Source: Glandiceps talaboti (taxonomy: Eukaryota > Hemichordata > Enteropneusta > Spengelidae). Taken from it: DNA of 64,000 nucleotides. A program made the translations under genes and the position numbers. Positions 1 through 64,000 of the stretch are shown in pieces. Position 1 is the stretch's first letter; each line of letters starts with the position of its first letter. Location: assembly GCF_964340395.1 (NCBI RefSeq), contig NC_135562.1:1007501-1071500 (forward strand). Reading direction: 5' to 3'. Under the pieces are notes generated by a model. It saw only the letters and a program-made list of their open reading frames with translations. It had not been told where the DNA came from and did not search any database.

Positions 1-150
1 CATATCATGTTTTATCAGACTGAGGACATATCATGTTGTATCAGACTGAGTACATATCATGTTGTATCAGACTGAGGACATATCATGTTGTATCAGACTG
101 AGGACATATCATGTTGTATCAGACTGAGGACATATCATGTTGTATCAGAC
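1..150. repeat. 26-bp minisatellite, about 6 copies
   Basis: Tandem TGAGGACATATCATGTTGTA-type unit in the intron before laminin exon 1 of the window; it may extend beyond the window edge. Confidence 0.9.
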
Positions 151-260
151 ATATAATTTTGTACCTTATAAATGTCATTACATTATATATTGATGTATTG
201 ATGTAATATTGAAATTCTGTTTTTCAAATTTTAGTTTTATATTTGATTTTTTTTTTCCAG

Positions 261-441
261 AAAAATTACTATGGATTTAGTTCTTGCCAAGGTTGTTTAC
301 CATGTGACTGTGGCCAAGCATCAGGTGCTGAGCAGTGTGATGAGGTGACAGGACAGTGTGAATGTATGCCAGGTGTTAGTGGCAAAGAGTGTAATGAATG
401 TTTACCTGGTTACTGGGATTACACCCCAGTTGGATGTAGAC
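261..441 (+). CDS. LAMA1/2: Laminin alpha exon 1 of window: laminin EGF module
   Basis: Acceptor TTTTCCAG before 261, donor GTAAGT at 442, exit phase 1. It encodes the end of one EGF-like module (CQGCLPC) and most of the next (CDCGQASG ... [11 protein letters not shown]). The upstream exons are not in the window. Confidence 0.92.
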
Positions 442-3400
442 GTAAGTATCCGGGTCATAGGTCAGAGTGAAAGGTTAAGCCAGGTTATAAGTCAGATGTT
501 GATGAGAAGTCAGGAGAGTGTGAATGTATGCTGGGTGTTTGTGGCAAAGAATGTAACCTATGTTTACCGGGGATTACAGATGAACTATGTAGCCATGTAA
601 GTATCAGGGCCATAGGTCAAGTCAGGTCATAGGTCAGATGCTGAGCAGAATAATGAGAATGCATAATTCAAATCAAGTTAAGTAAATGAAAATCATGGCT
701 TGAAATTTCAACAGATCAACCCTGCATTTCTGTTTTTGACTTTCAGGACACTACTTTCATCAAACTTTTCAATTTTCACAATCTCAATGTCAGTTTATTT
801 GGAAAAATGTTGAATGTATATGGTATTGACAAACCGACCAAAGTGATTAATTTGTCATAAATTGTTGTATTCCAGGTTGTGATTGTGGAGAGAATTTACG
901 TTGTGATGTAAATACAGGAGCCTGTATATGTTTACCAGGTGCTAAAGGACCCAGATGTGATCAATGTGAAGAGAGATACATTCTAACAGAACAAGGATGT
1001 ATGCGTAAGTAAACCTTCATCTGATTGGTTTATCTAAATAAGGATGTATGCATAAGTAAACCTTCACCTGATTGGTTTATCTAAAAAATGATGTATACAT
1101 AAGTAAACCTTCATATGATTAGTTTATCTAAACAAGGATGTTTGTGTAAGTAAACCTTCATCTGATTGGTTTATCAAAAGAAAGATGTATGCATAAGTAA
1201 ACCTTCATCTCATTGGTTTAGGATATACGCATATTAAGTAAACCTTCATCTCATGATTGAAAGTGAGATGATCTCATAGAAATGAATTAACAAATAATGA
1301 TATAATGATATAACTTAAACAAAGATATTACCTTATTAATTATTTTTAGTGTGTTTAATTTGTTTTATTTATTATCTGCAAATGGTGAAGTATATGTCAT
1401 TATTATAAGATGAATTTAACGATCTCAATATATTTGACAGTATAACTTACAACAATATTTTCATAATTTTTCATTTAGCATGTGATGATTGTGTTAATAT
1501 TCTGTTGGATGAAGTGGAAATATTGAATCATAACATCTCAGAAGTTGGCGATAATCTACATGATATATCCGTTGGTGTTGGTGCTTTGAAGAGATTAGAA
1601 CAGATTAACGAAACTGCCTATGAGCTTAAGGTAAGACAGATTGGACATAGATAAATTTGAAATCACAGCTTAAGGTAAGACAGATTGGACATAGATAAAT
1701 TTGAAATCACAGCTTAAGGTAAGACAGATTGGACATGGATAAATTTGAAATCACAGCTTAAGGTAAGACAGATTGGACATAGATAAATTTGAAATCACAG
1801 CTTAAGGTAAGACAGATTAGACACAGATAAATTTAAAATCATATCCTGTTATACGTCATTCACTTTCTCACTAACTGCTTGTAATAGCATCAAAAGCAAC
1901 CGATTCAGTTGGTTTTGAAAATTATACACTCAAAGTGATTGGTTTGAAAAAACACATTCCTACTGATTGGTCACAATGGGGAGTGATAACATACGTCTGC
2001 ATAATTGACTATATTCAAAAGAAGTCAAAACTAAATGTAACCTTGTTGAGATTAGCACAGGAGTGACATAATATACATAAAATATATAGCGAATATTATG
2101 CAAATATCTTTAAACTTGTATGCTGATAACTGCCATGAGTGGGGGCGTGGCTAAATTGCTTGGTTCCCATTGGTGATACTATTACAAGCAGGGACAACAA
2201 AGCAAAACCACAGATTACAATGTAAACATGCTATTAACTTTACTAACAGCACCAAAAGATGATTTTAATGGCATCAAAAAGGGCATTGACATTAAAATTA
2301 TTTAAAGTTAGAATTTATGTATTAAGTATATTCATGCAAGTCAAAAATCTTGCATTATAAACTTCAACTTACATTGTGTACATTTTGACTGTAATAGGCA
2401 CAGTTACCTAATGCAAAGAAAGGGTACACTGGTAACTTGGAACCATTCCGAAAAGAGTTAAAAGATCTCCAGAAGAAAGCAGATCGGTTAGAAGATGAAG
2501 TATGTATTAGTTTTAAATGTTTCATTTATACCCTGTTCAGACATACACAGTTGTTTCATTTATACCCTGTTCAGACATACACAATTGTTTCATTTATACC
2601 CTATTCAGACATACACAGTTGTTCCATTTATACCCTGTTCAGACATACACAGTTGTTCCATTTATACCCTGTTCAGACATACACAGTTGTTTCATTTATA
2701 CCCTATTCAGACATACACAGTTGTTTCATTTATACCCTATTCAGACATACACAATTGTTCCATTTATACCCTGTTCAGACATACACAGTTGTTTCATTTA
2801 TACCCTGTTCAGACATACACAGTTGTTTCATTTATACCCTGTTCAGACATACACAGTTGTTCCATTTATACCCTGTTCAGACATACACAGTTGTTCTATT
2901 TATACCCTGTTCAGACATACACAGTTGTTTCATTTATACCCTGTTCAGACATACACAGTTGTTCCATTTATACCCTGTTCAGACATACACAGTTGTTCCA
3001 TTTATACCCTGTTCAGACATACACAGTTGTTCCATTTATACCCTGTTCAGACATACACAGTTGTTTCATTTATATCCTGTTCAGACATACACAATTGTTC
3101 CATTTATACCCTGTTCAGACATACACAGTTGTTTCATTTATACCCTGTTCAGACATACACAGTTGTTTCATTTATATCCTGTTCAGACATACACAATTGT
3201 TCCATTTATACCCTGTTCAGACATACACAGTTGTTCCATTTATACCCTGTTCAGACATACACAGTTGTTCCATTTATACCCTGTTCAGACATACACAGTT
3301 GTTCCATTTATACCCTGTTCAGACATACACAGTTGTTCCATTTATACCCTGTTCAGACATACACAGTTGTTCCATTTATACCCTGTTCAGACATACACAG

Positions 3401-5795
3401 TTGTTTCATTTATACCCTGTTCAGACATACACAGTTGTTTCATTTATACCCTGTTCAGACATACACAGTTGTTTCATTTATACCCTGTTCAGACATACAC
3501 AGTTGTTTCATTTATACCCTATTCAGACATACACAGTTGTTTCATTTATACCCTGTTCAGACATACACAGTTGTTCCATTTATACCCTGTTCAGACATAC
3601 ACAGTTGTTCCATTTATACCCTGTTCAGACATACACAGTTGTTTCATTTATACCCTGTTGAGACATACACAGTTGTTCCATTTATACCCTGTTGAGACAT
3701 ACACAGTTGTTCCATTTATACCCTGTTCAGACATACACAGTTGTTTCATTTATACCCTGTTCAGACATACACAGTTGTTTCATTTATACCCTGTTCAGAC
3801 ATACACAGTTGTTCCATTTATACCCTGTTCAGACATACACAGTTGTTCCATTTATACCCTGTTCAGACATACACAGTTGTTTCATTTATACCCTGTTCAG
3901 ACATACACAGTTGTTTCATTTATACCCTGTTCAGACATACACAGTTGTTCCATTTATACCCTGTTCAGACATACACAGTTGTTCCATTTATACCCTGTTC
4001 AGACATACACAGTTGTTTCATTTATACCCTGTTCAGACATACACAGTTGTTCCATTTATACCCTGTTCAGACATACACAGTTGTTTCATTTATACCCTGT
4101 TCAGACATACACAGTTGTTCCATTTATACCCTGTTCAGACATACACAGTTGTTCCATTTATACCCTGTTCAGACATACACAGTTGTTTCATTTATACCCT
4201 GTTCAGACATACACAGTTGTTCCATTTATACCCTGTTCAGACATACACAGTTACGCTGGCACTGCACCGGTGTAAAGTTACAGCTGAATTCTATCAACCT
4301 ACTACTAAGTTTCCTTGTCTGATGCTTGGCTAAAACTATGTACAGTATTAAAGGCAAAAAATCAATATGAATCAACATTGACTAAGTCTTTCTTTGTAAC
4401 TCAATAAATTGCAAAAGATTTATAAATGTGTAAAATGTTTGTTATTGTACGTACAGTAACAAACATTTTTACAATTTTTTTTAGCTTTTTGCAGTGTATT
4501 GAATTACAAACCCAGATTTGGTCTATGTAGTTTCATATTGATTTTTCAAGTAGGAAGCCATGACAAAATTATAAATTAAAAATCCAAAATAAATACCCAA
4601 TCCTCATCCATATGGGCACTCTAAATGCACAATTATGATAACTTTGACTTTTTTATTTCAACAGTCTCGTAGAGCAAAGGATGATGGGAAGGATACAGCC
4701 ATTGATGCAGGCAATACTGAGGACAGAGCTTTAGATGTTGAAAAACTGGTAGAAGAGGCAGCTAAGAAAGTTAAAGGTTGGTTGCTTAGCAACATAATTT
4801 CTAATGTCATCACTTTGCATAAGTTTGGTTTACAGATTGACTTTAAGGGCTGTATACCAGACATCTAAATGAAATCAATTGAAACAGTATTGTTATACAT
4901 CAGATATGAAAAGTGTGCCCTCTAATGATAGCTGAATTTTGTTGTTGTGAGTCAAAATGAGAACTGGGATTTCTTGTGAGTCACCACTTGACATAGTAAG
5001 AAATTTGGTGTGTCAGTAGAAATTGTGTGCATCAGTGGCACGTCAAATTGGCTTAGAGGCACACTGGCCACCACATAGTAAGAGATGGGTGAACACCAAA
5101 TTTTGGTGTGTTACTAGAAATTGTGTGTGTCAGTGGCACGTCAAATTGGCTTAGAGGGCACACTGGCCACCACGTAGTAAGAGATAGGGGAACACCAAAT
5201 TTTGGTGTGTTACTAGAAATTATGTGCATCAGTGGCAAGTCAAATTGGCTTAGAGGGCACACTGGTCCACATAGTAAGAGATAGGTGAACACCAAATTTT
5301 GGTGTGTTACTAGAAATTGTGTGCGTCAGTGGCGAGTCAAATTGGCTTAGAGGACACACTGAATCATCATATGAATGCTGTATTAAAGTGAGTGTTGTAC
5401 TAAGTGGAATATTGCTTTGCTTGGTGGATGCATTGATGGTACGTCAGTTATCGGGAAGCTAACACAGAAACATACTAAAACTATGATAACAACATGTTGA
5501 TATAAGTTAGCTAAAGAAGTTGATGTTATTAATTGCTGACAAAGTAGGATTGTGTCCCTGACAGCAAATTTTTCTAAAGTAGCTGCACATTCAGTGTTTA
5601 CTTTATCTTATTATATCCACCCTGTAATCACCCACTTGTGTAATCTACAACACACACTAACAGTAATTTTAGTTTGTGTCTATCGTTAATAGTTGGTTGA
5701 TAGCTTACTTTCCGAAGTAATATACATAGTCAAATAAAACACAAAGATTAAAGGCTGATATTGTCTAGATGTCATAGACTTTGCTGTAGAACTAC

Positions 5796-5851
<56 letters not shown>

Positions 5852-7009
5852 GCGTGTGCGTGTGAGTGTGCATGTGTGTGCGCGTGTGTGTGCGTGCGTG
5901 CATGTGTGCGTGCGTACATGTATGCATGCGTGCAAGCGTGTGTGTGTGTGCAAGTGTGTGTATGGTACTGGTGTAATATTTGTTATTCTCTTTGTTGTCT
6001 AGATGCCGTAGACTTTGCTATAGAAACTGCTGACACAATTGGTCAAAATGGTGATAAAGATTCAGACGCTTTGTTAAAAGAAGCAAGGAAGATAGTGAGA
6101 GAAATAGATGGTCGTGACTTTAGTGATCCAATGGATAATGCTGGTGATGAATTAGAACTTGCTAAAGATGGTAAGATCTGAAAGATGTACATTTGTAGTT
6201 AGAGTAAAAGATCTGTAACTATAATTATTAAATCACTTTGAAGGTTGGTGAAGCCACACATCATTGTTTTTGTGTGACTTCTATATTGACTTCGTTTCCA
6301 GCCACATTTTACCTTAAAACAAGGACTGCTGCTAAGATTTTTAAGTCAATTTGAAAGCTGAACATTTTGAACAATTTACAGAAAATCAACATTTTTCAAA
6401 ATCACTGAAATGATCATGCGTAACAAATTTTTCAATGTGTTATTAAGTTGAATATTTGAATTTGTAAAGTTGGCCAGTGTTTTACTCCAGGGTTTTACTC
6501 CAGTGTTATACTGTGGAGTTTTACTCCGGGTTTTACTCCAGTGTTATACTGTGGGGTTTTACTCCAGGGTTTTACTCCAGTGTTTTACTCCAGTGTTTTA
6601 CTCCAGGGTTTACTCCAGTGTTTATACTGTGGGGTTTTACTCCAGTGTTTTAATCCGGGGTTTTATTTGGTGTTTTACTCTGGGGTTTTACTCCAGTGTT
6701 TTACTGCGGGGTTTTATTGTCTCTTCCAGCACTCAAGAGAGCACAGAGAATACAAAGAAAAGGTGATTTACAGGAAGAGGAATGTAACCGTGTGGAAGAC
6801 GGTATTGACAATGTAATGGATAAATTCCGGGAATTGATTGATCTTAGTGATGAAACAAATGCAGTTTTGGATGAAGTTGATATATTTAATGATCTCAATA
6901 AAGACCCAGAATATAAGGTATCAATAACAGCTGACAACTAGTGTAGAAACTGCCCCCCCAAAAAAAAAAAAAAAAAAATAAATAAATAAATAAAATAAAA
7001 TAAAATGAA

Positions 7010-7044
<35 letters not shown>

Positions 7045-10000
7045 TACTTTTCCAATGGGATATATATGAATATATTAATCCAACAAAGTAAACCCATGGA
7101 GAACCCCAGGCTGCAGGAATGAGTTGTAATATTTCCATCTATACCAACCCTGTTTCCACTGTAATGTCCTGTCAGTGAAATGCCATACCAACTGTATTTC
7201 CATTTTAATGTCCCATCAGTGAAATGCTATACCAACCCCATTTCCACTGTAAGTTTTGATAGATTACAGCTCTCAAGTCTACATAAGCCAAAGTGGGTGG
7301 AATAGAAAGATGATACAAAATGACATAAACTGACTCATTGGTTTGCAAGTCTAAGTATATTGTATAACCAGGCAGACTTGATTTGTAAAGATAACATTAA
7401 TTTTAAAATAAAATTTTAACAGTTTCAACAATTTGAAACCAATCTTTTGGCTTTGTAGTACATCTCATCACATAGAACAATCACAATATCTGTCTTCTCT
7501 GTAGCGCATTGTAAAAGAAGCCAAAGATAAATTTGCAATGACAGAGGATACAGTTGAAGATGCTCAAGATCTTCTGAACCGAGCCAAGGATTATCTCGAT
7601 GAAGCAGACAAGGCAGTCCAAGTAAGTGAAGCTAATATATGATACCATATTATTTCTATGTGTGAGATCTCATTTGTGTGTATGAGATCTCATTTTTAGC
7701 ACAACTGAACTTGTTCAGTAGTGCTATAGGGATCGCCCGGCGTCTGTCTGTCTGTGTGTGTGTGTGTGTGTGTGTGTGGATGTGTGTGTGTGTGTAAACA
7801 ACTTAAAGTCAAAAACTGCTGAACCGATTGCCACGATATTTGGTGGGTCCATTACTTTGGGTGTCTAGTTGGGAAATTGTTCAAATCAAAATGATCGCAT
7901 CACAGGTGTGTGATTTGGGTCAAAAAATGTGATTTTTGGTCAAAAAACGTAAACTCAGAAACTACTGGGCAGATTGTTGCGAAATTTGGTGGGAACATTC
8001 TTAAGGGGGTGTAAAGTAAGATTTGTTCATGACGGGATGATTCCATCAGTGATATGCAAATTAGGGCTAAAAATGTGTCTTTTTGGTTAAAAATCTATAA
8101 TTCTAAAACTACTGAGCAGATTGGGCTGAAATTTAATGGGAATGTATCTAGGGATGTATGGATGAAGAAATATTAAGCATACCATGATTCCATGAGTGAT
8201 ATGCAAATTAGGTGTAAAAATGTTCATTTTTGGTCAAAAACTTATATCTCAAAAAGTACTTGGTCAATTAGTCAGAAACTTGGCGAGATGTTTCTGAAAC
8301 TGTTATTCTGCAGATTTTCTTAAAAACATTTTGACAAAATTGGCCATAGCGACCATGACCACGCCCTTTAGCAACAACCAAATGGCAGTATATTTTGGTC
8401 AAATAACAACATCATCTGGTAAGCAAGTGAGTAAACATTCAAAAAATGTATGCAAATACCATAGCAACCATGACCACGCCCATAGCAACAGCCAAACGGT
8501 GGTGTATTTCACAAAGATAACAACAGGGTTTAATAGATAATTGAATAAACATCCAAAAAATGTATGTAAATTTGCATAGCAACAAGACCACGCCCATAGC
8601 AACAGCCAAATGATCACGTATATTGCAAAGACAATATCAGGAATTCATACACAAGTGAACAAAAACATACACAAATGTATGCAAATATATCTAACAACAT
8701 GACCACGCCCATAGCCACAGCCAAATGATAGCATTTATCGTAAAGATAGCAACATGGTTGGATAGGCAACTGGATAGTTATTCAGCAAATAAACACCTAT
8801 TGTTAGCATAGACTAGCATATGGATAAACATTTTTAAAAACTACAGTTGTGCTACAACGCCATTGGCGGTATTTTTGTGTATGGGATTTCAATTCTGTGT
8901 ATGAGATTTTAATTCTGTGTATGACATCTGATGTGTATATGGGATTTGTGGGTGTGAGAGCTAATTTGTGTGTATGAGATCTGATGTGTGTGTATGAGAT
9001 CTGATGTGTGTGTGTGAGATTTCATTTGTGTGTATGAGATCTGATGTGTGTATATGAGATTTCATTTGTGTGTATGAGATCTGATGTGTGTGTATGGGAT
9101 TTCAATTTTGTGTATGAGATCTGATGTGTGTGTATGAGATCTGATGTGTATATGGGGTTTCAATTGTGTGTATGAGATCTGATGTGTGTATATGGGATTT
9201 CAATTGTGTGCATGAGATCTGATGTGTGTGTATGAGATCTGATGTGTATATGGGATTTCAATTGTGTGTATGAGAGCTGATGTGCGTGTATGAGATTTGA
9301 TTTGTGTGTTTGACATTTCATGTGTATAGTGAGATTTCATTTTATTTTGATTACTGTTACCATATTGACAGATAACAGCACTAGAGTCATCAAAGCTGGA
9401 CGCAGGTGTTGAGAGACTTGAACCGTATGTAGATCACCTGAAGGAACAGAATGAAATACTGGAGCCATTGGTAGAAAATGCTACAATACATGCACACAAT
9501 CTACGTAGACAAGCAAATAGGTTAGATGAGTAAGTATGGAGTTGACAATTCTTCTTATTACATATGTACCAGAGATTACTTGCACTGGTACACACTCATA
9601 CTAAGACAGGTTAGATGAGTTAGTATGGAGTTGACAATTCTGATTATTACATATGTACCAGAGATTACTTGCACTGGTACACACTCATACTAAGACAGGT
9701 TAGATGAGTTAGTTTGGAGTTGACAATTCTTATTATTACATAATGTACCAGAGATTACTTGCACTGGTACACACTCATACTATAAAGACAGGTTAGATGA
9801 GTAAGTATGGAGTTGACAATTCTTATTATTACATATGTACCAGAGATTACTTGCACTGGTACACACTTATACTAAGACAGGTTAGATGAGTTAGTATGGA
9901 GTTGACAATTCTTATTATTACATATGTACCAGAGATTACTTGCACTCGTATACACGTATATTTGTAGATTATACTTATATTTGACTTCATGTATTAAGCT

Positions 10001-10343
10001 TCAATTTTAGAATCTGTCAGGTTCATTAGGATTCATGTCTGTGTTTTATTCCTTGTAGTCTGATTGCTGATACAAGAGAATATGGTGAGAATGCTATTGA
10101 GGCTGCTAAAGCATATGAACACATAGAAGAAGCACTTGTTGATGCAATGGCTGCAGCGAGAGCTGCAAAGGTTGCAGCAGATAATGCTGCAGATATGGTA
10201 AAGATGCAATCTACATGTTTTAAAAGAAATTTCTTTTGTTTGTACTTTTTCAAGTTGTAAATTTAATATGGCATGTGTGTGTGAGTATGTGTGTGCCAAT
10301 GTCACTTCTTGTGTACACGGCTTAATAAATAAATAAATATGTA

Positions 10344-10434
<91 letters not shown>

Positions 10435-10499
10435 ATGTGTGTGGGCATGTGCATGCATGCATACATGTATGTATGTATGTACATGTATGTATGTATGTA

Positions 10500-10534
<35 letters not shown>

Positions 10535-13500
10535 ATGTATGTATGTATGTATGTATGTATGTATGTATGTATGTATGTGTGTGCATGCTTACATGTATGT
10601 ATGTATGTACATGTATGTATGTATGTACGTACGTACGTACGTACGTACGTATGTGTGTGTGTGTGTGTGTGTGCGTGCATGCATGTACGTACATATGTAC
10701 ATACATACATGTGTGTGTTTGTATATATATATGTGCATACACATCTGGTTTAAACTGAGAAATGTAGTCATGAAAAGATCTCTTAGTTGACAAGTGAAAA
10801 CATCTCAGTAGTGCAACTAGAGTGTTATATTATGCAATACTAGATGTATTAAAATATTTTTCTGTATTTTGTCTGAATTGCTAGTCTGAGGGTCAAGCTG
10901 ATATTGCTAGTAATTCCAAAAGGAAGAGTGACAGACTCAGGAAGAAAGCAAAGACTGCTAAAGAAAAAGTGGAAGGAGGTAGGCAAATCATACACATCAC
11001 ATAATTATTAAGTTTCCTTATACCATGCAAAAGTGAAGTGGAACAAGAAATATGGAATTTATAACCTGGTTGTTCTACGTCACAACAACACATGTCTATA
11101 TCATGACAATGCGTGTCTATGTACGTCACTTGTTCTACTGTGTTCGAACTATGAGTCAAAACGGTCAAAATTATCGCCATTACTTTCACTGATTTTTCTT
11201 TGATATTACTGGTGCTGTTATGTTATTCTCTAATACTTTACTTCATTCAGCTGGAAAGTTCTCATGACCTAAGGATTTTGAGCCTAGCTGCAGCCATTCG
11301 TTTCTGAATGGCTGAAGTCCTTGGGCAAGATTTGACCCACACTTGTGTCATGGTCATCCTAGCTGGTAGGATAGAGGTTGCAATGTGAATACTTTAATCT
11401 TATGCGCTTACAGAGACTGCTGTGGACTCTGTGCACCCAAGGGGGTTGAGGAAGTTAAGAGCCATTGTGCTGTTATCGGTACATGCCATTGGTAATAATT
11501 ATACAGTGCCTTGACCACTTTATTTATTATGGAAAGTGCTTTTTAATCATAAATAATTATGTACATTTTCCTTTCAACCTCAGATCTAAGTCAGAGACTT
11601 GATAATGCCAAAGACAATGTAAAACGAGTTGAACAGTTGAATAAAGACACCAATGATGGTTTACAGGAAATCAAAGCTGACATTGATACAATCCCATCAG
11701 GTAAGTTACAGGAGAAATAAAGTTACCTTGATGTTTCACTCATGAAATCAAAGCTGACATTGATACAATCCCATCAGGTAAGTTACAGGAGAAATGAAGT
11801 TACCTTGATGTTTCACTCATGAAATCAAAGCTGACATTGATACAATCCCATCTGGTAAGTTACAGGAGAAATTAAGTTACCTTGATGTTTCACTCATGAA
11901 ATCAAAGCTGACATTGATACAATCCCATCTGGTAAGTTACAGGAGAAATTAAGTTACCTTGATGTTTCACTCATGAAATCAAAGCTGACATTGATACAAT
12001 CCCATCAGGTAAGTTACAGGAGAAATAAAGTTACCTTGATGTTTCACTCACGAGACAAGATGTTCTAATACAAAGATAGAGGATGACATGGGGTAGTGGC
12101 TGTGGTGACAATGACAATGATAATAATGGTGATGATAATTGTACTGGTAGATGGTTGAAGTACTCAAAGAAGTTAAAGGGACACATGCAGAAAATGTATA
12201 AACTCATCGTGTGCGGTAGATTTTTTTTGCTACTAAAGGATTATCATGGTGATTGATATGATATGATTTTATTTGATTTGATTATAGATAAGGTTTGATT
12301 TTATTATTAGTCTAAGATTATGATATGATTACAGATATGATTTGATATGATTATTAGATATGATATGATTTGATTTGATAATTACAGATATATTATTTGA
12401 TTTAATTCTTACAGATAACTTGGCTGCCAAAGCTCGCCAGGCTGTGAATACAGCTGAAGCAGCTAAGGGCAAAGCACAAGAAGCTAAGAACAAAATACTG
12501 AATATTGCTGACGAATTACCCGACAAAATGTTACAAGTACAGCAATATCCAGTTGATGTTGCTGACATAAATAGAGCTATGAATAAAGCTGAAACAAGCT
12601 GTAAGTTAAAAAGTTAAAGGAACATATCACAATGTTGTAACAGTACATATATGTCAAGAATTTGTGTAGTTCTACTATTAAGGTAGACTGCACCGGGGTA
12701 AAAGTTCACTGAAAATCGATTTTCTTTAAATCTCTCCAAACTCCGCCATATGGAAGTCTGCTTCTGTTCCTTTTGAAATAATAAAAGAATGTGGGGTCCA
12801 CCATCGTGTTTTCAATGATATTGACAATCTTTAATTTTCCCATAGAGTTTTATTTGGCGGCCATATTAGATGGTGGCCATATTGGATTCTAAAATGGCCT
12901 AATTTTGATATCATTTTCACCTCTATTTCAAAAATTTGTACAATGATTCCTGATTTTCTTCTTCTTGATTTTAACTGAGAATGGATTTGTGTTTTCTTGA
13001 GCAAAGTAAGAGCAAACGTTTAAACAGTTTATTTCTGAGATGTATTTTGCGTTGAAATGAAACATGTCTATAATCACCAGAGTACTTGTGAGATCTGACA
13101 GCATAACAGTTATAGTCAAGCAAGGAAATAAAGGACATAATTTTTTATTTCTTTTAGTGAAAAAGTTAAACTTATATATACCTCAAGCTCAAATTGTGTT
13201 AAGATAATTAAATATGTTAAATTATCATTTTCTTTCAGTGAATAAATTAAAATTGTATGTACCGCAAGCTCAAGCCCTGTTAGGCAACATGGGTATTCAA
13301 AAAGCCAGAGTGATGGACGTTCATATGAAAGCAATGGGTAACTTGACAGAGTTGAAGGACAAAATAGAAAGAGCCAGAGATCAAGCAGCTCGTGTAAGTT
13401 GAGATATCAATGAGCAAACACCTCAAATATTAATGAATTTGATGAATAACTTCTCAGAAAAACGTCACACAATTTGTAAACTCAATGAATGTGTTGCCAA

Positions 13501-16500
13501 TTATTTGATCAGTATTTTTCTCACAATGGACACTTGGGTGACGGCTTTCAAATTGTCATTTGAACACTTGCATGCGCTTTCTATTTTTAGAATGACCTTG
13601 CCATGGCATCACATACTGTTTCTATTTTTAGATTGACCTTGCCATGACCTCGGACTTTCTATGTTTGGTCTTGCTATCACTCACATACTGTTTCTACTTT
13701 TAGATTGACTTTCCATGACCTTTCATACTATTTCTATTTTCAGATTGATGTTGCCATGACCTTCCGACCTACCACTACTCTCCAACTGCGATCTATCCCA
13801 GAGCCCTATGTGCAGGAGACAGAAGCCTATACAACCATGTCGTTGTACTTTAATACCACACGGAAGAAGGGTTTCTTGGCCTTCCTAGGGGGACTTGAAA
13901 CAGATGTAAGTAGATTGACCTTCCTAGGGGGACTTCTTGAAACAGGTGTAAATAAATTGACTCTCCAAGGGGGACTTGAAACAAATGTAAGTAAATTGAC
14001 CTTCCTAGGAGGACTTGAAACAGATGTAAGTAAATTGACCTTCCTGGGGGTACTTGAAATGGATGAAAGTAAATTAATCTTCCTAGGAGGACTTGAAACA
14101 GATGTAAGTAAATTGACCTTCCTAGGGGTACTTGAAATGGATGTAAGTAAATTGACCTTCCTGGGGGGACTTGAAATGGATGTAAGTAAATTGACCTTCC
14201 TAGGAGGACTTGAAACAGATGTAAGTAAATTGACCTTCCTGGGGGGACTTGAAATGGATGTAAGTAAATTGACCTTCCTAGGAGGACTTGAAACAGATGT
14301 AAGTAAATTGACCTTCCTAGGAGGACTTGAAATGGATGTAAGTAAATTGACCTTCCTGGGGGGACTAGAAACGGATGTAAATAAATTGACCTTCCTAGGG
14401 GGACTTGAAATGGATGTAAGTAAATTGACCTTCCTGGGGGGACTAGAAACGGATGTAAATAAATTGACCTTCCTAGGGGTACTTGAAATGGATGTAAGTA
14501 AATTGACCTTCCTGGGGGGACTAGAAACGGATGTGAATAAATTGACCTTCCTAGGGGTACTTGAAATGGATGTAAGTAAATTGACCTTCCTGGGGGGACT
14601 AGAAACGGATGTAAATAAATTGACCTTCCTAGGGGTACTTGAAATGGATGTAAGTAAATTGACCTTCCTGGGGGGACTAGAAACGGATGTAAATAAATTG
14701 ACCTTCCTAGGGGTACTTGAAATGGATGTAAGTAAATTGACCTTCCTGGGGGGACTAGAAACGGATGTAAATAAATTGACCTTCCTAGGGGTACTTGAAA
14801 TGGATGTAAGTAAATTGTTCTACCTAGGGGTACTTGTCAAGTCTACCATCATTCCAAAGCTGGTTGTTAAGAATAAAACAATTAGTGTAAAGAATGTGGA
14901 AATATTGTCAACTTTCTTTGACTTACTTTTACTCTCAGTATAAAGCTGAAAACCATGGCAGGTTTATACAGACCAGAAGACTAAAATATTGGGGCATGAT
15001 ATCTACTTATTTTACTTTTAATTAATCATAGACCCTCTACCAAGGTGATGGAGGGTCTCACCAAGGTGGTGGAGGGTCTATGCATTAATGCAGGCCTGAA
15101 GTATTTTTTTTCTTGCTATAGTTTTCAGTCTTACAGACTCTCTATACAGTAAAAATTTGACATGAAGTTTGAGTTTGGATTCCTTTGAAAAAGTACAAAT
15201 GATTGAAAATAGTCTGTAATACTGAAAAATACAAAAACTATAACCCGAAATACTTTTGGCCTGTACGTCTTGCTATGCAAACACTTTAATGTTGAAATAT
15301 TGTTAATTTTAAACCCACTGCCTTACTCACTGTGTATAAAACTTTCAACACTTGTCACAGCAAATAATTTATTTTCAGGAAGAATTTTACTTTAAAGTGG
15401 TCATGTGCATGAAAAGTTGGTATTTGTTTTGGATTTTTGATTTATAAAACAATAAATTGCAAAAAACTAAAAATTGTGTAAAATGTTTGTTAATGTACGT
15501 ACAATAACAAACATTTTACGCTATAATTCAATAGTTTTCAATTCATTGAGTTATAAACAAGGACTTGTTATTGATATATGTTCTATCACATTGTATTTCT
15601 AAGTAGAAAAACATAAGAGTTGTTTTTCAATTAAAATTCCCAGATAAAGAGCAAATTTTCATCCATATGGCCACTCTGAATTCAGTACTAAGTTATTTTG
15701 AAAATTCAAACTATTTTTAAACCGAAATTCTGATTTTGAGATTTAATTTGTGTTGTTAATTTTAGAATGATTATCTGGCACTACAAATCAAAGATGGTAA
15801 ACCAGTCTTCAATTTTGATGTTGGGTCTGGACCAGCAGAAATAACAGGAGATTTTAGTGTTGCTAACGGCAAATGGCATCAGGTACTTGTAGAAAGGTAT
15901 GTTGTTGTATCAAATTACTAGAGTGGCAGGGGAGGTTTCGGCTAGCTGAGATTACAATGGCAAGGGAGGTTTCGGTTAGCTGAGATTACAGTTGTCATAT
16001 AGCATTGTTAGAACAGTTGATGGCTGGTAGGGATTTCCAGAACATTTTTTATATGCATCATAAATTACACCATTGGATCGTTTATGAGTTATATGTTGAT
16101 ACCAAGTTTGAGTTCAGTCAGTTGCAAGTGGTGCTTAAGTGTGCTTCAGTAAGTGGACACTAGAGGGCGGTGTACTAATTATATAAATTACACCATTGGA
16201 TCGTTTATGAGTTATATGTTAATACCAAGTTTGAGTTCAGTCAATTACAAGTGGTGCTTAAGTGTGCTTCAGTAAGTGGACACTAGAGGGCGGTGTACTA
16301 ATTATATAAATTACACCATTGGATCGTTTATGAGTGAAATCTTGATACCAAGTTTGAGTTCAGTCAGTTGCAAGTGATGGTATTTTACATGGCAAAATAT
16401 TGGGGAATATATCGTAATTATTTTGAATTGTTGTATCTTAACAGAACTGGAAGGGCTGGTAAACTAATAGTGAAGAGACAAGGTAAAGCTGATAGCGTGT

Positions 16501-19500
16501 TTGAGGGATTATCTCCTCCTACGTTCAGTATTCTAGATCTGAAAAGTGATCCATATTTCTTTGTTGGTGGTGTACCACAAGGAACAACAGTAAGTTAGTG
16601 TTATTTACTTACAGATACTTATGGTGTGAACCCTGGAAAGGGGATTATTACAATGGCCTTGGTCTGTTCGTCCATGTGTCCGTAATGCGTCATTTCTCAG
16701 ACATGCAAATTCTGATTTCATTCAAACCTGGTACAAAGGTGGAGTGTTATGGGGCATATGGGACGTACGGGTGTTATTTTGTTTTACGAGATATGCAAAT
16801 TTGACAGAATGGCGGACATATTTGTAGTGAATTTTCTGTATAAGTTTTTATAACACATGTGCACAACACATGTACATCAAAAGTTATCAACCTCGGGTGT
16901 CTACTTGTAATGCATCGGGTTTCCAACCCATGTAGGTGAGCGCCCCAACGTACAGAATCATATAACTTTTGTTTGCTACCCTTTTTTATTATCATAAACA
17001 CTGATAAATTAAAATGGCATGTTTGTTCTTCTTTCACAGCTGCCAGCTACATTAAATGAGAGGCGCTTTATTGGTTGCATAGGTAGTTTAGAATTTATGG
17101 GACGTCCTATTGGTTTATGGAATTTTGCAGAGGCTGCAAATGCAGATACTGGATGTAAAGAAAGGTGAAAACAGTGATTAATATATTAATGCAATGAAAG
17201 TTTGTAGTATTAGCTAGGTACAGACTAATTACACAGTATAGTTTGGTAAAGTACAAGTCACTTGATTCAATTGGGAACTTGCAATTCAGACTGAGCATGC
17301 TCAGACACAAAGGACTATGAGATTATCTGTAATTATCGTAATACCTAATCTGGAGCTATCGGTAGAATAAATCTCCTATAATAGTCAGGGTAACCGTGGT
17401 TACAAACAAAGATTGCTGACAATAATATTGATTGATTCATATTTATTATCAATTTTCTCATGATGCAACATTCAGGATATTCAAGATGGCGGGTTTGCAA
17501 GTTCCCTATGTGAATAAACATTTCAGCCTTACACAGAAGACTTTTAAAATCACAATGGAATGTAAAATTTTTGAATAATACAAAAGAAAATCAGTATAGC
17601 TGGAGGTAAAATAAATGTGATGACAAGTAAAATGAAAATAAGCTTCACTGGTAAAAAAGGGGTGGGAGTTGGGGGGGGGGGTAAGGGGGCAGGAAGTGGT
17701 GAAAAGGGGGAGGGGCCAGGAAATGTTAAAAAAGGGAGGGGGCAGGAAATGATAAAAAGGGAGGGTAGAGGCAGGAAATTGTAAAACTAGCAGGTAAAAG
17801 GAAATGAAAAATGGAGAGTAGCATAAAAATGAAATTGATCAACTGTAAAAAAAATTTGATTTCTTTACCATAAATTAAAAACTACAACCCCCCACAACCC
17901 CCCTCCCCCCCAAAAAAAAACAAAAAAACAACAACAACAACAAAAAAACACCCAAAAACACCACCAAACCAACACTTTAAAAAGTATATAAACCATATGA
18001 TAGAAGAATTTATTCAACTTTGATTTCACTACAGGTTGTAATGTTTTCTTTTCTTTTCTTTTATTATATTCCACAGTTCTGATTTAAAACCAGCTGTACA
18101 GAATGTATTTACCATGGATGGGAGAGACAGCTACATAATGAAAGATAAAACAAAACTTCGATTTAATCCATTTGATCGTGCAACCATTGACTTCCAGTTT
18201 AAGTCATTTGCTGATGATGCATTATTCTTCTATGCTGGAAAAGATGTAAGTACAAACTCAGGTTGCTATGGATGCATATTTAAGACTACTGAGAGTTATG
18301 GTTGCTATGGATGCATATTTAAGACTACTGAGAGTTATGGTTGCTATGGATGCATATTTAAGACTACTGAGAGTTATGGTTGCTATGGATATATATTTAA
18401 GACTACTGAGAGTTTTGGTTGCTATGGATGTATATTTAAGACTACTGAGAGTTATGGTTGCTATGGATGTATATTTAAGACTACTGAGAGTTATGGTTGC
18501 TATGGATGCATATTTAAGACTACTGAGAGTTTTGGTTGCTATGGATGCATATTTAAGAATACTGAGAGTTATGGTTGCTATGGATGCATATTTAAGACGA
18601 CTGAGGTTTATGGTTGCTATGGATGCATATTTAAGACTACTGAGAGTTATGGTTGCTATGGATGTATATTTAAGACTACTGAGAGTTATGGTTGCTATGG
18701 ATGCATATTTAAGACTACTGAGAGTTATGGTTGCTATGGATGCATATTTAAGAATACTGAGAGTTATGGTTGCTATGGATGTATATTTAAGACTACTGAG
18801 AGTTTTGGTTGCTATGGATGCATATTTAAGACTACTGAGAGTTATGGTTGCTATGGATGCATATTTAAGACTACTGAGAGTTATGGTTGCTATGCATGCA
18901 TATTTAAGACTACTGAGAATTATGGTTGCTATGGATGTATATTTAAGACTACTGATGGTTTTGGTTGCTATGGATGTATATTTAAGACTACTGAGAGTTT
19001 TGGTTGCTATGGATGTATATTTAAGACTACTGAGAGTTGTGGTTGCTATGTATATTCAAGACTACTGAATTTGTATTTTGTGCTGCGAATCGTTTAATTT
19101 CTAAGTTGATTTTGTAAGTTTGCCATATGAATGTATCACTTGATTATGATATAAATCTGAATTTATTTCATATTTTTAAAATGACAGACAGATTTCATGG
19201 CAGTGGAATTACGTGATGGTCATGTCTTTTATCACTATGAACTTGGTGCCGGAATTGCAGAAATGATTTCAACTGAAAAGTACAATAATGGAGAGTGGGT
19301 TAGAGTAACAGCAATTCGTGTTAAAAACCAAGGTCGGCTCATGGTCGATGGGTAATGTATAATATATATTTTGTAGCCTAAATAATGGACAATTCAGCTT
19401 CACGGTTGGACATACAAATTATTGAAACTTCTGTGAGTTGCTAAGGACAAACACTTTGTCATTTATACCATAATATACAATTCAGCCATGGTATGGTTTA

Positions 19501-22500
19501 TGTTTGGTACTCAGCTATGTTTACACTTATGTTCAACATAAATGTGATATACCTAGGTTTATATTTGGTACTCAGCTATGTTTACACTTATGTTCAACAT
19601 TAACGTGATATACCTAGGTTTATATTTGGTACTCAGCTATGTTTACACTTATGTTCAACATTAACGTGATATACCTAGGTTTATATTTGGTACTCAGCTA
19701 TGTTTACACTTATGTTCAACATAAATGTGACATACCTAGGTTTATATTTGGTACTCAGCTATGTTTACACTTATGTTCAACATTAACGTGATATACCTAG
19801 GTTTATATTTGGTACTCAGCTATGTTTACACTTATGTTCAACATAAATGTGATATACCTAGGTTTATATTTGGTACTCAGCTATGTTTACACTTATGTTC
19901 AACATAAATGTGACATACCTAGGTTTATATTTGGTACTCAGCTATGTTTACACTTATGTTCAACATAAATGTGACATACCTAGGTTTATGTTTGGTACTC
20001 AGCTATGACTTGTTCTCTTCAAACAGAAAGGAAGTTGCTGCTGCAGATTCACCGGAAACTCATGTAGGCCTAGGCACAGAAAATATACTGTTCATTGGTG
20101 GCATTAGAGGAATTACTGTTCCAAGGTAATTATTTAGAGGTGACTCTCAACATTTTAATTGTTTTTCAAGCACCACAGGATGAATAATGTCGATACGCAT
20201 TACGATATAGAACCAACAAAGTGTATAAATCCCATATATTTGGTGTGAATGCTTTCATCTTGGCCTGTATTATGTTTGATTAAAGTGGCACAAGCTGAAT
20301 TTATTAAGCTTTTCACTCAAGTGAAAATACCTACAAAAAACAATATCAAAGAAAATTTGGGAAAGTAACGGCAATTTTGAATGTTTTGACTCATATTTCG
20401 AACACAGCAGAACCAGTTATGTTAGACATACATTGTCGTGACATGTACGTGCATTGTCGTAGAACAACGGGTCCTGGAGCATAAGCCATATTTTTTACTT
20501 ATGTATGGTATAACTTGATTTCTCCCCAGTGCTGTGAAAACGGTATCATTCAAAGGATGTATCAAAGAGGTACAGTTGGGGCAAGCATTTGATGACCTAA
20601 ATGACAACAATGGATCCAAAGGTCTTTTTATTGGATGTCAGGAATTGGTAGGAACAATATTCTCTTGGTTATATTAACCTTGTGTTCTGTCCATGACTAG
20701 TCTGGATGCTAATGTGGTCTCTAACTATTAACACCACGTCTGGTCAAAGTCCCGCAATCAGCACAAAAAGTTGTTCATCCAATCAGTGAACCCCAACTGC
20801 TATAGTGATGTAAACAGTGTATAAGTATAAGTATCATACTGAGCTGACAAATATACCATATTTGGACATTACATAACTGCCCCAATAAACACTAACTTTA
20901 TGAGGGACTGTGTTATTGGTTAGAATTTTGTGATTGATTAACAAAGACATGATGTTAATGACTGTGTGGGTGGCTGTGGATGAATTTTAAATTGCATCTC
21001 ATGCATCTCAGGACTTCTAGAGTAATGACTTTGACTATACTGTGAGTGGAGGTGTAAATCACAATGATACCGTATAGGATCTAGAATAGTCCATTGCAGG
21101 TTTTGTCTATTAACTTTGTGAGACAGAAAAACCTGTGTTTCCTATCTATTTGGTGGGGTGTAATCTAATCGTTTGTATAGATCTCTAGTCTCACTGTCTG
21201 CAATGTTACAGTACTATATAGATCTCTAGAACTGTCTGCAATGTTACAGTACTGTATAGATCTCTAGAACTGTCTGCAATGTTACAGTACTGTTACAGTA
21301 TAGATCTCTAGAACTGTCTGCAATGTTACAGTACTGTATAGATCTCTAGAACTGTCTGCAATGTTACAGTACTGTATAGATCTCTAGAACTGTCTGCAAT
21401 GTTACAGTACTGTATAGATCTCTAGAACTGTCTGCAATGTTACAGTACTGTATAGATCTCTAGAACTGTCTGCAATGTTACAGTACTGTATAGATCTCTA
21501 GAACTGTCTGCAATGTTACAGTACTGTTTAGATCTCTAGTCTCACTGTCTGCAATGTTACAGTACTGTATAGATCTCTAGAACTGTCTGCAATGTTACAG
21601 TACTGTATAGATCTCTAGTCTCACTGTCTGCAATGTTACAGTACTGTATAGATCTCTAGTCTCACTGTCTGCAATGTTACAGTACTGTATAGATCTCTAG
21701 AACTGTCTGCAATGTTACAGTACTGTATAGATCTCTAGTCTCACTGTCTGCAATGTTACAGTACTGTATAGATCTCTAGTCTCACTGTCTGCAATGTTAC
21801 AGTACTGTATAGATCTCTAGTCTCACTGTCTGCAATGTTACAGTACTGTATAGATCTCTAGAACTGTCTGCAATGTTACAGTACTGTATAGATCTCTAGT
21901 CTCACTGTCTGCAATGTTACAGTACTGTATAGATCTCTAGAACTGTCTGCAATGTTACAGTACTGTATAGATCTCTAGTCTCACTGTCTGCAATGTTACA
22001 GTACTGTATAGATCTCTAGTCTCACTGTCTGCAATGTTACAGTACTGTATAGATCTCTAGTCTCACTGTCTGCAATGTTACAGTACTGTATAGATCTCTA
22101 GTCTCACTGTCTGCAATGTTACAGTACTGTATAGATCTCTAGAACTGTCTGCAATGTTACAGTACTGTATAGATCTCTAGAACTGTCTGCAATGTTACAG
22201 TACTGTATAGATCTCTAGAACTGTCTGCAATGTTACAGTACTGTATAGATCTCTAGAACTGTCTGCAATGTTACAGTACTATATAGATCTCTAGTCTCAC
22301 TGTCTGCAATGTTACAGTACTGTATAGATCTCTAGAACTGTCTGCAATGTTACAGTACTATATAGATCTCTAGTCTCACTGTCTGCAATGGTACTGATAA
22401 AGGATTCAATAAAACTGATAACAACTGTTAAAACATTGAGGTCCCCTGCCTGAAATGATTTACTCTTTGAAAATAACATTGCACTCCAAATTTTGACAAT

Positions 22501-25500
22501 TTTGTTATTTTTAGACAACACATTCATCTCACAAGACAAGGAAACTTGATGAAATGTTGATGTGAATATTTGGTATGGAAAAAATGTAACCAAAATAATG
22601 TTGTATTGTATCATTCTCATCACAGAGTGCTAGGACTGCTTCATTTAAATCAACAGAAGGTTATGTTGCCATGGCACCAGTTGATATCAATCGTAATGCA
22701 GATGTATCAATGAGGATTCGATCAACACAATCAGATGGTCTTGTAATGTTCTCAACCAATGGTAACCAGGTCAGTTTCGAGCATCCCATGATGCACCAAT
22801 GCATGCGTGGCATATTGAGGATATTTGCACGAGTGCATGTAGTGTTCTCTGCTGCTGTACACTCATGAAAGTGTAGCAGAAAACACTGCAAGCATGGGTG
22901 CAATACCCCCAAGTGCTCACGCGGGAACTCATACTATATGCATAAAGGAAACAGTGAAAACTCCAGTGTACTATGATTTTGATCAGGAACCCAAGTCACC
23001 AAAAGGAAACTGATGAATTTAAAATAACTATGAAAGTAATTTCATCTTTTGTGTCTACAAATGTAAGGCAACACTTTATCAATATCACTTCCTGGATGTT
23101 GTCTTATTGTTGTGCAAGAAAAATGCAATTGTAATAAAAGTAATATCATATTTGTCTTTTGTTTCCAGGGTAACGCATTTTCAATTTCAGTGGTTGGTGG
23201 TCGTATCATTGTACAAGTCAAATCGAATGGTAATACCTTTTCTGTCACCAGTTCAAATAATAACTATAATGATGGTGGGTGGCATTTCATCGCAGCCATC
23301 AAACAAGGACTAAAGTAAGTTAGCAAAGATAACAAACATTTACAGCATTTACATCCAGGCATTTATAGTCAGCTGTGTGTTCAGTAGATATATCCAGGCA
23401 TTTATAATCAGCCGTGTGTTCAGTAGATATATCCAGGCATTTATAGTCAGCTGTGTGTTCAGTAGATATATCCAGGCATTTATAATCAGCTGTGTGTTCA
23501 GTAGATATATCCAGGCATTTATAGTCAGCTGTGTGTTCAGTAGATATATCCAGGCATTTATAGTCAGCTGTGTGTTCAGTAGATATATCCAGGCATTTAT
23601 AATCAGCTGTGTGTTCAGTAGATATATCCAGGCATTTATAGTCAGCTGTGTGTTCAGTAGATATATCCAGGCATTTATAGTCAGCTGTGTGTTCAGTAGA
23701 TATACATGTATCCAGGCATTTATAGTCAGCTGTGTGTTCAGTAGATATATCCAGGCATTTATAGTCAGCTGTGTGTTCAGTAGATATATCCAGGCATTTA
23801 TAATCAGCTGTGTGTTCAGTAGATATATCCAGGCATTTATAGTCAGCTGTGTGTTCAGTAGATATATCCAGGCATTTATAGTCAGCTGTGTGTTCAGTAG
23901 ATATATCCAGGCATTTATAGTCAGCTGTGTGTTCAGTAGATATATCCAGGCATTTATAGTCAGCTGTGTGTTCAGTAGATATATCCAGGCATTTATAGTC
24001 AGCTGTGTGTTCAGTAGATATATCCAGGCATTTATAGTCAGCTGTGTGTTCAGTAGATATATCCAGGCATTTATAGTCAGCCGTGTGTTCAGTAGATATA
24101 TCCAGGCATTTATAGTCAGTTGTTTGTTCAGTAGATATATCCAGGCATTTATAGTCAGTTGTGTTTTCAGTAGATATATCCAGGCATTTATAGTCAGTTG
24201 TGTGTTCAGTAGATATATCCAGGCATTTATAGTCAGCTGTGTGTTCAGTAGATATATCCAGGCATTTATAGTCAGCTGTGTGTTCAGTAGATATATCCAG
24301 GCATTTATAGTCAGTTGTGTGTTCAGTAGATATATCCAGGCATTTATAATCAGCTGTGTGTTCAGTAGATATATCCAGGCATTTATAGTCAGTTGTGTTT
24401 TCAGTAGATATATCCAGGCATTTATAGTCAGCTGTGTGTTCAGTAGATATATCCAGGCATTTATAGTCAGCTGTGTGTTCAGTAGATATACATGTATCCA
24501 GGCATTTATAGTCAGCTGTGTGTTCAGTAGATATATCCAGGCATTTATAGTCAGTTGTGTTTTCAGTAGATATATCCAGGCATTTATAGTCAGCTGTGTG
24601 TTCAGTAGATATATCCAGGCATTTATAGTCAGCTGTGTGTTCAGTAGATATATCCAGGCATTTATAGTCAGTTGTGTTTTCAGTAGATATATCCAGGCAT
24701 TTATAGTCAGCTGTGTGTTCAGTAGATATATCCAGGCATTTATAGTCAGCTGTGTGTTCAGTAGATATATCCAGGCATTTATAGTCAGCTGTGTGTTCAG
24801 TAGATATATCCAGGCATTTATAGTCAGCTGTGTGTTCAGTAGATATATCCAGGCATTTATAGTCAGCTGTGTGTTCAGTAGATATATCCAGGCATTTATA
24901 GTCGGCTGTGTGTTCAGTAGATATATCCAGGCATTTATAGTCAGTTGTGTTTTCAGTAGATATATCCAGGCATTTATAGTCAGTTGTGTTTTCAGTAGAT
25001 ATATCCAGGCATTTATAGTCAGTTGTGTTTTCAGTAGATATATCCAGGCATTTATAGTCAGTTGTGTTTTCAGTAGATATATCCAGGCATTTATAGTCAG
25101 CTGTGTGTTCAGTAGATATATCCAGGCATTTATAGTCAGCTGTGTGTTCAGTAGATATATCCAGGCATTTATAGTCAGCTGTGTGTTCAGTAGATATATC
25201 CAGGCATTTATAGTCAGCTGTGTGTTCAGTAGATATATCCAGGCATTTATAGTCAGCTGTGTGTTCAGTAGATATATCCAGGCATTTATAGTCGGCTGTG
25301 TGTTCAGTAGATATATCCAGGCATTTATAGTCAGTTGTGTTTTCAGTAGATATATCCAGGCATTTATAGTCAGTTGTGTTTTCAGTAGATATATCCAGGC
25401 ATTTATAGTCAGTTGTGTTTTCAGTAGATATATCCAGGCATTTATAGTCAGTTGTGTTTTCAGTAGATATATCCAGGCATTTATAGTCAGCTCTGTAGTT

Positions 25501-25591
25501 ATATCCAGGGCTATAGCAGATGGTATCAATGGGTCTGATATTTTGACAACCCACCCATCCAATTTTGGAGTAACAGTAGTTATGTATTTGT

Positions 25592-25640
<49 letters not shown>

Positions 25641-28600
25641 TGTCTGTCTGTCCGTCCGTCCGTCCGTCCGTCCGTCCGTCCGTCCGTCCGTCCGTCCGTC
25701 CATCTGTCTGTCTGTCTGTCTGTCTGACTGTCTGTCTGTAGCTCTAACTTTAGTTAGTGATTCAGCACTTAGTTGTATTTACTGTACAGGTTTATATCTA
25801 TTGAGAGTATTGTAGATTTGTCAGGTATCATTAGGTGTCTTTTCTTTAGGGGCTGCACAAGTTTATCACCTAGCAGACAAGCTTAGAATACAAACTTGAT
25901 CTTTTCCACCGCTGGTTTTTATATGTTACATATTATTCTTTTTAGATTGAGTCTGACGGTTGATGACACTGATTTTATGGAAGTTCTTGGAAGTGGAAAA
26001 AAGAAAACGGTGACAGATTCATACCTATATTTCGGTGGTGTTCCATCCACTTACAATATTGATCCAGCCATAGTCCCAACTACAGAGTATTTCATTGGCT
26101 GTGTGTCTGACCCTATTGTAAATGGAGTGTAAGTAAATACAGAATATTTCATTGGCTGTGTGTCTGACCCTATTGTAAATGGAGTGTAAGTAAATACATA
26201 ATATTTCATTGGCTGTGTGTCTGACCCTATTGTAAATTGAATGTAAGTAAATACATAATATTTCATTGGCTGTGTGTCTGACCCTATTGTAAATGGAGTG
26301 TAAGTAAATATGGAGTATTTCATTGGCTGTGTGTCTGACCCTATTGTAAATGGAGTGTAAGTAAATACATAATATTTCATTGGCTGTGTGTCTGACCCTA
26401 TTGTAAATTGAATGTAAGTAAATACATAATATTTCATTGGCTGTGTGTCTGACCCTATTGTAAATGGAGTGTAAGTAAATATGGAGTATTTCATTGGCTG
26501 TGTGTCTGACCCTATTGTAAATGGAGTGTAAGTAAATACATAATATTTCATTGGCTGTGTGTCTGACCCTATTGTAAATTGAATGTAAGTAAATACATAA
26601 TATTTCATTGGCTGTGTGTCTGACCCTATTGTAAATGGAGTGTAAGTAAATATGGAGTATTTCATTGGCTGTGTGTTTGACCCTATTGTAAATGGAGTGT
26701 AAGTAAATATGGAGTATTTCATTGGCTGTGTGTTTGACCCTATTGTAAATGGAGTGCAAGTAAATACAGAATATTTCATTGGCTGTGTACGTGTCTGACC
26801 CTATTGTAAATGGAGTGTAAGTAGCTGCTAGTAGATACTCATGACTTAAGTGTGTCAGTACTCATCTAGTGACTCAAATTGACAAGAACCCCTTAGGTCA
26901 CTCATATTTTTCTTAGTATGATGAATATTTGTATTTTTCTTGGTTGAACAAAGAAACAAATTTAGGAATAATATCTAAATATTCTTACTTTCTTTTTCAG
27001 ATCATTGGATTTTTCTCAAAACAGTGGTTCAAGTGGCCTATCATTGGCTGGTTGCAGCATTGGTTTGGAGGTCAAAGGACCATCTGTCATAGATGAGACT
27101 ATAGCAACTCCTATAGTAACTAGTCCATGTGCTCTTCCACTGAGACCATCGGTTGATAAAACTGCAACAGATGCAGGTTACCGGTTTGGCAACTCAGTAA
27201 CAAGTAGATATGAGTATGATTTTCTACCAGAAAAATTCAAACTTAGGTAAGTAGATTTATTTATTATTATTCCATTTCTTTAATTCAGTCCATCAAGATG
27301 TCCCTTAAAGTGGCAATTATGGATAAGGATTTGGTATTTATTGTGGATTTGTAGTTCATAAAACAATTTTATCATGGCTCCATAAAATCAATGTCAAACA
27401 GATTGATCAAGTTCTTGTTTGTAACTCAATAAATTACAAAAAGATATAATTGTGTAAAAAGTTTGTTATTGTATGTAGAATACAAAATATTTTACACATT
27501 TTAATATTATGCTTAAATTTGCAATTAATTGAGTTACAAACAATTTGACATGAAGCCAGGGATCAACTAGTCTCGCTGCCAGACTTGTGACTATCTTCCC
27601 TAATCTGTTTATGTATACCGAGCGACTTGTCAAGTCCCTCTCTTCTCGCGGCTGCACCACTCGGCATACATAAACAGATTAGGGACGATAGCCACGAGTC
27701 TGGGCAGCGAGACTAGGGATCAACTACTGGAGGATTACCAATTTTTCTCTCTCTATTTGATCAATAGGTCTGAATATACAGTTGATATTAAGACTACAGC
27801 TACTCAAGGGTTGATATTTTACATGGCTGATGACCGTCAAGTTGATTTTATCTCTCTGTATTTACTGGATTCTCGTATTGTGTATGCCTTTAACTGTGGC
27901 AGTGGTACATTGACTTTGATTACTGAGGACAGATACAATGATGGAAAGTGGCACTCGGTGAGTAATGGAGAAAAAATATTTTCATACAACTGCAGTTTGC
28001 CTATGCCACTCACTTTCTGTCGCACCATACCATCTGGTTTTATGTTTGAATCTTTCTTGTTTCATCCAAGTGTGATGTTGATTTGATCTGACTGTGATGT
28101 TGATTTGATCCAAGTGTGATGTTGATTTGATCAAAGTGTGATGTTGATTTGATCCGACTGATGTTGATTTGATCCGACTGTGATGTTGATTTGATCTGAG
28201 TGTTATGTTAATTTGTATTCACATTGAGATAAAACTTGATGTTTCACTGAAATCACAAGTAATTGTAGGTGATGTAAAATCATGAATTGACTCTCCAGAA
28301 CCCATAGTTTATGAAAATGCCTCTAATGATTTCCTGGAGTGATATTCCCTTTTAAGTAGAATGATTCTATATATTTCTACAACTCTACATATGGCTATTT
28401 TTCATACCTATCCTAATCTGACATTGGTCTCAGATAAACCTAAAAGTAACTTTATGGATTTTCATCCTCTATTTTACAGGTGAAATTTTTCCGAGAACAA
28501 ACCCGTGGAGAGTTGTATGTTGATGGTAAACCATCTACACCTGGGACATCACCAGGTTCTGCCCTCAATCTGAATGTCTCTCCACCATTCTACAAGGGAG

Positions 28601-31600
28601 GTGTTCCTTCACCTGACGCAGCTAAAAACGTACAAGTAAGTTACTATTGGTTTTACAGCATAATTGGGGGTATTATTACCTCATAGTACTGATTCTTAAG
28701 AGCTTTGTCCCGTGGTATTCTGTAGAAAGGTAAATCAGGGATGTTTTTTGTATTGTTCAGACACTGAGGAAAGCAGCAGTGCTCTATGAGTTACTGAGTA
28801 ACCTATACCATGTGTACCCCCAAGGTACACACCCAGACAGGAAGTAGAGTGCCAACACAGACAGGAAGTAGAGTGCCACCATGGCAAATTTTGGAAAGGC
28901 CTATTGATATTGAAACTCCAAGGTGTCTTGTACAAGAATTTGTCAGGTTGAACATTTTTTATAATTTGCATATTATTTATATTATCAAATCAAATCAGAT
29001 AAATGGAGTCAGAATTTTACACATTTTTTCTCTGTTTATCAGTTTCATTACTTCATGTAATAATTTTTTTGGTTCAATATGCACAATCGATTTCTGTATA
29101 TGTTTGAAGCTAAAAATTCAATGAGTTAGGGAGTCTTTCTCACTTGTGATTATATGTCCACTTTCAGATACCTCCTGGACCAACAAATAAACACAAGCTG
29201 ATATATCATGAATATTAATGAATCAAATATGTCTGTTGTGTAACCAAATATCTTTCCTCCAATGACACTGTCAGTCACATTTCCTGGGTTGTGAATGACA
29301 AATTTTGCACTTTTCAGACTCGAGCACGTACCAGTTTTGATGGTTGTATCCGTGACTTCAAACTGAATGATGTAGACTTTGGTGAGCCAGCTAGACAATA
29401 TGATGTTGTACCATGTCTTACAAATACTGAAGGAGGTACATACTTTGGTGTTGATGGTGGACATATAGTTTGGAGTAAGTACATTATTATAGAATTAACC
29501 TATGGTGACCCAGGGGTCAAATTGAAATGGAATACATATCTAAAAGTAGTGTCCAAGATTCAATTGTGCAAGATAAAAATACCGACAATTAATAGTACAT
29601 ATAGAAATACAGACATGTGTTCATCTGCTTTACTTATTGTGAAACCAGTAGGCATTAATATGATTTGCATATCTTGAAAATTTGCATATTGATGTATTTC
29701 AACAGGTGTATTTTTCAAAATTAGGTACGAATTTTGAGATGTAAATGCAATCAAACCCATCAATGGTCATATAATTTGCATATTAATAATTGTCTTCATA
29801 ACATGAAGGTTTCAATGTAGATTTGGATGAAAGAATGTCAAACCAATAAAATTTGCATATTAATTTATTTGAACAGGTGAAGGTTTCAATATAGGTGTGG
29901 ATGACATTCAAATGAATATCAAACCTATACAATTTGCATATTAATTTATTTGAACAGGTGAAAGTTTTAAAGTAGGTTTGGATCTTGCCATTGAAATGGA
30001 TATCAAACCAAGAGCTCTTTCAGGAATTATTGCATCAGTTCAAGGTGCTAGAGGAGACTTCTTTTCCCTGGAGTTAGTTGATGGAAATGTAAGTATTATA
30101 CATAATTTATCTGTAAATATAGATTATCCATGTAAGCCAGCAACCAGACACAGTCTGAAGAAGACCATTCTAATGTGATTATTTGTATATATATAGAGAG
30201 AGTTTATTACCCAATTATAAAAAGAAGATTACTGTTCATACTACATGTATGAAGTAGACTAAGGTTGGTTGATAGGTAATGGGAGTCAGAAAAATAGCAT
30301 AATACTAGTCAAGTCTGACCTCACAGACACTGGAATGTTACAAAAGTTAGGTACATCTTTTCCATGCTGGGAAGTGTGTGTATGTTAAGCAGGGGTGAAC
30401 AAATCCATTGGTCATGGGTCCGAGACTAGCGATTTTTCTGGGCAGACCACACAAATTTTACCCTGTCTGGTCTGTCAGACTAGTACCTTACTGTTAATAA
30501 CTATCTTAAAAAGTCCTTTGAATATACAGATTCATAGGTAAGATTTAATGTTTCACATTAGTGGGACCTTGGACCACTAATTCTTTCAGCAAGACCTCTG
30601 GATTTTTTAAGGCACTGGTCCGGGGACCACCAGTTCACGAAATGATTTGTTCACCCCTGTGTTAAGTGTCTACAGGTAGTCATATGTTTGACATGCAAAG
30701 GACAACAGTTACCTCATTCTCTTACATAGATTAATGTTGACTTTGAACCTGAGTCAGCTTTGTGATCACTCTGGTACACTGATTACTGCTGAGGAATGTC
30801 TGACCACCTGTAGTTGTGCTAATTTTAATTGTTCATTCATTAATCGATTGTTTATTACAACATTGTTCCTCTGTTGTGTAATTTTAATCATTATCCTGTG
30901 ATCAACATAGCATAAATATTCAAAGTCCCAAAACAGCATTGCAAGTTCATGTAACTCAAAATAAACTAGTTTTCAGAGACACCTCCCTACTGAGACTATA
31001 ATTAAACCAGTTTCAATAGCTTATCACTGTTGTACCTACATGTTGCGAAAATCATTTTAGTTTGTGTCATTGTCAATCTTAATAATAGCCAATATTACTT
31101 GCAAATCATCCACTCTGTTATTGTGTTTGTTGACAAACAAGGTTTTTTTTGATCATGTAAAATTTGATAGTTGCACAAGACTTTGCTTTTAATCGAAGAT
31201 TATTGCAGAGATCACTAATTTAATGTAAAACAAAATGACAGACATTTCCTGTGTGTCATCACCATTTATAGCCGAAAAATACAAGATCAAAGACATTATC
31301 AGCTCTGCTCATCCAGAAAGACAGAAATGATTGAAATCAGTTTTGCAATATTTCTAACAATTTGTTTAATTTACAGATGATTTTGAGTGCAGACAATGGG
31401 GAGGGAGCATTCCATACTATGTATGAACCATCACAATCAGATGGGAAAGCATATTTATGTGATGGACAGTGGCATAGTGTACATGGTATGTATATCATTT
31501 GTTAGGTTCATATTTATGTGATGGACAGTGGCATAGTGTACATGGTATGTATATCATTTGTTAGGTCCATATTTATGTGATGGACAGTGACATAGTGTAC

Positions 31601-34600
31601 ATGGTATGTATATCATTTGTTAGGTTCATATTTATGTGATGGACAGTGGCATAGTGTACATGGTATGTATATCATTTGTTAGGTTCATATTTATTTGATG
31701 GACAGTGACATAGTGTACATGGTATGTATATCATTTGTTAGGTTCATATTTATGTGATGGACAGTGGCATAGTGTACATGGTATGTATATCATTTGTTAG
31801 GTTCATATTTATGTGATGGACAGTGGAATAGTGTACATGGTATGTATATCATTTGTTAGGTTCATATTTATGTGATGGACAGTGGAATAGTGTACATGGT
31901 ATGTATATCATTTATTAGGTCCATGGGTATGTGATGGACAGTGGAATAGTGTACATGGTATGTATATCATTTGTTAGGTTCATATTTATGTGATTGACAG
32001 TGGCATAGTGTACATGGTATGTATATCATTTGTTAGGTTCATATTTATGTGATGGACAGTGGAATAGTGTACATGGTATGTATATCATTTGTTAGGTTCA
32101 TATTTATGTGATGGACAGTGGAATAGTGTACATGGTATGTATATCATTTGTTAGGTTCATATTTATGTGATGGACAGTGGAATAGTGTACATGGTATGTA
32201 TATCATTTGTTAGGTCCATATTTATGTGATGGACAGTGACATAGTGTACATGGTATGTATATCATTTGTTAGGTCCATGGGTATGTGATGGACAGTGGAA
32301 TAGTGTACATGGTATGTATATCATTTGTTAGGTCCATGGGTATGTGATGGACAGTGGAATAGTGTACATGGTATGTATATCATTTGTTAGGTCCATGGGT
32401 ATGTGATGGACAGTGACATAGTGTACATGGTATGTATATCATTTCTTAGGTTCATATTTATGTGATGGACAGTGACATAGTGTACATGGTATGTATATCA
32501 TTTCTTAGGTTCATATTTATGTGATGGACAGTGGAATAGTGTACATGGTATGTATATCATTTGTTAGGTTCATATTTATGTGATGGACAGTGGCATAGTG
32601 TACATGGTATGTATATCATTTCTTAGGTTCATATTTATGTGATGGACAGTGACATAGTGTACATGGTATGTATATCATTTGTTAGGTTCATATTTATGTG
32701 ATGGACAGTGACATAGTGTACATGGTATGTATATCATTTGTTAGGTTTATGTGATGGACAGTGGCATAGTGTACATGGTATGTATATCATTTGTTAGGTT
32801 CATATTTATGTGATGGACAGTGGAATAGTGTACATGGTATGTATATCATTTGTTAGGTTCACATTTATGTGATGGACAGTGGAATAGTGTACATGGTATA
32901 TATATCATTTGTTAGGTTCATATTTATGTGATGGACAGTGGCATAGTGTATATGGTATGTATATCATTTGTTAGGTTCATGTTTATGTGATGGACAGTGG
33001 AATAGTGTACATGGTATATATATCATTTGTTAGGTCCATGGGTATGTGATGGACAGTGGAATAGTGTACATGGTATGTATATCATTTGTTAGGTCCATGG
33101 GTATGTGATGGACAGTGGAATAGTGTACATGGTATGTATATCATTTGTTAGGTTCATATTTATGTGATGGACAGTGGCATAGTGTACATGGTATGTATAT
33201 CATTTGTTAGGTTCATATTTATGTGATGGACAGTGGAATAGTGTACATGGTATGTATATCATTTGTTAGGTCCATGGGTATGTGATGGACAGTGGCATAG
33301 TGTACATGGTATGTATATCATTTGTTAGGTCCATATTTATGTGATGGACAGTGACATAGTGTACATGGTATGTATATCATTTGTTAGGTCCATATTTATG
33401 TGATGGACAGTGACATAGTGTACATGGTATGTATATCATTTGTTAGGTCCATATTTATGTGATGGACAGTGACATAGTGTACATGGTATGTATATCATTT
33501 GTTAGGTTCATATTTATGTGATGGACAGTGACATAGTGTACATGGTATGTATATCATTTGTTAGGTTCATATTTATGTGATGGACAGTGGAATAGTGTAC
33601 ATGGTATGTATATCATTTGTTAGGTCCATGGGTATGTGATGGACAGTGGCATAGTGTACATGGTATGTATATCATTTGTTAGGTCCATATTTATGTGATG
33701 GACAGTGACATAGTGTACATGGTATGTATATCATTTGTTAGGTCCATATTTATGTGATGGACAGTGACATAGTGTACATGGTATGTATATCATTTGTTAG
33801 GTCCATGGGTATGTGATGGACAGTGGAATAGTGTATATGGTATGTATATCATTTGTTAGGTCCATGGGTATGTGATGGACAGTGGCATAGTGTACATGGT
33901 ATGTATATCATTTGTTAGGTTCATATTTATGTGATGGACAGTGGCATAGTGTACATGGTATGTATATCATTTGTTAGGTCCATTGGTATGTGATGGATAG
34001 TGGAATAGTGTACATGGTATGTATATCATTTGTTAGGTCCATGGGTATGTGATGGACAGTGACATAGTGTACATGGTATGTATATCATTTGTTAGGTCCA
34101 TGGGTATGTGATGGATAGTGGAATAGTGTACATGGTATGTATATCATTTGTTAGGTCCATGGGTATGTGATGGACAGTGGAATAGTGTACATGGTATGTA
34201 TATCATTTGTTAGGTCCATGGGTATGTGATGGACAGTGGAATAGTGTACATGGTATATATATCATTTGTTAGGTCCATGGGTATGTGATGGACAGTGACA
34301 TAGTGTACATGGTATGTATATCATTTGTTAGGTCCATGGGTATGTGATGGACAGTGACATACAAAATGTAGTGTACATGGTATGTATATCATTTGTTAGG
34401 TCCATGGGTATGTGATGGACAGTGGAATAGTGTACATGGTATGTATATCATTTGTTAGGTCCATGGGTATGTGATGGACAGTGACATAGTGTACATGGTA
34501 TGTATATCATTTGTTAGGTCCATGGGTATGTGATGGACAGTGACATAGTGTACATGGTATGTATATCATTTGTTAGGTCCATGGGTATGTGATGGACAGT

Positions 34601-37548
34601 GACATAGTGTACATGGTATGTATATCATTTGTTAGGTCCATGGGTATGTGATGGACAGTGACATAGTGTACATGGTATGTATATCATTTGTTAGGTCCAT
34701 GGGTATGTGGGAACTACTCAAATTGAAAAGCAATGAAAAAGTGAATATCCTTGGTCCTGGAAAATGGATTTTTTTTGTATGATGAGCCATTAACTCACTT
34801 TATGAATTAAATGTCCTTTGGTACCTATTTTCATCTTTTTGTCTGCCCATAATATTAAATGTTTTGGATAAGAGACACTCAGTAAGATCTACTGTTCTGT
34901 ACTCTCAATGTTTGTGGTCTAAAATTATGGATAGTTTCCTGATTTTACATTGACAAAAACAATCAACAAGGAAAGATTCCCAAGTTGGGCAAAATAAAGG
35001 AAATTATGAGTTTCCGATAACCTGATCGATCCTAGTTTAAGTCGCCGACCTTAAACATTTTTAAACGTTTAGAACAAAAAGATAAGAAATTATTTGTTTT
35101 CTTGACCTTCATGCACGTCTGCTTTCTTTCCCCAGTCATATCTATACAGGTATACAGGTATATTTCTAATTTTAGGCCCTATTTAGGCCTCTGACATCAG
35201 ATCTAGATTAACGATAGTCTTATCAGTGGGTATGCTTGCATAGTCTTCAATTTAAATTTCATTTACAAGTCCTTCCCAGTGTCTATCTAAACGTCTCTCA
35301 AAAGTATATACATTTGGTGCATCAACCACATGATTGGGACGACTGTTCCAGTGGTTTATACTTCTATGTACAAAACTAATATCCAGCCTTGTATGGACTT
35401 TGTACAGTTTATATTGATGCCCTCTAGTGTCACAATGTCTGGTCTTAACAAAATCAGTCACTCTAGTATCATATTTCCCTGACATAATTTTGTATAGTTC
35501 AATCCTTTTGTCCCATGGTATATGATCTATCTGGCAAGAATGTCTTTCCTATCCGCATACTGGCACATTTATCTGGATGAAATTTCAGAAGAGAGTTCTC
35601 TGTCCAAGTATACATATTATCAATATCTGCTTGTATTTAAAGCAATCACAGTCTTCTTCCTTGAATATCCCCTTGAAAACTTTAGTATGTGTGCGAATAC
35701 AATGTAGATAATAAGTGATATATCTCACACATTTAATCAAACTACCACAGAATAGGTATACTAACCGACATTTCTAATGTTTTAAAAATAAAAACAATTA
35801 AAAAGATAAAAGAATATAAAATCTCGACCTACCTACCCTATTGTATGAGGCTATGTTATCGGAAACTCATTTTTTCCACCTTAAGTACAAATGTACATTG
35901 TATACAGTTAACTTAGAATAATGGCACCAAGATGTTATGTATTTAAATTCATAATTGTATCATAATGTCTGTGACAGGCCTGCCAAAAAACACATGTAAT
36001 ACATCATGACAAGCCACACAAATATGGAGAAGACTTTTACAACATGTGCTTTTAATACACTAATACTGTTTTTATTTACATTACTTTACTTAAAGGAAAG
36101 GTCCAATCAAATACATTTGTAATCTTTGTGTATTTATTAATAATTGATATGTATGTGAATTGTAGAAATAAAATGAAACATATTAAATTATGTGACTTTG
36201 AAATGTCAAAATTCTGCTATGTTTAGCCTAAATGTTTGCTGCCATTTTGGGAACTTTTGCTGCAAAGGATGATGGGAAGACTATCTGCCTGTGGTTTCAC
36301 CTCAGATTTTGTTCTTCTTTTTTCAGCTGTTAAAGCCAAGGATGTTGTGTATTTAACAATTGACAATAAACCTGATAACAATTATGGACAGTTGACAGGA
36401 CAACAAAAATCAACCGATACCAATGATCCACTTTATATTGGAGGTTTACCAGGTAGAAATATTATAAATATTTACACTTTTTACTGTTTCTGTCATTTTA
36501 TGGCAAATATCATATCATGGATTGAATACATCACAATTTTTTTTTTTTAGTCTGATTAATGAATCATCTCATGTCAGTGTGAAAAAATATTGACAAACTA
36601 GCTTACATAAATAGTAATATTGAAGGATAAAGTGAAGGGGCAATTTAGATTATAGTAGTGTTGTGATTATACCCGGTATGTATCAGCTGTTATACCATAC
36701 ACAAGTCAGGTTGAAGGAAAAATATGGAATATATACTCTGATTGTGATATGTCATGACAACACGTGGCTACGTCATGACAACACGTGTCTACGTCATGAC
36801 AACATGTGTCTACATCATGACAACATGTGGCTACGTCATGACAACATGTGTCTACGTCATGACAACATGTGTCCACGTCATGACAACATGTGTCCACGTC
36901 ATGACAACATGTGTCCACGTCATGACAACATGTGTCCACGTCATGACAACATGTGTCCACGTCATGACAACATGTGTCCATGTCATGACAACATGTGGCT
37001 ACGTAATGACAACATGTGGCTACGTCATGACAACATGTGTCTACGTCATGACAACATGTGTCTACATCATGACTACATGTGGCTACGTCATGACAACATG
37101 TGGCTACGTCACTGGTTCTGTACAGTCAAAATCTTCAAAATTGCCATTACTTTCTTTGATATCACTGGTGCTGGTATAATTATGTTATTCTCATGACCTA
37201 AGGGGCCTTGTCACTATGAGTCACTAGATAAGTAGTGACAAAGGCCTCTTAGGTCACTAGTATTTAACTCGGCTGAATGAAGAAAAATATTTGGGAATAA
37301 CATGTAAGTGTATGTAGAGATTGTGTATGTGCAGTGTGTTTATGTATGTGTGTGAAATCATTAAATTTGTGAAATAAATTATTCTGATTTTAATTACAGC
37401 TGGCGTAAAACATAAGGGGATTTCAACCAATGACAATTTTGTTGGATGTATTCGAAATTTTTCCATCAATGATAATGCTACAGTAAACTTCAACAACGTG
37501 GCTGAAATATCTGGAGCTGTCCAACCAAACAGTTGTCCTGCTACATAG
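261..37548 (+). CDS. LAMA1/2: Laminin subunit alpha (alpha-1/2 type), C-terminal 1615 residues, 33 exons
   Basis: Secreted basement-membrane protein. The alpha chain joins beta and gamma chains through its coiled coil, and its C-terminal LG domains bind cell receptors (integrins, dystroglycan in alpha-1/2 chains). Joining the 33 exons listed below gives one frame with no stop until TAG at 37546-37548. Order by residue of the window product: two laminin EGF-like modules (about 1-105), long heptad-like coiled coil of domains II and I (about 106-670), then LG1 (about 668-860), LG2 (861-1037), LG3 (1038-1220), a linker of about 40 residues, LG4 (1262-1444) and LG5 (1445-1615). Each LG ends with the usual GC-x(n)-C pair. 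LG5 has LCDGQWHSV and the C-terminus reads NSCPAT, close to vertebrate LAMA1/LAMA2 as I remember them. The N-terminal half (LN domain, remaining EGF and L4 domains) is outside the window. The LG3-LG4 linker shows no obvious furin site. Confidence 0.93.
480..620 (+). pseudogene. Degraded duplicate of laminin exon 1 3' end
   Basis: About 510-600 repeats the coding sequence and donor of exon 1 (355-450): GTGTGAATGTATGC, GGCAAAGAATGTAA, TGTTTACC and a donor-like GTAAGTATC at 600. Amino acids read [14 protein letters not shown] against [14 protein letters not shown]. It has lost its second half and is not an intact module. Confidence 0.75.
876..1004 (+). CDS. LAMA1/2: Laminin alpha exon 2: last laminin EGF module
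   Basis: Acceptor ATTCCAG, donor GTAAGT, phase 1 to 1, 43 codons. Regular cysteine spacing [11 protein letters not shown] ... [15 protein letters not shown] marks the last EGF-like module before the coiled coil. Confidence 0.92.
991..1255 (+). repeat. 44-bp repeat spanning laminin exon 2 end and donor, about 6 copies
   Basis: Unit runs from exon bases AAGGATGTATGC through GTAAGTAAACCTTCATCTG and on to GGTTTATCTAAA. Several copies have lost the donor GT (GCATAAGT), one keeps GTAAGT. Copies diverge with distance from the exon. Confidence 0.85.
1479..1630 (+). CDS. LAMA1/2: Laminin alpha exon 3: start of coiled-coil domain II
   Basis: Acceptor CATTTAG, donor AAG|GTAAGA, enters phase 1 and leaves phase 0. 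It opens with [16 protein letters not shown], the cysteine pair and Leu-rich start typical of laminin alpha domain II. Confidence 0.92.
1625..1850 (+). repeat. 44-bp repeat spanning laminin exon 3 end and donor, 5 copies
   Basis: CTTAAG|GTAAGACAGATTGG is repeated with donors at 1631, 1675, 1719, 1763 and 1807, all intact. Each unit also holds AAATCACAG just before CTTAAG, an acceptor-like AG bounding a 6-base segment. Confidence 0.9.
2398..2499 (+). CDS. LAMA1/2: Laminin alpha exon 4: coiled coil
   Basis: Acceptor GTAATAG, donor GTATGT, phase 0 to 0, 34 codons. Charged heptad-like sequence ([18 protein letters not shown]). A 34-bp minisatellite starts about 20 bp after the donor and is open in all three plus-strand frames, so the ORF running on from this exon is an artefact. 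Confidence 0.88.
2519..4251 (+). repeat. 34-bp minisatellite, about 51 copies, laminin intron 4
   Basis: Unit TTTCATTTATACCCTGTTCA plus GACATACACAGTTG, with a T/C switch (TTTCAT or TTCCAT) and rare CTATTC, CTGTTGAG or ATATCC variants. It starts about 20 bases after the exon 4 donor. No stop in any plus frame, so it makes long false ORFs. Confidence 0.95.
4357..4613. mobile_element. Palindromic MITE-like element, copy 1 (left arm truncated)
   Basis: Near-palindrome centred on GTACGTAC at about 4449: AACTCAATAAATTGCAAAAG on the left mirrors GCTTTTTGCAGTGTATTGA on the right. Right end reads TCCATATGG. Same family as 15396, 27308, 38444 and 39848. Confidence 0.75.
4665..4776 (+). CDS. LAMA1/2: Laminin alpha exon 5: coiled coil
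   Basis: Acceptor TTTCAACAG; donor AAAG|GTTGGT is weaker than most in this gene but gives the phase (1) required by the next exon. Encodes [14 protein letters not shown] ... [11 protein letters not shown]. Confidence 0.87.
4985..5360. repeat. 98-bp tandem repeat, nearly 4 copies, laminin intron 5
   Basis: CAGTGGCACGTCAAATTGG recurs at 5033, 5131, 5230 and 5327, with shared TAGTAAGAGAT and CACCAAATTTTGGTGTG blocks. Confidence 0.85.
5761..5799 (+). pseudogene. Degraded copy of laminin exon 6 acceptor and start
   Basis: TTGTCTAGATGTCATAGACT, then TTGCTGTAGAACTACTTG, matches the exon 6 junction TTGTCTAG|ATGCCGTAGACT, then TTGCTATAGAAACTGCTG. Separated from the true exon by a TG microsatellite. 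Confidence 0.75.
5796..5960. repeat. (TG)n microsatellite with CG-containing variants
   Basis: Pure TG to about 5845, then TGCG and TGCA variants up to the exon 6 region. Confidence 0.95.
6003..6170 (+). CDS. LAMA1/2: Laminin alpha exon 6: coiled coil
   Basis: Acceptor TTGTTGTCTAG, donor GATG|GTAAGA, phase 1 to 1. Encodes [15 protein letters not shown] ... ELELAKD. A degraded copy of its first 30 or so bases, with its acceptor, lies upstream at 5761-5799. Confidence 0.9.
6474..6722 (+). repeat. Minisatellite of TTTTACTCCAG motifs before laminin exon 7
   Basis: Irregular 16-17-bp units TTTTACTCCAGTG or TTTTACTCCAGGG, with TATACTGTGG variants. Each looks like a polypyrimidine-CAG acceptor and the array stops about 10 bases before the true acceptor of exon 7. 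Confidence 0.85.
6730..6917 (+). CDS. LAMA1/2: Laminin alpha exon 7: coiled coil
   Basis: Acceptor GTCTCTTCCAG, donor AAG|GTATCA, phase 1 to 0. Encodes [14 protein letters not shown] ... LNKDPEYK. A minisatellite full of TTTACTCCAG motifs ends just upstream of the acceptor. Confidence 0.9.
6951..7041. repeat. Poly-C/poly-A and (TAAA)n tract
   Basis: C8 followed by A-rich sequence with TAAATAAATAAA and TAAAATAAAAT, then a long A run. Could be the remnant of a retroposed tail. Confidence 0.8.
7505..7621 (+). CDS. LAMA1/2: Laminin alpha exon 8: coiled coil
   Basis: Acceptor TTCTCTGTAG, donor CAA|GTAAGT, phase 0, 39 codons: [15 protein letters not shown] ... EADKAVQ. Confidence 0.9.
7696..8850. 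mobile_element. Unclassified dispersed repeat in laminin intron 8
   Basis: Three diverged copies of a block with AAACTACTGAGCAGATTG and GAAATTTGGTGGGAAC, a short (TG)n, then about four 115-120-bp units with GACCACGCCCATAGCAACAG. TAGCACAACTG near the left end is mirrored by CAGTTGTGCTA at the right. A related sequence lies inverted at 49030-49470. Confidence 0.6.
8870..9340. repeat. TGTGTATGAGATCTGATG minisatellite, laminin intron 8
   Basis: Irregular units of 18-20 bases alternating TGAGATCTGATGTGTG and GGGATTTCAATTGTG forms, up to shortly before exon 9. Confidence 0.9.
9372..9529 (+). CDS. LAMA1/2: Laminin alpha exon 9: coiled coil
   Basis: Acceptor CATATTGACAG, donor GATGA|GTAAGT, phase 0 to 2. 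Encodes [16 protein letters not shown] ... RRQANRLD. Its last 11 bases and donor are repeated downstream in a unit of about 90 bp. Confidence 0.9.
9519..9975 (+). repeat. About 90-bp repeat spanning laminin exon 9 end and donor, 5 copies
   Basis: AGGTTAGATGA|GTAAGTATGG (exon end plus donor) recurs about every 90 bases with ACATATGTACCAGAGATTAC between. Some copies keep GTAAGT, others have GTTAGT. Confidence 0.9.
10059..10197 (+). CDS. LAMA1/2: Laminin alpha exon 10: coiled coil
   Basis: Acceptor TTCCTTGTAG, donor ATG|GTAAAG, phase 2 to 0. Alanine-rich helix ([20 protein letters not shown]), resembling the same part of vertebrate laminin alpha-2 domain I. Confidence 0.9.
10339..10720. repeat. 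Compound (TG)n, (TATG)n, (TCTG)n, (ACGT)n microsatellite
   Basis: Successive blocks of TG, TATG, TCTG, TATG, ACGT and TG repeats. Open in several frames on both strands, hence many false ORFs. Confidence 0.95.
10885..10978 (+). CDS. LAMA1/2: Laminin alpha exon 11: coiled coil
   Basis: Acceptor TTGCTAG, donor GGAG|GTAGGC, phase 0 to 1. Encodes [15 protein letters not shown] ... EKVEG. Confidence 0.87.
11268..11560 (+). mobile_element. SINE-like element, copy in laminin intron 11
   Basis: GGCTGAAGTCCTTGGGCAAGATTTGACCCA, split here as GGCTGAAGTCC and GGGCAAGATTTGACC, then GGTAGGATAGAGGTTGCAATG and GGGGTTGAGGAAGTTAAGAG. The same series occurs on the minus strand at 50660-51060, where a tRNA-like head is also visible. 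Confidence 0.7.
11584..11700 (+). CDS. LAMA1/2: Laminin alpha exon 12: coiled coil
   Basis: Acceptor TTTCAACCTCAG, donor TCAG|GTAAGT, phase 1 to 1. Encodes [16 protein letters not shown] ... DTIPS. Its last 34 bases and donor recur four more times downstream in a 77-bp tandem unit. Confidence 0.9.
11667..12060 (+). repeat. 77-bp repeat spanning laminin exon 12 end and donor, 5 copies
   Basis: Exon bases GAAATCAAAGCTGACATTG to CCATCAG and donor GTAAGT recur with donors at 11701, 11778, 11855, 11932 and 12009, nearly identical. The intron part TTACAGGAGAAA to TGTTTCACTCA resembles the arms of the element at 39789-40452. Confidence 0.92.
12415..12600 (+). CDS. LAMA1/2: Laminin alpha exon 13: coiled coil
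   Basis: Acceptor AATTCTTACAG, donor AGCT|GTAAGT, phase 1 to 1. Encodes [16 protein letters not shown] ... MNKAETS. The preceding TGATATGATTTGAT-rich stretch (about 12250-12410) holds several extra TTACAGAT motifs. Confidence 0.9.
12690..13050. mobile_element. Dispersed repeat in laminin intron 13
   Basis: GACAATCTTTAATTTTCC, GGTGGCCATATTGGATTCTA and TTTTAACTGAGAATG recur with changes at 63545-63700 in the homeobox gene intron. Family unknown. Confidence 0.55.
13141..13205 (+). pseudogene. Degraded duplicate of laminin exon 14 start
   Basis: TTCTTTTAG|TGAAAAAGTTAAAC, then CCTCAAGCTCAA, mirrors TTCTTTCAG|TGAATAAATTAAAA, then CCGCAAGCTCAA of exon 14, about 90 bases upstream. In the exon frame it reads [15 protein letters not shown] and then a stop. 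Confidence 0.8.
13239..13393 (+). CDS. LAMA1/2: Laminin alpha exon 14: end of coiled coil
   Basis: Acceptor TTTCTTTCAG, donor CGT|GTAAGT, phase 1 to 0. Encodes [16 protein letters not shown] ... RARDQAARV-type coiled-coil end before LG1. A degraded copy of its start lies at 13141-13205. Confidence 0.9.
13570..13743 (+). repeat. Acceptor-side duplicates of laminin exon 15 start
   Basis: TTTCTATTTTTAG followed by AATGACCTTGCCATGG, ATTGACCTTGCCATGACC and ATTGACTTTCCATGACC precede the true TTTCTATTTTCAG|ATTGATGTTGCCATGACC. Four acceptor-like junctions in 175 bases. Confidence 0.85.
13744..13905 (+). CDS. LAMA1/2: Laminin alpha exon 15: start of LG1
   Basis: Acceptor CTATTTTCAG, donor GAT|GTAAGT, phase 0, 54 codons. 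Start of the LG1 beta-sandwich ([21 protein letters not shown]). Both edges are duplicated: three acceptor-side copies upstream and about 25 donor-side copies downstream. Confidence 0.92.
13876..14840 (+). repeat. 39-bp repeat spanning laminin exon 15 end and donor, about 25 copies
   Basis: Unit TTGACCTTCCTAGGAGGACT, TGAAACAGAT|GTAAGTAAA, derived from the last 30 exon bases and donor. Almost all copies keep GTAAGT or GTAAAT. The second half is a 78-bp dimer alternating GGTACTTGAAATGGAT and GGACTAGAAACGGAT forms. Open in the exon frame to about 14941. Confidence 0.95.
15396..15680. mobile_element. Palindromic MITE-like element, copy 2
   Basis: Mirror arms around GTACGTAC at about 15494; left TATTTGTTTTGGATTTTTGA, right end TCATCCATATGG. 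The left arm carries an internal deletion relative to copy 4. Confidence 0.75.
15766..15896 (+). CDS. LAMA1/2: Laminin alpha exon 16: LG1
   Basis: Acceptor TTAATTTTAG, donor AAAG|GTATGT, phase 0 to 2. Contains [21 protein letters not shown] and [10 protein letters not shown], standard LG strand motifs. Confidence 0.93.
16020..16375. repeat. About 121-bp tandem repeat, 3 copies, laminin intron 16
   Basis: TTACACCATTGGATCGTTTATG to AAGTGGACACTAGAGGGCGG recurs three times. Similar sequence is inverted at about 39180-39330, so the unit comes from a dispersed repeat. Confidence 0.85.
16445..16589 (+). CDS. LAMA1/2: Laminin alpha exon 17: LG1
   Basis: Acceptor ATCTTAACAG, donor ACA|GTAAGT, phase 2 to 0. 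Contains [15 protein letters not shown], the FVGG strand of LG domains. Confidence 0.93.
16600..17030. other. Laminin intron 17, probable dispersed repeat
   Basis: Contains GTCTGTTCGTCCATGTGTCC and two similar stretches with a TTTCTCAGACATGCAAATT or TTTTACGAGATATGCAAATT core. Looks transposon-derived but no ends can be set. Confidence 0.35.
17040..17164 (+). CDS. LAMA1/2: Laminin alpha exon 18: end of LG1
   Basis: Acceptor TTCTTTCACAG, donor AAAG|GTGAAA, phase 0 to 2. Contains [21 protein letters not shown] and the closing cysteine in DTGCKER. Confidence 0.92.
17165..18076. other. Laminin intron 18, G/A-rich and C/A-rich tracts
   Basis: 17640-17830 is a purine-rich series (AAAGGGGTGGGAGTTGGGG; repeated GGCAGGAAATGATAAAAAGG); 17885-17965 is C/A-rich. 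No gene seen. Confidence 0.6.
18077..18245 (+). CDS. LAMA1/2: Laminin alpha exon 19: LG2
   Basis: Acceptor TATATTCCACAG, donor GAT|GTAAGT, phase 2 to 0. Contains [15 protein letters not shown] and [11 protein letters not shown] 39-bp minisatellite starts about 18 bp after the donor. Confidence 0.92.
18264..19062 (+). repeat. 39-bp minisatellite, about 20 copies, laminin intron 19
   Basis: Unit GGTTGCTATGGATGCATATT, TAAGACTACTGAGAGTTAT, starting about 18 bases after the exon 19 donor. Open in the exon frame, so intron read-through gives a false ORF to 19097. Confidence 0.95.
19188..19351 (+). CDS. LAMA1/2: Laminin alpha exon 20: LG2
   Basis: Acceptor AAATGACAG, donor TGG|GTAATG, phase 0 to 2. 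Contains [19 protein letters not shown] and [11 protein letters not shown] second AG four bases on (ACAG|ATTT) would break the frame. Confidence 0.9.
19497..20005 (+). repeat. About 60-bp minisatellite, 8-9 copies, laminin intron 20
   Basis: Unit TTTATATTTGGTACTCAGCT, ATGTTTACACTTATGTTCAA, CATAAATGTGATATACCTAGG. The final copy runs into the exon 21 acceptor region. Confidence 0.93.
20027..20125 (+). CDS. LAMA1/2: Laminin alpha exon 21: LG2
   Basis: Acceptor CTCTTCAAACAG, donor CAAG|GTAATT, phase 2 to 2. Contains [15 protein letters not shown] minisatellite of about 60-bp period runs up to this acceptor. Confidence 0.9.
20130..20520. other. Laminin intron 21, contains a dispersed-repeat fragment
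   Basis: 20284-20330 (GTGGCACAAGCTGAATTTAT, CTCAAGTGAAAATA) matches the inverse of 39425-39475. No gene seen. Confidence 0.5.
20530..20647 (+). CDS. LAMA1/2: Laminin alpha exon 22: end of LG2
   Basis: Acceptor TTTCTCCCCAG, donor TTG|GTAGGA, phase 2 to 0. Contains [13 protein letters not shown] and FIGCQEL, the LG2 cysteine pair. Confidence 0.92.
21170..22390 (+). repeat. Mixed 38/41-bp minisatellite, about 31 copies, laminin intron 22
   Basis: TACTGTATAGATCTCTAG followed by AACTGTCTGCAATGTTACAG (38 bp) or TCTCACTGTCTGCAATGTTACAG-type (41 bp). The two forms are arranged in repeated blocks. Not adjacent to an exon. Confidence 0.95.
22626..22769 (+). CDS. LAMA1/2: Laminin alpha exon 23: LG3
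   Basis: Acceptor TCTCATCACAG, donor CAG|GTCAGT, phase 0, 48 codons. Contains [21 protein letters not shown]. Confidence 0.91.
23169..23314 (+). CDS. LAMA1/2: Laminin alpha exon 24: LG3
   Basis: Acceptor TTTGTTTCCAG, donor AAA|GTAAGT, phase 0 to 2. Contains [15 protein letters not shown] and [11 protein letters not shown] 39-bp minisatellite begins about 30 bp downstream. Confidence 0.91.
23345..25492 (+). repeat. 39-bp minisatellite, about 55 copies, laminin intron 24
   Basis: Unit ATATATCCAGGCATTTATAG, TCAGCTGTGTGTTCAGTAG. Variants (CTGTGTG or TTGTGTTTT, GTC or ATC) form blocks: runs of four GTTGTGTTTT units near 24940 and 25320 flank six CTGTGTG units. Two copies at about 23700 and 24490 share an extra ACATGT. 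Open on both strands. Confidence 0.96.
25587..25735. repeat. (TGCC)n, (TGTC)n, (CGTC)n tetranucleotide repeat
   Basis: Consecutive TGCC, TGTC, CGTC and again TGTC runs. Confidence 0.95.
25946..26128 (+). CDS. LAMA1/2: Laminin alpha exon 25: end of LG3
   Basis: Acceptor TATTCTTTTTAG, donor GAGT|GTAAGT, phase 2 to 2. Contains [10 protein letters not shown] and [15 protein letters not shown]. Its last 44 or so bases and donor are repeated about a dozen times downstream. Confidence 0.91.
26085..26822 (+). repeat. 57-bp repeat spanning laminin exon 25 end and donor, about 13 copies
   Basis: Exon bases TATTTCATTGGCTGTGTGTC to AATGGAGT, donor GTAAGTAAATAC, then the exon copy again. Every copy keeps a donor-like GTAAGT except one with GCAAGT near 26756. 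Three alternating forms (ACATAAT, ATGGAGT, ACAGAAT) give a longer period of three units. Confidence 0.94.
27001..27246 (+). CDS. LAMA1/2: Laminin alpha exon 26: LG3 end, linker, LG4 start
   Basis: Acceptor TTTCTTTTTCAG, donor TTAG|GTAAGT, phase 2 to 2. Completes LG3 ([11 protein letters not shown]), then a Pro/Thr-rich linker ([15 protein letters not shown]) and the start of LG4 ([14 protein letters not shown]). Confidence 0.92.
27308..27556. mobile_element. Palindromic MITE-like element, copy 3 (right arm truncated)
   Basis: Left arm GGTATTTATTGTGGATTTGT, AACTCAATAAATTACAAAAAG, centre TTGTATGTAGAATACAA, right arm CAATTAATTGAGTTACAAAC, then cut off next to the element at 27569. Confidence 0.7.
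27569..27714. mobile_element. 146-bp MITE-like element with long inverted repeats
   Basis: Imperfect terminal inverted repeats of about 54 bases (left AGTCTCGCTGCCAGACT..., right ...AGTCTGGGCAGCGAGACT) share CCCTAATCTGTTTATGTAT. Flanked by the 11-base direct repeat AGGGATCAACT at 27558-27568 and 27715-27725, read as a target-site duplication. Length and 9-11-base duplication would fit a Mutator-like element; inference only. Confidence 0.85.
27768..27957 (+). CDS. LAMA1/2: Laminin alpha exon 27: LG4
   Basis: Acceptor TTGATCAATAG, donor TCG|GTGAGT, phase 2 to 0. Contains [20 protein letters not shown] and [13 protein letters not shown]-like insertion ends about 40 bp upstream, close to the branch-point region. 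Confidence 0.92.
28068..28212. repeat. Short TGTGATGTTGATTTGATC tandem repeat
   Basis: About six irregular units with CCAAG, CAAAG or CCGAC between, in laminin intron 27. Confidence 0.85.
28480..28635 (+). CDS. LAMA1/2: Laminin alpha exon 28: LG4
   Basis: Acceptor CTATTTTACAG, donor CAA|GTAAGT, phase 0, 52 codons. Contains [17 protein letters not shown] and [10 protein letters not shown]. Confidence 0.92.
28636..29317. other. Laminin intron 28
   Basis: Holds a two-copy ACAGACAGGAAGTAGAGTGCC repeat near 28840-28880 and otherwise AT-rich sequence. No gene seen. Confidence 0.6.
29318..29474 (+). CDS. LAMA1/2: Laminin alpha exon 29: end of LG4
   Basis: Acceptor TGCACTTTTCAG, donor TGGA|GTAAGT, phase 0 to 1. 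Contains [17 protein letters not shown] and [15 protein letters not shown], the LG4-LG5 junction. Confidence 0.92.
29690..29957 (+). repeat. Acceptor-side duplicates of laminin exon 30 start, 3 diverged copies
   Basis: Exon 30 begins TTTATTTGAACAG|GTGAAAGTTTTAAAGTAGG. A copy about 81 bases upstream (29877) keeps TTTATTTGAACAG|GTGAAGGTTTCAATATAGG and further homology to AATATCAAACC, then reaches an in-frame stop. Two older copies lie at about 29704 and 29800. All end with AATTTGCATATTAAT. Confidence 0.85.
29958..30088 (+). CDS. LAMA1/2: Laminin alpha exon 30: LG5
   Basis: Acceptor TTATTTGAACAG, donor AAT|GTAAGT, phase 1 to 0. Contains [15 protein letters not shown] and [11 protein letters not shown]. 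Upstream diverged copies of the same acceptor and exon start (29690-29957) compete with it. Confidence 0.9.
30390..30659. mobile_element. 270-bp hAT-like MITE
   Basis: Perfect 16-base terminal inverted repeats CAGGGGTGAACAAATC / GATTTGTTCACCCCTG and flanking direct repeats TGTTAAG (30383-30389 and 30660-30666). CAGGGGTG ends and a 7-8-base duplication are typical of hAT elements. No coding capacity. Confidence 0.85.
30670..31376. other. Laminin intron 30, remainder
   Basis: AT-rich intron sequence without clear repeats or ORFs. Confidence 0.5.
31377..31485 (+). CDS. LAMA1/2: Laminin alpha exon 31: LG5
   Basis: Acceptor TTTAATTTACAG, donor CATG|GTATGT, phase 0 to 1. Ends in [11 protein letters not shown], a signature of alpha-1/2 LG5. 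The exon end and donor are amplified in the 59-bp array that follows. Confidence 0.92.
31450..34712 (+). repeat. 59-bp repeat spanning laminin exon 31 end and donor, about 55 copies
   Basis: Unit: exon-derived TATTTATGTGATGGACAGTG, GCATAGTGTACATG, donor GTATGTATATCATTTGTTAG, then GTTCA. Variants TCATATTT/CCATGGGT and GGCAT/GGAAT/GACAT are mixed; CCATGGGT forms dominate the 3' half. One copy near 34360 carries an ACAAAATGTA-type insertion. Nearly every copy keeps GTATGT. Confidence 0.96.
35009..35872 (-). mobile_element. TE region with non-LTR retrotransposon fragment, laminin intron 31
   Basis: 35252-35485 minus encodes [18 protein letters not shown] and [19 protein letters not shown] then LDRHW, the typical C-terminal end of CR1/Jockey-like LINE polyproteins. 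It lies between ATGAGTTTCCGATAAC at about 35006 and its inverse at about 35857, perhaps the ends of a larger element. Confidence 0.7.
36327..36452 (+). CDS. LAMA1/2: Laminin alpha exon 32: LG5
   Basis: Acceptor CTTTTTTCAG, donor CCAG|GTAGAA, phase 1 to 1. Contains [14 protein letters not shown] and [12 protein letters not shown], matching the alpha-1/2 pattern. Confidence 0.92.
36757..37110. repeat. 21-bp minisatellite with ACGTCA motif, about 17 copies, laminin intron 32
   Basis: Unit ACGTCATGACAACATGTGTC plus one base, with CTACGTCA and CCACGTCA forms. Most copies contain ACGTCA and ACATGT. The flanks (36660-36750 and 37120-37290) match 11015-11250 and 26830-26960, so the array sits inside a dispersed element. 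Confidence 0.92.
37400..37548 (+). CDS. LAMA1/2: Laminin alpha exon 33: C-terminal end of LG5 and stop
   Basis: Acceptor TTTAATTACAG, phase 1 in, stop TAG at 37546-37548. Encodes [20 protein letters not shown] and closes with NSCPAT, giving the LG5 disulfide pair. Confidence 0.93.
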
Positions 37549-37666
37549 ATATTAGTTACCATGACAATTGGTCGCCATGACAATTGATCAATGTTCAACT
37601 GTGAGAAGTATTAGATAGGGCTATACTACATGTGTACATGTAAAATCTTTGAGTGTTCATGTCTTT

Positions 37667-37790
37667 CTGTTTGTTTGTTTGTTTGTTTGTTTGTTTGTTT
37701 GTTTGTTTGTTCGTGTCTTTCAGTTTGTTTTTGTTTTTGTGTCTTTCCATTTGATTCTTTGTTTGTATGTTTGTTTGTTTGTTTGAATAA
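37667..37790. repeat. (TTTG)n repeat in laminin 3' flank
   Basis: TTTG repeats with interruptions such as TTCGTGTC, about 120-240 bases after the stop codon, possibly in the 3' UTR. Confidence 0.9.
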
Positions 37791-38443
37791 TTAAAGGGAA
37801 AACTACCTAGCATTTTCTAGAATATTAGATTTTTAGTTGAAACCTATTTTCACCAAATTTGTTATGTAACACTTCAGATGACAGCTTGTATTTTGTAAGA
37901 ATAATTATTTTGCACAATCATAATATTATATAATTGTGTTTCTGTAACACAGTATGCATCTCAGAAATCAAACTTTTGTTCTTGAAGAAAACACCAACCA
38001 ACTCTCAGTAAATATCAGGAACAAAGAGAAGGGTCACCATGCAATACTACAACATGGTCTCAAAGTTGATCCATGTCAAACTTCAAAACAGTCACAAACA
38101 CTCAATAGTAAAGTACTAGATTTATAGCTGCCTTGAAAACAAAGTAGTTTACATGACTTGGCAAAGTTTAAGAGGATATGAGATTATTTCATAAATTTAA
38201 CTTCATTCTGCACCAAGAAATACTAATAGCTCATCAAAGCTTTGAGCAGGTATCCACCATGGCTTTGTCAGTGTTTTCTGAAGTCATAATGCATGTGTGA
38301 CTTTGGACAATTATCACAAATTTTCGACAGTTGGTAACGTACCCCACCATGTTTGGAGTTACCTTGATTTCCAAACAAATGGAATTATTAATAAATCATA
38401 GATCAATTTTAGATTACAAAATTTAATATATAGTTTACATTGG
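37791..38443. other. Intergenic sequence after laminin
   Basis: AT-rich; may include the rest of the laminin 3' UTR. No ORF or repeat stands out. Confidence 0.4.
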
Positions 38444-38755
38444 TCATATGGAAGATGATTGGATATTTATTTTGGATTTTTAATTTATAAAACAATTTTA
38501 TCATGGCTTCTGACTTGAAAAATCAAAGTGACATAACATATTCCAAGTCTATGTTTGTAACTCAATACATTGCAAAAAGCTATAAAAAATGTGAGGTGTG
38601 TTATTGTACATACAGTAAAAAATATTTTAGTTTATTGAGTTACAAACACAGACTTGGCATATGTTGTGTCACATTGACTTTACAAGTAGGAAATCATGAT
38701 AAAATTGTTTTATAAAATAAAATCCAAAATAAATACCCAATCGCCATCCATATGA
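38444..38755. mobile_element. Palindromic MITE-like element, copy 4 (most complete)
   Basis: 312 bases whose two halves are inverted copies: left TCATATGG...GATTGGATATTTATTTTGGA, right TCCAAAATAAATACCCAATC...CCATATGA. Arms share TTTATAAAACAATTTTATCATG, split by a GTACATACAG centre. Same family at 4357, 15396, 27308 and 39848. Confidence 0.85.
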
Positions 38756-39079
38756 CTAATTTAACTCTAGCCATAGTCTAATATTGATATCTCTATCAAT
38801 CCATTTGTCAAACAATATGATGTAGACTTTTTATTGCCGTAGATGAAAAAAAAATCAGTTATAAACACATTGGCAACACAGAGTAAATAATCCTGAACTG
38901 TTATTTTATCCATATGTGCCACATTTTTTTCTAGGTATCAACCCTATTCAAATTTATGTAGATGGTGGTTATTCATTTCTGTTTTTTTTTTATCAAGTAC
39001 TACTATGCCCTCTAGTGTCAGAATGTGAACTAGAGGTATAAATATATATTTGACATACCTTAATATAATTTTGGTGCAG

Positions 39080-39480
39080 GAAAAAGAGAACATTCTTTTA
39101 ATGCCTTTTAGGGTTTATTTAGTTCTTGTGATAAAAAGGGGCACAAGTGGAGTTTATACGTGTTTGGACAGGTTTTTTGCAGCATATTTAAAAATTACTC
39201 ACAGTATTGTATTTACTGAAGCACAGCAATTGACTGAACTCAAACTTGGTATCAAGATATAAAACTCTAACAATCCAATGACATAATTTATGATACATAT
39301 CAACAAATGTTCAGGAAATTTCTACTATGCAATCAATTGTTCTAACAAAGCCAGAACACAAAATCATAATGTTATAGAAAACATACATCAACATTAACAT
39401 TATACAGGGATGTGGTTCTATAGAACTATTTTCACTTGAGTTTAAAAAGCTTATAAACTCATCTTGTGCCACTTTTAGCT
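39080..39480. mobile_element. Dispersed repeat, inverted relative to 16020-16375 and 20284-20330
   Basis: TTGACTGAACTCAAACTTGG and AATCCAATGACATAATTTAT are inverse matches to laminin intron 16; TTTTCACTTGAGTTTAAAAAGC is the inverse of intron 21. One larger element probably supplied all three. Confidence 0.6.
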
Positions 39481-39788
39481 CTTTTGTTTTTCTAGACTTG
39501 TATTATTTTAAGTTCAGGTAGTTCTTCTCTGAAAGAGTTATTTAGATTACCACCTAACCTGTTTACTGTGTTTTTGCTGTCAAATGTTCTTGTGTTTTCC
39601 CATTCCAAGCTTTTATCAATTTTATTAAGTTTTAAACTGAATTGATAACGATTTAATGGTACCCTAAATTCTGTATAATGGACTTTTAGTAATTGAGAAA
39701 AAATCTCCTTAAATTTAATGTTGTCTTCATTTTTATTACTCCAGATTCTGTTTCAATGAGTTTGATGTAGACTCACATTACAAGGTAT

Positions 39789-40452
39789 TTTACAGGAGAA
39801 AGGAAATTGTCCTGATGTTTCACTCAGGAGACATGATGTTTTGAATTAGCCATTTGGATGACAATTTGATTTAGATTATTTTGAACTTATAATTAATAAA
39901 CAATTTTATCATGGATTCCTACTTGGAAAAATTAATGTAAAACAACATATGGCAAGTCCTTGTTTGTAACTCAATACATTACAAGTAGCTAAGAAAAAGA
40001 TTGTGTAAAATGGTTTGTTATTTTTATGTACAATAACAAATATTGTACACATTTATTAATCTTTTGCAGTTTATTGACTTTCAAAACACAGATACGTTGT
40101 TTTACTTTCAAATTGATTTTTCTAGTAGGAAGTCATGATAAAATTGTTTTATAAATTAACAATCCAAAATAAATACCCGATACTCATAACGGATACACAA
40201 TATTAATTCCACAGCAGGATCCTTGACCCAATCAATACGAAAAGTGATAAAAACATTACTAATTCAGTGCACGAGAAAAGTGTTTTAAAAAATACACATG
40301 GACTTAATGACTTCAATTGTTTACTGTCCATCCAACTGATAATAAACATTGTAACTTGCCTACTCCCGACTATGTACAGCTGTTTCTTTTGCAGTTGTAA
40401 AAACATTGTGCCTCATTACTGAAACACCAAGGCATCTTCATTTCTCCTGTAA
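39789..40452. mobile_element. TIR-bounded element carrying palindromic MITE copy 5
   Basis: Ends TTACAGGAGAAAGGAAATTG...GATGTTTCA and the inverse TGAAACACCAAGGCATCTTC...TTTCTCCTGTAA form terminal inverted repeats of about 33 bases. Palindromic MITE copy 5 lies within at 39848-40190. One arm resembles the intronic half of the exon 12 repeat. Confidence 0.65.
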
Positions 40453-41023
40453 GACCAATATGCACATCTTCCCAAATAGCTTGTTGTAAATTAGTAATTT
40501 TTTTTTATCTGGCAGCAGATAGTGCAATGAAATTTAATCAGGCAACATGACAAAAGGACATAACAAAATGTTTTAAGAAAAAAAACATTACAATGTCTTC
40601 AAAAATGAACACAATGTTTGGTGTCTAGTTTATAGTATGTCATTATTTCCACATTAAGATCACATATCTATGGTTTAATTGTTAACTTTGGATTCCAGTA
40701 ACCATAGCAACATTTTGATACAAAATATTAGCATCTGTGATTAGCTTCCTAACCACTGTTCTGCTTATTAGTTTTGCAGCTTGATCGTTGTAATGTGATT
40801 AAACACAACTTGTAGACACCTAACTGTAATATTAATTTGTTGCTAAAGGATAAATTGTACACATAGTTGTAAAGCCGATTAAAATAATTATAAAAAAATA
40901 GAATCTGACACAAAATATCAGTACTAAGTCTTTTAGACTTGAAATACAGAATTTCAAATATTGTTGACAAATTTCCACTTGTGTAGTTAATCAGGGCAGT
41001 GAATTATTTTGAAATGCTTTGTC

Positions 41024-41828
41024 TGTTCACCAAGACACAGACGAGGAGATGATTCTATTCCTAGTCTGTGACCAAGACACAGACAAGGAGATGATTCTAT
41101 TCCTAGTCTGTGACCAAGACACAGACAATGAGATGATTCTATTCCTAGTCTGTGACCAAGACACAGACAAGGAGATGATTCTATTCCTAGTCTGTGACCA
41201 AGACACAGACGAGGAGATGATTCTATTCCTAGTCTGTGACCAAGACACAGACAAGGAGATGATTCTATTCCTAGTCTGTGACCAAGACACAGACAAGGAG
41301 ATGATTCTATTCCTAGTCTGTGACCAAGACACAGACAATGAGATGATTCTATTCCTAGTCTGTGACCAAGACACAGACAATGAGATGATTCTATTCCTAG
41401 TCTGTGACCAAGACACAGACAAGGAGATGATTCTATTCCTAGTCTGTGACCAAGACACAGACAATGAGATGATTCTATTCCTAGTCTGTGACCAAGACAC
41501 AGACAAGGAGATGATTCTATTCCTAGTCTGTGACCAAGACACAGACAAGATGATTCTATTCCTAGTCTGTGACCAAGACACAGACAAGGAGATGAATCTA
41601 TTCCTAGTCTGTGACCAAGACACAGACAATGAGATGATTCTATTCCTAGTCTGTGACCAAGACACAGACAAGATGATTCTATTCCTAGTCTGTGACCAAG
41701 ACACAGACAATGAGATGATTCTATTCCTAGTCTGTGACCAAGACACAGACAATGAGATGATTCTATTCCTAGTCTGTGACCAGGACACAGACAAGGAGAT
41801 GATTCTTTTCCTAGTCTGTGACCAAGAG
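41024..41828. repeat. 42-bp intergenic minisatellite, about 19 copies
   Basis: Unit CAAGACACAGACAAGGAGAT, GATTCTATTCCTAGTCTGTGAC, with AAGG/AATG/GAGG variants; two copies lack 3 bases, preserving frame. Open on both strands, but the flanking codons belong to no recognisable gene. Confidence 0.95.
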
Positions 41829-41829
41829 T

Positions 41830-42490
41830 ATTTTAGCCTAAACTCTCCCCAACACATGTTTAGACTTTTACTTTCAATCTTTTAATTCAATGAACAAAGT
41901 TTTGAATCTACTGCAACCCACAAAAGACAGTGATGTGTTTGCTTGTTTGTGGTCGTTGTAACCAGGAATGAGATGAGTTTGATGCAAAGACAAACACTGT
42001 AATAAGTGAGAGCAACTCATCAAAGTATATGTATAAACACTAGAGGAGCCTGGATCCCAGGACTCTGATAGAACATTACATGTTATAGTGATTATGCAAG
42101 TACAACTGTTACTGCTACATTATAACTTCCACATATATAAATCAAACTGATAAAAGCACAACATTAACCTACCTATCAGAGGCACACTCTGTTTTGTTTT
42201 GTTTTTGTATCAGTGTGTATTGTTGTTTTTACCTCATTTATCTTTGTCTTGAAGTCTTGAGTGACATGACCACTTTGTCAACAAACACTAATGGAACGAT
42301 ACATTGAAATGATTGATTCGTTTGTACAGTAAGCTAGCTAATAGATGCAATGAATCTCAGCAGTTTTGTAGATAGAGAAAATTAATGAGATTTATGATTT
42401 TAAATGAAATTATATTGTTTTAAGCTAAATAAATTATTAGAGATAGTCTCTTGTCATCATTTGTATGTGATATGTCTGTTTCATTCAAAG
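41830..42490. other. Intergenic sequence between two minisatellites
   Basis: Nothing gene-like. CTACATTATAACTTCCA and the following 60 bases resemble 49990-50050, next to the 33-bp array. Confidence 0.45.
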
Positions 42491-42496
42491 ATCAAG

Positions 42497-42872
42497 CAGT
42501 GTGTGTCTTAATATGGCCAAGTGGTCAGCAAGGCAGTGTGTGTCTTAATATGGCCAAGTGGTCAGCAAGGCAGTGTGTGTCTTAATATGGCCAAGTGGTC
42601 AGCAAGGCAGTGTGTGTCTTAATATGGCCAAGTGGTCAGCAAGGCAGTGTGTGTCTTAATATGGCCAAGTGGTCAGCAAGGCAGTGTGTGTCTTAATATG
42701 GCCAAGTGGTCAGCAAGGCAGTGTGTGTCTTAATATGACCAAGTGGTCAGCAAGGCAGTGTGTGTCTTAATATGGCCAAGTTGTCAGCAAGGCAGTGTGT
42801 GTCTTAATATGGCCAAGTGGTCAGCAAGGCAGTGTGTGTCTTAATATGGCCAAGTGGTCAGCAAGGCAGTGT
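42497..42872. repeat. 37-bp intergenic minisatellite, about 10 copies
   Basis: Unit GGCAGTGTGTGTCTTAATAT, GGCCAAGTGGTCAGCAA, with very few changes between copies. Confidence 0.95.
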
Positions 42873-42929
42873 TTAAAGTTTATTTTCTGAAGTGCCTTTT
42901 CTATTCATTAATATTCAAAAGTGCTCTAC

Positions 42930-43600
42930 ACTAAATGACCGAGTGCTTACCATTTGTCAGACCAAAGCTTAGCTATGGAACTCAATACATGGAGAACTAA
43001 AAGCTGATCACTGATGTTGAACTTTTTAAAGGTGACCTTAAGACACATCTGTTTAAAAAATCTTACAAGCTGTATTAATTTATTACCATATGTCTTTTAC
43101 TAAGTTGTCATTTTAGCTTTTTAAAAAAGATTATTGTATTGTATGATCGAGGTACAACATTTTGACTACAGTTGTTACGCAAATTGTAACAATTGTTAGT
43201 ATGCGTGAACGAATCCTGGATATACAAACTTAAGGTGCTTTACCATTAAAAGCCTTAAAAACTAGTAAAATTACATTAAAATCAACTCTTGCCTTGACAG
43301 GCAGCCAGTGAACTCAATAAGAGATTGTGTTATTCCATCATACTTTCTCAAACCCTTTATAACGCATTATTTTGTACTCGCATTGCACCTGTCAAACAAA
43401 TACAGTGGCATTCCATACAATATGGAGTTTGCATAATCAATATGAGAACTGACTAGAGAATGGACCAATGTTTCACAAGCTTCCAAGCATTCAGTATTGT
43501 GACATGAATGAAGAGCAGATGATGAAATAGCGTGGTAAATCTTAGGCGAAGTGTGATAAATATGAATTACAGGCATACAGTAAGAAGTGAACGAAAGCCA
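42930..43600 (-). mobile_element. Decayed CR1/L2-like LINE fragments
   Basis: Minus strand 43367-43560 reads CETLVHSLVSSHIDYANSIL and YGMPLYLFDR, a reverse-transcriptase C-terminal motif; 43240-43320 minus reads LPVKARVDFN with frameshifts. On the plus strand 43010-43078 reads LFKGDLKTHLFKKSYKLY and stop, another LINE C-terminus in the opposite direction. Non-functional. Confidence 0.7.
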
Positions 43601-43619
43601 GACGATATAACACAGACGA

Positions 43620-44250
43620 TAATGTCACACATACTTTAGTACTGTCACTAGTAGTAAGACACTTTAGGCGAAGGAATACTCATTTAGGAATATAAAGTTT
43701 TGTAGAGACTCACAAATATACCTTATAACGGCTCCTATTAGGATGGTACACGTCTTCCGCTTCTTCCCAAGGAATACTTGTATACCATTACTGACGGCAA
43801 CATTGACCTCGACCATAGACTGTAAGATATGTCGTGCATAACCACCGATAATATCACCACGTAAATAGTACAGACCATAATCCCTTGCAGTATATGGCTC
43901 GGCTCAAAAACAAATAATCCCGTACTTTCAAATAGACCTAATAATACATATTCTGCAAAACATGCTAGGTTTTGAAGTCTTTAAATTGGAGACTCAACAT
44001 CAAATCGAATTGCAAGAATCGTTCCAAATTACTATCAGATAATAGTGTATGTCAGGGAAGTCAGGAAATACGTCCATCTTGACTCAAGACTCGGCAAAAA
44101 TGACTCTCATTCAGTGTCGACTAAATAAAAGACAACTAATTAATTACATGAAGAATACTATACAATGTCCACCTGGGTTACAACTGTTTATTAATTATGT
44201 ACATCTAATTGAAATACACCATCTGTACAATGTCGGCGTCACCTAAACTT
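43620..44250. other. Intergenic, nothing recognised
   Basis: No convincing ORF, RNA or tandem repeat. Confidence 0.4.
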
Positions 44251-45060
44251 TAAAAGTTTCTTGTCAAAGGTTTATACCAATTGTTGGCAAATGCTGAAAC
44301 CAAACACTATCATCAAATCAAATGACTAAGAATACTGAACTGCCTTATTAGTACCTTTAATGAATCCGGAAATTATTCACGATAATATAATTTTAAATGG
44401 TATGGCATGCAACAAATATACTTTGAGAATTGTTCTGTCTTGGTTTGTAAATTCAAATTTCAACTGTGTTGAAATAACACCAGATAGCACTTTTTAGTCC
44501 TAAAATATCAAAAATTGGTAGGATCTAATACTGTATTAAGGGTTCAGGTTCTATTCCCATTATAATTATAGAAATGTTTTTACTGGGGGACATTAGTTAT
44601 AAATAGAAATAAGTAACATAGGTAATCCCAAGATCCGCGTGGAGTAGTGGTTAAAGTGTTGGACTTCAGAACCTAAGCCTGTATCACAGCTCCGTGTTCG
44701 AGCTCCTTTAGGATTTGAGAATACCTTTTTTCCTTGTCTGGCATTGATAATAAATACATAAATGGTTATTGTAACCAATTTAATCACAACATACCCATAT
44801 GGAGTAGTGGTAGTAGTAGACATAAAAGTTTCTTGTGAAAGGTTTATACCAAATGTATGTCACTGTTTCGGGTTCAATTCCCATTAGAGTATGACAATTT
44901 TTTGGACGTACTGAGGGCCATTGATTATAAATATATAAGCGATTAACTAACATTAGGTAACCAAGGAACCAAAACGGTGTCGTGGGTCAATTTCGGGATG
45001 CCAAATAGTTAGTGTATATCAGTAGTTTCTGGTTCTATTACTTCTCACTCCAAGTAAAAT
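44250..45060 (+). mobile_element. tRNA-derived SINE-like repeat, duplicated
   Basis: 44632-44705 looks like a tRNA head: GGAGTAGTGGTTAAAGTGTTGG (A box) and GTGTTCGAGCTCC (B box). AAGTTTCTTGTCAAAGGTTT at 44252 recurs at 44826, and TTATAAATA...AAGTAACATAGGTAA recurs near 44930, so the block is duplicated in diverged form. Confidence 0.6.
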
Positions 45061-45094
45061 AAAATTATAAGTTTAGATAATAACTGTGCACACA

Positions 45095-45242
45095 GGTAGT
45101 TAGGGTAGGAGGGTAGTGAGGGTAGGAGAGTAGTGAGGGTAGGAGAGTAGTGAGGGTAGTGAGGGTAGTGAGGGTAGGAGGGTCGTGAGGGTCGTGAGGG
45201 TAGGAGGGTAGTGAGGGTAGGAGGGTAGTGAGGGTAGTGAGA
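45095..45242. repeat. GTAGTGAGGGTAGGAG minisatellite
   Basis: About nine units of 10 or 16 bases built from GTAGTGAGGG and TAGGAG. Confidence 0.92.
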
Positions 45243-45309
45243 ATTAAGTACAATGTTTCTATGCTACAAAAATAACATTTTGGTCTGTGAAATGGGAGTC
45301 GAGTCAATT

Positions 45310-46500
45310 AGTATATAGTAGGGTAGAGTATTATTGATCAATATTTTACAAGTAACATGTCAACCATTAAAAATGAAAACACCAACTGATATGACTATTA
45401 TTCATTATTTGGTTTTATTCCTCAAACTTAAATGTTTGAATATATACATACTAACTTGTCAAAAACCTCAACTCAAAATACAGGTACAACAACAATATAC
45501 AGTATCCTGTAACAGTGGGTTGGATCTGTCCAATAATGTAACCAATGCAGATCTACGATTAAACAAAACAGTCTTAATATGCCATATTCTGGTTTATGAT
45601 TTGTGTTGTCTGTATTTATACTACATTTACAATACTCAATAATTCTGACCCTCAGGCTTGTGAATAGCACTCCTAGTGGCCAAACTAGGAAATCTTTTGT
45701 CTTTTTGATAATCGGCTTGTGTCAATTTACAGATGTAATTTGCAGATATTCAAGAAACATTTCACTAACAAAACACCCTCAGTAACACAAAAAAGGTGCA
45801 CATTTTATTATTACGTGTAAATGGTTACTTCTTATTGTTCTATACATGTTTTATGTGATATCAAATATGACTTGAATCACTAAATAATGATGACAGTAAT
45901 GGCCAACTTTTGACCTTTGACCATTCGTACCTGTCACCTTCTGTTGCCATAGTTACCAAACCCTTAGCAAATACAGTGAACTACACATATGTACAATATT
46001 TCAATGTGCTGTCTTGTAATTATAAACCTAACAAAATCAATATATACATTTCCTGGTGTAATGAAAGACAAACTATTTCAAGCATTCTCATTTCTAAGAC
46101 TTTTTTAGTAATTGGAGTTATTAGGACTAAGGACATTTATATTTCATTTCAATTTTAGTGTTAAAAATTCCGCATTGAAGGGGACATGGTCTGCAACTTG
46201 TATGTTTTGTCATTTTTGTTTCCAAATCAAAGGTTACTTTCTTTCTCCCAAATTGTTAGTTGTGTACAAACAGATACCCCACTAGGAAGAAAGAGAATTA
46301 GTATATTTTATTCTTCACTGTTAATTGTTTAAATGAACATCATAGCAGTCACTGGTAAAACTTCCTCCATAATAATTTCTGTGATAATGTATTCTCATAA
46401 TGTATGAATAAAATGAGGTCAATAGACTATAGTATCATAACAGTTTATACAATAGGAGTTTTGTTAGTGGTTGCTGGTTTTTAGACAAGTGGTAGTGAAG
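45310..46500. other. Intergenic, nothing recognised
   Basis: Short ORFs only, none resembling a known family. Confidence 0.4.
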
Positions 46501-46519
46501 GGTAAAATATAAGTAACCT

Positions 46520-46525
46520 TTTATT
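46520..46525 (-). other. Possible syntaxin polyadenylation signal
   Basis: AATAAA on the minus strand about 300 bases after the stop codon. Others occur nearby in this AT-rich sequence, so the choice is uncertain. Confidence 0.3.
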
Positions 46526-46819
46526 TAGAAACAAAAATGACACAAAATATTTACAGTTTGCATCCCTTTAAAGTCCTGATGGCAGTCAAATTTGAGATAA
46601 ACAGTGTCATCTTGTTTACCAGGCTTCCTGGAAACCTGATTCGGTACAAATAAGTAGTCACCAGTATCATCATACTAGTAGTTGTCTAGAGTTATGTTTT
46701 CCATATTGATTCAAAGTTTGGGTCCATTGAACCATAAGAAGCTCTATGCAGTTCTTAACTTCCTGTTTTCAGCAGTTCTACTTCTTGTTATTTAGTTCTA
46801 CTTCCTGTTTTCTATTTTT

Positions 46820-46915
46820 CTATTTCTTGGTTGATAACACAATAATTACAGCAATAACTCCGCCAACAATCACCAAAATAAGAAGCAATATACACATCTT
46901 CTTACGAGCCTTTTT
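46820..46915 (-). CDS. STX7/12: Syntaxin exon 9: transmembrane anchor and stop
   Basis: Acceptor TAACTTTCAG, phase 0. KKARKK followed by about 20 hydrophobic residues (CILLLILVIVGGVIAVIIVL), then STKK and TAG. Typical tail anchor. Confidence 0.94.
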   Translation of the reverse strand, partial: KKARKKMCILLLILVIVGGVIAVIIVLSTKK

Positions 46916-49900
46916 CTGAAAGTTACAAGAGAGAATATTCTTATCAGAATTTGATTGAATTATTCTTCACATTTGACTAATATTTGCTTACCATTCTAAT
47001 ACCAAAAGTTATGCCACATAATAATAATAACAATAATAATAATAACAACAATAATGATAATAACAACAATAACAATAACAATAATACAACAATAATAATA
47101 ACAATAACAATAACACAACAATAATAACAATAACAATTATAACAAAGGAAATTTGTAAGACACCTAATCTCCACAAGCAGAGCTCTAGGTGCTGAAGAAG
47201 TGAATACATTTACTGTATGTTAAGGGGAAACATGGATTCATAGACGCTGGATACTGTGCAATTAAAGAAGGCTGAGACTTAATGTTTAAAGGGATAGGTC
47301 TTGTAATGTTTGCATAAATTAAGTAAATTTGCATAATAAATTTAAAACCTCACCTGGTATGAACTGGCTTGAACCAACTGTACATTGCCTTGTTCCACAT
47401 TATCAACAGCTTTTTCTACATTGGCTTCAATTGTGTCAACCAGTTCACCTTGTTCATACACTAAGGTTGCTAAATCTTTGAAAATTTGGTTTACGTCTAA
47501 AATATCTGCCTGTAAAAGATAAATCATTTCATTTATGAAGCACATTTTATATGTTTCACAATCAATCATTGTTGTTTATAGCTGCACAAGCCACACCTGG
47601 ACCATTGTTTGAAACTCTTTATATTAGATATGATGACTTATAAATAATAATAATAATAATAATCTTTATTTATACTGGATAGTTCTTTAAGCATATAAAC
47701 ACTTGTCTCCTAAGAAGTCCAGTGAGGGCCATCCCTCATGGGTTAAGTGTTAATGCAGTAGGAAACCGGAGTACCCGGGGAAAACCTGCGTTGTTTGGTA
47801 GTGTCAAACTGAACGACACTCTTCTTACTTACAGCATGGTAAATTTAATCGAACACTGAATGGGATTGGAACCCCGACCGCAGACAATTGTACACCCGGA
47901 ACAATATTGAGACACCAGAGAGTAGAAATGACTGTACACATAATATGGTACACTAAATCTTATCATGATTTCAACCAGTTGATGTACTACTACTTATAAC
48001 ATAGGGTAAAGGACAAATAATCAATTTTGTTCTCGCGGTTCTCTACATTTCAAACAAAGTTTTAAACATTGTTTCCTCTCACCCCCCCCCCCCTATTTTC
48101 TTCTGTTATCACTGTCTTATCAGAGTTTACCAACTTTGCTGTTTCAGATAAACATATGTAATAATAACAGAAACCCCATGCTATGTAAGTTCCAGTGTGG
48201 GTACTCAGGGGTATTTGCATTTGTGCTTGCAGTTTTTTCTGCTGCACTTTCATGAGCGTACGGGTGTAGAGTACACTGCAAGCACTTGTGCAAATACCGT
48301 GAGTAAACCACACTTGCACTCAGGTGTCTTGGTGTTCTGTCATAGTATTACATTACCTCAATTTCTCTAATTCTGTCTTCTCTCTCTTCCATCATTCCTT
48401 GATCAAAATCTATAACTTGATCTTGTTCCTGTAATTGTGCCAATCTTTCTTGTCTTCTGTCTTCCTCTTCCATAAATTGTGTTCTGTCATTGCCATAGTT
48501 ATCATAACCATCATGCTGTTACCAAGGTGATACAAATAACATAAATTTTAATAGAATATATTTCATATTTCAAATATTATACATTTAAATCCTAATAACA
48601 TCTGCAAGTAGTTTAATAATGTAATTTATAATAAAATGAAGACAAAGTTTGTTAAAACGTTAAAAATGCAAACTTACTGATCCATATCCTTCTGGTGGTC
48701 GTCTTTCTTGTACTTGTGGAGCTGGACATGACCTTAGTTTATCTGCCACTTTCTGTGGAAAAATGACAGATTATTATTATCTTGTTATATCTTAAATAGT
48801 CTCCCTGCCATTGTCTATAGTTATAGACTTGACAAACTTCAAAATTTGCTAGTAAATGTCGCCCTCTAGTGGCAGGCTTCAGAAATACAGAAATGGAACA
48901 TTCAAGGTCACATTTTGTGGATAGACATTTTTCATTTAGAAGTTGCACTCTAAACAAATAAATAATCCTGTAAGTTACAATGCTAAATCTATGCAAAAAA
49001 TAGTGCCAATGGCATTGCAGCACAATTAGTATACAGGTTAGTTATGGTTGCTAGGGGCTGTTGCGACTGATATTTTGAACATCTGCATAATAACACCTCC
49101 AGAGAAGTTCCCACCAAAGTCATTCCAATCTACCAAGTAGTTTTTGAGATTTTTTAAAAACTGTTGGACGAAAATTCATATATATCATATGAACATAATT
49201 TGCATATCTCTAATTAAACCATTATGTTCTGAATAACTCTTCATCTACGTATTCCCAGAACCATCCCAACCAAATTTCAGTCCTCTCTGCCTAACAGTTT
49301 TGGTATTAATGATTTTTTACTAAAAGGTCACATTTTCAGACTTAATAATAAAATTTCAGTCCAATCTGCCCAATACAATTAAATATTTCTACTGGGTTAT
49401 TTTTTCAGAGTTGTGTAACATTTCAGAATGGGATCCAATATTTCACTAAATACAAATGGGTTAAGGTTGAAAACTAACTATAAACACCAACATACCTTTT
49501 GCACTGTACTGTAACCTTTCACTGTACCTTCAAAGTCACTTTTTAACCTATCTACTTGAAGTTTTTGTTGCTGTAAGAAGATAGGTCATAGGTCATAGGT
49601 CATAGGTCATGAATAAATTAACAAGTACATGTACAACAACAATCTCAACTAGTCACATGATTGGCTTTAAAAAAAAATTATACAGTAATACATAGTCTTC
49701 TAGCAAATACTGCCTTTCCATATTTGGTCATGTGAGGGCACACTACATCAGCATCTTTAAGGTTTGTATGGAATTAATATCTGAGGTGGCAAAACTTAAA
49801 TGGTACAGGCTTTATCTACTATAGTTCAAAGTAGACCCTACAAAATATTGTCATATTTCTATGGATTTACCTTTGTAGCTCCTCTTGATAGATTGGTTAG

Positions 49901-52655
49901 TTCTTTTAGAAGTCTTGCTGTCTTCCCTACAATACTGTTTGTGGTCTGTTGGGTGTTGTGACTAGCAAACAAAATAATATGAATGGCTGTTACTGCTACA
50001 TTATAGCTTCCATTGATGTAACAAACTGATAAAACCATCACATGAACCACGTACCTACATCAAAGGCACCCACTGTTATCCATGTACCCACTGAACCATG
50101 TACCTACATCAAAGGCACCCACTGTTATCCATGTACCTATATCAAAGGCACCCACTGTTATCCATGTACCTACATCAAAGGCACCCACTGTTATCCATGT
50201 ACCTACATCAAAGGCACCCACTGTTATCCATGTACCTACATCAAAGGCACCCACTGTTATCAGGTGTATTGTTTTTTTTTACCTAATTTTGTCATTAGAT
50301 GACATCACTCCTTGGCTCACCACATTCATTCATGTAAATGCACTGGTGTTTTTTCACCGGTTGTATAATGATAATGGTAATAAATCCTAAATACTAAAAG
50401 CAATAACTTAAGCTAAGATAACTTCTAGCTTCAACCTGTTCTAGGGTAACTTACATTTTGTTTCTGAGTGCAGGACTATCTGTACTTGATCCGATTTGTC
50501 GTATTGTTTTCTCAAGTGCAGATGCTGTGAATAGAATCATCAAGTTGTTAGAGGTAAAGTAAAATGTAAAGTAAAATTTCAGTATTTTTGAGAGTTGATG
50601 AGACAACATTTCATCAATCCAACATGGGTATGGAATAATGTAATAATACAGTTGGTGTTTATACAATGTAGAGCACTTTCCCACTCTGTGCTAAAAGTAC
50701 TTTACAATTATTACCCCTGGCTCGGATCTATATCGGCACAACGGCCCTTTATACTTCCTCAACTCCCTTGGGAGCATACAATCCACTGCAGCCTTTACAA
50801 GCGCATAGGACTAAAGCATTCACATTGCAACCACTATCCTACCAGGTCCCCAAATATACAGCTGGGATGACTGAGGCACAATTATGGTTTAAATCTTGTC
50901 CAAGGACTTTAGCCACTCAAAAACAAATGGCAGCGATGGGGCTCGAGCTGCAACCTACAGATTTCAAGCTGGCCACTCTAACCATTTGACCCATCACAAC
51001 CCTACAACCTGCAACCTGCAGATTCCAAGCCGTCCACTCTAATCATTTGACCCATCATGACCCATGATACATTTAAAATACAAAACGTGGTGTGACAGGA
51101 ATTGATAGGTGTGAATATGTAACCCTGGCTTCATAAATATTAATTATTGCACAATTATGAAAGTAATTATAATCAACTTACCATTTGTATTAATTTTGAA
51201 AATATTATTTGAACACTGTTCTGTAAGTTCTCTCAACTCACTGTCACCTGTAAAGTATATAAACAATAGTGACTTAATATTCTATGATCTTTTACAGTAA
51301 TAATTGTTTGGTTCAGTAAAGAGCCACGGCCAATATTTCATCATAATTTTTTTACCCTGACAGAATTGGTCAAAAAGCTAACTAGTTTGTAAGGTACGCC
51401 ATGACAGGGCACCATCACACATAGGTCAACCCCCTCATGAGGAGGGTGGTGAGGGTGGAAAGACATGACATATCTTGCAGTCTAAAAGCTAAATATTTTT
51501 ATACGAAATGAAAACATGTATAATAAGTGTCAGGTTCAGTTCATATTATACAAAATTCTCTCTTGTCTTAAAATACTTAAATTGCTAGATGATGTATACA
51601 GTGAGGATTTGTGGTAGAGAGATGGACAATAAACTTTCCGTTGGTTGGAAATTATGAAACTGAATTGTTCTGGTATATATTGAACTCTACCAACAGGTAG
51701 AATTATGGGTATATTAAAGAAGGAAAATGTATATGGTCTGTTAATATTACATAACTCTACATCTCGGGATACATGCAAACTGTAATGTCCTTGACTAGAG
51801 CCAATAAACAATAATCAATATTGACATCAGATCTGTCAACAATATTAGTCTGATGAGGATCATCAACCAAGTTAACTGAACTGTTTGAGTGTTATAACCT
51901 TTGTAAGTCATTTGACCTACCTAGAGCTAGGAAGTTGTTCAGTTGTAATTATAAAATTTGTCATTCTTATTAAGATCGTCAACCAGGACAGATTGACAGC
52001 TCACTGCTGAAAACTTTGAACTGCTTCTGTGTTATAACCTACATAAATCATTTGATCTACATGTACCAAGCTGATGTACATTTTTGGTCAGTAATAATAT
52101 TTGCATATAAAACTGGATATTTAAATACCAATTTCAAGGATTTAGACAATAGTAGCCTAAACACTATCAGTAGCTTTGAATCTGACAATCCAAAGGAAGG
52201 ATATCTTCAAATTCACAGCCATGGATAGCCTCTGGTAGCTTTGAATCTAACAATATCCTTCTCCAAAGGAAGGATACCTGCATGAAACTGGAGGTAAAAA
52301 AAGTTTACTTGGCTAACTCTGACAACCAAGCATAAAAGTTAATTCACATCTTGAAAGGAATTAAAGGTGTAAATATTGATACAGAATCTCTGCCTTTTCC
52401 GTAGTCTGCCACCTTACTCCATTTCAAGACACTCTTTCCATGGTCTTTCCATGGAAGAGAGATGACCAGCTGAAGAGAGATTAGTACTGACCATCAAACT
52501 ATCTGTCAACATAACTTACCTAACTGCTGATAACCCGTCTGTCCATATCTACTACTACTACTACCACTAGGATTACCAAAGCCTCCACCAGTATCAAAAC
52601 CACCTCCTCTGGTCTCCCCTATTGCACCATATGATCCAAATTCTCCCTTATTCAT
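46820..52655 (-). CDS. STX7/12: Syntaxin-7/12-type Qa-SNARE, 307 residues, 9 coding exons
   Basis: Tail-anchored SNARE of the endosomal/lysosomal fusion machinery; family members pair with Qb, Qc and R SNAREs in late-endosome fusion. Nine minus-strand exons join in frame from ATG at 52655 to TAG at 46820-46822. Residues 1-45 are Gly/Ser-rich (GGGFDTGGGFGNPSG); about 46-170 form the Habc helices (ELTEQCSNNIFKI; QQTTNSIVGKTARLLKEL; QQKLQVDRLKSDFEG); 171-215 are acidic/Gln-rich; the SNARE helix spans about 214-272 with the zero-layer Gln at residue 244 in YEQGELVDTIEANVE. A basic KKARKK precedes a membrane segment at about 284-303 and a short tail STKK. Syntaxin-7 and -12/13 are vertebrate duplicates, so I do not choose between them. 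A non-coding first exon is likely at 53746 and above. Confidence 0.93.
47015..47140. repeat. (AAT)n/(AAC)n repeat in syntaxin intron 8
   Basis: AATAATAAC-type trinucleotide repeats with interruptions. Confidence 0.92.
47354..47509 (-). CDS. STX7/12: Syntaxin exon 8: SNARE motif
   Basis: Acceptor TCTTTTACAG, donor CAG|GTGAGG, phase 0, 52 codons. ADILDVNQIFKDLATL and YEQGELVDTIEANVE carry the syntaxin signature and the zero-layer Gln. Confidence 0.95.
47640..47945 (-). mobile_element. tRNA-related SINE in syntaxin intron 7
   Basis: Read on the minus strand: GGGGTTCCAATCCCATTC (B-box-like), body with GGTTTTCCCCGGGTACTCCG and TTTCCTACTGCATTAACACT, and a tail AAATAAAGATTATTATTATT. The ATT tail and internal promoter-like box are SINE hallmarks. 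Confidence 0.75.
48357..48515 (-). CDS. STX7/12: Syntaxin exon 7: linker and SNARE start
   Basis: Acceptor TTGGTAACAG, donor GAG|GTAATG, phase 0, 53 codons. Glu/Gln-rich helix ending MMEEREDRIREIE, which leads into the SNARE motif. Confidence 0.91.
48678..48752 (-). CDS. STX7/12: Syntaxin exon 6: linker
   Basis: Acceptor TTTTCCACAG, donor TCA|GTAAGT, phase 0, 25 codons: KVADKLRSCPAPQVQER ... GYGS, a Pro-rich linker after Habc. Confidence 0.88.
48765..49480. other. Syntaxin intron 5, with repeat related to 7696-8850
   Basis: 49030-49470 has inverted relatives of intron 8 of laminin (GGTTGCTAGGGGCTGTTG; CCAACCAAATTTCAGTCC; ACTAAAAGGTCACATTTT). The rest is unremarkable. Confidence 0.5.
49496..49570 (-). 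CDS. STX7/12: Syntaxin exon 5: Habc helix c
   Basis: Acceptor CTTCTTACAG, donor AAG|GTATGT, phase 0, 25 codons: QQKLQVDRLKSDFEG ... STVQK. Confidence 0.9.
49871..49961 (-). CDS. STX7/12: Syntaxin exon 4: Habc
   Basis: Acceptor TTTGCTAG, donor AAG|GTAAAT, phase 2 to 0. Encodes HNTQQTTNSIVGKTARLLKE, equivalent to the TNQLAKET segment of vertebrate syntaxin-7/12. Confidence 0.9.
50045..50264. repeat. 33-bp minisatellite, about 6 copies, syntaxin intron 3
   Basis: Unit CATGTACCTACATCAAAGGC, ACCCACTGTTATC. Open on both strands with 11-codon periodicity, not coding. Confidence 0.93.
50455..50524 (-). CDS. STX7/12: Syntaxin exon 3: Habc
   Basis: Acceptor TATTCACAG, donor AAAAT|GTAAGT, phase 1 to 2. 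Encodes SALEKTIRQIGSSTD ... LRNK, matching the family pattern (Q-x-x-LG...DSxxLR). Confidence 0.9.
50660..51060 (-). mobile_element. SINE with tRNA-like head, syntaxin intron 2
   Basis: Minus strand: ATGGGTCAAATGGTTAGAGTGG (A-box-like), GCAGCTCGAGCCCC (B-box-like), GGCTAAAGTCCTTGGACAAG, GGTAGGATAGTGGTTGCAATG and GGGAGTTGAGGAAG. The head is present twice. Same body as 11268-11560. Confidence 0.75.
51182..51247 (-). CDS. STX7/12: Syntaxin exon 2: Habc helix a
   Basis: Acceptor TACTTTACAG, donor AATG|GTAAGT, phase 1 to 1. Encodes DSELRELTEQCSNNIFKIN, the start of the Habc bundle. Confidence 0.9.
51250..52500. other. Syntaxin intron 1 (first coding intron)
   Basis: 51830-52210 contains two similar stretches (GTTATAACCT...CATTTGA) and a third relative lies at 59300-59350. 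No gene or ordered array. Confidence 0.45.
52520..52655 (-). CDS. STX7/12: Syntaxin exon 1 (coding): N-terminus
   Basis: ATG at 52655-52653, donor TTAG|GTAAGT, exit phase 1. Gly/Ser-rich 45 residues starting MNKGEFGSYGAIGE. An acceptor TTTTGCAG near 52744 suggests that this exon begins with 5' UTR. Confidence 0.9.
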
Positions 52656-52744
52656 TGCTTTGCTGTCTTCTTTGTAAATATGGCAGAATGTAACCCTGAG
52701 GTGATGTCACAAAATCAGTATCTTGTCTGTCAACTGATAACCTG

Positions 52745-53745
52745 CAAAATAAAACATCAATAATGAATTCCTGGCACCCAAAATAGTATATTACTGCCTA
52801 CATGTAGGTGCATCATCAAAATAATGAACATTTGATTTCTTGATCAACACCATAACTTCCACTCCATGTCCTTCACCTGCATTACTATAGGTACACATGA
52901 AAATAAGTCGACCTTCTTGTTCTATTTTGACACTCTAACATGAGGTAAAATGCTATTACAGGTACCGAGAATTAAATATACTTCCTTCAAGTTGAATATT
53001 TCCTCTTGGAAAATTTCCTATTGATGTTTACAGTTACCTATCAGTCTGCTAAAGGATTGCATTCACATAATTTCTGTATATTATCTTTGAATGTTATATG
53101 ATGCTTGCTAAGGCATGATGTTATGCCAGAAAGATTGATTTAATATAATTTGGGATTCACTTCCGAAAAATAGTCTGACTCGGTGAGTATACATTTTCAT
53201 TTGTTGTACAGATGTACACAGTATGGTTGTTTTTTTCAATATTTTGTTACATTGTAGAATTGTACCAGATATCAATCATATAGTATAAATATATAAGCCA
53301 TCCACACTAGTACAAGACAGTGTACGTTTTCACAAATGTATACTGTTCTCCCTGGGTAGTGTGAGTTTCAACGTTATTTTAGTACTGTGAGTGTGACGTT
53401 ACGCCCCTCCCCCTCCCCTGAAATCTACATCCCTGCACAAACCGAGCGACTAAATCGGCAACGATTAAATATCTTACGATTTTAAATGGTTGACTTTGAT
53501 TGTCGAAGCAGCTGGTGATATAAAACACAACAGTTTATCAACGAACAGCGAAATTCGTCATCATTTTTTAAAGAGGGGATCGAATCTAAACAGTAGACCA
53601 CCGTATCATGCGATGTGCTCGGTAAACAAAACCCGGGAGAAAAACCACTTCCGCGTTTTCATACACGGGGTGTTGTTTGTTTCTGAGCGGTGCAATATAT
53701 AGTGAACATCTCCAATGAATCTATGGTAGAATGCATAAAACTAAC
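52745..53745. other. Probable syntaxin 5' UTR intron
   Basis: Lies between donor CCAG|GTTAG (53746) and acceptor TTTTGCAG (about 52744) on the minus strand. No ORF of interest. Confidence 0.45.
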
Positions 53746-54428
53746 CTGGAAAGTAGAAAGCAAGGTTCGCTACGGGCTTGTGTAAAGTAACTCCGTTCAG
53801 ATAAAACGTCAACGACTGACCCAACTTTAATCTCACTTCCGCAGGGCCATTGCTCATCGTCATATGATTCGAACAGAATCATGGGTAAAATAGGGTCGAA
53901 GGGATTTTGATAAAATTGAAGAAAATGTCCATTGGGATAAAATTACGACATTGAGCTACCGTTAAAATATATTTGTATTAATAAACTTGATTATTTACGT
54001 TAATCTAAGGTGGCATTTTGTATCGAGGTCAAAGTTCATCAGGGAACTTTGTAGCTATGCAACGCAGTGTAAACACGTTTGGTTAGAGTGGCGGATTGAT
54101 ATTCATAGCGCAATTTACTTTTCAACTATATTTTGGTTTATTTTGAAAATATTTACACAAATATATGAGTATTTATAGACTTATATCACTGTCAAGTTAT
54201 AAAAGTCTATAAATTGATGTAAGTTAGTTTTCAAAGACGTAAACTACATAGAACTATTTTCTATATGGCCCATCGTTTCAATTTCCGGTAGTAGTTCTTC
54301 GCTTCCATTGCCACAACAAAGCTAAGGGCAATACTTTGCTGAGAGCTGAGAACATTTCAGCCGTCCTCAAACAGAGACAAAACAATTTACGAGCGTTTGC
54401 AAACCTTACAGCGGTGATTTCGGCCATC
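53746..54428. promoter_or_regulatory. Probable bidirectional promoter and 5' UTRs of syntaxin and CFAP95 genes
   Basis: The syntaxin gene (minus) and CFAP95 gene (plus) start head to head here. A minus-strand donor CCAG|GTTAG at 53746 probably ends a non-coding first syntaxin exon, and the CFAP95 start codon is at 54429. The transcription starts cannot be read from sequence; the stretch lacks tandem repeats, unlike most non-coding DNA in the window. Confidence 0.45.
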
Positions 54429-54532
54429 ATGTCTTTCTATATGGCACTACCAGACTTTGTAGAGAGGAAAGGATCGTTATATTTGAGATCAAATCATATG
54501 GGATATGGGAGGGCGACCCTGAATTCGAACTG
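54429..54532 (+). CDS. CFAP95: CFAP95 exon 1
   Basis: ATG at 54429, donor ACTG|GTAAGT, exit phase 2. Encodes MSFYMALPDFVERKGSLYLR and the first half of the conserved block. Confidence 0.85.
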
Positions 54533-57398
54533 GTAAGTGGCGTGTATCGTGTATACTCTTTGATAGATTACATGGCTGATAATGGCTTCTGTCTAGCAAA
54601 TGAAATGTTATTGAATATCCCTTACTTTGCCCGTGGATGTAATACATCCATGCTTTGCCTCATAGTGATACCTCATTTAATGCCAGATATCATTGTGTCG
54701 GTGTCTGCTAATCGTTGCTGATGCCACCGAGAAATTTTGCATGTATCTGAAACACGACACTTCCGTGTTCACCCCATGGATGTGCAGTAAACAACTTTCT
54801 CCTTGGGTGTGTGTTATCGTAAAATACAACTTAAATTACAATAAACATTGCCAAACTGACCGTGTCTTGCCATTCATTCTCAACACTTCAATGATTTACT
54901 CAGTTTAAAGTGTATGGCACCTAATTAACAACCATTCAAGAGATCGTGACAATCAAACAATTTTATTTTGAAGTGTGAAAACCCATACCAGGGTACAAAT
55001 GTAGGTATTACACCTACATCACAGGCAATTAACTTGTCTGTGCCTACATGTAGTACAAAGCCTTCAGTCAAAGGTACATTTTTTGTAGTTTCTTCAAGTG
55101 TTGCATCTCCTACCATAATGGCGATACAAATCATACAAAAGTCTTCTAAAATGGATGTTATGATTTGTGAATTTGAGGGGTGCAGATTTCTTTTTTCTTT
55201 TCTCCTTCGTTTTTTTTTTTTTTTTTTTTTTTTTTTTGGGGGGGGGGGACTGTCTCACCGAGTCTTTCCACCGATGTAAAAGACCTCCTAATAATAGTAA
55301 ATAGTTTTATACAAATTGTAATTCAACAAAAAGTCAAAATTGATAGGTATTTGATACGATACAACATACTGTAACTGAATGGTAAATTTAATTCTCCATC
55401 AACAAATTGATGGCAATAGATTCATTCAGAAAATGTCCAATTTGACCAAATTTTGAAATATATTTTGTCATATGAATTATAATAGTTTTACTTGTTTCTT
55501 CTTTTCAGTGTTATACATGAACCAACTACATGTATACATGTATAGACATCAATCAATCAATCTTTGATCGAGTATCAATTTACCATTCAGTTAGATACAG
55601 TATGTTGACTTAATCAAATACCTATCACTTATTGCAATACATTTATTCATGGTATTCCACTCATTTTACCTATAGTTCATGTATAAATACAGACGTTATA
55701 AAATCTATAGAAATCTCATAAATGTCATTGCCTGGTCTAGCTACTAAACTAAGACCCCAGCATTGGACAATTCCGCTAACTTTAAAAGTGACCATACATC
55801 GAGGGCTTGTGGACAAGAGAGGTATTGTCATCCTCTGACCTCAGTTTTTGTTTGGCAACCTTCCGAGCACAGATCTGACGATTTACTACACCACTAGTCA
55901 TGGTTCAAATCTTATTGTTACATCCATCAGAATCACAATTTACAATTGTCGTCTTTCTGAGATTACTAATTTCTTAGAGTGATTCAGATTTCAGACAATA
56001 CAGGTGTCCATAGATAAATGGTCTCACTTTTAAGATTATAGACCATGTAACAAATATCTTGTAAATAAAGCTTTCTAATCAAACTATAAATCACCACACA
56101 CCCCAAAAACTTTTGTATACATTTTCTGAAAGCTCATGACTTCATCTTGATTCTAGGGACAATGTAATTATATCATTCAATATACTGATCGTAATCTTTT
56201 TTTTTTACATTTTATACTTGTCATGTGGAATTGTATTATCGTTAGGTATATCAATATCAATGCAACTACCGTAAAAGTAAAATTCATCATAAACTTTTTT
56301 TCTGTTGTCCTCTGTGAGTTTAATAATACTATGTCGTACATTGTAGTTCATCAATAACAGTTTATATAAATGTCTTATTACAGGCACCAAGCCCGTGAAG
56401 CCGAACCCAAAACCTATGATATCAATGTAGAACCACCAAAGAGAAATCTACACAGAGCAACGTACGATAGGATTGGTGACATCACAGATGGGGTAGGTGT
56501 CCAATAATATGCTAATATACAAAACAACCAGTAGTACTGAAGACTTGTAATTGTTTTGATATTTTTGTATATCTTTCCAAGATTAAAGTAGTTAAATATC
56601 ATCATCATATAGAGTGATAATTGACTAATTAGTAATTGATAGGTATTACTACATCATTATGTATTTTCTGTTGTTGTGCTCTGTCACATCAACATCAACA
56701 TAACTTAAAACCTAATATTGTGTGTCAAACACTTGTTTCTGAAAGAGAGCAACAGAAAAGATGGCTGCCAAAGAATGCATCATTGGCAAGGCACTGGTAG
56801 CAAAAATGTAACTTAAAGGCCAAGGTTTCAATCCCAAGTTCTTGCATGAGTGTTATCATATCAGTGGAACTATGAGGATTAAATAGAGTTATTTCTGTTG
56901 TTCTAGACCAACTTTTTCCATTGCTCTTTGTCAGATAACTGTTTTTTCATACTTCTATTTAAATCCTTTTTTCTAAGTGGGCCTTCAAGTCGACTCCACT
57001 CTTTAAGTGAAATGTGACTTCTTGTGGTTCCACTGTTTAGCAAGATGGGACCTAGTTTTGCTTGTCAATAGTACCATTATTTGAGTTTTAAAAATAATTA
57101 AAATGTACCTCTTTCTTTATCACCAGTCTTATCCTAAAACATCTTATCAAGATCAAACTGAACAAATATATCTGAAAGACGATTTTGATGAAAAAGAAAC
57201 AAGAAAGCCAATGGTAAACTTAGAAACAGTTGGAGATGCTGATATAGATAGGTAAGTTTGTAAGAGTATATATTCCATATTACTAGTATATGTTGAACCT
57301 GGCTCATGCATGTGTATTTTTAAATTTTGCATATTCTTTTTAGAGTTTCTGTACATCGCACTGTGACGTATGTGTAGTGCATTTTTCTAAGAAATTAA

Positions 57399-57429
<31 letters not shown>

Positions 57430-58618
57430 TGCATGGTATAATCCCAGTTATAAGATAATTCAATAGACCATTGTATAAAGCTAGTTGTCATTAACAATTC
57501 CAAATATCTCTGTTTTTGTCATTAGGGATACAGGTCTGCCAAAGAGTGGTTATAGTGCTGTTCTGCCAAGACACTATCCAGAACACGATAAAAGACATTT
57601 AGAAACCACCAATAGAGTAGATTACAAACCACCATATCCATACACTCCTGCAGAGGTAAGCAAACAATATTATATCTATTTTTTTGGCAAAAATGTGAAT
57701 GGAGAGAAAATGTCCACACTTTCTTTTGTGACATTTAAATTTACACCCTAACCATTGACACGAAGTTGTTTGGCAAGCTGCTTACATTGGTAACATTCTT
57801 TGTAAATTGGTTGTTTTAGAGTCTAGTATAATAGTATACTTCCTTGTCAACTATTAATCAAAGCAATTAATCCTTAAGATGGCATAGACTTTTGAAAAGA
57901 CTCCCTGGGCCAAGGACTTTTCATGTAAAAGACTCCCTAGGCCAAGGACTTTTCATGCAAAACACTCCCTAGACCAAGGACTTTTTCCACCACAGTAGGA
58001 TCTTACCTACTCTACAGTTATCAACTTTAACTTGAAAGGAATAATAAAACATACAATCAATGCTATTTTGTCCTTATCCACTCATTACATATACATTGTC
58101 AAATGAATCATTTACCCAGCTATGAGGTGAAGAGGTGAAAATTGGGCTTACTGAAATAAATAAACTTGTCTGTATATATGCAAATGTGGTTAGTCATAGT
58201 TCTTGTTGTCTGGCAAAACTAAAGAAAACATTAATCCTATCTACAAGTAATCTATATGGCTGTAATGATAATATAACACTAATGCAAGAACCTAGGATTG
58301 TAACCTTGGTCATTAAGTCTCCACTGATAACATAACACTATTGGTCTTTAAATCTAGAAAATAGGAATTTTTTTTTTACCCTATATATGAAAAAAAAATA
58401 ATTCCCATATTTTTCTTTGACTGTTTCAGGAGAAACCAGCAGATTTTCCAGATAATTCAAATGCCTACAGGAAATGTCACAGTCAATTCACTGACACCGC
58501 TGACCATAGGAGATACGGTCGTAACACTTGGCAAGACGAAACAGGACTCTATGCAAATTCTAGAGTCAAGCATGAATTATTTCCACTTACAAACACATTG
58601 CCCACTCAACTAGAATAA
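54429..58618 (+). CDS. CFAP95: CFAP95 (C9orf135 family) ciliary protein, 218 residues, 5 exons
   Basis: Cilia- and flagella-associated protein 95; in mammals it is a small axonemal (doublet microtubule lumen) protein. Five exons join in frame to 218 residues, near the mammalian length of about 229. Near the N-terminus FVERKGSLYLRSNHMGYGR ... NSNWHQAREAEPKTYDI resembles the conserved opening of the family as I remember it (VERKGSL-LRS-H, then W-x-REA-PK-YDI). The rest is Tyr/Pro/Arg-rich with many short aromatic motifs (DYKPPYPYTP; RRYGRNTWQDETGLY), as expected for a microtubule inner protein. No signal peptide or convincing membrane segment. I take ATG 54429 as start because the frame upstream has no earlier ATG in the exon; the Met four residues on (54441) is an alternative. 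Confidence 0.82.
54533..56383. other. CFAP95 intron 1
   Basis: Contains a poly-T and poly-G run at 55210-55250 and an inverted pair: AGTATGTTGACTTAATCAAATACCTATC-type sequence near 55600 mirrors GATAGGTATTTGATACGATACA near 55345. No gene. Confidence 0.5.
56384..56492 (+). CDS. CFAP95: CFAP95 exon 2
   Basis: Acceptor GTCTTATTACAG, donor GGG|GTAGGT, phase 2 to 0. Encodes HQAREAEPKTYDINVEPPK and NLHRATYDRIGDITDG. Confidence 0.87.
57127..57251 (+). CDS. CFAP95: CFAP95 exon 3
   Basis: Acceptor TTTATCACCAG, donor ATAG|GTAAGT, phase 0 to 2. Encodes SYPKTSYQDQTEQIYLKD ... DADIDR. Confidence 0.87.
57526..57655 (+). CDS. CFAP95: CFAP95 exon 4
   Basis: Acceptor TTTGTCATTAG, donor GAG|GTAAGC, phase 2 to 0. 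Encodes DTGLPKSGYSAVLPRHYP ... PPYPYTPAE. Confidence 0.88.
57880..57985. repeat. About 35-bp repeat, 3 copies, CFAP95 intron 4
   Basis: GACTCCCTAGGCCAAGGACT, TTTCATG recurs three times. Confidence 0.85.
58430..58618 (+). CDS. CFAP95: CFAP95 exon 5 and stop
   Basis: Acceptor GACTGTTTCAG, phase 0, stop TAA at 58616-58618. Encodes EKPADFPDNSNAYRKCHS ... LPTQLE. Confidence 0.88.
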   Translation, partial: EKPADFPDNSNAYRKCHSQFTDTADHRRYGRNTWQDETGLYANSRVKHELFPLTNTLPTQLE

Positions 58619-58810
58619 TTATGAAAACTATTTATAAAATCCCACAAAAACATTTTTCTACTGAAGATTTCCAAATAATATAAATTAGGAACACGTTGGA
58701 TCATACAAACTTTGGATGAATAAGTCAATTTTTACTCACGCTTTATGGATTTTATTTCTTTATTTGTGAAATTATGCAATCGAGTACAAAGTATTTTGTC
58801 ATGTCTTTAA

Positions 58811-58816
58811 AATAAA
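58811..58816 (+). other. Probable CFAP95 polyadenylation signal
   Basis: AATAAA about 190 bases after the CFAP95 stop codon, in a plausible 3' UTR. Confidence 0.5.
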
Positions 58817-59035
58817 ACACCAGTTAATTGACTTAAGTATATAATATATCTAGATTATGATGACTATAAAAGTAGGTATTTTCCAGACTATCTTTGTGAA
58901 GCTTGGAATCAGTGCCTTGCACTTCTATAACATCAAATATGATTGGTTGAAATTGCACCAGATGTTACTATCGTAATTTTCAACTCTACTGATAGAAATG
59001 TTGAGATTTGACATGCCAAGATGTGCATATCAAAC

Positions 59036-59205
59036 TTTTCCATGTATCGTAACTTGCATGTATTGTAACTTGCATGTATTGTAACTTCCATGTATTGTAA
59101 CTTCCATGTATTGTAACTTGCATGTATTGTAACTTCCATGTATTGTAACTTGCATGTATTGTAACTTCCATGTATCGTAACTTGCATGTATTGTAACTTT
59201 GAAAC
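59036..59205. repeat. 16-bp minisatellite, about 10 copies
   Basis: CATGTATTGTAACTTG or CATGTATTGTAACTTC units between CFAP95 and the homeobox gene. Confidence 0.93.
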
Positions 59206-60139
59206 TGGCTGAGTACTGTTATGTATATTATTGTCGTTGTCATTGACCATACACATACTGTAAGGTAAAATGTTTTTAGCTATTTAAACAAATACCCAGG
59301 TAGTAACTTTGAACTGTTTGTGTGTTATAACCTTTGTAAATCCATTTGATGTACCAAGCTGATAAACACTTTTGAGTATTAGTAAAGAGATATCAATAAC
59401 AATTTATAAATCTATTTCATCATGACATTAGGAATCTGCCTATAAATATTTTCTCCTAAAATATATAAAAATGAACTTTTTGATATATGCAATACTAAGG
59501 TAACCATAATAATTTTGCAGTGGTCTACACTTTATATGTCTTCAGCAAAGTTACGTTTAACTGTTACTATTTACGGTATTTTTGGAACATAAATAAAAAT
59601 AGTTAGGTAAGTATGTCAGATTGTTAAACAAGCCGATAGATTATATGTAAAGTCTGTTTAGTCTGACTTGGTGAAAATTTGGTTTTATTTACTGAAACCA
59701 TTTACATAAAATAATTATGATATAAATTGTGTGATAACATAAATGAATAGTTATTTTTTAAAATTGCACTACTCAAAAGTCACCTGGTATTCCTACAGTA
59801 TCAAATATGACCTTTAACCCCAATGCCAGTAATATTTGACCTTTAACCCCCTCTGTATCTGAAATCTGTGACATTGAAAACATGGAACATATGTGTATAA
59901 TGTTTTTGTTATTAAGTTGGTCACTTTTAAAGTGTTGTCATAGATTCCACACACAGTGTGGACAGGTGGCAAAGGACCATAGTTTGAAGGGAGGTGACAC
60001 GTATTGTCACTAAAATAATAATTGTACCCTGCAGTGTTTATAGCAGTTTGATGTTTATCAGTATGCATAAATCTGCATAATTTAACCAGCATTGACTGTC
60101 TGTTTTTGAGATGGTTCGGCTGGTCATTTTAATACCTGT

Positions 60140-60422
60140 ATCTAGCCAACAGATTGAGGGGCCATCTACCGATTCGGTTGGCCGTCTATTTGTGTCCAAC
60201 CAACAGATTGAGGTGGCCATCTACCGATTCGGTTGACCGTCTATTTGTGTCCAGCCAACAGATTGAGGTGGCCATCTACCGATTCGGTTGGCCGTCTATT
60301 GTATCCAGTCAACAGATTGAGGGGGCCATCTACCGATTCGGTTGGCCGTCTATTTGTATTCAGCCAACAGATTGAGAGGGCCATCTACCAATTTGGTTGG
60401 CCGTCTATTGTGTCCAGCCAAC
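60140..60422. repeat. About 55-bp minisatellite, 5 copies
   Basis: CCAACAGATTGAGGTGGCCA, TCTACCGATTCGGTTGGCCG, TCTATTTGTGTCCAG units. Confidence 0.93.
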
Positions 60423-60429
60423 GTTCATG

Positions 60430-61390
60430 GAAATAAATAACAATAAGCTTAGATATGGTATATTCAGAAGATATATTTATTGGTGTTTTGTGTACATATG
60501 TGTGAAGAAAAGTAAAACAATAAAATCTACAACAGAAAGTTTATATTTGTCTATGTATGGTTTTTATCTTATAATGTAAGTAAGAAATCAGATATAAGTG
60601 CAAATAGTTGTGTTCTCTTGGAATAAATTTGACTGCAAAATCACACTTCCAAACTGAAACAGATTGTCAAAATTGCACTTTCATTGTCACATTGTCATGG
60701 TTCCAGATACTGTATGTAAACTTGTCAATGATTGTTTAATGAAAAGATATATATCCGATAATAAGTATTCGATTGAAAAGTCATTGCAGTGTTCTCATAG
60801 AAGCTGACCATATGACCATCCGATAACAAGTGTTTTGAAATATACAGGGATCTGGCAATATACACGTCTAGCTGGTTGAAGAGCGCCACCAACGACAATT
60901 TTAAATAAATACTCGTTCGTTTAAAAATCTCAGCAACCAGCAAATAAATACTTCAACATGATCCGATAAAAATCCACCAGAGAACTGAATGCACGAAAAA
61001 GTCTCCCGTTGGTGTAATTGAATATGCAAGCTGTGATCAAACACACAGTTTTACGTGACGTAGTCATTTGTTCAAACAAACGACTTTCATCGTTTATCCA
61101 ATTTTTATGTGTAAATAAAAAAAATGGACAGAGATAAACATTTTGATTCCCGCTCGTTTAAACATTTTGATTTGAAGCTCTGTAGAAATTAGGACTTGTA
61201 GCAGTGAAATTCATATCTTAACAGTTCTAGGATGGTTATTTTTCATATCGGCTGTAGGTATATGATTATACTTGACCGTCATTTATCACGAATTTAAAAT
61301 GGCCGGTCCGACCAGAAGCTCTCACTTCCACACGTCCGTTCCCTCTCTCGCTGAGGCAATATATAAACCCCCTAAAACATCCTCCACCCC
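60430..61390. other. Intergenic before homeobox gene 3' end
   Basis: No gene seen; may hold part of the homeobox gene 3' UTR. Confidence 0.4.
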
Positions 61391-61408
61391 CCTTCCTCTC
61401 TCTCTCCC

Positions 61409-61485
<77 letters not shown>
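61390..61485. repeat. (TC)n microsatellite
   Basis: About 45 TC units, roughly 200 bases after the homeobox stop codon, perhaps in its 3' UTR (GA on the sense strand). Confidence 0.95.
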
Positions 61486-61489
<4 letters not shown>

Positions 61490-61680
61490 ATTTCCTTCTG
61501 ATTACATATATTCACTTGTAGTCAGATATCAGCTGTACTTGATGATCTATATAAACCCATACTTTGGTCTTGAAGAGAGAATATTATTAAACTAAAAGTG
61601 AATAACGGTTGATGATGACGGTTGATGATGACGGTTTACGTTTCGAACAACAGCGCCACCACAGACGAGACTTGTCAATG

Positions 61681-62122
61681 TTACTTTTGTTCTTCACCCT
61701 TTTCTGTGGCGTTACTTGAAACACTCGAAGCTGAAGACAGCGATTCGTTGCTCATAATGTTATTACTTGTACTTGGTGCATGCGGTGGCCACAGACTTGT
61801 TCTGGAAGAACTTTCCCTTTGAATGTGTTCCTTTGCGCGAAGCCTCAGGGCGGCAACACTGGATGTACAGTGTTCTCCACAGGCAGAGAATGTGCCACAG
61901 TTGCCTCCTGCTCCAAGTAGAGTGCCCCTCGTACTAAGTGAACTGGGAAGTGCCAGTTTGGCGGCCGCAAAGATGCTGCTAGGTACAGTTAGGTTGTTTA
62001 GAGCACTGGTCGCTACTGACGTCACTGTTGGAAGTTGTAATTTGGGATCTTTATTAGTGAGCAGGCAAGCACATCCGGGGATGTTTGGAGTGGGACGAGT
62101 TGACAAAGTTGCCGCTGTCAGC
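61681..62122 (-). CDS. Homeobox gene last exon with OAR motif
   Basis: Acceptor TCATCTTTTAG, phase 2 in, stop TAA at 61681-61683. OAR-like SSVAALRLRAKEHIQ is encoded at about 61819-61863. Cys- and Leu-rich middle (IPGCACLLTNKD), Ser-rich tail. Confidence 0.88.
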
Positions 62123-64000
62123 CTAAAAGATGAATGAAAAAAACATAGATGAATAGATAACACATTCATTATGAACGTTTGTTGACATTTGCACATGATT
62201 ACTTTTCACGATAAGTTTACAAACCCATACAAATATAGTTCACAGTGATAAAACAAGGCTACTCTTTAGCTACAATAATTGTAGCGTGTTTTTTACTCCT
62301 GTTTGTGGTCTTTTTTCGTTTTGTCGTTTAACTGCTTGTTTCCGGCTTAAACAACAGAACGAAAAAGATCAAAAACAGCAGTAAAAAAACCCCTCAAAAT
62401 CAAACAAACGCTATAATTATTGCAGGCTGAGCTAAGTTAACGAAATGGACCTGACTTTGCTATAACATGGTCAATCGAAAATAGGACAGTTTATTCTCAT
62501 AAACGGGAAGACAAAAGAAATTCCGACTAAATCTCAAACGAATAGAGAGATTTTGTAATTTAGCAAAATATTTATTCTTTATGTCACAGATACATGTCAC
62601 CCACGACAGTACACACTCAGAAACAATCTTACAACACTTTGGCGACTGCTATGATGTTGAAAGACTATTTTCTAAATGTGCGGGTTTCAAATTATTTAGC
62701 AACTTTTTGTTGACAATTTTACTCACCCGTGATCTCGAAGACAGTTTTGTGCAGCCGCAACCCTCATTGTCTCATTGTATAACAGGTCAGTTGTACTTGG
62801 CGTTACTGCGCCTGAAACTGCAGGTGCGTGCACTCCAACAGCAGCAGCTGCAGCGCCCGCAGCGGTTAACCATGGATTAGCTGCAGTTGCAGCAGCAGGA
62901 CTTCCAGCGGCATATACGAGTTGACGAGCTCTCCACGCTTCACGACCAAAGCGTAACCTACAGGCCTTTCTCCACTTGGCACGTCGGTTTTGAAACCAGA
63001 CCTGGAATGAAGGGAAAGATAAATAAATTCATGGCGAATGCTCTATAAGGTGTCTTGTTTGTATAGTCTGTCTGTATTCTATCAGTTGTAGACATACAAT
63101 GTTAAGATCTTAATAAACACAGTTAACTACCAAGCAAATATAACAACGTTCTAGAGTGTGTCGTAAACAAAGATACCATGAAGGGAAAACAATTTATAAC
63201 ATCGAATAAACGTATAAAATATAATATTGGGATTAAATTGTTAGTTTGCATTTAGATTCAAGTTGCGACCAAAGTATGGCGGATCTGGCCAATTGTCTTT
63301 TTAAAACACTGGTGAACAGTTCGTTGCTTTATTTTGGAATCTTTGGAAACATCTCGGCGAACTTTTAAAGTTCTTTTGGATTTGACTCGAAGTTAAAGAG
63401 TTATTAAGGCAGAATGCTCCTCGAGGACAATTTGCCTTAAAATTGAAGTTATTTAAATCTATCCTAACTTTACCAGAAAAAAAACTTGTGTCCCTAGTCT
63501 TTTTGAATTGATAAAAGTTATTATTGGTTAACCATCTTGTACATGACATCAACAATCTTTAATCTTCCGCATAGTGTTTGTGATTTGGTGGCCATGTTTG
63601 ATGTTGGATTCTAAATTAATTAATTATGACCCCTGTTTTTTTTTTTTTAATTTTGACTGAGAATGTTGAAATTTCTTGAACAACGTAGTAACAGAAGTTT
63701 AACTCTTTTCTTTTTCGAGGTACTTACTAACGTTAATGCACACATCTCGTGTATTACACGATAACGTTTTTGGGTCAAGTTTTATTAAAGTTATCGCTAA
63801 ACAAATTGTCCATTTAGAGATCTTTGGTGCCAATGTAGATGATGGTACTTGTACACGCTGAGATCGAGATTGTAACAAAACATAAACATTCTGGAAGGCA
63901 ATGTGTGCATAAACATTGTACAACAGGTTTTCAGCACATTGTTCGCGGAAGGGTAAACTAACGGAGAGGGACGAGAACGGGCCCTTACCTGAACTCTTGC
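61681..64000 (-). CDS. Paired-like homeobox transcription factor with OAR motif, C-terminal 242 residues
   Basis: DNA-binding nuclear transcription factor, cut by the window edge. Three minus-strand pieces join in frame: homeodomain residues 43-46 (ARVQ) at 63989-64000, residues 47-60 (VWFQNRRAKWRKAC) opening the next exon, and a C-terminal exon ending TAA at 61681. Gln50, Asn51 and the 46/47 intron are typical of paired-like (PRD-class) homeodomains. After the homeodomain come an Arg-rich run (RLRFGREAWRARQL), an Ala-rich stretch, and near the C-terminus SSVAALRLRAKEHI, an OAR motif close to those of Rax/Arx-type proteins, then a Ser-rich tail. KAC at homeodomain 58-60 and the following Arg-rich segment match no family I can name, so no symbol is given. 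Tail to tail with CFAP95. Confidence 0.85.
62123..62726. other. Homeobox gene intron
   Basis: Intron with an acceptor TCATCTTTTAG and donor GTGAGT on the minus strand; nothing else seen. Confidence 0.6.
62727..63001 (-). CDS. Homeobox gene exon: homeodomain helix 3 end and Ala-rich region
   Basis: Acceptor TTCATTCCAG, donor CGG|GTGAGT, phase 0 to 2, 91 codons plus 2 bases. Encodes VWFQNRRAKWRKAC, an Arg-rich segment and an Ala-rich stretch (NPWLTAAGAAAAAVGVHAP). Confidence 0.9.
63002..63988. other. Homeobox gene intron at homeodomain position 46/47
   Basis: Starts with donor GTAAGG at 63988 and ends with TTCATTCCAG. 63545-63700 is a dispersed repeat related to 12690-13050. Confidence 0.7.
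63989..64000 (-). CDS. Homeobox gene, edge-truncated exon (homeodomain residues 43-46)
   Basis: Only GCAAGAGTTCAG before donor GTAAGG at 63988 is visible, encoding ARVQ. It counts as an exon because the next exon starts exactly with VWFQNRRAKW, restoring the helix-3 sequence. Confidence 0.85.

Follow-up and report, generated by a model that had tools for sequence, protein, structure and literature searches.

Minisatellite arrays across exon-intron junctions of a laminin alpha chain gene

The window, meaning the whole stretch of 64,000 nucleotides that was analysed, contains the 3′ part of a laminin alpha chain gene, for which 33 hand-placed exons gave a single open frame of 1615 codons with GT/AG at all intron edges seen. 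These are the last 33 exons of the gene; if there are others upstream, the window does not reach them. Pfam matches on the protein were EGF_laminin, Laminin_I, Laminin_II and five Laminin_G stretches, so that the 33-exon part has a layout of laminin EGF, coiled-coil domains I/II and five LG domains. The best PDB relatives of the LG part were laminin alpha-2 and alpha-1, followed closely by neurexins. GC content was 35% for the window and 40% for the laminin coding sequence, with a laminin GC3 of 27%; lancelet coding sequences have a much higher GC3, which hints that the host is not Branchiostoma. Rfam at gathering scores gave no match in the window, and the tRNA scan found no tRNA there. The genes and other features of the window, apart from the arrays of the laminin gene, are as follows.

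261..37548 (+): laminin alpha chain gene, 3′ part, 33 exons, stop codon at 37546-37548
3′ of the laminin gene (-): syntaxin-like gene
3′ of the laminin gene (+): CFAP95 gene
61640-63020 (-): homeobox-like exons, in a frame with WFQNRRAKWRK
1-150: 26-bp array of 5.8 copies, 5′ of exon 1 in an intron cut off by the window edge
7698-8853: intron 8 insertion whose ends are inverted, AGCACAACTG ... CAGTTGTGCT
38440-38760, 4357-4614, 15398-15673, 27318-27542 and 39845-40181: copies of an interspersed fold-back element of ~320 bp
49581-49610: ATAGGTC array of 4.3 copies, just upstream of an acceptor of the syntaxin-like gene (-, exon start ~49570), non-crossing

The homeobox-like exons may belong to a paired-type homeobox gene that runs off the window. 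The intron 8 insertion looks like a non-autonomous DNA transposon and apparently splits a minisatellite with the unit TGTGTGTATGAGATCT, copies of which lie on both sides (~7660-7697 and 8871-9342). The fold-back element, recognised by self-match on both strands, has at least five copies, and the others are 68-82% identical to the one at 38440-38760.

A reading of the laminin gene from its letters, hereafter the sequence-only reading, had listed splice junctions that are themselves repeat units. In our survey, the segment from -20 to +20 of each junction was locally aligned to 600 bp on each side, and copies were accepted with a score of at least 32 and a span of at least 5 bp on both sides of the junction. 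Junction-spanning copies were found at 12 of 64 junctions, namely 8 of 32 donors (exons 1, 2, 3, 9, 12, 15, 25 and 31) and 4 of 32 acceptors (exons 6, 14, 15 and 30), which matches the earlier list exactly, including the diverged case at exon 1. The two neighbouring genes had copies at 0 of 24 junctions (Fisher p 0.03 versus the laminin gene), and arrays were few there too. When the same search was applied to control points, copies were found for 1.0% of 198 exon-interior and 46% of 384 intron-interior points. Junction copies are far above the exon level, yet intron interiors are more repetitive still. Junction overlap alone was therefore rejected as proof that the repeats are anchored on junctions. 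The duplications across donors were the following.

322..622 (+): exon 1 donor (exon end 441), diverged two-copy duplication with ~120 bp of exon copied, lag ~159, 115/155 columns identical, score 34
993..1220 (+): exon 2 donor (exon end 1004), 47-bp unit, 4.9 copies, TRF and junction search
1623..1841 (+): exon 3 donor (exon end 1630), 44-bp unit, 5.0 copies, TRF and junction search
9519..9955 (+): exon 9 donor (exon end 9529), 89-bp unit, 4.9 copies, TRF and junction search
11667..12050 (+): exon 12 donor (exon end 11700), 77-bp unit, 5.0 copies, TRF and junction search
13876..14836 (+): exon 15 donor (exon end 13905), 39-bp unit in frame, 24.6 copies, TRF and junction search
26081..26823 (+): exon 25 donor (exon end 26128), 57-bp unit in frame, 13 copies, stop right after the donor, TRF and junction search
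31450..34700 (+): exon 31 donor (exon end 31485), 59-bp unit, 55 copies, TRF and junction search

Those across acceptors were four.

5761..6031 (+): exon 6 acceptor (exon start 6003), two-copy, lag 234, TG microsatellite between the copies, 32/37 columns identical, copied acceptor below the scoring threshold
13138..13282 (+): exon 14 acceptor (exon start 13239), two-copy, lag 80, 50/65 columns identical, junction search
13578..13763 (+): exon 15 acceptor (exon start 13744), 41-bp unit, 4.7 copies, TRF and junction search
29804..30011 (+): exon 30 acceptor (exon start 29958), 81-bp unit, ~2.3 copies, further acceptor-like site at 29706, TRF and junction search

The seven TRF-found donor arrays hold 105 extra donor copies. 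Of these, 100 have GT, and 103 match or exceed the score of the weakest real donor. The earlier estimate was about 115 extra donor-like sites; our count falls somewhat short of this, even with the diverged exon 1 copy, which was missed by the 105-copy count because of its mismatch limit and adds one. GT was kept in 73 of 74 copies in the arrays of exons 3, 12, 25 and 31 and in 22 of 23 extra donors of exon 15, and was lost in 3 of 4 extra copies of exon 2. In the exon 9 array, 3 of 4 copies were weakened, differing at the third intron base. All 54 extra copies of the exon 31 array, with 36 exon bases per unit, have GT, and 51 of them carry the exon's own donor 9-mer, making this array a natural test of how the spliceosome chooses among identical sites. 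Sites scoring at least as high as the median real donor numbered 109 in the 6.2 kb of donor-junction arrays, compared to 10 in the rest of the intron sequence (25.9 kb).

Of 24 arrays found by TRF, 9 crossed a junction by at least 5 bp and 15 did not. Several arrays came close to an exon without crossing, or abutted it.

2518..4252 (+): 18 bp after the exon 4 donor, 34-bp unit, 51 copies, TRF
18261..19068 (+): 15 bp after the exon 19 donor, 39-bp unit, 20.8 copies, TRF
23353..25496 (+): 38 bp after the exon 24 donor, 39-bp unit, 54.7 copies, TRF
6474..6716 (+): ends 13 bp short of exon 7, 13/26/77-bp array, TRF
19495..20007 (+): ends 19 bp short of exon 21, 61-bp unit, 8.4 copies, TRF
12271..12417 (+): abuts the exon 13 acceptor (exon start 12415), 23-28 bp degenerate unit, overlap of 3 bp, preceded by three acceptor-like sites, classed as non-crossing

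The arrays beside exons 4, 7, 19, 21 and 24 had been placed within about 30 bases of the exon, which is right for four of the five, the exception being exon 24 with 38 bp. Three neighbours of exons can be added to those, namely an array ending 29 bp before exon 9, the one abutting the exon 13 acceptor, and, 27 bp beyond exon 16, a 34-bp repeat in two copies.

In order to compare array positions with chance, arrays were merged by hand from TRF output. Arrays with units of up to 6 bp were omitted, as were the microsatellite-like tracts at 5797-5961 and 17911-17975 (for which TRF gives longer periods too, and neither of which crosses a junction), and the array at 1-150 was excluded from the counts. 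Restricting the resulting 28 arrays to those of at least 100 bp and at least 2.2 copies, without microsatellites, dropped four short or two-copy arrays and left the set of 24. These cover 15,357 of 32,440 intron bases (47%), compared to 256 of 4,848 exon bases. Since minisatellites make up 47% of intron sequence, some overlap with junctions is expected. For a per-intron null, each array was slid within its own intron and up to one unit into either exon, with crossing defined as at least 5 bp. Under this null, the 24 arrays crossed 7 donors versus 2.45 expected (p 0.006), 2 acceptors versus 2.45 (p 0.73), and 9 junctions of either kind versus 4.89 (p 0.03); with the set of 28, 9 junctions of either kind were crossed versus 5.07 (p 0.04). 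When introns were stripped of repeats, the expectation became 2.90 for donors (p 0.016) and 5.81 for either junction (p 0.08), and when free intron length was capped at 200 bases, the values were p 0.06 for donors and p 0.30 for either junction. Across the per-intron nulls, the expected number was 2.4-3.7 for donors and likewise for acceptors, and the donor p values ranged from 0.005 to 0.06. A gene-wide null gave 1.27 expected donors (p 0.0004). An extended set gave 12 versus 6.18 (p 0.006), a result that is biased, as three of its duplications were added only via the junction-centred search.

Counting arrays that touched a junction of either kind or came within 40 bp of it gave 16 versus 9.5 expected (p 0.002). 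The result depends on the distance chosen, with p 0.064 at 10 bp, 0.002 at 20 bp and 0.025 at 60 bp. With the 40-bp limit applied to donors, 10 of 24 arrays started at or near one, versus 4.76 expected (p 0.009). Arrays leaned towards both intron edges when positions were folded (KS p 0.013), whereas a plain KS test of array position in the intron was not significant (p 0.26). We read these placement tests, which concern one gene and were run after the pattern had been noticed, as a modest donor excess with no acceptor excess. The description of the repeats as anchored on splice junctions is thus only partly supported, with a modest excess at donors and none at acceptors, in introns that are nearly half minisatellite.

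A process focused on splice sites had been offered as one cause of this pattern, and the structure of the units gives it no support. In the nine arrays that cross a junction, the exon share of the unit ranged from 0.12 to 0.84, which is consistent with a uniform distribution (KS p 0.95, n=9). The splice site has no set register in the unit, and there is therefore no sign, in this small sample, of a process starting at the GT. Nor do the copied donors vary in a special way: the donor 9-mers had 13 distinct variants, compared to 12.9 in random 9-column windows of the same units, and whole-unit extraction with distinct variants counted per column gave no difference between donor and other columns. 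The extra donors are neither kept nor purged, and vary like the rest of the unit. A first count had pointed to special conservation of the extra donors, with 3.0% change (28/945) versus 8.3% elsewhere (400/4832), and was set aside as flawed because shared variants had been counted repeatedly and copies had been picked by their donor. The lack of a fixed place for the splice site in the unit, together with the free variation of the donors, favours ordinary minisatellites in which splice sites are passengers.

The excess at donors could also mean that these are preferred birthplaces of tandem duplication, for instance if transcription-coupled breaks or R-loops form close to the 5′ splice site. 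Transcription- or U1-linked hot spots of this kind would account for eight donor duplications of differing ages in one gene, and both the crossing of donors without a corresponding acceptor excess and the number of arrays starting at or near a donor agree with them. We nevertheless consider such hot spots unlikely, since the position of the unit relative to the GT is not fixed, the donor excess falls to p 0.06 if introns are assumed to have been short at birth, and the evidence comes from a single gene tested after the pattern was seen. In addition, an identical bias would result if arrays at donors simply survived better.

Differences between donor and acceptor duplications are compatible with unequal survival. 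Donor duplications have 2-55 copies (n=8) and acceptor duplications 2-4.7 (n=4; Mann-Whitney p 0.016, a post hoc comparison), and the latter (71-86% alike) are mostly more diverged than donor arrays (87-98%, with 74% for exon 1). A copied donor would sit behind the real one, while a copied acceptor would sit upstream of the real one and be met first by the spliceosome, and donor arrays may outlast acceptor arrays for this reason. The cost of an upstream acceptor is no strict rule, as acceptor-like sites before exons 13, 14, 15 and 30 still score well; upstream of exon 6, none was over the threshold.

If the copied donors were used in splicing, the protein would mostly be broken, because the unit length is not divisible by three in 5 of the 7 donor arrays found by TRF, and a sixth unit, that of exon 25, meets an immediate stop. 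With exon 15 left aside, a stop follows after 1 to 9 codons in each of the seven remaining donor duplications, including that of exon 1. Through the array after exon 15, the frame of the exon stays open for 345 codons (13906-14940), with the first stop at 14941, and each unit used would add 13 residues to the first LG domain. This could be taken as a sign that extra splice sites are functional, either as alternative donors, as with the in-frame LG1 lengthening at exon 15, or as docking sites for U1 along the intron; the near-complete retention of GT in the exon 15 array and the high density of good donors in the donor-junction arrays would fit such a role. Yet the open frame is unremarkable, because 30 of the 39 unit bases are coding and few single changes of the unit (4 of 117) create a stop. 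With 27 distinct minor variants among the copies, selection is not needed to explain it. As the donor columns are also without extra conservation, GT or donor strength has been lost in most copies of exons 2 and 9, and the remaining donor duplications soon hit a stop, a function of the extra sites is very unlikely.

We also considered whether the long arrays are partly assembly artefacts, with repeats collapsed or inflated. Arrays of at least 50 near-identical units are hard to assemble, and one lancelet array of this type seemed aberrantly assembled in a genome draft (PMC3087553). Copies in the present arrays share some variants and have others to themselves, there is no N anywhere in the window, and the diverged two-copy cases are not easily accounted for in this way, which makes an artefact extremely unlikely, although copy numbers may still err.

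We therefore favour, with a probability of about 75%, ordinary minisatellites that arose by local tandem duplication in a repeat-rich gene and carry splice sites as passengers. A local duplication, probably by slippage or unequal exchange in the case of the first copies, would take in the end of an exon together with the start of its intron. Such a duplication would cost little because the exon's own splice site stays beside the exon and the copies land in the intron, and the donor in use is presumably the exon's own. Boundary arrays would then grow and decay as other minisatellites do. Their range of ages, from an array that is 98% identical to a two-copy relic that is 74% identical, makes the path from duplication to decay traceable within one gene. 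Of the three causes proposed by the sequence-only reading, tolerance, with extra sites ignored by splicing, would fit best, and the arrays are most likely neutral repeat DNA that the splicing machinery tolerates.

Repeats of this kind have a name, "mirage", which was reportedly coined in a paper on amphioxus Adh3. According to the parts of the literature available to us, mirages are minisatellite-like tandem duplications of exon-intron boundaries in lancelet Adh3 and the globins BflGb6 and BflGb9 (PMC3087553), and they also occur in troponin C and PGBD5 of lancelets (PMC3902484), so that the reported hosts are cephalochordates (PMC3087553, PMC3902484). The same parts describe units of 10-160 bp, copy numbers that vary between haplotypes, and RT-PCR results that suggest regular splicing; the authors call the mechanism unclear, and a route to new introns has been proposed (PMC3087553). 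The laminin arrays resemble lancelet mirages in that the unit spans a donor or an acceptor and lies beside a real junction (12/64 junctions, 9/24 TRF arrays). As described in those excerpts, mirages adjoin a normally used splice site, their copies homogenise, and AG/GT is present in many, not all, copies (PMC3087553); laminin donors likewise have GT in 100 of 105 copies, with 1 of 4 in exon 2. Judged by their letters, then, the laminin arrays have the sequence features of mirages. They differ in that 12 junctions are affected in one gene, with up to 55 copies, and in being known here from the sequence of one haplotype alone. Lancelet PGBD5 has imperfect 60-bp and 108-bp tandem repeats over 5′ and 3′ splice sites in one gene, with copy numbers differing between assemblies, but, from the portion of the paper available, two exons and 2-7 copies are involved, unlike in the laminin gene (PMC3902484).

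Two other known systems are related in part, again as far as the accessible text of the papers goes. Tandem duplication of AGGT is an accepted route of intron gain and, like the laminin arrays, multiplies splice signals (PMC3443670). There the new intron arises within an exon (PMC3443670), whereas in the laminin gene existing introns are lengthened; 0 of 28 arrays reach both ends of their intron, and thus none provides the two splice sites of an existing intron. Direct repeats near intron borders also lie close to splice sites, but these are single repeats of 4-30 bp, read as traces of intron insertion, and not tandem arrays of junctions (PMC11782384). Among the matches listed, no title or abstract opening reported boundary minisatellites outside lancelets. 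The laminin gene had been called unusual, and this needs qualification, as repeats of the same kind are published for several lancelet genes; it stands insofar as no published gene that we saw has as many, with Adh3 known to us only via citing papers. Relative to the literature in the form we had it, what may be new is the number of arrays in one gene and perhaps the host too. In a host other than a lancelet, such arrays would show boundary minisatellites to be more widespread than those published cases suggest.
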